Shown: one piece after another, positions 1 through 37,760 of the stretch
Position numbering within the stretch: position 1 is the first letter of the stretch
Layout: each line of letters begins with the position of its first letter
DNA from: Prevotella sp.
GTDB lineage: Bacteria; Bacteroidota; Bacteroidia; Bacteroidales; Bacteroidaceae
Assembly (NCBI GenBank): GCA_017561825.1
Contig: JAFZBK010000039.1
Span: forward strand, 1-37,760
DNA length: 37,760 bases
Direction of reading: 5' to 3'
The notes under the pieces: generated by a model
What the model was told of the DNA's origin: nothing
The model's input: the letters and a program-made list of their open reading frames with translations, nothing else
The model's database searches: none
Program-made: the position numbers and the translations under genes

Positions 1-1
1 A

Positions 2-541
2 CTGAAGGAGTTTATCATCCGAGGGTATATTATCAATCAGCATATTAGAAGCATAGAGCAGAGAATGGAAACTAAGTTTTTGGATTATGATATGCAATTG
101 AGTGACATACATAATAAAATAGATTTCTTTGTTCGTTCCTCACTACCTCCCATTGAAGGCATTTTCTACGACGGACAAATATTTGATGCGTACGTCCAGA
201 TTGTAAGTCTGATTAAGCAGGCAAAGAGATCAATCGTGTTAGTGGATAACTACGTGGATGAAACAACCTTGACGATGCTGAGCAAGAGAGAGCCGAATGT
301 CTCAGCTACCATCTACACCAAGCAGACCGCTCAGCAGTTCCAACTTGATGTGCAACGGCATAACCAGCAGTATCCACCAATTGCGATTCACACCTGTCAG
401 CATAACCACGACCGCTTCCTGATTATTGATGATGTGGTTTATATCTTTGGAGCCAGTCTGAAGGATGCTGGAAAGAAACTATTCGCCTATATCCAGATGC
501 AGGATACATCTGCGGCAGATTTATTAAACTTAATTAGGTAA
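2..541 (+). CDS. ORF6N-family protein, 3' part (5' end lies outside the window)
   Basis: The reading frame is open from base 2 with no start required, and continues upstream of the first ATG (65) as LKEFIIRGYIINQHIRSIEQ, so the gene begins before the window. The visible ~180 residues match, from memory, the C-terminal half of Bacteroidota ORF6N (KilA-N/RhuM-like) proteins. They include a GIFYDGQIFDAY segment, a hydrophobic SIVLVDNYVD strand, and an HDRFLIIDDVVYIFGASLKD stretch resembling a degenerate phospholipase-D-like HxR fold. In the family an N-terminal phage-antirepressor-like DNA-binding domain precedes this part; it is not visible here. Such genes often lie in phage-derived or other accessory islands, which suits the rearranged sequence just downstream. 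Cellular role unknown. The stop TAA is at 539-541. Confidence 0.75.
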   Translation: MKEFIIRGYIINQHIRSIEQRMETKFLDYDMQLSDIHNKIDFFVRSSLPPIEGIFYDGQIFDAYVQIVSLIKQAKRSIVLVDNYVDETTLTMLSKREPNVSATIYTKQTAQQFQLDVQRHNQQYPPIAIHTCQHNHDRFLIIDDVVYIFGASLKDAGKKLFAYIQMQDTSAADLLNLIR

Positions 542-572
542 GGGATACGGCATTTGTGAATGGATCCTATTT

Positions 573-621
573 GAAAGACGCTTATTCCCTCAAGAACAAC
601 CTCATTCGAGCCTTAAAGTAG
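573..621 (+). pseudogene. Remnant of the 3' end of a TPR/HTH regulator gene
   Basis: Sixteen terminal residues (KDAYSLKNNLIRALK plus TAG) are identical to the C-terminus of the intact regulator ending at 2573, with only silent base differences. No frame continues upstream into the rest of that gene: the sequence before 573 is the end of the ORF6N gene plus ~30 bp of unrelated DNA. This is what remains of a paralogous copy, or of a duplicated 3' end. It forms the left edge of a ~207-bp direct repeat. Confidence 0.8.
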
Positions 622-731
622 GGTTTGACGAATTTTGACGAATTATTTTTGTAACTTCTTGGCTAATTGATAGATGCAAAGAGATGTTTTGTCAAAAAAC
701 GAAAATTGACGAACGAAAAAGATCCAAATTG

Positions 732-763
732 TTTGGCGAGATGGATAGATTCTTATATCTTTG
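732..763 (+). promoter_or_regulatory. Promoter of the TPR/HTH regulator
   Basis: TTTG at 732-735, a 20-bp spacer, then TATCTTTG at 756-763. This fits the Bacteroidota primary sigma consensus (TTTG, ~19-20 bp, TAnnTTTG). Transcription would start near 770, about 22 bases before the ATG at 792. TTGACGAA boxes lie upstream and are candidate operator sites. Confidence 0.7.
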
Positions 764-791
764 CGAAGGTAAAGGATACTAATGTAATGAG

Positions 792-2573
792 ATGAAGCGT
801 ATAGCGTATATCAGTGTTATCGTATGCATGCTCCTGGCTTGTGGACCAAGAAAGGAGTACAAGGAAGCCCTGCTCAAAGCTGAGGAATTGATGGATGATC
901 ATCCCGATTCTGCCCTGCAGATTCTTGACAGTCTTGGACTGCACGAGGCTGAGTTCAACCGTCATTTCCGCATGCAGTACCTGTTGCACCGCATGAATGC
1001 AGAGAATAAAACCAGCGACAAATTCACCTCCGACTCTCTTTGCAATGTACTTGTTAAGCATTTTGACCGCCACGGCACCGTTAACGAGCGCGTTCTTGCC
1101 CATTACCTCTTAGGTCGTGCCTATACGGATATGGGCGAGGCACCGCTGGCCATTAACAGTTATCAGGATGCTATCAGTGCTACTGATACAACAGCTACTG
1201 ACTTCAAATTTAGCACGTTGAATCGTGTCTATGCCCAAATGGCTGACATTTATCATTATCAACTACTATTAACCAATGAAATCGAAGCCAGAAATCAGGC
1301 AAGCTATTATGCTTTCCGTGCTAACCAACCCAAATGGGGCATATACAATCAGGCTATGATAGCAGGTGCCTACATTCTTTTAAACCAGAAAGACAGTGCA
1401 GAATTCATCCTGAAATCGGCAATCGAACAATATCGGAAATACGGATACGACCAATGGGCCTTACGCTCCTCAAAAATGTTAATGTACCTCTATACTAACC
1501 CACCCCAGCGACTAGTAGAAGCTAAAGCATTGATGGATCAGTTTGAAGCTGAATCTGAGTTATTTGATGAACATCATGAACTCCCACCCTCACAACGTCA
1601 GTACTATGAATACAAAGGTAAGTACTATGAGGGTATCGGCAAACTCGACTCGGCAGAATATTACTATCGAAAGATATATCGTCCAGGGATGACACCTGTA
1701 GATCAAGATCCTATGTACAGTGGGTTGCTTCGTGTCTTCACCAAGCGTCATCAGGCAGATTCCATTGCTAAATATGCCCGTCTGTATTGCATGGCCAACG
1801 ACTCTTCCATTGCCCTCAAAGACCGGGATGTGGTGGCCCAGATGTCGGCTCTCTATAATTACAACCGTCTTGAAAAGGAGGCTGCCCAAGAAAGAGAGAG
1901 GACCCATAGTGCCATCATTCTTCTTGTAGTAATCTTACTGATCAGCGTCTTATTACTCGCAGCAATAGCCCTGACTACTTGGCTGTATCGCAGGAATCAG
2001 AAGGCAAAGCAGGAGAGAATCGCCAGGTTAGAGGAGTCTCTAAACAACGCAAAGATGCAAAGGATGGCCATTCAGGAGGAACTACGCCAACTGAAGGAGA
2101 ATAACTACGAGGTTGTTATTTCCTTGAAAGAGCAGCAGGAGGCGGAACTAACCCAGACCATTGAGCGTTTGCAGACAGAGAATGACGCTTACAAGAGAGG
2201 CATTCCAGACAACAAGTCGGATCGTATAGAAGATTTCCTGGAGAGTGGTGTTGCCCAGGTGTTTGTCAAGAAGGCAGATGGAAAATCAGAACGGCCAAAG
2301 CCGACTGATGCTGAATGGAATCTTCTGACATCACAATTCAGCAAGGATGTTCCCGCCACCTTCAAGTCATTTGGTGAAGGAAAGCCTTTGTCTCAGTTAG
2401 AGCAGCGAATCTGCATCCTGCTCATCCTTGACATCCCCGAGAAAGCTATATCCGCCATGACCGATTCTCATGCCTCTACCGTATCGAATGCCAAGGCTCG
2501 CGCCAATGAGAAACTGTTTGGGAAGAAGGACGCTTATTCCCTTAAGAACAACCTCATTCGAGCCTTGAAGTAG
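792..2573 (+). CDS. Membrane-anchored TPR protein with C-terminal LuxR-like HTH
   Basis: A 593-residue protein of a regulator type common in Bacteroidota. Residues 1-17 form a lipoprotein signal (lipobox LLAC, Cys17). Residues ~20-365 are helical repeats of TPR character (AEELMDDHPDSALQILDSL; later GIGKLDSAEYYYRKIY). One transmembrane helix spans ~374-398 (IILLVVILLISVLLLAAIAL). A coiled coil follows (~400-465). The end (~500-593) has the pattern of the LuxR-like HTH of this family (LSQLEQRICILLILDIPEKA, then a serine-rich recognition helix and NEKLFGKK). Inference: the TPR part senses something in the periplasm and the HTH acts in the cytoplasm. The target is unknown, but the duplicated control region suggests autoregulation and control of the next gene. 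The start fits the promoter 22 bases upstream. Confidence 0.85.
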   Translation: MKRIAYISVIVCMLLACGPRKEYKEALLKAEELMDDHPDSALQILDSLGLHEAEFNRHFRMQYLLHRMNAENKTSDKFTSDSLCNVLVKHFDRHGTVNERVLAHYLLGRAYTDMGEAPLAINSYQDAISATDTTATDFKFSTLNRVYAQMADIYHYQLLLTNEIEARNQASYYAFRANQPKWGIYNQAMIAGAYILLNQKDSAEFILKSAIEQYRKYGYDQWALRSSKMLMYLYTNPPQRLVEAKALMDQFEAESELFDEHHELPPSQRQYYEYKGKYYEGIGKLDSAEYYYRKIYRPGMTPVDQDPMYSGLLRVFTKRHQADSIAKYARLYCMANDSSIALKDRDVVAQMSALYNYNRLEKEAAQERERTHSAIILLVVILLISVLLLAAIALTTWLYRRNQKAKQERIARLEESLNNAKMQRMAIQEELRQLKENNYEVVISLKEQQEAELTQTIERLQTENDAYKRGIPDNKSDRIEDFLESGVAQVFVKKADGKSERPKPTDAEWNLLTSQFSKDVPATFKSFGEGKPLSQLEQRICILLILDIPEKAISAMTDSHASTVSNAKARANEKLFGKKDAYSLKNNLIRALK

Positions 2574-2731
2574 GGTTTGACGAATTTTGACGAATTATTT
2601 TTGTAACTTATTGGGCTGTTGATAGATGCAAAGAGATATTCTGTCAAAAAACGAAATTTGACGAACAAAAAACTTCTGAAATACTTGGCGGGATAGATAT
2701 ATTATTATATCTTTGCGAAGGTAAAGGATAC
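2525..2731 (+). repeat. Direct repeat, right copy (gene 3' end + promoter region)
   Basis: Second copy of the 573-779 repeat. It comprises the real 3' end of the regulator gene and its downstream region, with TTGACGAA boxes at 2577-2584, 2587-2594 and 2658-2665. Bases 2685-2715 hold the copied promoter (TTG, 20 bp, TATCTTTG at 2708-2715), now pointing at the lipoprotein gene. Confidence 0.85.
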
Positions 2732-2745
2732 ATCAGATTTATAAG

Positions 2746-2778
2746 TTGGTGATCCGATGCAAGATTTCGTTATCTTTG
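2746..2778 (+). promoter_or_regulatory. Second promoter of the small lipoprotein gene
   Basis: TTG at 2746-2748 and TATCTTTG at 2771-2778 with a 22-bp spacer, slightly long for the consensus. It lies ~60 bp downstream of the duplicated promoter (TATCTTTG at 2708-2715), so the lipoprotein gene probably has tandem promoters. Predicted start of transcription is near 2785. Confidence 0.5.
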
Positions 2779-2817
2779 CACATTATAAATATAAAAAAAG
2801 AGTCAAACTAAAAACGA

Positions 2818-3294
2818 ATGAATATGAAAAAGTTATTGTATGTTTTGATGGCATTATTCATTACTACAGCTTTCATCAGTTGTAGCGATGATGACGACAC
2901 GTCTTCCACCTTCATCGGGAATAACGTTGATGACGACAGTAATGCCGTGAAAGGTCTGAACGAATCATTACTTGCGGGCTACTGGATTCAGGTTAAAGAC
3001 GGTGTCCGTAAGAACGCTGGTGCCTGGTTCATGTATGAACCTCAGAATACGATTGTGGAATTCTTCACTCTTCCCAATGGTATGGATTCACCCGCAAAAC
3101 TGAAGGCAATGCTTCCTTGGTACGTCAAAGAAGATGGTGTCATTGAAATTGCGTGGATTAATGAAGTAATAAGAAAAACCATTGTCATTCTGACCAATGA
3201 CAAAATGGCTATAAGCACGTATGATGCCAGCACTGGTCAGCGTGTCGTGGATGAATATGAACGCATATCCGGTCCCATCGAGATAGTGGAATAA
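2818..3294 (+). CDS. Small lipoprotein of unknown function, lipocalin-like
   Basis: A 158-residue protein. The ATG at 2824 (MKKLLYVLMALFITTAFISC) is an equally good start and gives a canonical lipoprotein signal; the lipobox is FISC followed by an acidic SDDDD stretch, a pattern common in surface-exposed Bacteroidota lipoproteins. The rest is predicted beta-rich (LLAGYWIQV, AWFMYEP, IVEFFTLP, TIVILTNDKMAISTYD), resembling the small lipocalin-like proteins of Bacteroidales in which a GxW near the start is typical. No catalytic motif is visible. It follows the TPR/HTH regulator and carries the same control region, so it may be that regulator's target. A terminator follows. Confidence 0.8.
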   Translation: MNMKKLLYVLMALFITTAFISCSDDDDTSSTFIGNNVDDDSNAVKGLNESLLAGYWIQVKDGVRKNAGAWFMYEPQNTIVEFFTLPNGMDSPAKLKAMLPWYVKEDGVIEIAWINEVIRKTIVILTNDKMAISTYDASTGQRVVDEYERISGPIEIVE

Positions 3295-3320
3295 CGTGAC
3301 TGGAATATCTTCCTGACATA

Positions 3321-3360
3321 AAAACTACCCGCTCCATTACAAACATGGACGGGTAGTTTT
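3321..3360 (+). terminator. Hairpin terminator after the lipoprotein gene
   Basis: AAAACTACCCG (3321-3331) pairs perfectly with CGGGTAGTTTT (3350-3360). The stem extends through TCC/GGA after one bulged base, and the loop is ~11 nt. The right arm ends in TTTT. The stem is symmetric, so it could act in either direction. Confidence 0.8.
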
Positions 3361-3466
3361 CGTTTGTTGGAGCGGAAAGTTATTACAGAACTAAAGAAAA
3401 CGGTCAATATTTTTGGAAGTTACGAATATACAAATGTATAATCTGGATGTTATTATCTCTGTCGGC

Positions 3467-3493
3467 TTATCACTTCTTCTCCTTCTCAAACTT
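3467..3493 (-). pseudogene. Vestige of an HU-like gene 3' end
   Basis: These 27 bases differ at only two positions from the 3' terminus of the intact HU-like gene (4949-4975), including its TAA. Read on the minus strand they give KFEKEKK and a stop, against KFEKEKKG in the intact gene. Sequence just beyond (3494-3555) has isolated ACTACA and CATGTAGTT words and a CGCTTGAA-like word, as in the control region of the intact gene. This suggests a collapsed copy of the HU/iteron module. The rest of 3361-3552 shows no gene. Confidence 0.5.
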
Positions 3494-3552
3494 ACATATA
3501 AACTACAATAAAACAATGCTTCAAGCGGTTCTTACGATTTTCATGTAGTTCC

Positions 3553-3583
3553 TTGGAAGTTTCAGAATAATGATATATATTTG
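3553..3583 (+). promoter_or_regulatory. Promoter of the BspA-like gene
   Basis: TTG at 3553-3555, a 20-bp spacer, and TATATTTG at 3576-3583 match the Bacteroidota consensus. Transcription would begin near 3590, leaving a ~100-nt leader before the ATG at 3694. The leader has GCATGC words near both ends (3583-3588 and around 3650) but no recognised riboswitch. Confidence 0.6.
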
Positions 3584-3693
3584 CATGCGTAAGCAGGCAT
3601 TTTCGTTAATTTAGATTAAAGTTAAAAGATTCCTCTACGTGTTTTGAATGCATGCCCGTCATATAATTATAGAAGTAACATAATAATGTGGTT

Positions 3694-4935
3694 ATGAAAA
3701 AGATTCTATTTACGTTCGTTTTCCTATTGGCTTCTATTGCCGCCAGTGCCGCCTATGATACCAAGATAGACGGTATATTCTATAATATTAATCCGATAGA
3801 GAGAGTAGCTATTGTAACAAGGGGTGAGGTCAATTACAAGGGTGATATCACCATCCCTTCTACAATTATATATGATGGAGAGGAATATGCCGTAGCGGAG
3901 ATTAATGGGGATGCCTTCCGCGACTGCATGAACGTGGTTTCATTGACGATTCCCAATAGCGTAACGAAGATCGCAGATGATGCTTTTTGGGGATGTATTA
4001 GTCTTCGTAAGCTGGTATTGCCTGATAATATGGAGAAGTTGCCCGAGGGCATGTGCGCTTTCTGCTCCCAACTGACAGATGTAACTCTGCCAAGTCATCT
4101 AAGAACACTTTCGAGAGCAGCTTTTTCTCAATGCACTTCACTATCATCGATTACGCTACCCGAGGATCTTATTGAGATTGGCAGTTCAGCCTTTAGCAAC
4201 TGTGTTTCACTGACATCCATCGTGATTCCTCATCATGTCAGTTATATTTATGATTGGGCTTTCCATGACTGCACCAATCTTGTCTCAGTCCGTCTTTCTG
4301 ACAATCTGAAAAATATACCTAACAGTTGCTTTGCCTCTTGCCTCAAACTCTCGGAAATTGACCTGCCTGAGGGAATTGGTGTTATCGGGAAGGATGCCTT
4401 TGCGAATTGCGAATCCCTTACCCATCTGACCATCCCCAATAGTGTCCCGTATATAGAAAATGGGGCTTTTGCGGGTAGTGGCATTATAACTGTTGACATT
4501 CCGCCGAGTGTCACAAGAATTGAAGATCACTCGTTCGAAGGTTGCTCACAGTTACAAACCGTCATCATTTCGAACAACACATGTAATATTGGCTACCATG
4601 CATTCTATAACAACCAGAACCTAAAGGATGTTTACGTCTTTAGTGAGCAACCACCTGGTTCATGTGACTTAAACGCCTTTGAATATCCTTACATAAGGCA
4701 TGTCACACTCCATGTGCCAGCCTCAGCTATAGAGGCATACCGCTCGTATTCTCCTTGGCTCAAGTTCGGTAGCATCGTGCCGATTGAAACAGGCATTGAG
4801 GAAATTGACAATGGAAAAATGACAGTTGACAATGCAAATGATGGGTGGTTTACCATTGATGGTCAGAAACTGAGTGAGAACCCCAATAAACAAGGCGTGT
4901 ACATCAACAAAGGGAAAGTGGTCGTGATTAAATGA
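3694..4935 (+). CDS. BspA-like leucine-rich repeat surface protein
   Basis: A secreted 413-residue protein. I use the ATG at 3694 rather than the GTG at 3688 because it gives a clean signal peptide (MKKILFTFVFLLASIAASA). Residues ~30-340 are a run of ~23-residue LRR_5 (BspA/Treponema pallidum type) repeats of the form CxSLxxIxLPxxLxxIGxxAFxxC. In oral and gut Bacteroidales such proteins are surface adhesins binding host matrix proteins or other bacteria; the ligand here cannot be read. The tail (TIDGQKL...QGVYINKGKVVVIK) is the Prevotella-type C-terminal module resembling a secretion or sorting signal. Just before it, IDNGKMTVDN is encoded by an ATTGACAATG-type low-complexity repeat. The stop lies 13 bp from the convergent HU-like gene, and HU 3'-end copies flank this gene on both sides. 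Confidence 0.88.
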   Translation: MKKILFTFVFLLASIAASAAYDTKIDGIFYNINPIERVAIVTRGEVNYKGDITIPSTIIYDGEEYAVAEINGDAFRDCMNVVSLTIPNSVTKIADDAFWGCISLRKLVLPDNMEKLPEGMCAFCSQLTDVTLPSHLRTLSRAAFSQCTSLSSITLPEDLIEIGSSAFSNCVSLTSIVIPHHVSYIYDWAFHDCTNLVSVRLSDNLKNIPNSCFASCLKLSEIDLPEGIGVIGKDAFANCESLTHLTIPNSVPYIENGAFAGSGIITVDIPPSVTRIEDHSFEGCSQLQTVIISNNTCNIGYHAFYNNQNLKDVYVFSEQPPGSCDLNAFEYPYIRHVTLHVPASAIEAYRSYSPWLKFGSIVPIETGIEEIDNGKMTVDNANDGWFTIDGQKLSENPNKQGVYINKGKVVVIK

Positions 4936-4948
4936 GAGAAATGGAAAC

Positions 4949-5338
4949 TTATCCCTTCTTCTCCTTCTCGAACTTGATGTCCTTGTACAAATCCTGACTT
5001 CCCTTGTAACTCTCAGGAATAAAATGCAAACGCACGCCACGGATGTGCTTCTTGGCACGAAAGGTTTTGGGATCATCAACCTTCTCGCTCTCGATTTCGA
5101 GTTTCATCATTCCCCAATCGGGCAGTCGCACCTTGTCGCCTGCACGAAGATGACTGTTTACCACCGCGGCCATGCTGAGAAGGACACCATAGACGTTGGC
5201 GCTATCGGTTCCCATACGTTGAGCCGTTTCCTTTACCAGCTGTTTGCTGTCGATGGTCTGGTTATGCACTGCCACTGCCTTGTATTTACCAAAGGTGGGA
5301 AGCGTGGGCTTTGTTTCTTTCTTGATTCTGTATTTCAT
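4949..5338 (-). CDS. HU-like DNA-binding protein (HU-HIG type)
   Basis: A 129-residue basic protein matching, from memory, the Bacteroidota HU-like family with an N-terminal extension and C-terminal tail around an IHF/HU core. Helical part: SKQLVKETAQRMGTDSANVY...VVNSHLRAGDKVRLPDWG. Beta-arm part: GMMKLEIESEKVDDPKTFRAKKHIRGVRLHFIP. The C-terminus is charged (KDIKFEKEKKG). Such proteins bend DNA. This one is divergent from a VirE-like primase-helicase gene across a region full of phased iterons, which are natural candidates for its binding. The promoter has a palindrome in its spacer, suggesting autoregulation or control by a partner. The start ATG is 16 nt downstream of the predicted transcription start. 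Confidence 0.88.
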   Translation of the reverse strand: MKYRIKKETKPTLPTFGKYKAVAVHNQTIDSKQLVKETAQRMGTDSANVYGVLLSMAAVVNSHLRAGDKVRLPDWGMMKLEIESEKVDDPKTFRAKKHIRGVRLHFIPESYKGSQDLYKDIKFEKEKKG

Positions 5339-5360
5339 AACGCATTCGGTAATATTTCTG

Positions 5361-5392
5361 CAAAATTAATGATTTTCTAGAGAATTCCCAAA
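5361..5392 (-). promoter_or_regulatory. HU-like gene promoter with palindromic operator in the spacer
   Basis: On the minus strand, TTTG (5392-5389), exactly 20 bp, then TAATTTTG (5368-5361). Transcription would start near 5354. The spacer holds TTTTCTAGAGAATT (5373-5386), a one-mismatch relative of the 18-bp palindromes at 5636 and 5701. A protein bound there would cover the promoter. Confidence 0.7.
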
Positions 5393-5635
5393 TTTATCGA
5401 GAAATCATTTCTTTTGCGACTATAATTTGCAAAATCTTCGATGAAAAATCGTCAAACTACCTACACACCTACATGAAAACGCTTGAAACACGCATAAACA
5501 CTGATGTTTTGCATCTATTCTACCTACATGCAAACTACATATAACTACATGCTACCTACATGTTTTACCACATATTGCCGTATAAAACCATAGAAACTGT
5601 GGCATTATGAGGTAGCAAAAACGTCACTCTTACAT

Positions 5636-5653
5636 AAATTCTCTAGAGAATTT
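5636..5653. promoter_or_regulatory. 18-bp perfect palindrome, copy 1
   Basis: AAATTCTCTAGAGAATTT is a perfect palindrome of operator type. It sits between the two iteron clusters and inside a wider inverted repeat, ACGTCACT (5621-5628) / AGTGACGT (5683-5690). An identical copy begins 65 bp further on, and a near-copy lies in the HU-like promoter. Confidence 0.85.
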
Positions 5654-5700
5654 GTGAGCAAGTAGCATGGTTACTACTAGTAAGTGACGTAGTTATTCAT

Positions 5701-5718
5701 AAATTCTCTAGAGAATTT
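5701..5718. promoter_or_regulatory. 18-bp perfect palindrome, copy 2
   Basis: Identical to 5636-5653, including the CAT or ATA bases just before it (CATAAATTC). The 65-bp start-to-start distance is about six helical turns, compatible with two dimers on the same face cooperating by DNA looping or bending. Confidence 0.85.
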
Positions 5719-5962
5719 CATAGCAAACGACTGAGATACTTATCGAGAACACCATGGTTCCTGTCGTTTATACCCATCATACCATGTAGTTTGCATGTAG
5801 TTATATGTAGTTTCCATGTAGTTTGCATGTAGGTAGAATGGTTTGTAATTCGTTGTATTATAGTTGGTTACAACAAAACTATGTAGTTATGTAGGTAAAA
5901 CCCGCATTTTCCCACAAAAAAATGAGTTACCATGAATTATTCGGGTAAAAAACTAGGTTTCC

Positions 5963-5994
5963 TTTGGTGTTTTGCTCACTTATTTGTACCTTTG
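5963..5994 (+). promoter_or_regulatory. Promoter of the VirE-like gene
   Basis: TTTG at 5963-5966, a 20-bp spacer, TACCTTTG at 5987-5994. It lies inside the longest open frame (ATG at 5932) but upstream of the ATG at 6028. This is the main reason for choosing 6028 as the true start; transcription would begin near 6001. Confidence 0.75.
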
Positions 5995-6027
5995 CACGTC
6001 AATTATTCATTAATAAAAACACGAACT

Positions 6028-8145
6028 ATGAAAGTTACACTGTTCAAAAAGACAAGAAACAAAGAAGTGATTAACCGCGTTGAGCTGGACGAACTGGCCA
6101 ACGCCATTCAAGACTGTCAGTTGCAGCGGTCTGTGAGAGAGGTCAGAGGAGTATATCATCTCATGAAATGCCAACGTCAGGATGACGGACAGGTCATTAC
6201 TAACTGGAAAGGCGGCATTCCATTGCCGAGGATATGCTTTGCGGCCGACTATGAAAATCGCAAGGGCGAGAAAAGGATGATCAACTACAATGGTCTGGTA
6301 GTTCTGGAAATGAACAACCTTCCCACTTACGAGAAGGCCGTGGCGTTAAGAGAGCAGGTGAAGAAACTGCCGGAAACGGTGATGTGCTTCTTAGGCGGAT
6401 CAGGGAAAAGCGTGAAGATTGTGTGTAGGGGCGAGTTGTATGATAAAGAGCAACTACCGAAGGAGGAAGAGGAGATACGGCTGTTTCATAAGAATCTGTA
6501 TGAGACGGCACGACAGGCTTATCAGAACCAGTTCCAGATAGATATCGAGTATCTGGAGCCACGACTTGATAGAACGGTGTATATGAGTGCCGACCCTGAG
6601 ATGTACTACAACCCGGAAGCTCGTCCTTTCTTTGCCGATTGCAACAGACATGATATGCCTCAGCCTGTGGTCATCAACGACGAGGAGGACCACCTGATGC
6701 CTGGTCGCACCATTACACGAACCTATCAACTGAACTGGTTGTTCATCGTTGACGAGGTGCTGGGCCGCTATTTCGAGCTGCCTGACGATAACAAACTGGG
6801 ACAGCTGCTCATGCGGATTGCCAGTATGTGCCTGGAACAGGGCATACCACTTGCCCATGCCCAAGGTTTGACGATGGAGCACCCTGTGTTAAGCACCGAC
6901 AAGCTGCTGGTAGAGAAGATTTTCCAGGTAGTCTATAGTGTGGCAGAGCAGGAAGACTACCGCAAGAAACATAAGGTGAAACCCATGAAGAGTATTCCCG
7001 AGGATACTGTTCAGGCCATGAAAACGGAGATCTTCCTACAGTCGAACTTCGAAATGCGGAAGAACTTGTTGACGGGTGTGGCTGAATATCGTGAGAAATA
7101 CGCTGACGACCAGCGTTTCAAGCCACTGACCGAGGAGGTGAGAAACGATATGACACTAAGAGCCACGGAATTGGGACTGAAAGCATGGGACAGGAACGTG
7201 AACCGCTTCATCGACTCCACACGTATCGAGCAGTACGACCCAGTGAACACTTGGCTCGATCAGCTGCCACAATGGGACGGAAAGGACCATATCAAGGAAC
7301 TCGCTACAAGAGTGCCTACCAACCAGCCCCATTGGGAGAAATACCTGAGATATTGGCTTGTCGGTATGGTGGCACAATGGCGCGAGAGTGACAAGCAGCT
7401 GACAGGTAATGCGTTAACGCCCCTACTGATTGGAAGGCAAGGCTGCGGAAAGACACGCTTCTGCAAGATTATCCTACCGCCTGAGTTAAGGGATTACTAC
7501 AACGATAAGATCAACTTCAAGAACGAGTTCGACCTGAACATCGCGCTCACCTCGTTCGCCCTGATCAACATCGACGAGTTTGACAAGACCACCAGCTCGC
7601 AACAGATCGTACTGAAGTACCTACTGTCATCTGCCGACGTGAAGTTCCGACCTCCATACGGCAAGACCATCAAGTTGTACCGCCGATATACTTCGTTCAT
7701 CGGTACCACCAACCAGCTCAAACCGCTTGTTGATCCAACAGGTTCACGACGTTTCGTTTGTGTGGGTGTTACTGGAAACATCGATTTCACCGACAATCTG
7801 AATCATCAGCAGCTCTTTGCCCAGGCGTTGCACCTGTTCAACAGCGGTGAGCGTTTCTGGCTGAACGATGAAGAGATTGCCGAACTGATCAAGGAGAACG
7901 AACCCTACCAGCATCTGAATGACCTGGTTGAGATGATTGGCGAGACCTTCCGTAGTCCAAAGGACGAAGAGAAAGGGAAATGGTGGAGTCTGGGCGAGAT
8001 AAGTTCCTTATTGGCCAGCCGTTATCCGAGTTTCGACCCCGATACCAACTTCAAGAAAATCGGTAATGCACTGAATGACATCCAGTTTCAGTTTAAGAGA
8101 CGTCGTACAACCAATCACATGGTATATTGGCTCATCGAGAAATAA
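6028..8145 (+). CDS. VirE_N / VirE-type P-loop NTPase with DUF3874 tail (primase-helicase-like)
   Basis: A 705-residue protein of the BT4734-like family of Bacteroidales. Residues ~1-220 correspond to the VirE_N (BT4734-like) domain, related to primase-polymerase folds (FLGGSGKSVKIVCRGEL; EYLEPRLDRTVYMSADPE). Residues ~400-590 are a VirE/D5-like helicase ATPase with Walker A GRQGCGKTRF (~468-477), Walker B ALINIDEFDK (~511-520) and a sensor TSFIGTTNQ. Residues ~600-705 match the DUF3874 tail (FWLNDEEIAELI...WWSLGEISSLL). Known relatives lie in plasmids, prophage-like islands and beside HU-like genes, and are thought to act in replication of mobile DNA. Here it faces an iteron-rich region, which supports an origin-linked role (inference). 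It is followed 31 bp later by a LOG-family gene. Confidence 0.88.
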   Translation: MKVTLFKKTRNKEVINRVELDELANAIQDCQLQRSVREVRGVYHLMKCQRQDDGQVITNWKGGIPLPRICFAADYENRKGEKRMINYNGLVVLEMNNLPTYEKAVALREQVKKLPETVMCFLGGSGKSVKIVCRGELYDKEQLPKEEEEIRLFHKNLYETARQAYQNQFQIDIEYLEPRLDRTVYMSADPEMYYNPEARPFFADCNRHDMPQPVVINDEEDHLMPGRTITRTYQLNWLFIVDEVLGRYFELPDDNKLGQLLMRIASMCLEQGIPLAHAQGLTMEHPVLSTDKLLVEKIFQVVYSVAEQEDYRKKHKVKPMKSIPEDTVQAMKTEIFLQSNFEMRKNLLTGVAEYREKYADDQRFKPLTEEVRNDMTLRATELGLKAWDRNVNRFIDSTRIEQYDPVNTWLDQLPQWDGKDHIKELATRVPTNQPHWEKYLRYWLVGMVAQWRESDKQLTGNALTPLLIGRQGCGKTRFCKIILPPELRDYYNDKINFKNEFDLNIALTSFALINIDEFDKTTSSQQIVLKYLLSSADVKFRPPYGKTIKLYRRYTSFIGTTNQLKPLVDPTGSRRFVCVGVTGNIDFTDNLNHQQLFAQALHLFNSGERFWLNDEEIAELIKENEPYQHLNDLVEMIGETFRSPKDEEKGKWWSLGEISSLLASRYPSFDPDTNFKKIGNALNDIQFQFKRRRTTNHMVYWLIEK

Positions 8146-8176
8146 AATAAAAGGAGGTATTGAACGTTATAAATAT

Positions 8177-8704
8177 ATGAAAGTATGTGTTTTTTGTTCC
8201 GCGAACGAAGATATCGATCGTGATTTCTTCACGATGACAAGAGAATTGGGAGAGTGGCTCGCCAAGAACGGGCACACACTTGTGTTCGGTGGTACTGACT
8301 TAGGACTGATGGATTGCATTGCCAAGGCGGTGCATGAAGCGGGTGGACAGACTATCGGCGTGGTTCCCTCGAAGGTGGAAGAGAACGGACATGTGAGTGA
8401 GTACTTGGATGTGCATATCCCTTGTGATAACCTGAACGACCGCAAGGCACTGATGATGGCGCAGAGCGATGTGTTCATCGCCCTGCCTGGCGGTATAGGC
8501 ACCTTGGATGAGATCTTCTCCGTGGCCTCATCCGCTACCATTGGCTACCATCACAAGACCGTTATCCTCTATAACATGAAAGGGTTCTGGGATTCCCTCA
8601 TCACCTGTCTTCATGACTTAGAGGCCAAGGGAGTCACCCGCAAACATTGGGATAGCTATATAAAAGTGGCCAACTCCATTGAAGAATTGGCCACCTTCCT
8701 ATAA
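8177..8704 (+). CDS. LOG-family protein (TIGR00730, cytokinin riboside 5'-monophosphate phosphoribohydrolase-like)
   Basis: A 175-residue Rossmann-fold protein. The start at 8177 (MKVCVFCSAN) is the family N-terminus; the longer frame from 8075 overlaps the VirE-like gene and adds 34 unrelated residues. Signatures: FGGTDLGLMDCIAKAVHEAGG (nucleotide binding) and LPGGIGTLDEIF, the PGGxGTxxE catalytic motif of LOG and lysine-decarboxylase-like proteins. Family members cleave nucleoside 5'-monophosphates to base plus ribose 5-phosphate. In non-plant-associated bacteria the role is uncertain, probably nucleotide salvage or clean-up. AGGAGG at 8152-8157 is 19 bp from the ATG, far for a ribosome site. 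Probably transcribed with the upstream VirE-like gene. Its stop runs straight into the 8703-8735 repeat. Confidence 0.9.
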   Translation: MKVCVFCSANEDIDRDFFTMTRELGEWLAKNGHTLVFGGTDLGLMDCIAKAVHEAGGQTIGVVPSKVEENGHVSEYLDVHIPCDNLNDRKALMMAQSDVFIALPGGIGTLDEIFSVASSATIGYHHKTVILYNMKGFWDSLITCLHDLEAKGVTRKHWDSYIKVANSIEELATFL

Positions 8705-8735
8705 TTGTCAATTTTCAATTCTCAATTTTCAATTA
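8703..8735. repeat. CAATTTT-type low-complexity repeat at a convergent gene junction
   Basis: Two tandem 14-bp units, TCAATTTTCAATTC (8708-8721) and TCAATTTTCAATTA (8722-8735), preceded by AATTG. It fills the 17-bp gap between the LOG-family and flavodiiron genes and runs into the latter, supplying its last codons (ATT GAA AAT) and its TGA stop. Confidence 0.8.
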
Positions 8736-9930
8736 GCAACCGCTCTGCCATTGCCTTACCCAACGCCTCGCACTGAGCGAATGTTTCGGGGGTGAGAGAT
8801 TGTTTGATCTCCACAGGCTCGCCTACTGCCTCGAAGTGCAGACGCTCGTCGTTCCACTTCTGGATCTCTGCCACGGCCTTTGAAGCCCAGCCGAAGGAGC
8901 CAAACCAACCCATCAGGTGGTTCTTGATGTCCTTGCCTGCCAACTCAGAGAGCAGCACGTCCATCTCGTGGTAGAGACCGGTATTATAAGTTGGCGCACC
9001 AACAATCAGTCCTTTATAGCGGAATACGTCGCGGATGATATACGAATGATGCGTCTTCGACACATTATACATCACGATGTTCTTCAGTCCAGCCTGTGAG
9101 GCAGCACGGGCAATCACCTCTGCTGCACGCTCCGTATTACCGTACATCGTACCGTAGCAGATCACCAATCCTGGCTCGGTCTCGTAACGACTCATCTTGT
9201 CGTACATCCCCACCACCTTATCAATATACTCATGCCATACCGGACCGTGGGTGGCGCAGATATAGTCGAGCTTCACACCTGCCAACTTCTTCAGTGCATT
9301 CTGCACCGGTGTGCCGTACTTACCCACGATATTCGAGTAGTAGCGCACCATCTCCAGCCAGAACGTATCGCAGTTGATCTCACTGTCGATGATACCACCG
9401 TTCAAGGCACCGAAGCAACCGAAAGCATCACCGCTGAACAAGATGAGAGATGAGAGATTAGAGATGTGAGATTCGCAAAGCGTCATCATGGTTTCCGGCC
9501 AATGTACCATTGGTGTCAGCACGAAGTTCAGTGAATGCTTGCCAAGCTCGATGGAATCGCCGTTTTTCACTTCCAATGTACCCTCATCGATACCATAGAA
9601 GCCCTCCATCATCTGGAATGTTTTCTTGTTACCAATAATCTGGATCTGCGGGTAGTATTTCTTGATCAAGGCTATGCTACCGCTATGGTCAGGTTCCATG
9701 TGGTTGATCACCAAGTAGTCGATGGGACGATCACCTATCACCTCCTGGATATTCTTCAGGTACGGCACGAAGAAATCCACTTCTACCGTATCAATCAGAC
9801 ACACCTTCTCGTCATCTATCAGATACGAGTTATAGCTCACTCCGTTGGGCAGCGGCCACAAGCCCTCGAAGAGGTTCTTGTTGCGATCGTTCACACCCAC
9901 ATAATAAATTCCGTTTGTAATCTGTATCAT
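8722..9930 (-). CDS. Flavodiiron protein (FprA-family A-type flavoprotein)
   Basis: A 402-residue two-domain enzyme. The N-terminal metallo-beta-lactamase-like domain has all di-iron ligands in order: H77-x-E79-x-D81-H82 (NHMEPDHSG), H143 (MVHWPET), D168 (FSGDAFG) and H228 (ATHGPVWH). The C-terminal flavodoxin domain has the FMN phosphate loop TMYGNTE at ~261-267. Flavodiiron proteins reduce O2 to water, or NO to N2O, in the cytoplasm of anaerobes with electrons from rubredoxin or a similar donor. The H143-D168 spacing is 25 residues against 19 in the Desulfovibrio gigas protein (H146, D165, from memory). The extra ~6 residues fall on a low-complexity DNA tract (9441-9473). The final residues IEN and the stop come from the junction repeat. 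It starts 2 bp after the PfkB kinase stop, so the two form an operon. Confidence 0.93.
   Translation of the reverse strand: MIQITNGIYYVGVNDRNKNLFEGLWPLPNGVSYNSYLIDDEKVCLIDTVEVDFFVPYLKNIQEVIGDRPIDYLVINHMEPDHSGSIALIKKYYPQIQIIGNKKTFQMMEGFYGIDEGTLEVKNGDSIELGKHSLNFVLTPMVHWPETMMTLCESHISNLSSLILFSGDAFGCFGALNGGIIDSEINCDTFWLEMVRYYSNIVGKYGTPVQNALKKLAGVKLDYICATHGPVWHEYIDKVVGMYDKMSRYETEPGLVICYGTMYGNTERAAEVIARAASQAGLKNIVMYNVSKTHHSYIIRDVFRYKGLIVGAPTYNTGLYHEMDVLLSELAGKDIKNHLMGWFGSFGWASKAVAEIQKWNDERLHFEAVGEPVEIKQSLTPETFAQCEALGKAMAERLLIEN
9441..9473. repeat. CTCATCT-type low-complexity tract inside the flavodiiron gene
   Basis: Plus-strand AGATGAGAGATGAGAGATTA and following bases. On the coding strand it reads ATCTCACATCTC followed by ATCTCTC units and encodes SHISNLSSLIL between the di-iron ligands H143 and D168. 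It is the same kind of sequence as the purine/pyrimidine repeats found between genes in this window, here kept in frame. Confidence 0.7.
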
Positions 9931-9932
9931 AG

Positions 9933-10892
9933 TTATTGCTCTTTTTGTTCTAAAGCTTCTTGTAATTCCTTTTTCTTCTGGGCTCCGAACTCCACACTCA
10001 CTGCATTGTTGATGCTCTGACAGCAGTTAGCTGAGAACTCCTGTGCACACTGGATGATCAGGTCCCATTGCTCCTCCGTCAGTCCTTGCTCAACAGTCTC
10101 GCGGGTGATATCGTATTTCATCATTCCATAGACCAGTCCTGCATTGAAGTTATCCCCAGCCCCAATAGTACTCACCGTTTCGGTAGCCGCAATGGGATAC
10201 TCCTTCTTCACCTGATTGGTGCGCAGTGCCACAGGGCCTGCACCCTGGGTATAGATGAAATTCTTGCAGTAGAAAGAGATCTCCGCGTTATACACCTTAT
10301 CGGGATCATCCTTCTTGAACAGTACCTCGAAATCCTCCTTCGAGCCCCTCACGATATCCGCCAGTTCAAGGTTCTCGAGGAAGTTCGGCGTCAGTTTCAT
10401 CACCTCATGACGGTGTGACGGACGGAGGTTCACATCGTAATAGAGGATGGCTCCATGTTGACGGGCGTAGTTGAGGAATCCATATACCTGAGGACGGATC
10501 ACGGGGTTCACCGCATAGAACGAACTGAACATCACGATGTCATCGGGCTGCACGTCAGGATAGACAAAGTCGAGCTGGTCGTGCGGATGATCCTTGTAGA
10601 AGAGATAGTCAGCATCGTTCTTTTCATCGAGAAACGCCAATGAAATCGGCGATTTTGACTCAGGGAACACATTGATATTATCCGCGTTCACGCCATTCTC
10701 GCGGGCAAAGCGGATGATGCTCTCGCCTACCCTGTCGTTACCTGTCTCACTGATGAACGAGCATTCCACGCCCGACCGTCCCAAAGAGATCATGCCATTA
10801 AAAGCACTTCCTCCAGGCACAGCCCCTATCGGTTGATTGTTCTTAAAGATGATATCGAAGATGGTCTCCCCTATTCCTATAACTTTACGCAT
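9933..10892 (-). CDS. PfkB-family carbohydrate kinase (fructokinase-like)
   Basis: A 319-residue ribokinase-family sugar kinase. I start it at the ATG at 10892 (MRKVIGIGETIFDI); the frame can be extended to a TTG at 10916, but that codon lies in the predicted -7 box. Motifs: the N-terminal sugar-binding GGSAFNGMISLGRSG (PfkB signature 1) and the C-terminal STIGAGDNFNAGL (signature 2: GAGD anion hole with catalytic Asp). YDVNLRP in the middle is typical of fructokinases and 2-keto-3-deoxygluconate kinases. It would phosphorylate a sugar in the cytoplasm using ATP. Substrate cannot be fixed from sequence; fructose is most likely by similarity. It is followed directly by the flavodiiron gene. 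Confidence 0.9.
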   Translation of the reverse strand: MRKVIGIGETIFDIIFKNNQPIGAVPGGSAFNGMISLGRSGVECSFISETGNDRVGESIIRFARENGVNADNINVFPESKSPISLAFLDEKNDADYLFYKDHPHDQLDFVYPDVQPDDIVMFSSFYAVNPVIRPQVYGFLNYARQHGAILYYDVNLRPSHRHEVMKLTPNFLENLELADIVRGSKEDFEVLFKKDDPDKVYNAEISFYCKNFIYTQGAGPVALRTNQVKKEYPIAATETVSTIGAGDNFNAGLVYGMMKYDITRETVEQGLTEEQWDLIIQCAQEFSANCCQSINNAVSVEFGAQKKKELQEALEQKEQ

Positions 10893-10913
10893 ATACTTCT
10901 GGTTTATCTTGGG

Positions 10914-10945
10914 CAAAGTTACAAAATTAGTAAGAGATATGGAAA
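10914..10945 (-). promoter_or_regulatory. Promoter of the kinase/flavodiiron operon
   Basis: Minus strand: TTTC (10945-10942, one mismatch to TTTG), 20 bp, TAACTTTG (10921-10914). Predicted transcription start near 10907, ~15 nt before the ATG. The -33 part overlaps the terminator hairpin of the upstream operon. Confidence 0.5.
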
Positions 10946-10972
10946 GAAATAATAGTTTTTCTTTCCATATCT
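10935..10972 (-). terminator. Terminator of the six-gene surface operon
   Basis: A perfect 15-bp stem, AGATATGGAAAGAAA (10935-10949) with TTTCTTTCCATATCT (10958-10972), and an 8-nt loop. It lies ~40 bp after the last stop of the minus-strand surface operon. There is no strong T-run after it on the minus strand, so termination strength is uncertain. Confidence 0.65.
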
Positions 10973-11012
10973 GAGAGAAAAGTTAGTTCAGCGAACTCCT
11001 TTAGATGGATTC

Positions 11013-13292
11013 CTAATAAGATAGTTGTATGTTATAGGGAGTGAACTTTATATGGGTCTTAACACCAGTCTCTTTATCAACGACATCCATCCAAGGTGTC
11101 AAGGTTAAGTCAACCTGGGGATCGTCAATGGTCGTGATGCGCCAACCATTGGTGTATTCGCCATCCTTGATTCCATAGGTAATACCATCCACTGTATAAG
11201 GCCAATCCTGAGATGTGGTGCCTTGAGAACCGTTCTTGCCTTTCCAGGAGGCCTCGATACCCATATTTGTAACTTTGTGCGCGCGAGTACCCCGACAGGA
11301 GGTAATGCTTGAGAACTCAAAGATATAGGCATCGTGCTCTTTGCCATCTAAGCTTGTTGAGGCAGACATGTGACTGTAGTCGCAATTATCTTGGGTAACC
11401 AAGATAACGGAGAAGAGAGGGTTCCCCGACGAGAAAGGCAATCCTTTGTCCATCCATTTGATATTCCCATCTTCTGAATCAGAGTAACAAGGATAGGCGA
11501 TGTAGTCGCTTTCGTATTGAAGCCCCTTGAGTTTGTAGATATACTCTTTATCCAATGAGGTTTTATTTGTAATAACTGAAGAGCTTACAGGTTTGTAGAT
11601 ATCTATCAGTTCTTTTCCTTTGAACACGGCTAATCTGGGATAGTACTTTTTGCCGAAGGAGGTGAAATATCCTAGTTGAGACAGTTTGTAACTTCCTTGA
11701 AAGTCAGTGGTTCCATCATCGTTTCTCACGGTAATGCGCGAGATTCGTAGCTTGCTGTCGTCGATCTTGGGATACCAGGACTTTGTCCAATGAAATTTCT
11801 CAATGGTTTTCTCACCCAGAGAAAAGCTGATGGCCCATGGTCCTTTGAGTTTTTCGAGCAATGTCTGGTGCTTGTCTTCTTTCAGCGTTCCGTCATCGTC
11901 AAGATAATTGGAGTATTCTTCCCACTTGTCGCTGAACTCTTTCAAGGCTGTTCCATCCTCCCATGCATTACCCGTCAAATATTCAGTGTATTCCACTAAC
12001 GAGGCTGCGTCTTTGATGAAACTACCGATGACATTGGAAGCTATTCTTTCCAGATTGAGATCAAGCATGAGCACTGCCTCGTGACCTATATTGGGAATAA
12101 ACTCCAAAGCATTGGATAAGCCAATGTCTGTGATACCCGAACTGGTAGTACCACCAACTGAAGACTGGAATCCTAAATAGAAATAAGGTTGATAACGCAA
12201 GCCGATGGATTTCGTATAGAGTCCGACACCTACACTGAGATGGAAGCGAAATCCTATAGAACCGCTTAGTACGGCCTTGCTGAAGTCAAAGTCATTTTTA
12301 AAGTCACCTTCTTCGTTTTCAAAGTTCTTCATGTTGGAGATTTCGGAAATATTCTTGTTCCCGTCAATTTTCGGTGAAGATGGAGTAGATTCAAAAAAAG
12401 TCTTGCCTTTGATATTGCCTGTGACCGAGGCATTGGCTACAAACATCAGTTTAAAACCCAGGACGAACTTAATCAAAACATAGCCGACCTTTACTCTCGC
12501 TTTAGAGGGCAAGATGTTCTTTTTTTCTTTGATTTTCACTTCTCCTTGTAACGTACCTGTTACATCGAAGTCCCAATTACTCTCAACTTTTGTGTATGAC
12601 TTGATATTTGGGAACATACCGTCTCCCATCTCAACCTGAATGCCGAAAGTACAATCAACCGAGTTTTTACTCTCATCGAAACTTACTTTCCCCTCAACAG
12701 GGCCTTTGGATAAAGAAAAATCCCCTTTCGGATGGAAAGTTTCGTGAAAGGCTTGCGTATCTTCCAGATCAAACTCGTCATCACCGCTACGTGTCTCATT
12801 TGGGCCTGTTGCATCAGGATTGGATAGTTCGGCTTTAAGATTGAATGTCTTGAATATGTCCTTCATATCGGCCACACAAGTCAGGCAGCGATAGAAATCG
12901 CCAGTGTTGCCGACAGCCAATACATGGTTGCCAAATCCCTCGGGAAAGTGATCAGTTTCCAAACTTACGAGAATATCACCCTTGACGGGAAGCAGTTCGA
13001 TAGGTGTGTTCTTATCAAAATCGATATAGGTGAACAGTTCATCGGGATCTGACTTCACTTTGATGATATGGCTCTGCATATCATCGCTGAAATGACGTAC
13101 GTTGGAATTGTACTGGTAGTATGCATCAAGGTTATCTTCTTGAACGTGTACCACTTCATCGTAGCCTTCGCCTGTATAGACGGGTAGTTCGTCATCGTTA
13201 AGTATGGAGTCCTCCTCATCCATGTAAAGTGTACATGAGACGGCGAGAAATGCGATGCAAGCGAAAAGGAATACCTTTTTCATAAGACTCAT
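11013..13292 (-). CDS. Large lipoprotein of unknown function, last gene of the surface operon
   Basis: A 759-residue protein with lipoprotein signal MKKVFLFACIAFLAVSC (starting at Met4, ATG 13283, an equally good start). Acidic residues follow the cysteine (DEEDS), as in surface-exposed Bacteroidota lipoproteins. The body is beta-rich with long glycine/hydrophobic alternations (LSGSIGFRFHLSVGVGLYTK; YQPYFYLGFQSSVGGTTSSG). A glycosylation-like or linker-like acidic/threonine region lies near residues 160-185. I do not recognise a family. Alternating strands of this sort also occur in the giant protein upstream (~1640-1830), so the two may share a fold (inference). It starts 12-21 bp after the preceding gene and is followed by a hairpin terminator. 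Confidence 0.85.
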   Translation of the reverse strand: MSLMKKVFLFACIAFLAVSCTLYMDEEDSILNDDELPVYTGEGYDEVVHVQEDNLDAYYQYNSNVRHFSDDMQSHIIKVKSDPDELFTYIDFDKNTPIELLPVKGDILVSLETDHFPEGFGNHVLAVGNTGDFYRCLTCVADMKDIFKTFNLKAELSNPDATGPNETRSGDDEFDLEDTQAFHETFHPKGDFSLSKGPVEGKVSFDESKNSVDCTFGIQVEMGDGMFPNIKSYTKVESNWDFDVTGTLQGEVKIKEKKNILPSKARVKVGYVLIKFVLGFKLMFVANASVTGNIKGKTFFESTPSSPKIDGNKNISEISNMKNFENEEGDFKNDFDFSKAVLSGSIGFRFHLSVGVGLYTKSIGLRYQPYFYLGFQSSVGGTTSSGITDIGLSNALEFIPNIGHEAVLMLDLNLERIASNVIGSFIKDAASLVEYTEYLTGNAWEDGTALKEFSDKWEEYSNYLDDDGTLKEDKHQTLLEKLKGPWAISFSLGEKTIEKFHWTKSWYPKIDDSKLRISRITVRNDDGTTDFQGSYKLSQLGYFTSFGKKYYPRLAVFKGKELIDIYKPVSSSVITNKTSLDKEYIYKLKGLQYESDYIAYPCYSDSEDGNIKWMDKGLPFSSGNPLFSVILVTQDNCDYSHMSASTSLDGKEHDAYIFEFSSITSCRGTRAHKVTNMGIEASWKGKNGSQGTTSQDWPYTVDGITYGIKDGEYTNGWRITTIDDPQVDLTLTPWMDVVDKETGVKTHIKFTPYNIQLSY

Positions 13293-13304
13293 TATTGGGT
13301 TTGA

Positions 13305-13988
13305 TTATTCAATGGTAAGTTTAAATAGGTTTTTGAGAGAGCCATGCGTCTCCCCGTCGAACTCAAGTGCCTCGTCGAACTCCTCAAGCGTATAGTTTCG
13401 TCGGTCGTAGCAGCGGAATACGATGGTTTCATGGCTCAAGGCATAAGGTCCCCAGACACGGATGAGGGTATAACGCACCCCAAATTTCTCAAGCGTCTGT
13501 CCCATTCCTCGCAGTTCATCCCCACAGAAAGCACCGATGAGCATGTCTTCATTTACGGGTTGCCCATGCACTCTGATGTCGGCATAGACCACCATATCCT
13601 CAGGATAGTTGAAATTTGCGGTAAACTCCCAGCGTGGGATAACAGTGACACGGCATGTGTCGGTTTTTGTGTAGTCAATGACAGGAATAGCTATTGCCTC
13701 TGTGGAGCCTTGCGCCACGCCCACCAATGTGTCAGGATTGATGAATCGTGCCACCTCTTGGTTGATGGTCGTCCAGAATACTGCACCATTGGAGACAGAG
13801 TCGGGTGTGAATAGGGGGCGTACAACACAGGTATCGCCTTCCATGACCGTCACATCATGATTGCTGAGCGTCATGGAAACAGGCAAGGTAGCCTCGTTAG
13901 GTTCGAAAAACTCAGCGCAGGACACAGTCAGAAGACTGGCTGTCAATGCGAGAGTTATGTTGTATAGCTTCTTTATCATATCCTTCAC
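13305..13988 (-). CDS. Small lipoprotein with Ig-like domain and GAFxGDExRG module
   Basis: A 227-residue lipoprotein (lipobox TVSC, Cys24). ATG 13979 is an alternative start. Residues ~35-118 look like a bacterial Ig-like (BIG2-type) domain: SMTLSNHDVTVMEGDTCVV, then VAQGSTEAIAIPV. Residues ~125-227 carry a module with LIGAFCGDELRGMGQ, RYTLIRVWG, IVFRCYDRRNYTLEEFDE and HGSLKNLFKLTIE. The same module ends the 1165-residue first gene of this operon (VGAFVGDECRGEGR...AGSLKNPVELIG). Shared modules in the first and fifth genes argue that their products work in one assembly. Located 20 bp after the fibronectin-III gene. Confidence 0.87.
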   Translation of the reverse strand: MKDMIKKLYNITLALTASLLTVSCAEFFEPNEATLPVSMTLSNHDVTVMEGDTCVVRPLFTPDSVSNGAVFWTTINQEVARFINPDTLVGVAQGSTEAIAIPVIDYTKTDTCRVTVIPRWEFTANFNYPEDMVVYADIRVHGQPVNEDMLIGAFCGDELRGMGQTLEKFGVRYTLIRVWGPYALSHETIVFRCYDRRNYTLEEFDEALEFDGETHGSLKNLFKLTIE

Positions 13989-14008
13989 TTTTTCAAGGTG
14001 TTACGATC

Positions 14009-16162
14009 CTACTTTTTTTCAGGAATGGTCACAATAGCGGTATTTGAACGGCTCGTCTCCCTCCCGTCACGGAACTTGATTTTTACATAATACTCAGCAG
14101 TTTCACCTGGTCGTATCGTATAGTCAAAATAAGTCGGCTCGTCCTTGGCAGCCGAGGTGACATAGCGAAATCCTTCTTTGCCTTTAGCCTTGCGGTAAAT
14201 GCAATAGTAATAGTCTGCGTCAATGGGTATCTGTCCCACATCCCATCCTAAACGTACCGAACCGTCACGTTGTTCATAGCCAGCATAGAGTTTGATGGGC
14301 ACTTCGAACACTTGTGGTCCACGGAAGAGGAACGACTGCTGCATACTAAGACCCGATGATGCTCCCATGTGACTAATGGTCTCAACAGCGTAGTAGTAGC
14401 GGCGATCCTGTTCGTAGGGCGGTCGATCCTCCATATAGAAGGTGTTATCTTGCAGCGAGTCGGCATCGATAGTGGCAATAAGCGTCCAGTGATCCTCGCC
14501 TTTGAGCTTACGCAGTAGCCGGTGCTGCTTCACTGTGGCTTCGTTGGAACCAATCCACCAGATACGAATCGCTTCATCGTCCATGGAAACGGAGTCCACA
14601 CGACAGGTCATTGGCGGAGTGAAGTCTGGTATGGGTACGGCAATGGCTTCAGACATCTGTGAGTCATTACCACTCCAGTCAGAGGCTTTCACCTTATAAT
14701 AAACATATCGTTGGTTCAGATTAATATTAATCGTGTCGAAGTAGAGCGTGTCGCGCAGGTCAACAGGAGTAATGCGTATAAACTGGTGGTCCAAAGCATT
14801 GGCTTTGTAAATCTCATACTGACGAACATCCTTGTCGGGCGAAGGACTCCAGCGCAGGCTGACCAATCCTGTGGGAGATACCAGTGCGCGGAAGTTCTGC
14901 GGAGTTTCTGGAGCCTTTACATCGGAGATGCGGATGGGCATGGGTACCGACATTGCTACGTTATGAGCCGTATCATAGGCGGCTATGGCGATGGTTCCTG
15001 TAGAAAGACCAGTAACATTGACCACACACATGGTGTCGGTTGGAGACAGGAGTGTGTCGGTGAGTGGTAGCCACTGGCCAAGTGTTACTTGCTCATGGTA
15101 GTATAGAGGCGCAAAACCTTCGAAATCAGCCTCTAAGCTATCCTTATGCCATATAATGCGGGCAATCACAGCATTGCCAGGACGCTCAATCTCGATACGG
15201 TCAAGCACCGGGATGGCAGGTGGAACGAGGTCGCGCACCTCCACGCGGTGGACAGCCGACGGGTTACTGCGCAGACCGAAAGCGTCGTAGGCCCGCAAAC
15301 GGTATTCATAGGTACCGATAGCAAGTCCCTCATCGTTGTACACGTTTAGGTCAGCCTCAAGAGCAGGATTCACCTGGGATGGCAGGTAGGGGCGTTCGTT
15401 CAGCACGCGCCACGAACCCGTTCCGTTGTCACGACGTTCAATGTCATAAACAGTGTGTTTGTCATGTGGCCAGTAAATCTGCACGTTGTTAGGGGCAATG
15501 ACAGAGTCGGTGATTTCTGTCGTGTAGCTATCGGGAATATAAGGAGTGTTCTTTACATCGAAATGAATGCCGCCCTGTACAGGTAGAATGCTGTCAGGAA
15601 CCAAAGGATTGACGATATAGTCGTAGGTAACTCCAGACTGCGCAGTGCGGTCGATGAACATCAGTCCCATGGCCTGAGCTATGTCGGGACGCATTTCGGC
15701 AATGAGCATGGCAAAGCTGTACAGTGTTTGCTGTTCCTCCCTTACTTCAAGGATACTGCCCGCTGTTCCAGGGGCACTCTGTGTCTGGTCGAGACTGGTG
15801 CCCTTGCCGAAGATGAGTTGTACTGCTGCGGCAGCCAACGAGTCGTTTGCAGCAAAACGACTCATAAACTCACGTCGACTGATGGGGTGGACATTGGTGG
15901 CCAACGTGTCGATTCTGAAGTCTTGCTCACGACAGACACGCACCACCTCATAGCCATAACCATTGAGATACTTCCAAGGCACAAACTCATCAGGTGCCCA
16001 ACGCACCATCACACTGTCACCCATGGCTCGGGTCAGCACGCTGATCTTGTACCAATGGCGATCAGGTGTCTGCGCTTCAACGCTGGTGTCGATTGTCTGT
16101 GCTGTCAGCGCAAGGGGCATCAGTGCCCCCATCAGCCAAAAAACTATTTTACTCTTATTCAT
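14009..16162 (-). CDS. Secreted fibronectin type III repeat protein
   Basis: A 717-residue exported protein: signal peptide 1-21 (KIVFWLMGALMPLALTAQ). An N-terminal region (~25-200) of unknown fold is followed by four fibronectin type III-like units at about 205-310, 405-505, 508-610 and 625-715. The FN3 signs are APETPQNFRAL with VSLRWSPSPDKDVRQYEIYK and YVYYKVKASDWSGN; similarly IRIWWIGSNEATVKQHRLLR and RYYYAVETIS. No sorting domain is visible at the C-terminus. Its ATG overlaps the TAA of the giant gene by one base (TAATG), so it is translationally coupled to it. It probably partners the giant protein, which also carries FN3-like N-terminal strands. Confidence 0.9.
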   Translation of the reverse strand: MNKSKIVFWLMGALMPLALTAQTIDTSVEAQTPDRHWYKISVLTRAMGDSVMVRWAPDEFVPWKYLNGYGYEVVRVCREQDFRIDTLATNVHPISRREFMSRFAANDSLAAAAVQLIFGKGTSLDQTQSAPGTAGSILEVREEQQTLYSFAMLIAEMRPDIAQAMGLMFIDRTAQSGVTYDYIVNPLVPDSILPVQGGIHFDVKNTPYIPDSYTTEITDSVIAPNNVQIYWPHDKHTVYDIERRDNGTGSWRVLNERPYLPSQVNPALEADLNVYNDEGLAIGTYEYRLRAYDAFGLRSNPSAVHRVEVRDLVPPAIPVLDRIEIERPGNAVIARIIWHKDSLEADFEGFAPLYYHEQVTLGQWLPLTDTLLSPTDTMCVVNVTGLSTGTIAIAAYDTAHNVAMSVPMPIRISDVKAPETPQNFRALVSPTGLVSLRWSPSPDKDVRQYEIYKANALDHQFIRITPVDLRDTLYFDTININLNQRYVYYKVKASDWSGNDSQMSEAIAVPIPDFTPPMTCRVDSVSMDDEAIRIWWIGSNEATVKQHRLLRKLKGEDHWTLIATIDADSLQDNTFYMEDRPPYEQDRRYYYAVETISHMGASSGLSMQQSFLFRGPQVFEVPIKLYAGYEQRDGSVRLGWDVGQIPIDADYYYCIYRKAKGKEGFRYVTSAAKDEPTYFDYTIRPGETAEYYVKIKFRDGRETSRSNTAIVTIPEKK

Positions 16163-19100
16163 TATTTCATGACATCTTTAATATCAAACGTGTAATTACT
16201 CAACTGATGAGTTTCTATCGTAGGATTGTAATTGAACTCTATGATTTCGGGTGTAATGTAATAGCTGCCGTTTGCCTGTTTTTCAGTACATACATCGAAG
16301 GCATGTTCGCTGTCGGCACCGATTCCCGTATGATAGGCATTCTGCCTGTAGCAGGCAAACTTCAGATTCTTGATATTTTGCAACAGCGACCTGGCATCGA
16401 TGTCCTTCGGGGAATACAGCGTCCTCCCTCTATCATCCTTTCTTTCATTAAGAAAATCTTTTCCGTATGATACAATCAGGTTGTTCTCGTTAGTCACCTG
16501 ATGGGCACGATTCCTGTTCAGTCGCCATACTATATTCGGCCGTCGGGTAATGACGTATGTGTCACTGTTACGTAGAATAGAACCTTCATTGATGAACTGG
16601 TCATATTCTTTTCCTTTCCTTCCCTGATAATCACCATCATAATCAGCATAAATCATCAGCGGCACATTCAGCACAAGGAAGGAGGCTTTATTATGACGAG
16701 TGTAAATCGTCGTGTTATTCCTGGACTTGAACGAATAGTAGTCTTCCAGACTGATGTTCATGGAACCGTATGGCTTTTCAATGTTCTTATATACATCACT
16801 CAACTGATGGGTTTTTGTAATCTGCGACACTTTATGGACAGCATTACGGATGGCTGCCGCCATTCGGCAGTCGGCTAAAATGGTGGATGTAATCGCATCT
16901 ACGGCATCCTGTCTCTTCTCAAAGCCCCATGTATAGCGTCTGTGATCGCTGCGGTCACTGGCATAATACATACTTGGGGCAAAGAATTGGCTTACGTCAT
17001 AGATTTCCTTTTCGTCGGCGGAAGAAGCCAAATGACCTCCATCGGTATATTTCGAATGGTTGCCCTGACGATATTCTGGCCTATCAAGTTCAAGTGTCAG
17101 ACCGGGGAAGTCGGAATAACGATAAGGTGGATAGCCGCCAATTATAGCCCACTTCGACCAATACCCCATCGAGAGGTAGGGATCCAGTTTCCAAAGGTTA
17201 TCAGAAGCTATCTTCTCATTATTGTAATTGGTCTGGTAGTTATACTCCACTTCCTGCAACTGTATTCGGACGCGTTCACGCCTTCGAATATCGTTGAAAT
17301 ACGTTTTGGAATAATCCTCATCGAAGTTGTTGTACGCGTTCTCTGGAATAAGTAATCTCGAATAGAGACAGGTGGAGAAGTCCTTCATGTCAACGTTGTA
17401 CTTCAGTCGCTGCACGGCCATGCTATCCAATTCCATCGTTTCGCTCTCTAAGCTACTAAGATAGGTGGTCAGATAGGCATCCATGTTCAGCTCACCTTCC
17501 TCAGTCACCTCGCTCTTACCTGTCTGACTGGCATCATAACCCGACTTCTTTTTGTCGCCCATAATGTCATCGTCCTTCTTTTCAGCCTTCTGGGTGCTGT
17601 AGGTCAGCGCCAATTCGTCAATGTGTTCCATCAGGTTGTCGTAGCTCTTTTTGTGGATACGATTGATGGAGATACGGAGATACTTATAACCTCTTCCTGC
17701 CATCACCTTAATGGGGTTGATGTCGATTTCATTCTTGGTACGCAGGAAGATATAGTCACCTTTTACATCGGTATCGACCTTGATCTCCTCCAACGGAATC
17801 TGGAACATGTCAGAGTCCATGTCGCGCTGCAAGTCGGGTTCATGTACTTCTGGCAGATCAGCATCAGCAATGACATCGGCCAGTGATGGTTTCGGTGGCA
17901 TCGGTTCATCGAAGGTAAACACAGGGATGTTCTCATCATTTAAGAACTGCCACTGCTGCTGAGTGATACCATCAGAATCAAGCACTGTCGCCTTATGTGT
18001 TTTATCGTCACGGCTAATATCCACATAGGGAGTGCCCTCTATGAGGAATCCACCAGTACCTGGGACTGCGGCCTCATGACCGTCGGAATACACCTGATAG
18101 ACGAGAATCGTAGGTGTGTACGTATCACGATCGCCCTTGGCAGGGTTAAAGACATTAGTGATATACGTTGGTATTGCATAGAAACCCACGATTTCATTCT
18201 TGCTATTGTCGCTCCTTTTTTCTTTCATGAGCATGTCGGTGGCCTTCTGCTTGGTAGCTTCCGCACGTTTGTACTCCGTGTAGGACTGTTTGGCGGTTTT
18301 TGAAGCTTTCACCCGTTGGAAGATAGTATCGTTTGCCTCAACGATGTCCAACTCTGGCATAGGACCATATAATCTTCTCAGCTTGGCATCACCGCCAGTC
18401 TGTCTCACATTGTTAACTCTCGTATTGGTCTCAGTGACTCTCGTATTAGTCTCTCTCATGTTAGTGACTCTCGTATTGGTCTCTCTCGTGTTAGTGACTC
18501 TAGCAGCGTTAGTCATCATCGTGTTAGACACCTTCTCTGTTGCCATGCTTCCGATGATGGTAGTTGTGTTAACACCTTCGTTCTTGTAAACATTATATAT
18601 ATCCTTAGAACCTTTATCAGTCTTAAGTACATCCATTGTTTCTTTCAACTTGAGAACTTCACCCTTTTCCTTGGCTATATTGACAATGAAATCTCTAATA
18701 TTCTCCTCGAATTGGTGGACATCAATTTGAGGTATGTACTCCTGAGAGCTTGACGGCATGGTTTCTATAGCATCTCTATAGACTTTTTCTCTGATTAAGA
18801 ATTTCCAGTCGCGCCATCCAGGATAGTGAGCATCCAGCCACGGTGTGTACACATCGTTCTTCCACTGCTTTTGGGCAGCGTTCCTTCTCTTGTTATACTC
18901 GGCCAAAGGACCTTCTTCGTATTCTTTCATGGCCGCAGCATAGGCTTCTTCCACAGCTCTGTCGTAAGCTTCCTGCTCCATACGGTAGTCGTAGGAAGCC
19001 TGTTCGTTATGTAGAATCTTGGAAGGCGACTCCCATACATTGGAACTTGGCTTCGAGACTTCTATGCGCAACGATACCGGCTCATCGGCACTGCCGAAGT

Positions 19101-22100
19101 TATCAACATCCCAACGAGAATGAGCCAATGCAAAAGTAGGCCGCTTCAAGTCGTCATAATAGTCGGTGTTGAACACCATAATATCCTTCTCCAGAACAGC
19201 GGGTGTAGGATCAGTACGGAAATAATAGTACTGTGTCTGATACCATGGCACTCGCTTATCCTTATGGTTGGTTGTTGAGTCGTTGAAGAAGGGATCGCCC
19301 CATTCACCGTCGCGCCATTCCTGTGCATAACCAGAAAGCTTCAGGCGATAAAGTTTGCCATAATCGAGTGAACCAGAGGCCACATTGTAAAGCTTGTGGT
19401 TCTTGGTATTGTAGGGTACCCTCTGGTCGTACGTAGCCTTCGGATTATCCACAGTGGCCTGATCAGGTTCGAAGCATGCCAGACGGATGCTGTCAGGTGA
19501 CAGACAGAACCGATAGGTACGCGAGGCTTCTTCACTGTACTTTTCAAGTTCCTCATCGAAGTCAGCTATCTGATAAGCCTTGTTCTGGTCGAGCAAACGG
19601 AACGGTGTGTCCATCTCCATGTTGGTATTGAATTCCGGATACACGGAGGCTGAAATGATATTTTCCTCGTTCCATCCTGTATCGTGATCTTCGTCGCCAG
19701 GTGTCACATCACCGAAGATATCAATATTATCGAGCGGGTTACCAAATTCGGGTGTACATACCTCGCCAGCCTTCAGTTGCACAGTGGCACTTCCTTTGAT
19801 GAGTCCGCCCAACAGATTGAAGTGGGCTTTGGCCTTTCCATAAATCCATGTCGGGTTGGGCATACCTGCCTTGAGCAAAGCACCGAGACCAACATCTACG
19901 AGAGGTATCTTACCACGGTAGAGCCACAGGTCAATGTCGAGACCGATCTCGCCCTTGAGCAAGGCATATACCTGTCCCATGCCGTACCAGCCATTCTTAC
20001 CAGCTTCGCCACCACCAATACACTGAGTACCTTTCTTCAGTTTCATAATCATCACGTCGAAGCCTGCAATTGCTGTCGAGCGAGCATAGACGAGTCCTAA
20101 GTTGAGACCCATGTCACCGTATATCTTCGCACCAAAAGCTACACCACCCTTGTTACCACCAGGTTTGAAGGTAGAGAACTGCTTTGTGCGGGTTTTCACG
20201 GCCTCAGCATTCAAGTCACCGTCCCCCTGGGTCAGGTTTTCCTGTTTCAGACCCAAGTAATCACTGATTTCCTTGGGGATAGGAGGAAGATCGTCAAGGG
20301 GCAGCTCGTTGCCGAAGCACAGGTAGGCATCGGCATAGATGGTAGCCCACATGGCAAAGTGGTCGGTCTTCTTACCCAAGGCGAAGTCGATGAACGTAAT
20401 GCGGCAACGCTTGTCTTGCTCCTCATTCTTCGAGGGCTGACCGATGTAGAGATGCCACAGGGCAGGCTTGTGTTCCACCTTCTTATCTTTCCATGTAATC
20501 TTGAAGTTCACATTGACAGTGGCTCCAGCCTTCAGGTGTCCGCTGCTCTCTCCTTTCTTTTGTTGCTCATTCTTATCAGCCTGAGAGGTTTCGGTGTTGC
20601 GGCCACTTCCCTCGCCCATCTCCGACAATCCTGTATTTGCCTTTTTCTTCAAGTTGGCTACCAAATCAGAACCCACAAATTCCTTGAAAGCATCTTCCAT
20701 ATCTGCTGTGGCATCGACCGTGACATCCACCTCGAAGTACTTTTTCTCGTCTGTATTCTCATAGACAATACTTGCCTCTGCATTGACAAGTCCTTTTGAA
20801 CCGTCATCGTTGGTGACAGCGTGCATATCGGCTTTCATCTTGATGGTTGACAACCTATGGTGGAACATATCGTAGAACACCATCATATCACCATTAGCCG
20901 TAATAGCGTTATCTCCACCACAGACCAGACCAACACCTAAGAGACCACCCAACATACCGTAGTGGGCCGTCACATTGTCTTTCGAGAATTCCAACTTAAC
21001 ATCTTGCTTCCGGCAATTCCAATAGAAACCGCCTTTGATGCTTTTAATCGAAACGGGCTGGATGGAAGAAAGTGCCTTGGAAGAGGCCTGTACCTCGAGG
21101 AAACAATAATTGTAGGTACTGTCAATATTGACCTTTGCGGGTATCTTGTCACCATATCTCTTTTTGAGCTCATCATTGATCTCAATCTGCGACTTCTTCT
21201 TTTCCACAAAGGCTCCTGCAGCATCAAACTTCAAGAATTCGCCTGGCAAGCTGAAGTGCAATTCACCTTTATAGCCTTTCTCTGTAGTACTGCTGGGTAC
21301 TTCGAGCTTACCTTTCAGTGAAATGCCACCAAAGTCTGAATCAATAGACGCATCTTCAAAGTGAGTATCCTTGTATTTCAAACTCTTGTTTTTCAGATCG
21401 GCCACAGCCATGATGGAGAATGTGGCACTTGCCTGCAGCTTGTCTTCAAGCACACCCAACTTACCTCCAATGGTAAGCCCGACTTCTTGTTCTGCTAATT
21501 TCGATGTATTCAGCTTAAACTTTTCAATAGTAAAACTGAATCCGCCTAATTTCTTTTGCGGTGAAGCACCACTCCATTTGCCAATGTCGAAATAAACCGT
21601 CTTGTCATCGCTCACCATTGTACGGTCGTCCTCACGGCCTTCAGAAGTCCATTCGTCCACCCAGTTCTGGTACTGCTGTGCCTGATTTTTGTCCACTTCC
21701 GACTTCCAACGCTGGCAGTTGGCCAGTCTCATGCGTGTGAACTGTATCTCTGGCAATGAGAATCCCAACTTTGTAGCTACTCCCAAATTATCAGCAATAC
21801 GACTGCTGATGGAGATATCACCACCTAAGCACAACTCCACACGAGCCGACTTGGTATCCTCTGCCTCAACGAGGAAGAAGGTTTGCTTCTCATCAAAATT
21901 AACATCTGCAAGGAAGAAATCCATGCTGATCTGCTCTGTCTGCCATGTCTTGAATATGAACAGACGATCTTCGGCTTTGGGGTTTTCGCGTTTGTTGTAT
22001 GACTCCAACCCCGCCTTGTAGTATATCTCAGCCTTATTGCCCTTCTTGTTTTTAAGAAGCGGAACGTTAAACTTACCGTCAAAGCCGCAGCGCTTGAAGT

Positions 22101-25086
22101 AGTTCTGTAATACATCCACATAGATTTCATCGAGGCTGATGGACCATCCGCCCACTTTGTTGGTCGCTGCCTTCAAATAGGCACGCGTGTCAAGTTCAGC
22201 TTTACAGGTAACACCCGACTTGTCAAGGTAGAAGTTCTTCAGCAAAAACTTTACGCGACTGTCGGCGATGTCAACCTTCTTCTTATCCTCCTTGACAACA
22301 GTAATCTCATTGCCCTGCTGTACGATATCCTCCACCTGCTCCTTGGCACTTTCATCTACTTTGCCAGAGCCCTCAATGATGGTGGGAATCGATACGTACA
22401 TATTTCTCATGTACAGTCCTTGCCACTCCTCGTCTTTGGTGATACCGCACAAACCTAACTGATAGTCTTTGGGCATTGGCATCAGTTCGTTGTTCTCTTC
22501 GCTGTGGTGGTCGTAGAGAATGTAACCAGGCGAGAATGAGTAGCCGGGCAGGTCTTCTATCTGGAAAGGATCCATGGCGGCCATGGCCATCCAGTTATCC
22601 CAATCATGAATGCTGGCTTTCAGTGTCAGCACCGGCTCTGCATCGATGGCTTCACCACCCACATCCTTCTTCAGGTCTGGAACGGCCATCTCGACATGCA
22701 CCTGCAGGAACTCGAAGGAATCATTCTTCCATGCCACATAGCAGCCATCCGTAGGATTGGTAATATCGTCGGGCGATATGAATTTGCACTTGAACTTCGT
22801 CTTCGGGTCTTTCACCGTGAAGTGTGAGAGCAGGCACATGTTACCAGATTCAGGCAACAGCCGGTCAGGACTCATACAAAGCATAGGAGCACCAAAGATG
22901 AGGAACTCTTCATCGGTAATGTCGGCATCAGGCATAATAAACTCGCCAATGACATTCATCATGGCCCGGGTGGGCGTGAAAGTCATGTTGGCAATTTGGA
23001 TGTCAACCGGTGTGTTATTGTACACATTGTCGATACTGATGGGCAGGTGCAAATCGTCCACCGACTCACCATTCATGATACTCAGGGCCTTCTTCCCATC
23101 CACGTAGTACTTGTAGTACTTGGAGAGATGGAGATTTTTGGCCAGATTGCCGACTTCGGCGTTGGCCAACCCCTGTGCCATGTCAGCATAGGGCATTTCC
23201 AGATCGGCGATAAAGTTATCGACACCCCAGTCAGAGAACAACTTTTCAACACTCTCTATATCCGTGGGCGTAGAACTTTTACCAGGATCGCTCTTCACAA
23301 CGCCCTCATAGACGATATTGTCGGTGTTGATACGGATGTCATCGAACTTGACGGCCACCATAAGAGACATGCCCAAGGGGTTCCATTCCACATGTCCTGT
23401 ACCAGAGAAAGAACCATCGCTGCTACCTTTTTTCAGATCATTACCCAGGGTCAACGTGTACTGCCCAAGTCCTACTGACTTACCCCTCAATTGCTCAGGA
23501 GTGCTCGAAGTAGGTGTCATGTTTGTCGGAGCTGATGCCTCCGGACAAGCAAACTCACGTGTCTTGGTAAAGCGGTTGGCTAAGTAGAAATCAGTCGTAT
23601 TAACTTCGTCGTTCTCATAACGTACCGACTTTTCATTTATACTTTCCGCCAGCACACGCAGGACGTAGTAGTTGCCTACCTCCATCTTGTCTTCCATGTC
23701 ATCCCACTTGATGGTGTCCTTCAAGTTCTCTGTCTCACTGGTGTAGATAGGATTCTTCTTGAAGGTCTGCGAGTGGTTTTCGTTGATTTCGCCTTGGAAG
23801 AGTTGCAGTGTATATTTGTGCTTGATGGTATCCTGTCGCTCACCCTCACCCTTGGCAAACCAAGCCTTACGCCATTCTACATGGATATCCTCGCCTGTGA
23901 AGACCTTGCGGTAGGTGATTTCCGGGAACTGTGGACTGGTGATTGTGGGATTGGTAAAGACGTAGAGCGAGTCCTTATCTGCAGCGTTAAAGCCCATTCC
24001 GTTACCGGAGCCATCACCCTCAGGTTCTTTACCATTTTTACTTGTAGATCTTGTTACATTATCCTTCTGTGAAACGGAGAGGCTGTTCTTCGTGATTTTA
24101 AACAGGCGTATCTCACTCTTTCCCTCATTTTCGAACAGCATATAATCCAAGCCCAAGGAATTAACATTCCTCGGGAATTTCGAAAAACTTGAACTACCAA
24201 TAGAGGCCGTTACCTGTGCCACATAGACGGTGTTCTCTTTCATCCGTCTGACATAGTTGGCAGGAATCACGCACTGGGGCACCTTCAACTGTGTGTTTTC
24301 ATAAATAGCACCGTTTCTCATAGCCTCAGTAGGCGACTGTCCAGGTAACAGTTCTGTTATCTTGAACGAGTAGTTATACGAACCCATTCTGGAACAGTTG
24401 GTCGTAGGTGTTGTCCAACTGAATATGGGGTTGTCTTTGGTCAGCGTGGCCGTTAAGAAGGATGAAATGTCATTACCAAAATCCAGGAATGCACTATTGC
24501 GTTCTCTCTTGTTGGTAGTCTTTACGGGATCGACAACAGGATAAAGGAACCGAGGAGCCTGTATCTTGTAACACACCTCAAACTGACAGCGTCCACCTGT
24601 AGGTATGCTGAGAGGATAAGGGGTGGTCAGGGTTGCATCCCACTTATAAGCCGTCAAGTGTACCTCATAGGTTCCCTCTTCCAAAAGACCTTTATCGGTT
24701 TCTCCACGGACGGACACATCAGTTGCATAGTTTAAATGGTTGAAAAGGGTCTTCATCTCAACCATATTGAGCATCTTAACCTCGCCTGGTGCTACGGTAA
24801 TCGGTTTTTGGGGCATACGGTTTGGCGGGGTGATAACAGCCATATTATTGAAAGGTGCTATCTGCTCTATCTGCATGCCCATAAATACATTCTGCGTGAC
24901 ATCTGTATTGTTCCTCAATGTCAGGGTGAAATAGTTACCCGGGTTATCGAGATACAATCCTATTTGTGGCGGCAACACCCGCTGCACGGGCGACACAGTA
25001 ACAGTAATGGGTTCTTGAGCCCATGAAAGACTTATTCCACAAACAAGCCAAATGACACAAAGCGCATATTTTATTCTGGTTACCAT
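16162..25086 (-). CDS. Giant secreted protein (2974 residues) with TANFOR-like N-terminus
   Basis: The largest gene in the window. I start it at 25086 (signal peptide MVTRIKYALCVIWLVCGISL, cut near SWAQ); the open frame begins 37 codons earlier inside the preceding gene. Residues ~25-165 match from memory the Bacteroidota TANFOR pattern: LDNPGNYFTLTLRN, PITVAPGEVKML, then LLEEGTYEVHLTAYKWD. FN3-like strands follow (~165-330). The middle (~600-1800) is a long beta-rich region of unknown fold, with glycine-rich hydrophobic stretches at ~1370-1400 and ~1640-1830. A helical, probably coiled-coil part lies at ~2025-2110, then a tandem-repeat linker (~2195-2225). The C-terminal third has no sorting domain I can see. 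It probably sits on the cell surface with the beta-barrel protein encoded 19 bp upstream. Function unknown. Confidence 0.9.
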   Translation of the reverse strand: MVTRIKYALCVIWLVCGISLSWAQEPITVTVSPVQRVLPPQIGLYLDNPGNYFTLTLRNNTDVTQNVFMGMQIEQIAPFNNMAVITPPNRMPQKPITVAPGEVKMLNMVEMKTLFNHLNYATDVSVRGETDKGLLEEGTYEVHLTAYKWDATLTTPYPLSIPTGGRCQFEVCYKIQAPRFLYPVVDPVKTTNKRERNSAFLDFGNDISSFLTATLTKDNPIFSWTTPTTNCSRMGSYNYSFKITELLPGQSPTEAMRNGAIYENTQLKVPQCVIPANYVRRMKENTVYVAQVTASIGSSSFSKFPRNVNSLGLDYMLFENEGKSEIRLFKITKNSLSVSQKDNVTRSTSKNGKEPEGDGSGNGMGFNAADKDSLYVFTNPTITSPQFPEITYRKVFTGEDIHVEWRKAWFAKGEGERQDTIKHKYTLQLFQGEINENHSQTFKKNPIYTSETENLKDTIKWDDMEDKMEVGNYYVLRVLAESINEKSVRYENDEVNTTDFYLANRFTKTREFACPEASAPTNMTPTSSTPEQLRGKSVGLGQYTLTLGNDLKKGSSDGSFSGTGHVEWNPLGMSLMVAVKFDDIRINTDNIVYEGVVKSDPGKSSTPTDIESVEKLFSDWGVDNFIADLEMPYADMAQGLANAEVGNLAKNLHLSKYYKYYVDGKKALSIMNGESVDDLHLPISIDNVYNNTPVDIQIANMTFTPTRAMMNVIGEFIMPDADITDEEFLIFGAPMLCMSPDRLLPESGNMCLLSHFTVKDPKTKFKCKFISPDDITNPTDGCYVAWKNDSFEFLQVHVEMAVPDLKKDVGGEAIDAEPVLTLKASIHDWDNWMAMAAMDPFQIEDLPGYSFSPGYILYDHHSEENNELMPMPKDYQLGLCGITKDEEWQGLYMRNMYVSIPTIIEGSGKVDESAKEQVEDIVQQGNEITVVKEDKKKVDIADSRVKFLLKNFYLDKSGVTCKAELDTRAYLKAATNKVGGWSISLDEIYVDVLQNYFKRCGFDGKFNVPLLKNKKGNKAEIYYKAGLESYNKRENPKAEDRLFIFKTWQTEQISMDFFLADVNFDEKQTFFLVEAEDTKSARVELCLGGDISISSRIADNLGVATKLGFSLPEIQFTRMRLANCQRWKSEVDKNQAQQYQNWVDEWTSEGREDDRTMVSDDKTVYFDIGKWSGASPQKKLGGFSFTIEKFKLNTSKLAEQEVGLTIGGKLGVLEDKLQASATFSIMAVADLKNKSLKYKDTHFEDASIDSDFGGISLKGKLEVPSSTTEKGYKGELHFSLPGEFLKFDAAGAFVEKKKSQIEINDELKKRYGDKIPAKVNIDSTYNYCFLEVQASSKALSSIQPVSIKSIKGGFYWNCRKQDVKLEFSKDNVTAHYGMLGGLLGVGLVCGGDNAITANGDMMVFYDMFHHRLSTIKMKADMHAVTNDDGSKGLVNAEASIVYENTDEKKYFEVDVTVDATADMEDAFKEFVGSDLVANLKKKANTGLSEMGEGSGRNTETSQADKNEQQKKGESSGHLKAGATVNVNFKITWKDKKVEHKPALWHLYIGQPSKNEEQDKRCRITFIDFALGKKTDHFAMWATIYADAYLCFGNELPLDDLPPIPKEISDYLGLKQENLTQGDGDLNAEAVKTRTKQFSTFKPGGNKGGVAFGAKIYGDMGLNLGLVYARSTAIAGFDVMIMKLKKGTQCIGGGEAGKNGWYGMGQVYALLKGEIGLDIDLWLYRGKIPLVDVGLGALLKAGMPNPTWIYGKAKAHFNLLGGLIKGSATVQLKAGEVCTPEFGNPLDNIDIFGDVTPGDEDHDTGWNEENIISASVYPEFNTNMEMDTPFRLLDQNKAYQIADFDEELEKYSEEASRTYRFCLSPDSIRLACFEPDQATVDNPKATYDQRVPYNTKNHKLYNVASGSLDYGKLYRLKLSGYAQEWRDGEWGDPFFNDSTTNHKDKRVPWYQTQYYYFRTDPTPAVLEKDIMVFNTDYYDDLKRPTFALAHSRWDVDNFGSADEPVSLRIEVSKPSSNVWESPSKILHNEQASYDYRMEQEAYDRAVEEAYAAAMKEYEEGPLAEYNKRRNAAQKQWKNDVYTPWLDAHYPGWRDWKFLIREKVYRDAIETMPSSSQEYIPQIDVHQFEENIRDFIVNIAKEKGEVLKLKETMDVLKTDKGSKDIYNVYKNEGVNTTTIIGSMATEKVSNTMMTNAARVTNTRETNTRVTNMRETNTRVTETNTRVNNVRQTGGDAKLRRLYGPMPELDIVEANDTIFQRVKASKTAKQSYTEYKRAEATKQKATDMLMKEKRSDNSKNEIVGFYAIPTYITNVFNPAKGDRDTYTPTILVYQVYSDGHEAAVPGTGGFLIEGTPYVDISRDDKTHKATVLDSDGITQQQWQFLNDENIPVFTFDEPMPPKPSLADVIADADLPEVHEPDLQRDMDSDMFQIPLEEIKVDTDVKGDYIFLRTKNEIDINPIKVMAGRGYKYLRISINRIHKKSYDNLMEHIDELALTYSTQKAEKKDDDIMGDKKKSGYDASQTGKSEVTEEGELNMDAYLTTYLSSLESETMELDSMAVQRLKYNVDMKDFSTCLYSRLLIPENAYNNFDEDYSKTYFNDIRRRERVRIQLQEVEYNYQTNYNNEKIASDNLWKLDPYLSMGYWSKWAIIGGYPPYRYSDFPGLTLELDRPEYRQGNHSKYTDGGHLASSADEKEIYDVSQFFAPSMYYASDRSDHRRYTWGFEKRQDAVDAITSTILADCRMAAAIRNAVHKVSQITKTHQLSDVYKNIEKPYGSMNISLEDYYSFKSRNNTTIYTRHNKASFLVLNVPLMIYADYDGDYQGRKGKEYDQFINEGSILRNSDTYVITRRPNIVWRLNRNRAHQVTNENNLIVSYGKDFLNERKDDRGRTLYSPKDIDARSLLQNIKNLKFACYRQNAYHTGIGADSEHAFDVCTEKQANGSYYITPEIIEFNYNPTIETHQLSNYTFDIKDVMK
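18410..18505 (-). repeat. 30-bp tandem repeat inside the giant gene (VTNTRETNTR)
   Basis: Units of 30 bp, and 15-bp half units, such as GTGACTCTCGTATTAGTCTC on the plus strand. They encode repeats of TNTRETNTRV, and flanking NAARVTN and NNVRQ are decayed copies. All length changes by whole units keep frame, so the tract can vary in length without breaking the gene. It forms a polar, positively charged linker between the coiled-coil region and the C-terminal third. Confidence 0.85.
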
Positions 25087-25105
25087 AATTCCAAGTTTTC
25101 GGTTC

Positions 25106-26830
25106 TTATTCTTCTGGTTTCTTTTCGCTCTTCCGTTTGATTTCAAACAGACTGAAAGTATATGTATAATTGAATCCCACGTTGAACTCGGTATCATCGA
25201 GGTTGGAAGACCGACGTGTCACATTGACGTCGCCGTATTTGTTAAGACCTGCTGACAGTGAGAACACATGTACCTTTTTCAACGTGTAGCCAACTTCCAT
25301 GTCGGCACCCGCTGAAAGGCTTTTCATCTGATTCTTCACCTCGTTGTAACACATGGAGAGTGTCAACTGGGCATTGAGGTTGTTCTCCTTGAGGAAACTG
25401 CGCCCCGTGGTAAGCGACAAAACATCGCTGGTGTATTGGCGCTGGTAGCCATCAGAACGCTGGTGGCTCAGACTGGTCGTGAAATCCATATTCCAGTCTT
25501 GAACACCTAAATTGTAGGAGGCACCCACAGCATAGGTCGTAACATCGCTCTCACCGATGGCAAAGGGGTTTAGATCTTCATTGTTGGTATAGCTACCTGA
25601 TAGCGAGATCGTATGAGTCAGGTGATTGCCTGCTATCATATAGGAAGGTGTTACATAGAGACTGTTCATGATACGATTTACACGGGTTGTATCATTAACG
25701 TGAGCTGTTCCATCTCCCTGTAGTTGACGGTAGCCATTGTAACCGACGGCCAATCCCAAATTGCCAAAGCGTGTAGAAGCGTTGGCATTGTAGATGAAGC
25801 CTCGTGTGGTGTAGAGTTGCTTGTTTGTGAGGTTGTCTTCCTGACCCGAGAAACTGGCAGACAAAGATAACCTACGTAACAACACCGTACTTAAATTCAC
25901 ACCAAGTGCATGGTAGTTATTAGACATATAGTAGGTACCTAACGACGTGTAGTCGGGCTGTATCTGACGATAGAACACAGAGGCGTTAAACCCACTGTAT
26001 GAAAGATTGAGGTTGACGTCACCAGCATAACGTGCAATCGTATTATAGCGAACATCAAACACCTTATCAAAGCGTTCTGCTTCATCGTCTGTGACGATGG
26101 TGCCCCTTTTGTCAAGCGAAAGCATTGAAACGGCGAAGTTTGCCGTCAATGAGAGATGGTCGGAATAGCTCAGTCCACCTCGTAAGCCCAACACCATGTT
26201 GTCCTGCGGTGAAACGGTGTTGGCCCAACGATCATCGAGACTCTTTAGCCGGTCATAGGCTCGTAGGAAATAAATATCAAGGAAGTTGCCTCGTGAGCCA
26301 TACCCCAACTTGATTCCCCAACCATTTCGTCTGTACTGCGGGGAACGAGCGGCAGGATTGGTGGGATCATCATTGATTGCCTTTCGCAGGGTTCCATAGA
26401 ACGCACCAAAACGCAGTTTGTCACCCTGATACTCCACACCATAGCCATTGAATGGCATGGACATGACGTATGAACTGTAGTTCATACTGCTTTGGCCAAA
26501 GTGTAATGACCAGTTCTTGTATCGTGGACTGATATGAAATGAGATGTGTGGATAGTTGAAACTGGTGTTATCATTGGTGTAGTAGAACGAGAAAGGCATC
26601 GATAAGCCGTAAAGCGATATGTTCAAGTTGGCATAAACCATGTTATTCATCGGTGAGGCATAACCATCACCGATTGACGAATAGTAATAGGTGTTCTGCG
26701 TTCCCACGGCACCTGTAATGATGAGCGGATCGCTCTTGGCGATCTGCGAGATGTCCTGCGCATGCATGCCCCCTGTCCATAGCATGGCGAACACTATGGC
26801 TATCGTTGATCTTATGTTAGTCCTATTCAT
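25106..26830 (-). CDS. Outer-membrane beta-barrel protein
   Basis: A 574-residue protein with signal peptide (STIAIVFAMLWTGGMHAQ). The remainder alternates aromatic and hydrophobic residues in ~10-residue strands: MVYANLNISLYGLSMPFSFYY, NLNLSYSGFNASVFYR, LGLAVGYNGYR, FNVGFNYTYTFSLF. The barrel looks like ~24-28 strands by eye. A charged tail (KRKSEKKPEE) follows the last strand instead of a terminal aromatic, which is unusual for a BAM substrate. It is encoded 19 bp before the giant gene, so the likely role is the outer-membrane anchor or exporter of the giant protein (inference). It does not look like SusC/TonB-dependent receptors (no plug) or PorP/SprF by length. Confidence 0.87.
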   Translation of the reverse strand: MNRTNIRSTIAIVFAMLWTGGMHAQDISQIAKSDPLIITGAVGTQNTYYYSSIGDGYASPMNNMVYANLNISLYGLSMPFSFYYTNDNTSFNYPHISFHISPRYKNWSLHFGQSSMNYSSYVMSMPFNGYGVEYQGDKLRFGAFYGTLRKAINDDPTNPAARSPQYRRNGWGIKLGYGSRGNFLDIYFLRAYDRLKSLDDRWANTVSPQDNMVLGLRGGLSYSDHLSLTANFAVSMLSLDKRGTIVTDDEAERFDKVFDVRYNTIARYAGDVNLNLSYSGFNASVFYRQIQPDYTSLGTYYMSNNYHALGVNLSTVLLRRLSLSASFSGQEDNLTNKQLYTTRGFIYNANASTRFGNLGLAVGYNGYRQLQGDGTAHVNDTTRVNRIMNSLYVTPSYMIAGNHLTHTISLSGSYTNNEDLNPFAIGESDVTTYAVGASYNLGVQDWNMDFTTSLSHQRSDGYQRQYTSDVLSLTTGRSFLKENNLNAQLTLSMCYNEVKNQMKSLSAGADMEVGYTLKKVHVFSLSAGLNKYGDVNVTRRSSNLDDTEFNVGFNYTYTFSLFEIKRKSEKKPEE

Positions 26831-26870
26831 GCCTTTCTTCTATATATATAATAAGGTGTAAAGAAGGGGA

Positions 26871-26915
26871 ACAAGAACCACGGAATCCGACTCGTGTCAG
26901 ATTCCGCAGTCTTGT
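26871..26915 (-). promoter_or_regulatory. Intra-operon hairpin between genes 1 and 2
   Basis: CGGAATC (26881-26887) pairs with GATTCCG (26900-26906), with an inner GAC/GTC and an outer ACAAG (26871-26875)/CTTGT (26911-26915). It lies in the only sizeable gap (92 bp) in the operon, just after the stop of the Ig-repeat gene. The T-richness after it on the minus strand is weak. It may act as a partial terminator or an mRNA-processing and stability element, giving different amounts of the Ig-repeat protein and the rest. Confidence 0.55.
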
Positions 26916-26922
26916 ATTCTCT

Positions 26923-29900
26923 TTACTTCAAGATCTTCTTGCTGATGCGATGTGCTCCGTCGTTAACGGTGATGACATATATACCTCTGGGAAGACCTTC
27001 GAGAGAAATGGATGTGCCAACGGTAGTGCGTACCACTGTACCTGCCGCATTAGTAATAGTGATGCTGGCTTCACGATCACCAATGGAAATTGTGCGTATA
27101 GCTGTTGTCTGTCCGATGAGTTCAACCGGATTCTTCAGAGAACCTGCCTTACCACCATATGTCAGGGTGTTGTCTAAGTCGGAGTATGTGCCATCAATCT
27201 TATTATAAAGCTTGAAGGTAACAGTCTCACCAGCGATACCGCCCACATTGATGAACATGTACTTATCGCCAGCAATACGTCCCTCACCACGACACTCATC
27301 ACCCACGAAGGCACCAACACTGTAGTTCTCGGGATCGTCAATGCCCGACAAGACAGCAATAATCGGCATGTTGTCGGCATACGCACTGTTGTCGTACTCC
27401 CAGATCTTCATTCTGGGCGCATTCGATTTCGCAAAGAATGTGCCTTCATAAGCCTTTGCAGCAGAAGGATCGGGTGTACCCCAGTTAATGGTCTTGCCGC
27501 CTTCGCTTTGGGTATAGTACATATAACCCTTGCCTGCCTTGAAAATGAATTCTCCGTCTGCTACCCAGTTGCTACCGTTGAACTCTGCGAAATTATCCTT
27601 GCCGATAATCATGTCACCTTCCTTAGCAGTGCTGGCCAAAGCCGTTGCCAATGCGGTGAGCGGCTGGTCAATCTGATGCGGATAGCCAAGCCAGGTATAA
27701 CCCTTCACGGTCTGCGGCAGATCAGAAGCGCTGATAGCATTCACACTCGTACCAAGGTCGAATACCACGTTGCCTTCGGTCTTAATCTTATACATACCAT
27801 CACCAGGCTTCAGCTCTGTGATGTCGCCAAAGAGACCATAAGTAGGATCATTGTAGAGCAAAGCCGTTTGTGAACGGATCTCTATCACTTTGTTCTTTCC
27901 GTTCTGCATCTCAGAAATCCATTTTCCGTTGCTATAGAGAACGATGGATTTGCTGTCTACAGGAAGGGCATTCACTGTTATCCAATTCCAACCCTCTTCT
28001 AAAGCAATCATCTGTTTAACGATAAGCGTTCCAGTTTTTGTCTTATCATCCTTTGAATACTGGTCTACGCCATCATAGCTAACACTGAAGGTAAATGTTC
28101 CGGTCATCGATGACTTAATCGTCCAAACCAGTCCTGTTTCATCAGATGTAGCCGTAACAGGATTCATATTATAGTTACTCTTGAAACTAACCGCCACCTT
28201 TGAAGGATCAATCGTTCCACCTGTCTTCTGTGTAAGGGTTAGGGTAACCTCCTTACCAACAGTCGTTTCCAATACCGAATCGAACGTCAGGGAAACAGGT
28301 TCCTCCACATTCACGGTAATGGTAACGGTTGCATTGGGATTATCTTCAGATTTCACCACAATTTTCCATGTACCTGCCTTGGTGGCGATGCCATCACTGA
28401 ATGCGTCTGCGGATGACTTATTGGGAGTCAGGATTATATTCTTATTGGTAGCATTCGATGGGTTCACGGTTATCAACTCTCGGATCATGCTATATACATC
28501 ATCACCAACGATGGCATTGATAGTCTTTGTTTTCGCAGTAAGAGAGGTTACACCATTCTTGATGGTCAGGTTGATTGTCTTGGTCAGCGAAGCACCTGTA
28601 ACATCCATGGCATTCGTAGTGATGGTCACTGTGATCGGTTTGGTTGTCACCTTTGTAGCAATATAATCTGCGTCATAGTAAGCAGTATTTGAACTGGTTG
28701 ACAAGGTGAACGACTTATCAATATACTTGGAAGCCGTTGCGTCATTATCCCATTCTGTTGAACCAATCGTAATAACTGCCTCAATAGCATCCTTCACATT
28801 GTCACCTACGTTCACGGTCAGTTCCTCTGGACCATTGATATAGTCAGGACGTGCCATCACCGTAACATGCACCGTTTTCGTGGAAACAACTTTATCATTA
28901 TTCATTGCATAGACATGTACATCGCACTCACCAGGCTTGATGGCAGTACCCTTGCTCACGTTATCTGTTTCCTCCACGGTGAAATCCTTATCGTCGGCTT
29001 CCTCTGGTGTATAAGTCACCTGATTCTTCAAAGCTTCCTTCACATCATCACCAACATAAACCGTAATCGCCTTACCACCTACCTCAATAGCAGTAACAGG
29101 CTGCTTAACTATCAGGGAAATAGTGGCTGAAGGCACTGAGGTATTTTGGGGATTTGGATTCTTTGGAGTTACCTTGACTGTGGTCTCGCCTGCTTTCTCA
29201 GCTTTACCGGTTTTCTTATTATACAAGGATACATCCTCGGGAGTGAATACCAGTTCTGTATCTACGTAATCTCCACTCGGTGTCCAAGAGATGGCTTTCT
29301 TGATAGCATCAATAGCGTTTTGGCCAACCTCTACAGTTACTTGTTTTTGCTTGACTGTAATCCTTTCGATATAATCCAGAATGGTTACTGTAACCTGAGG
29401 TGAAGTCACATTATCAGAAGCAGGATTGTTGGCTATAATCGTAACCGTTGTTTCACCTGTTCCAATAGCTTTGTAGTTCTGATCTATCAGTCCTTTGCTC
29501 TCTCTCAGCGTGAAAGTCTGATCAGTAGCATCATCTGGATCAACGGAGATATGTTTAGTGAGTACATCCTTGATATTATCCCCCACATGAACTGTCAGCT
29601 TAGAGACATCACATGTGATACTGGTTACGGGAACAGAAGTCTTAGTAATTCGAATCAAGAAATAGTAGGTTTGAATGTCAGAATAAGTCTTTTCCTGATA
29701 ACTGCCATCATTATTCTTCACAGTCCAATCTCTAACCATGACTTTCATACCTAACTGCAGATCATTTCCTCCCGTCGCTGCTACAGCTTTGAGCAGTCCG
29801 TCATCATCAATAGTAAAGTTGTCAGTATGACTTTTCCCATCCCAAGATAGGAAAATCTCGGTTTCTGAAGTATCAACTTTCGAGCCCTTCACCTCAGATG

Positions 29901-30420
29901 CTGGCTGTCTGTCAGCACCATACACCAACGTAACCAAACTAGCCATATCCTTGGTACCAGGCAGAGATACCTCTACCAGCTTTTTTGCTTCATCAGGAAT
30001 CTCTATCCCAGAAAGGGCATCAAGAGTCAGTGTTATCGGGACGGGTTGGATGGTTTCACCATTCCATATAGCCGTAGTAGTGAACTTATACACAACGCCC
30101 TTATAGTAAGCCTTGAAGGTGATGGTTGCATCAGCATCATTCTTAGGATCACCCTTGACATTCAGTAAAAATACATCTTCGGGTAAGTTACCTTGCTGTT
30201 CTGGCGTGTAAAACCCCGTTGCTGCCGCACGACATTCACCCCCGATGAAAGCAGCCACTTCAAGTGCATCGTTAGGCGAAACCGTCTGTCCGTTTAGGGT
30301 GATTTGGAGATACACCGGACTCTCACCGCTATAGCGATTGTTGCTCACGGGATTCCATCTTTGTGCCCATGTCACCATTGTGGTGACCATCAGCATCATA
30401 GTAAACAGAAATCTTTTCAT
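26923..30420 (-). CDS. Ig-repeat surface protein with T9SS type A sorting domain
   Basis: A 1165-residue secreted protein, first of the surface operon. Signal peptide 1-20 (FLFTMMLMVTTMVTWAQ). An N-terminal module (~22-130) contains VAAFIGGECRA. After a cadherin/Ig-like segment (~140-262) come five Ig-like (BIG2-type) repeats of ~80-95 residues (~263-707), each opening with a motif such as LTVHVGDNIKDVL, ITVYVGDDVKEAL or LTVNVGDNVKDAI. A further Ig-like unit precedes a GWNWITVNA domain (~810-960) and a VGAFVGDECRGEGR module (~1030-1095). The last ~65 residues (SITITNAAGTVVRTTV...LEGLPRGIYVITVNDG...ISKKILK) are a classical type A T9SS sorting domain. So it is exported by the type IX system to the cell surface. 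Ligand unknown. Confidence 0.92.
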   Translation of the reverse strand: MKRFLFTMMLMVTTMVTWAQRWNPVSNNRYSGESPVYLQITLNGQTVSPNDALEVAAFIGGECRAAATGFYTPEQQGNLPEDVFLLNVKGDPKNDADATITFKAYYKGVVYKFTTTAIWNGETIQPVPITLTLDALSGIEIPDEAKKLVEVSLPGTKDMASLVTLVYGADRQPASEVKGSKVDTSETEIFLSWDGKSHTDNFTIDDDGLLKAVAATGGNDLQLGMKVMVRDWTVKNNDGSYQEKTYSDIQTYYFLIRITKTSVPVTSITCDVSKLTVHVGDNIKDVLTKHISVDPDDATDQTFTLRESKGLIDQNYKAIGTGETTVTIIANNPASDNVTSPQVTVTILDYIERITVKQKQVTVEVGQNAIDAIKKAISWTPSGDYVDTELVFTPEDVSLYNKKTGKAEKAGETTVKVTPKNPNPQNTSVPSATISLIVKQPVTAIEVGGKAITVYVGDDVKEALKNQVTYTPEEADDKDFTVEETDNVSKGTAIKPGECDVHVYAMNNDKVVSTKTVHVTVMARPDYINGPEELTVNVGDNVKDAIEAVITIGSTEWDNDATASKYIDKSFTLSTSSNTAYYDADYIATKVTTKPITVTITTNAMDVTGASLTKTINLTIKNGVTSLTAKTKTINAIVGDDVYSMIRELITVNPSNATNKNIILTPNKSSADAFSDGIATKAGTWKIVVKSEDNPNATVTITVNVEEPVSLTFDSVLETTVGKEVTLTLTQKTGGTIDPSKVAVSFKSNYNMNPVTATSDETGLVWTIKSSMTGTFTFSVSYDGVDQYSKDDKTKTGTLIVKQMIALEEGWNWITVNALPVDSKSIVLYSNGKWISEMQNGKNKVIEIRSQTALLYNDPTYGLFGDITELKPGDGMYKIKTEGNVVFDLGTSVNAISASDLPQTVKGYTWLGYPHQIDQPLTALATALASTAKEGDMIIGKDNFAEFNGSNWVADGEFIFKAGKGYMYYTQSEGGKTINWGTPDPSAAKAYEGTFFAKSNAPRMKIWEYDNSAYADNMPIIAVLSGIDDPENYSVGAFVGDECRGEGRIAGDKYMFINVGGIAGETVTFKLYNKIDGTYSDLDNTLTYGGKAGSLKNPVELIGQTTAIRTISIGDREASITITNAAGTVVRTTVGTSISLEGLPRGIYVITVNDGAHRISKKILK

Positions 30421-30480
30421 AAGTTATTGATTATTTATTATTTTATATTCTTAAAACACATAACTACAAATTTCAGCATA

Positions 30481-30546
30481 CAAAATTACATATTAATATG
30501 CAAACTTAATAGGACTATTGTCGCAAAAACTAGGACTTTTCGCGCA
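30481..30546 (-). promoter_or_regulatory. Putative control region of the surface operon
   Basis: Minus-strand -7 boxes TAAGTTTG (30508-30501) and TAATTTTG (30488-30481) lie 60-90 bp before the ATG. Neither has a good -33 TTTG at the normal distance. Instead two imperfect 15-bp direct repeats, GCGCGAAAAGTCCTA and GCGACAATAGTCCTA (12 of 15 matching), lie just upstream with a 21-bp period. This suggests an activator-dependent promoter. A small inverted repeat ACAACAA/TTGTTGT is at 30558-30578. Confidence 0.45.
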
Positions 30547-30647
30547 TTTTTTGGATTACAACAAGTCCAATTTGTTGTCCTCACTCATGGCATAATAACG
30601 ATTTGTGTCCAAAAACTGCGATTTCATCGTTCTTTTTGATCAATTTC

Positions 30648-30678
30648 TTGGTTACCTCGAATCTTTGCAGTAATTTTG
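30648..30678 (+). promoter_or_regulatory. Promoter of the M16 peptidase gene
   Basis: TTG at 30648-30650, 20 bp, TAATTTTG at 30671-30678. Predicted start of transcription near 30685, 25 nt before the ATG. Confidence 0.65.
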
Positions 30679-30709
30679 CAACGCCAATCATCAAGATTAA
30701 AAATAACGT

Positions 30710-32065
30710 ATGGAACAAGTCTCTTTGCCCACCAGTAATTACAACACCTGTCAGCTGTCCAACGGACTGCGTATCATCCATCTGCCCAGTGCTTCGCAGG
30801 TGGTGTATTGCGGTTACCAGATTGCTGCAGGCACCCGTCATGAAGAGCCGGGTGATGAAGGGTTGGCGCATTTCTGCGAGCATGTCACCTTCAAGGGAAC
30901 AGACAAGCGTTCCTCCCTGCGAATCCTGAACAGCATCGAGCAGGTGGGTGGTGAACTGAATGCGTTTACCAACAAGGAAGATACGGTGTTCTATGCCGCC
31001 GTGTTGAAAGACCACTTGGCAAGAGCTGTGGATGTGCTGACCGATATCGTGTTCCATAGCATCTATCCGCAGCAGGAAATCAATAAGGAGATTGAGGTGA
31101 TCTGCGATGAAATCGAGAGTTATAACGACTCGCCTGCCGAACTGATCTACGATGATTTCGAGAACATCCTCTTTGCAGGTCATCCCCTTGGTCATAACAT
31201 CCTTGGTAATGCCGAACGGCTCCGCCAATACACCACGGCTGATGCATTGCGTTTCACCCGTAAGCACTACCGTCCCGATAACAGCATCTTCTTCGCCTAT
31301 GGGGATATTGATTTTAAGAGGTTGGTAAGGATGCTTCGGAAAATGTGGAATGTGGAACAAACGGTCGGCGCCTACGGGGAAAGCCAATGTGGAATAGATT
31401 CGAGGAGGGAGGAGTGTGGAGTGAAGAGTGAGATTATTACTAAGATACTGGATTCATATACAAAACCACTTGTTCCAGAAAGCATTTCTCCCTCCACTCT
31501 CCTCCCTCCTCCCTCCTCGAAAACAATCATCCGTCACAAAGACACCCACCAGGCACATGTGATGCTCGGCACCCGGGCTTATGATATCCATGATAAACGA
31601 CGGATTGCGCTGTATCTGTTGAACAATATCCTTGGCGGTCCAGGCTTGAATGCCCGTCTGAACCTTGCCTTAAGGGAGCGGAACGGATTGGTATATACGG
31701 TGGATAGCAGTATGGTGAGCTATGGTGACACCGGATTATGGTGCACCTATTTCGGTTGTGACCCAGAAGATGTGAAGAGATGTCTGCGGTTAATCCGTCA
31801 TGAACTCGACAAGCTCATGAAGAAACCACTCTCGGCTACGCAGCTCCGCATGGCCAAACAACAGATCAAAGGACAGATCGGTGTGGCCTGCGACAACCGC
31901 GAGAGCTTCGCACTCGACTTCGGCAAGAGCTTCCTACATTACGGATGGGAGAAAGATATCAGACACTTGTTCGCTGATATCGATGCCGTTACCGCTGAGC
32001 AACTGCAAGAAGTGGCCCAGGATATCTTCGATTCTTCAAAAATCACCACCCTTATTTACAAATAA
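30710..32065 (+). CDS. M16-family (pitrilysin-like) zinc metallopeptidase
   Basis: A 451-residue protein without a signal peptide. The inverted zinc motif HxxEH is present as AHFCEH at ~53-58, and the third ligand Glu is probably in the EVICDEIESYND stretch (~130-135), at the usual ~75-residue spacing. The C-terminal M16 domain has the family R/Y motif region (NGLVYTVDSSMVSYGDTGLW). M16 peptidases of this size are processing or oligopeptide-degrading enzymes, usually dimers. Between the two domains (~230-270) is an unusual insert, SRREECGVKSEIITKIL and SPSTLLPPPSSKT, coded by an inverted low-complexity repeat (31400-31520). It replaces the normal linker and makes the protein longer than the ~410 residues usual in Bacteroidales (from memory). 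Its TAA abuts another repeat. Confidence 0.92.
   Translation: MEQVSLPTSNYNTCQLSNGLRIIHLPSASQVVYCGYQIAAGTRHEEPGDEGLAHFCEHVTFKGTDKRSSLRILNSIEQVGGELNAFTNKEDTVFYAAVLKDHLARAVDVLTDIVFHSIYPQQEINKEIEVICDEIESYNDSPAELIYDDFENILFAGHPLGHNILGNAERLRQYTTADALRFTRKHYRPDNSIFFAYGDIDFKRLVRMLRKMWNVEQTVGAYGESQCGIDSRREECGVKSEIITKILDSYTKPLVPESISPSTLLPPPSSKTIIRHKDTHQAHVMLGTRAYDIHDKRRIALYLLNNILGGPGLNARLNLALRERNGLVYTVDSSMVSYGDTGLWCTYFGCDPEDVKRCLRLIRHELDKLMKKPLSATQLRMAKQQIKGQIGVACDNRESFALDFGKSFLHYGWEKDIRHLFADIDAVTAEQLQEVAQDIFDSSKITTLIYK
31400..31520. repeat. GAGGAG-type inverted repeat inserted in the M16 gene
   Basis: TCGAGGAGGGAGGAG (31400-31414) and its exact reverse complement CTCCTCCCTCCTCGA (31506-31520) are the outer arms. 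The arms continue imperfectly (GTGGAGTGAAGAGTGAG against CTCCCTCCACTCTCC), around ~50 bp of unique DNA. The 121-bp unit looks like a small palindromic repetitive element fixed in frame in the linker of the peptidase. Confidence 0.75.
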
Positions 32066-32119
32066 CTTCTTGCCTCTTGCTTCTCACCTCTTGCCTCTCA
32101 CCTCTTGCTTCTTGCCTCT
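32066..32119. repeat. CTTGCCTCTT-type low-complexity repeat at a convergent junction
   Basis: Units of CTCTTGCTTCT, CACCTCTTGCCTCT and CACCTCTTGCTTCT begin at the base after the M16 stop codon and run into the convergent PD40 gene. On the minus strand the repeat encodes that protein's last residues (EARSKR) and its TGA stop. Confidence 0.8.
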
Positions 32120-33651
32120 AATTTCTGCACATATTTCACGGGATCACCACCATCACGCTTCAGCACATCGGCAAATGACTGTGGCTTAATGGTTACCGGA
32201 CCGCGCATAAACTCTGGGATGTTATAACTCTTCATGAGCTGACGATGATAATCAGGATCAGCGCAAGGCAGTTCAAACGGTCTTGTGCCTTTTCCGTTAC
32301 TATCAACGTGAGCGATGAACAGTCGTGTATAGGTGCCGTCATTCCTACGACTACTAAACAACACCCATTTGCCATTACTTGACCAGGAATGATAACTCTC
32401 AGTATCGTGTGAGTTGAATTCATTAGCTGAGCGAGCCTCACCTGTTGTCAGATCGAGAATCCAGAGGTCGGCATCATGATGCCAGATGTGGAACACGCCA
32501 TACTTCGCCATGGTAAACATCAGGTAACGGCCATCAGGCGAAATACGCGGCAGTGTGGCGCTCTTACCTAATGAATCTGCGTTAAACACCAATTCGCGGG
32601 GACCAAACTCCATTGTTGCAGGATTGAAACTCTTGCGGTAGAGATTGTATTTGATCGAGTAGGCGTGTTTGACAACCTCAAATTTCTTGCTCTCCGTCGT
32701 GTCAGGATACTCAAAATGCGCACTACAATAGTAGAGCATCTTTCCATCGGGTGCCCAGAAGGGATAACACTCGAATTCGTTGGGATCATTCTCGATGTTC
32801 GTCACCTCATTCTTCTCCACATCGTATGCTATCAGATCACTCTCTGTATCATACACTTCAATCTTGTTGAGATCGTTGATGTGGAATATTTGACGAGTCA
32901 TATTGGTGGAATAGACAATTAATGGCAGTTCAGGATGCCATGCTGGATAAACACCAGCAGAGAGAATGGAATCATTCTTCATGTTGATCTTACGGATCTT
33001 CCCATCGTAGGCAATGACGGTGCCGCCTTGGTTGTGACGGGCATGGAACTGCATCCTATTGGGATTATACTGCTGGTAGTTATGACAGTTGATACATTGT
33101 CCTTTATCATTTTCTGTACATAATATATTGTCGTAGATTACACTCTCGTCGTAATTCTCCAAGCAGCGCTGGTTGATGGTCAGCTCTTCATATAAGGTAT
33201 ATGATGGATGAATAAGACGGTAGCTGATATAGGGATCAATGGAATCAGGTGATACATGGATGTCGAATGGCTTGAAACGTGTCCACAGCCCATCCTTACA
33301 GGCGTATGTCTCCACCTGTATGGTCTTTCCCTTGGCTGCAGCTGTAAGGCGTTTCCATTCATCGATGTCAGGCTGGGCCTTGGCGCCTCGGCAGATGATT
33401 TCTTCGTCAGCATAGGAATAGCGTACGGCTATCTCGTCCGACGGGTCATCAATCTCGAAGGTCAGCGGTGCGATGTTAACGGGAATGGTAGTACCAATAT
33501 AGTCTGGGTATAGATGTGGGAACCCTTTAGCCTGTTTGAATTCTGTCGGCATCTGCTTGTTACAGGCGCTGAGCAACAGGACTGCTATGATAAGTGAAGC
33601 GTGAAAAACGAAAGATCGGCTACGCCGTAAGAGTGAAGAATGAAGATTCAT
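32098..33651 (-). CDS. PD40 beta-propeller lipoprotein with one CXXCH motif
   Basis: A 517-residue lipoprotein (lipobox LLSAC, Cys30). Residues ~180-205 contain QCINCHNYQQYNPNRMQFHA: a CXXCH heme-c attachment site (C185-H189), with a downstream Met and His that could serve as the sixth ligand. The C-terminal half has PD40/TolB-like blades: YPAWHPELPLIVYST, YPFWAPDGKMLYYCSA, LPRISPDGRYLMFTM and YHSWSSNGKWVLFSSRR. Similar proteins are common in Bacteroidales, paired with a DUF6057-like membrane protein as here. The function is unknown; periplasmic electron transfer or sensing is possible. The N-terminal 20 residues (MNLHSSLL...) and the C-terminal seven are coded by low-complexity repeats. It begins 33 bp after the membrane-protein gene and is probably cotranscribed with it. 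Confidence 0.88.
   Translation of the reverse strand: MNLHSSLLRRSRSFVFHASLIIAVLLLSACNKQMPTEFKQAKGFPHLYPDYIGTTIPVNIAPLTFEIDDPSDEIAVRYSYADEEIICRGAKAQPDIDEWKRLTAAAKGKTIQVETYACKDGLWTRFKPFDIHVSPDSIDPYISYRLIHPSYTLYEELTINQRCLENYDESVIYDNILCTENDKGQCINCHNYQQYNPNRMQFHARHNQGGTVIAYDGKIRKINMKNDSILSAGVYPAWHPELPLIVYSTNMTRQIFHINDLNKIEVYDTESDLIAYDVEKNEVTNIENDPNEFECYPFWAPDGKMLYYCSAHFEYPDTTESKKFEVVKHAYSIKYNLYRKSFNPATMEFGPRELVFNADSLGKSATLPRISPDGRYLMFTMAKYGVFHIWHHDADLWILDLTTGEARSANEFNSHDTESYHSWSSNGKWVLFSSRRNDGTYTRLFIAHVDSNGKGTRPFELPCADPDYHRQLMKSYNIPEFMRGPVTIKPQSFADVLKRDGGDPVKYVQKLEARSKR
33592..33651. repeat. AGTGAAGAATGA-type repeat giving the PD40 gene its start
   Basis: The plus strand reads AAGTGAAGCGTGAAAAACG and GAGTGAAGAATGAAGATTCAT. 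On the coding strand these are CTTCATTCTTCACTCTT words spanning the ATG and the N-region of the lipoprotein signal. No other in-frame ATG precedes the lipobox, so the repeat provides the start codon. Confidence 0.6.
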
Positions 33652-33665
33652 AATAATTTCTTGTT

Positions 33666-33690
33666 ATAAGCTGTAAACTATAAACTATTG
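33666..33690. repeat. AACTATA-type low-complexity repeat supplying a stop codon
   Basis: The plus strand reads GCTGTAAACTATAAACTATT; on the coding strand, AATAGTTTATAGTTTACAGC. The first TAG is the stop codon of the membrane-protein gene (33685-33687), and the repeat fills most of the gap to the PD40 gene. Confidence 0.65.
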
Positions 33691-35523
33691 CATGTCCTGC
33701 AAGAAATAATAGTAGAAATAGTAAGTATTCTTAAATAATGGAGCGAGGGCGGTACGTCCTACGATAGCTTTTTGCCCATCGTATTTTATGCCCTCTTTCA
33801 TAAAAGCTTCGTAACTGTCTTTCACACTCTGGTCGAAAGGCATTTTGTCAATATTAGGCAAATTCTCAATATGTCCGAAGAGAATGGCTGCCTCCTGGAA
33901 GATGCGCGGGATGGGACCTTGAGGGAACAACTTGGCATAACGGTTAAAGCGACCCCAGAATAGTCTTGGGTTCCTTTTCCAGAGCGCGGCCAGCACTGCT
34001 TGCTCCTGGAAATACGGATTTTTGGAGTCTTGACCCGCCAGTACTGTCATCACATACTTTTCGACATTACCTTCGTCAAGACCTAAAAGGTTTTTATAAT
34101 GTAACATATTGGCCACGGGACCCATCTCACGGTCTTGCGCAATTTGTCTCGGATTGTTAAGCAACGTCTGGATGCTGTCAGCCCACTCCCCGTGATACAT
34201 GGTATGACGGAGCTTATCCAGGATCTTTTGAGTTGCCTGCCTTTCGCCACTGAGCAAGGAGCAACGGGCTAAATACTTCAGCGTCTCCACACTCCATCCA
34301 TACTCTACGCCATCCTCCAAGCACCTACGATGGCAGTCATTCAGTAATCCATACTGATAGTAAACCGTTCTACTGAAAACCAAGTTCAGCATATCATAAG
34401 GAACCTTGGGATCACCTTTTTTCCTTCCCCAAGGGAAATTGTACATTTCATCACACTGACGACCTAACCGCGAGAGGGCGATGTTATGCATCATCACAAT
34501 GGAACGTGTGGGCTCTGTTTTCTGCTTTTCCCCTTCGTTTATTACGCCTTCCCAGTCGACTTTCTCAATACAGCGCTGCATGGCGAGTTCGTGGTGGAAA
34601 TCCTCATCCTTATACCAATAGTGATAAACAAAGGCAATGAGGACTATTGCCAATGCTCCTTGCAGTCCCCACATGATCAGGGATTGATTCTGTTGGATCT
34701 TGGGTTGTTTCTGGGATTCTTCTCCATTCCTCTTGGGGGTGGCTGCTACCATCACCAAGAAGAATAATGCTATAATATAATAAGGTATATAGAAGGAATG
34801 ATATTGCCTCAAAACGTTTACAATAGGCAGACCTATTGTCCAGAGGTCCTTGAAATACGTTTGGTAATAGATATAACGGTAACATATCATCGGTACAGCG
34901 ATAATACAAACCAGGGCTACAACAGAAAGAATGATGTTCTGCTGCTTTTTGTCAGAAAGGCGCCAGTTCCAGATAGCCATAAGCACGACAGCCGCCAAAG
35001 CGTAGATTCCAAAGAGCGGATAACCTATAGCAGTGACCAGAAGAATCCAAGCGGCACGGATCCACAATTTCTGAGGCAAGGAACGGAAAGCCCACAGCAT
35101 AGCAACTGCAATTGTAGTACCTATGGTGGGTATTAAGAAATATCCTCTCACCCTCATTAAGTAGTGCCAGTAACCAAAATACATATCGGCAACAAGAAGT
35201 GCTGCAACTGGTATGAGTGCCAGTATTGCCCATTTATCGGCAATACGGAAAGTACGTTTGATGAGCCACATCAACAGCAGCCACCATGCACAGAGTATAA
35301 TAACACCAATCCAAGGATGGTAGAAAAACTGTGTGAAATAGCAACTGAGGTATGAAAGAAAACCTCCAGGCACCAACATCTTTTCATGGAAGAAGAGAGA
35401 GGTGTTGAGAAACAAATCGTTTTGCTGAACTCTCCAAAGAAGATCATTCTCGAATCGTAGCAGCGCAAAGGCGATAAGCAGCAAAGCTATCAGCCATGGT
35501 AAGAAAGGTATGAATCTTTTCAT
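33685..35523 (-). CDS. Polytopic membrane protein with soluble helical C-terminal half (DUF6057-like)
   Basis: A 612-residue protein from the ATG at 35523 (MKRFIPFLPWLIALLLIAFA). The longer frame from 35577 is rejected because a perfect promoter lies between the two starts. Residues 1-~330 contain about nine transmembrane helices, including WIGVIILCAWWLLLMWLI, WAILALIPVAALLVA, IILSVVALVCIIAVPMI and YIIALFFLVMVAA. Residues ~335-612 are soluble and helical with TPR-like spacing (IEKVDWEGVINEGEKQ; LLSGERQATQKILDKL). This resembles, from memory, the DUF6057 family, which in Bacteroidales is next to PD40 lipoprotein genes as here. No catalytic motif seen; function unknown. Its stop is part of a low-complexity repeat. 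Confidence 0.87.
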   Translation of the reverse strand: MKRFIPFLPWLIALLLIAFALLRFENDLLWRVQQNDLFLNTSLFFHEKMLVPGGFLSYLSCYFTQFFYHPWIGVIILCAWWLLLMWLIKRTFRIADKWAILALIPVAALLVADMYFGYWHYLMRVRGYFLIPTIGTTIAVAMLWAFRSLPQKLWIRAAWILLVTAIGYPLFGIYALAAVVLMAIWNWRLSDKKQQNIILSVVALVCIIAVPMICYRYIYYQTYFKDLWTIGLPIVNVLRQYHSFYIPYYIIALFFLVMVAATPKRNGEESQKQPKIQQNQSLIMWGLQGALAIVLIAFVYHYWYKDEDFHHELAMQRCIEKVDWEGVINEGEKQKTEPTRSIVMMHNIALSRLGRQCDEMYNFPWGRKKGDPKVPYDMLNLVFSRTVYYQYGLLNDCHRRCLEDGVEYGWSVETLKYLARCSLLSGERQATQKILDKLRHTMYHGEWADSIQTLLNNPRQIAQDREMGPVANMLHYKNLLGLDEGNVEKYVMTVLAGQDSKNPYFQEQAVLAALWKRNPRLFWGRFNRYAKLFPQGPIPRIFQEAAILFGHIENLPNIDKMPFDQSVKDSYEAFMKEGIKYDGQKAIVGRTALAPLFKNTYYFYYYFLQDMQ

Positions 35524-35546
35524 CGAATGTTGATAGAAATTTCTGC

Positions 35547-35578
35547 CAAAGGTACAAATAAGTGAGCGAAAAACCAAA
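35547..35578 (-). promoter_or_regulatory. Promoter of the membrane-protein/PD40 operon
   Basis: Minus strand: TTTG (35578-35575), 20 bp, TACCTTTG (35554-35547). The same -33/-7 sequences and spacing as at the VirE-like gene. Predicted start of transcription ~35540, ~17 nt before the ATG at 35523. Confidence 0.75.
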
Positions 35579-35605
35579 GGAAAACAAAGAAAATCCTGAT
35601 AATTC

Positions 35606-35636
35606 TTGTATTATCGAGAAAAAACAGTTACCTTTG
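35606..35636 (+). promoter_or_regulatory. Promoter and long leader of the duplicated-domain protein gene
   Basis: TTG (35606-35608), 20 bp, TACCTTTG (35629-35636). Transcription from ~35643 would give a ~255-nt untranslated leader before the ATG at 35898. The leader has a small hairpin ACCAC/GTGGT (35650-35663), a possible 21-codon ORF (35691-35756), and is otherwise very A/T-rich. A weaker second start (TTAACTTTA near 35810) could give a shorter leader. The 320-bp gap holds no other gene. Confidence 0.55.
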
Positions 35637-35897
35637 CAAAAGTTTTTCGACCACCGCTGTGGTTGAATTGCTTAACGAAAACGAACAAAAATGAATCATC
35701 TGTTTATCATTTGTTTCATTAAACCGCATAAAATGTATCTAAAAGAGTGTATTTAACCCATTAAAACATTTTTTAACCAAAAAGAAAAGTCCATTTCAGA
35801 AAAAACCCTTAACTTTACATCGATTTTACAAAAAAAGGAGATATTACTTATCTTATAATAACATTTTTCAATTAACAAACCAATTAAGTTTTAGCTT

Positions 35898-36992
35898 ATG
35901 AAAAAGTTTTTTACTTTAGTTGCTATGGCTCTTGTAGCTGTAGGTGCAAGTGCTCAGTCAGTTGTCGCTGAGATCGACTGGACACAGGAGGAAGCATACT
36001 ACAATGACGTATGGTATGCTGATTATGCTACTGTTTCTGTTAATCCTGGCGAGGGTCTGATTATCGAGTGTACTCAGCCAAGTCCTGAGACAGCAAACTA
36101 CTGGGAGCCCCAGGTTCCGATGATTGCTCACATTCCTGAGATTGCAGAGGGTGGACAGTATCAGGTTCAGTTTACTGTTATTTCTCCCGCAGCTGGTGAC
36201 ATCCGTCTGGACTTCTGTAGCTGGGATGGAACTGGTGCTACAAAGGATTGGATTAACTCAGTTGTTGAAGGCGAGAACACATTTACTGTTGATTTCCTCG
36301 ACTATCCGACAGAGTGTACCAATGCCATGATCTTCTACCAGTGTGGTAAGATTCCTGGAAAGCATGTCATTAAGAACGTTAAGGTTCTTGACCTCGAAGG
36401 TGAAGGTGGTGAGGGTCCTGGCATCCTCTCTGAGATTGACTGGACACAGGAGACTGCATACTATAGTGATGTATGGTATGCTGATTATGCCACTGTTTCT
36501 GTTCCTGCAGGTGAGGGTCTGGTAATCGAGTGTACTCAGCCAAGTCCTGAGACAGCTAACTACTGGGAGCCGCAGGTTCCGATGATTGCCCACATTCCTG
36601 AGGTTGCTGAAGGTGGACAGTATCAGGTGAAGTTCGACGTTACCGCTCCCGCAGCTGGTGACATCCGTCTGGACTTCTGTAGCTGGGATGGAACTGGTGC
36701 TACAAAGGATTGGGTAGGCTCAGTTGTTGAAGGTTACAATGAATTCACCATCGACTTCCTTGACTATCCGACAGAGTGTACCAACGCTATGGTCTTCTAC
36801 CAGTGCGGTAAGATTCCTGGAAAGCATGTGATCAAGAAGGTACAGGTATTAGACTTGGAGGCTACTGGTATTCAGGAAGTGAAGGCTGCTAAGACTGTTA
36901 ACACAGGTCTTTACAACCTCGCTGGCCAGAGAGTAGGTCTGAACTATAAGGGTGTAGTTATCCAGAACGGTAAGAAGTACCTGCAGAAGTAA
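35898..36992 (+). CDS. Secreted protein made of two near-identical 154-residue units
   Basis: A 364-residue exported protein: signal peptide 1-20 (KKFFTLVAMALVAVGASAQ). Two tandem units (~25-178 and ~179-325) each run from EIDWTQE through YADYATVSV, CTQPSPETANYWEPQVPMIA, DIRLDFCSWDGTGATKDW to CGKIPGKHVIK. They look like a beta-sandwich of the carbohydrate-binding kind (aromatic-rich, two conserved Cys), but the family is not recognised. The tail TGLYNLAGQRVGLNYKGVVI and QNGKKYLQK is the Prevotella-type C-terminal module also seen in the BspA-like protein, so export to the surface is likely. The preceding promoter and long leader and the strong terminator suggest a well-expressed single-gene unit. 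Confidence 0.88.
   Translation: MKKFFTLVAMALVAVGASAQSVVAEIDWTQEEAYYNDVWYADYATVSVNPGEGLIIECTQPSPETANYWEPQVPMIAHIPEIAEGGQYQVQFTVISPAAGDIRLDFCSWDGTGATKDWINSVVEGENTFTVDFLDYPTECTNAMIFYQCGKIPGKHVIKNVKVLDLEGEGGEGPGILSEIDWTQETAYYSDVWYADYATVSVPAGEGLVIECTQPSPETANYWEPQVPMIAHIPEVAEGGQYQVKFDVTAPAAGDIRLDFCSWDGTGATKDWVGSVVEGYNEFTIDFLDYPTECTNAMVFYQCGKIPGKHVIKKVQVLDLEATGIQEVKAAKTVNTGLYNLAGQRVGLNYKGVVIQNGKKYLQK
35970..36862 (+). repeat. 462-bp tandem gene-internal duplication
   Basis: Unit 1 is 35970-36431, unit 2 36432-~36862, period exactly 462 bp (154 codons). A 68-bp block (36184-36251 and 36646-36713) is identical including silent positions, and other parts differ only slightly. The duplication is recent or is kept uniform by gene conversion. 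Confidence 0.9.
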
Positions 36993-37018
36993 TTCTTAGG
37001 TAATCTATACAAATTATT

Positions 37019-37049
37019 AAGTAGGAGGAGTTTTCCTCCTACTTTTTTT
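37019..37049 (+). terminator. Rho-independent terminator
   Basis: AAGTAGGAGGA (37019-37029) pairs with TCCTCCTACTT (37034-37044), with a 4-nt loop, followed by a run of T. Classical intrinsic terminator 27 bp after the stop of the duplicated-unit gene. Confidence 0.93.
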
Positions 37050-37081
37050 CATGCTCATCGAGCCATTACATACGCTATAAT

Positions 37082-37681
37082 ATGACTACCAAGAAAAAAA
37101 GTATCACAATCATCGCATTCATTGCGTGCTTAATCGCCATCGCGTTATGGGCTGTTTATCATTCTCATGAAAAGAATGAGGGCGACAGACAGTTAGACAA
37201 TGCTCTGGCAGAGCGGTTTGACGAAATCATGGATGATGCATTTCCTTTGATTGAGAACTATGCCGTTGCCATGAACGAAAGAGCAGATTCCATCGAGGCT
37301 TTGGCAAAAAGGGCTAAAGAAGACATAAGAAATGCGTATCGAGAATCCTTCTCCACATTATGGCAGCAATATGCTAATTCGGATAAGGCAACGAACTACT
37401 ATGTGTTGATAGAAGAATATGAGTTTTTCAAATTATCACCAATCATTGAAATGCTTGTCAACTCAGGTAGCAAAAGAGAAAAAGAGGCAGATGCCATCAA
37501 GAAGCTGACTTTGGCAGGGGAATTATTAAAAGAACCCTACCGGATAGAATACGATTCCTTAATGAATGCTTCAAAACAGGTTCATGAGGTTGTTACTGAC
37601 TGTATGCAGACCATGGAACCCTATCGCAACAACAAGTCAAACATACGGGCTTGGCGAGATTTGATGATACCCAAGCACTAA
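37082..37681 (+). CDS. Membrane-anchored helical protein of unknown function
   Basis: A 199-residue protein: short basic N-terminus (TTKKK), one transmembrane helix at ~8-26 (ITIIAFIACLIAIALWAV), then an all-helical extracytoplasmic part rich in charged residues (ALAERFDEIMDDAFPLIE; ERADSIEALAKRAKEDIRNA). No lipobox and no catalytic motif. I do not recognise a family. The preceding gene ends in a terminator, so this gene has its own transcript, but I see no TAnnTTTG in the 30 bp before the ATG (TATAAT lies at 37075-37080). A weak hairpin with AGCAA/TTGCT and T-run follows near 37693-37725. Confidence 0.8.
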   Translation: MTTKKKSITIIAFIACLIAIALWAVYHSHEKNEGDRQLDNALAERFDEIMDDAFPLIENYAVAMNERADSIEALAKRAKEDIRNAYRESFSTLWQQYANSDKATNYYVLIEEYEFFKLSPIIEMLVNSGSKREKEADAIKKLTLAGELLKEPYRIEYDSLMNASKQVHEVVTDCMQTMEPYRNNKSNIRAWRDLMIPKH

Positions 37682-37741
37682 CTAAAAGAAATAGCAATAA
37701 AGCATAAGCATTCGTTGCTTTTTGAAATACTAAGAAGAGTG

Positions 37742-37760
37742 CCGCGTTGTAATGACGCGG
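37742..37760. terminator. Possible hairpin at the window edge
   Basis: CCGCGT (37742-37747) pairs with ACGCGG (37755-37760). The left flank AAGAGTG could pair with sequence beyond the window, so this may be the left half of a longer terminator for a gene outside it. Confidence 0.35.

Follow-up and report, generated by a model that had tools for sequence, protein, structure and literature searches.

Six exported proteins, one of them 2974 residues long, are encoded in a row in the window, by which we mean the whole 37,760-nucleotide Prevotella sp. stretch analysed here, and the question is what they build together. An initial annotation took them for an undescribed surface assembly built around a TANFOR-like giant protein. 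Checking the open reading frames and translations, we confirmed that the block is real: six consecutive genes, A to F, lie on the minus strand between 11013 and 30420, with signal peptides at the start of A-D and lipoboxes at the start of E and F (read by eye), as had been described. Gene A occupies 26923..30420 (1165 aa), B 25106..26830 (574 aa), C 16162..25086 (2974 aa, with a signal peptide), D 14009..16162 (717 aa), E 13305..13979 (224 aa from the ATG, or 227 aa from a GTG at 13988) and F 11013..13292 (759 aa). An alternative upstream ATG at 25197 would lengthen C to 3011 aa and make it overlap B. The intergenic gaps from A to F are 92, 19, -1, 20 and 12 bp, the same as first reported, and the D-E gap becomes 29 bp if E begins at ATG.

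The block is an accessory island between a pfkB-family sugar kinase gene (9933..10916, minus strand) and an M16 peptidase gene (30710..32065, plus strand), both beyond the island; the site is empty in 12 genomes of the same genus. About 60 bp ahead of gene A, we find TAATTTTG (30481..30488, minus strand), which we take to be a Bacteroidota-type -7 element. An AT-rich 14-bp hairpin after gene F (10936..10971, minus strand) is likely the end of the six-gene unit. This hairpin, claimed initially as a terminator, is visible by eye but absent from the output of the terminator scan, probably because the stem is rich in AT and the T-run poor. The longest word common to both island edges, 10 bases against 6-9 in shuffles, is the promoter-like TACAAAATTA, and we do not claim a target-site duplication. 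No Rfam family was found in the window.

Is this order of genes kept elsewhere? A scan of genome contigs with the C-terminal 666 residues of C found no relative, because that part is too variable. We quote results from a scan with residues 1532-1900 of C (the CK stretch; 19387..20493, minus strand), whose conservation is sufficient to retrieve relatives phylum-wide. The Prevotellaceae-type set comprises 45 loci, with counts given over testable loci. The giant has B upstream of it in 35/35, and B has a homologue of A upstream in 33/33; a homologue of D follows the giant in 33/37; E is present in 20/24 and F in 19/22. The order is kept at differing chromosomal sites. Two cultivated carriers are Hallella seregens ATCC 51272, with A, B, C, D and F, and Segatella baroniae DSM 16972, with A-E. 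On sequence grounds, the six-gene arrangement is far beyond chance because it recurs in dozens of genomes; the recurrent order bears out the notion of one conserved exported unit and clearly contradicts the absence of a conserved neighbourhood. Comparison of the loci further indicates that a core of barrel (B), giant (C) and FN3-like protein (D) recurs across the Bacteroidota. B stands directly upstream of fused giants in 35/35 and 8/8 testable loci. Among 24 core proteins with no detected TANFOR part, B is upstream in only 2 of the 16 testable cases, and no giant adjoins B in 8 of 39 regions.

The C-terminus of A carries the T9SS type A sorting domain that had been predicted (TIGR04183, E 1.2e-6 on the whole protein and 3.9e-8 on its last 150 aa), and SprA is present in the source genome (2635.6 bits). 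An ad hoc regular expression for short sorting signals, a rough guide, fits 20 of the 35 A tails; by eye, the remaining 15 end in a similar way. The label of Ig-repeat protein fared less evenly: Ig/BIG-like repeats can be recognised by eye, but no Pfam model matches them. Pfam gave no SprB match in A either.

B models as a barrel of about 26 strands, of outer-membrane type (pLDDT 85.3), in agreement with the large barrel first proposed. Its fold is nearest to MtrB (6r2q, the barrel of the Mtr complex) and also resembles porins, TonB-dependent receptors and ushers. The likeness to MtrB lies in fold alone, since B has no cytochrome partner and matched no Pfam or NCBIfam family above chance. The barrel is present in all six TIGR02542-positive genomes (within about 12 kb in five of them); two of the six gave rows to the barrel profile, leaving four independent.

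Gene C begins with a module (CN, residues 21-480; 23647..25026, minus strand) that hhalign aligned with TIGR02542-positive proteins over 264 columns (probability 99.2, E 2.5e-19), two segments of D run as controls giving 0.85 and 1.61. BLAST between the giant's N-terminus and one TIGR02542-positive protein gave an E of 1e-8. TIGR02542 itself found no match in the giant at E <= 0.1 or in the genome at E <= 1. The term TANFOR-like thus holds in part: the family model is silent, but profile-profile comparison supports homology of the N-terminus with TANFOR proteins. The following segment, CM (residues 485-1010; 22057..23634, minus strand), has two affinities: its first part is common to stand-alone TANFOR-type proteins and its second to a separately encoded core protein. 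In flavobacteria the core is encoded apart from the TANFOR module, and the core loci continue with SprB/CTD, PKD lipoprotein and TANFOR-type genes. The giant thus reads as a TANFOR module fused to a core and hence is not a typical TANFOR toxin.

At about residues 1180-1779 (19750..21549, minus strand), the model shows a long amphipathic antiparallel beta core (pLDDT 77.9, pTM 0.51). Its strand alternation is 4.1 compared with 2.44 +/- 0.18 in shuffles, a barrel-like value set against shuffles and the rest of the modelled piece, which is also above shuffles, with no soluble-protein control. Fold searches with the core returned outer-membrane barrels, ushers, LptD, apoB, SprA and a few unrelated proteins, with low TM or rmsd mostly >9; none was a confident PDB match, and we claim no fold for it. 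No sequence relative of the giant was found in the PDB, two matches at E 0.07 being judged chance. TIGR04183 did not match C, which itself lacks a T9SS signal.

The remainder of the giant is a variable tail (residues 1901-2974; 16165..19386, minus strand) that diverges fast. DUF285/BspA-like repeats end 15 of the 40 Prevotellaceae-type giants scanned. The window's giant is not among them: its tail matches no family, and DUF285/LRR_5 was not found anywhere in the protein. Counting on a tree from which five giants truncated at a contig end or by a frame break were left out, we find that tail type changed at least five times among related giants. Outside the Prevotellaceae-type group, one conserved domain of about 400 aa occurs in 10/10 non-seed tails tested.

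Gene D had been called an FN3 protein. Repeats seen by eye and a weak similarity hint at an FN3-like repeat protein, but no FN3 Pfam model matched at E 0.1, and the sole hit of D, a weak one, was to an exoglucanase model of NCBIfam. In E a Big_2 domain scored 23.4 bits (cut-off 22.8), and the C-terminal half of E resembles a domain of A; the lipoprotein F (759 aa) matched no Pfam family. Pfam matches such as those to CENP-O, Met_gamma_lyase or GH85_C had E >0.01 and were judged chance. As the initial annotation had stated, no SusC/D, pilin or sheath family matched the six proteins (Pfam and NCBIfam, E up to 0.1).

How does this set compare with known systems? In 2020, Jana, Salomon and Bosis described TANFOR proteins as polymorphic toxins beside T9SS substrates, in neighbourhoods enriched in SprB, Fn3, PKD and T9SS CTD domains (PMC7073777). 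A conserved, exported, T9SS-, barrel- and TANFOR-related unit stands, but the words "undescribed" and "without assigned function" do not. We found no further description of the system in open-licence PMC papers. The earlier account had also lacked the phylum-wide barrel-giant-FN3-like core, the island with its empty sites, the split giants and the tail exchange. With the TANFOR class of that paper, our locus shares the homologous N-terminal module, a Sec signal, CTD-bearing and FN3-like neighbours and a genome with T9SS. It differs in that TIGR02542 is silent on C, the module forms one protein with a core that other genomes encode apart, toxin families were looked for and not found, and a barrel gene is present; the words "barrel" and "porin" have 0 occurrences in the main text of that paper. 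SprB-type T9SS adhesins are similar in that a CTD-bearing surface protein adjoins the core genes, and flavobacterial loci have SprB repeats there, whereas A has its Ig/BIG-like repeats and no SprB match. BspA/DUF285 leucine-rich surface proteins resemble the tails of relatives rather than the window's own. A SusCD polysaccharide utilisation locus differs by its SusC/SusD pair, which is missing among the six proteins.

We favour, at somewhat better than even confidence, the explanation that A to F represent the Prevotellaceae-type version of a T9SS-linked surface display apparatus found across the Bacteroidota, related to TANFOR proteins and bearing an exchangeable binding tip. The conserved order at different sites, the phylum-wide core, the TANFOR homology, the barrel in all six TIGR02542-positive genomes, SprA, the CTD on A, the DUF285 tails with their repeated changes of type and the empty sites all argue for it, as do the flavobacterial core loci, whose domain kinds are those found near TANFOR genes (PMC7073777). 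The mechanism we infer is as follows. All six products would pass through Sec; B would insert into the outer membrane and give the giant's amphipathic beta core a seat or a way through. Anchoring or exporting the giant is a plausible candidate role for B. D and the lipoproteins would brace the complex, A would be exported by T9SS and coat or extend it, and the giant's tail would be exposed as the tip. Binding to surfaces or partners, not cell killing, is the most likely job of such a tip in this group, since relatives repeatedly carry a leucine-rich array and no toxin family was found; the different tips of relatives are probably sticky. It is the relatives that supply the argument for binding, given that the tail in the window matched no family. 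The giant's missing T9SS signal, its unmatched tail, the unsettled core fold, the weak toxin test and the B regions with no adjoining giant count against the display apparatus.

Might the giant instead be an antibacterial TANFOR polymorphic toxin, its tail a toxin domain outside the family libraries and a downstream product its immunity protein? Its TANFOR-homologous N-terminus and fast-diverging tail would fit, and many TANFOR proteins carry toxin domains, with a new DNase family found among the rest (PMC7073777). No toxin family matched the 40 tails at E <= 0.01, which says little because Pfam missed the toxins in 9 of 10 control proteins, the ten yielding one sub-threshold match. We nevertheless consider a toxin unlikely: tail type alternates with leucine-rich arrays, the tails outside this group share one conserved domain, and FN3-like and lipoprotein genes, not variable small genes, follow C in most testable loci. 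Here these are D, E and F, exported and conserved, with no immunity family in Pfam or NCBIfam; immunity proteins are diverse, so E or F may still have such a role.

It seems quite improbable that the barrel and its partners form an uptake or release channel for large molecules such as polymers or peptides, in which the giant and D would do the capturing for a nutrient system unrelated to adhesion. The MtrB-, porin-, receptor- and usher-like fold of B would suit such a channel, and uptake systems of Bacteroidota commonly include surface lipoproteins. Yet TonB-dependent receptor, SusD, glycoside hydrolase and peptidase families all stayed below cut-off in the six proteins, and flavobacterial core loci adjoin SprB/CTD and TANFOR-type genes. 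We give equally little credence to a barrel with its own job, C, D and A being independent surface proteins that merely travel together in the island. The regions where B has no giant neighbour, and its scarcity upstream of core proteins with no detected TANFOR part, speak for this; its constant place before fused giants and its presence in all six TIGR02542-positive genomes, four of them independent, speak against it.

Beyond the display apparatus itself, we tentatively raise a wider possibility, which we hold to be doubtful: B, D and the core half of C may form an outer-membrane machine dedicated to carrying or presenting TANFOR modules. A separate TANFOR protein would then deliver the toxins of Jana et al., and a fused one, as here, would display an exchangeable tip. 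In PMC7073777, exit of TANFOR toxins through T9SS is put forward as no more than a hypothesis. No Pfam T9SS tail was present among the ten proteins of the toxin control scan, so they may take a path that does not depend on the usual signal. If true, the dedicated machine would explain how TANFOR toxins get out of the cell, and the conserved barrel, core protein and FN3-like protein beside them offer concrete genes for that question. For the Prevotella relatives, many of them from ruminant samples, the device may govern attachment, its tips passing from one lineage to another.

Inspecting the open reading frames of the window, we found that the six-gene minus-strand block proposed in the initial annotation is borne out. 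Genes A (Ig/BIG-like repeat protein), B (outer-membrane barrel), C (the giant), D (FN3-like protein), E and F (lipoproteins) lie head to tail at 11013-30420. The gaps proposed between them also hold (92, 19, -1, 20 (or 29) and 12 bp), as do the signal peptides on A-D and the lipoboxes on E and F (by eye). The hairpin expected at the end of the unit is AT-rich and lies 3′ of F, and there is a promoter-like element 5′ of A. As claimed, the C-terminus of A is a T9SS type A sorting domain. The model of this domain, TIGR04183, matches 8 of 36 A tails, including the window's. Most of the other A tails carry a short terminal pattern, judged by eye and with a rough regular expression (20/35 matched), that resembles short sorting signals reported from Prevotella intermedia (PMC11969387). 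The host genome (2.98 Mb, 88% complete), of which the window is one entire contig, encodes the T9SS translocon SprA.

Scanning named genomes with the CK module of the giant (residues 1532-1900), we obtained at least 560 relatives among 577 candidates and retained the best 80. The first 45 of these (L111-L155), labeled Prevotella, Prevotellaceae, Bacteroidaceae or Bacteroidales, are, going by their titles, mostly metagenome assemblies, many from ruminants, with two cultured strains. Some of these contigs also belong to the G-numbered genomes analyzed here (by length, L141 is G022 and L124 is G006); hence, the two sets are not independent. Counting only loci with enough flanking DNA, we observed the conserved neighborhood anticipated for the assembly: B lay at most 288 bp upstream of the giant in 35/35 loci and A upstream of B in 33/33. 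Downstream, D was present in 33/37 loci (in one of these, L134, 7.5 kb off behind a broken giant), E in 20/24 and F in 19/22. The L134 giant (5288-18726) is interrupted and falls into two reading frames, of which the second shows DUF285-like repeats by eye; it is either a pseudogene or an assembly error. Among 11 fused giants outside this group, B accompanied 8/8 and D 9/9 where testable, whereas A, E and F went undetected beside them. For the 24 proteins in which no TANFOR part was detected, D was present in 17/20 testable cases and B lay upstream in 2/16. Starting from the barrel, we selected 40 regions, none longer than 20 kb, from among the stronger matches and called a barrel gene in 39. 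A gene with giant modules adjoins it in 31 of these 39 regions, D lies within three genes in 18, and both are present in 16; several regions stop inside the unit. Some flavobacterial barrels (L094, L095, L097, L098, L101) have 810-818 aa, about 250 longer than most others.

Searching 40 genomes, the window's own among them, for the flanking pfkB (sugar kinase) and M16 peptidase genes, we looked for empty sites. In the window these genes are almost 20 kb apart, with the A-F unit between them. Both flank matches fell on a single contig in 13 same-genus relatives; in 12 they are divergent and 72-157 bp apart (measured between matched parts), and in the remaining one, G015, the spacing is about 1.2 kb and the orientation is not divergent. 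In 11 of these 12 genomes, for some of which completeness is just 81-86%, the giant was not matched; in G022, the twelfth, the complete operon is on a different contig. In G006, the operon lies near the M16 gene, separated by a 923-aa gene whose end resembles an AraC-type regulator by eye, and pfkB is on another contig. The giant was matched in 4/36 same-genus genomes, the window's own counted, with the G029 match limited to the core. The unit is thus an accessory island that is patchy and occupies different sites. Family searches of the island proteins matched no integrase-like family, and the island showed no clear target duplication. In summary, the A-F unit is real, conserved and present at differing sites.

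Other genes of the window include a BspA-type leucine-rich repeat protein (3688-4932; LRR_5, E 2e-89), 6 kb from the island, and a BT4734-like/VapE-domain protein (5932-8142), a type frequent on mobile elements. A PD40 beta-propeller lipoprotein and a DUF6057 protein (32101-35577) adjoin the M16 gene. A Flavo-diiron-type protein (8722-9930) has a stretch matching NCBIfam Tet(37) under cut-off (145.8 vs 225 bits) and is most likely an ordinary gene.

The TANFOR model, TIGR02542, has no match in the window. It is rare in the phylum, with matches in 6/296 genomes at E <= 1e-5 and 0 above the curated cut-off. Performing a profile-profile comparison, we aligned the N-termini of 44 giants (43 from the window's group plus the window's own) with seven TIGR02542-positive proteins over 264 columns (probability 99.2, E 2.5e-19); two D segments, used as control, scored 0.85 and 1.61. 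A strong barrel match (E 1e-75 or better) was present in each of the six TIGR02542-positive genomes; four of these are independent, as G308 and G348 contributed rows to the barrel profile. The barrel was matched in 71/395 genomes at E <= 1e-40 (our own count of the matches listed) and in 150/395 at E <= 1e-5. Barrel and TIGR02542-positive gene lie within about 12 kb in 5/6 genomes and about 280 kb apart in G267.

Using our own HMMs, we traced the TANFOR-homologous module CN (residues 21-480), CM (485-1010) and CK. Window-like giants have CN-CM-CK and then the tail in one protein. In a split form, found in Flavobacteriaceae and some Bacteroidales (e.g., L101, L094, L099, L179, G054, G029), the second half of CM, CK and a tail of about 400 aa make up one protein (about 1500-1600 aa), and a second protein carries CN with the first part of CM. 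The Flagellimonas loci (L165, L168) run from the core protein through D and an SprB/CTD protein to another exported protein (in L168, a PKD lipoprotein) and then a TANFOR-type protein. Jana and colleagues (PMC7073777) report that SprB, Fn3 of COG3401, PKD and CTD domains are enriched near TANFOR genes. The Flagellimonas loci are like those neighborhoods in kinds of domain, COG3401 being the Fn3 group named in that paper; the words "barrel" and "porin" are absent from its main text. Adjoining the core genes of Fibrella aquatilis (L190, 14961-17612) is a second D-family protein with a terminal T9SS sorting domain (TIGR04183), which connects family D directly with T9SS. In G054 (L031, 12247-14715), several near-repeated genes of about 80-290 aa, starting MVTLKNKKELN or similar, lie 3′ of the core and CN/CM-type proteins and resemble an immunity-gene array.

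From seven split proteins we built a model of the roughly 400-aa tail domain; it matched 10/10 other tested tails outside the window's group (E 2e-16 or better) and none of the window, G022 and G006 tails. These three are alike only at the start (48-135 aa, E 6e-4 to 2e-10), with weak likeness at their extreme ends (E 0.1 to 0.5). In nearer relatives, the last 400 aa can be aligned to the window (identity 56% in L111, 39% in L113, 27% in L114). Scanning the last 400 aa of 40 tails with Pfam, we found DUF285 and related leucine-rich repeats in 15, and none in the window's, which was among the 40. On a tree of giant heads (14 DUF285 and 25 other tails; L155, which has no head, and five truncated or broken giants were excluded), tail type requires at least five changes, the tree being a quick one without bootstrap and with one long branch. 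No toxin family was matched at E <= 0.01 in the 40 tails. The control, ten proteins with CN and/or CM and no detected CK, a mixed set of which two or three may not be toxins, gave a single sub-threshold match (TNT, E 1e-3), which makes the toxin scan a weak test.

The A-F unit is related to TANFOR and T9SS clusters, but we would not class it among the polymorphic toxins: the curated TANFOR model does not match it, and the toxin and immunity features point in neither direction. Giant C would be seated in barrel B, and its variable tip would be presented for binding. By this inferred mechanism, the A-F form most likely works as a barrel-seated giant that displays a variable binding tip.
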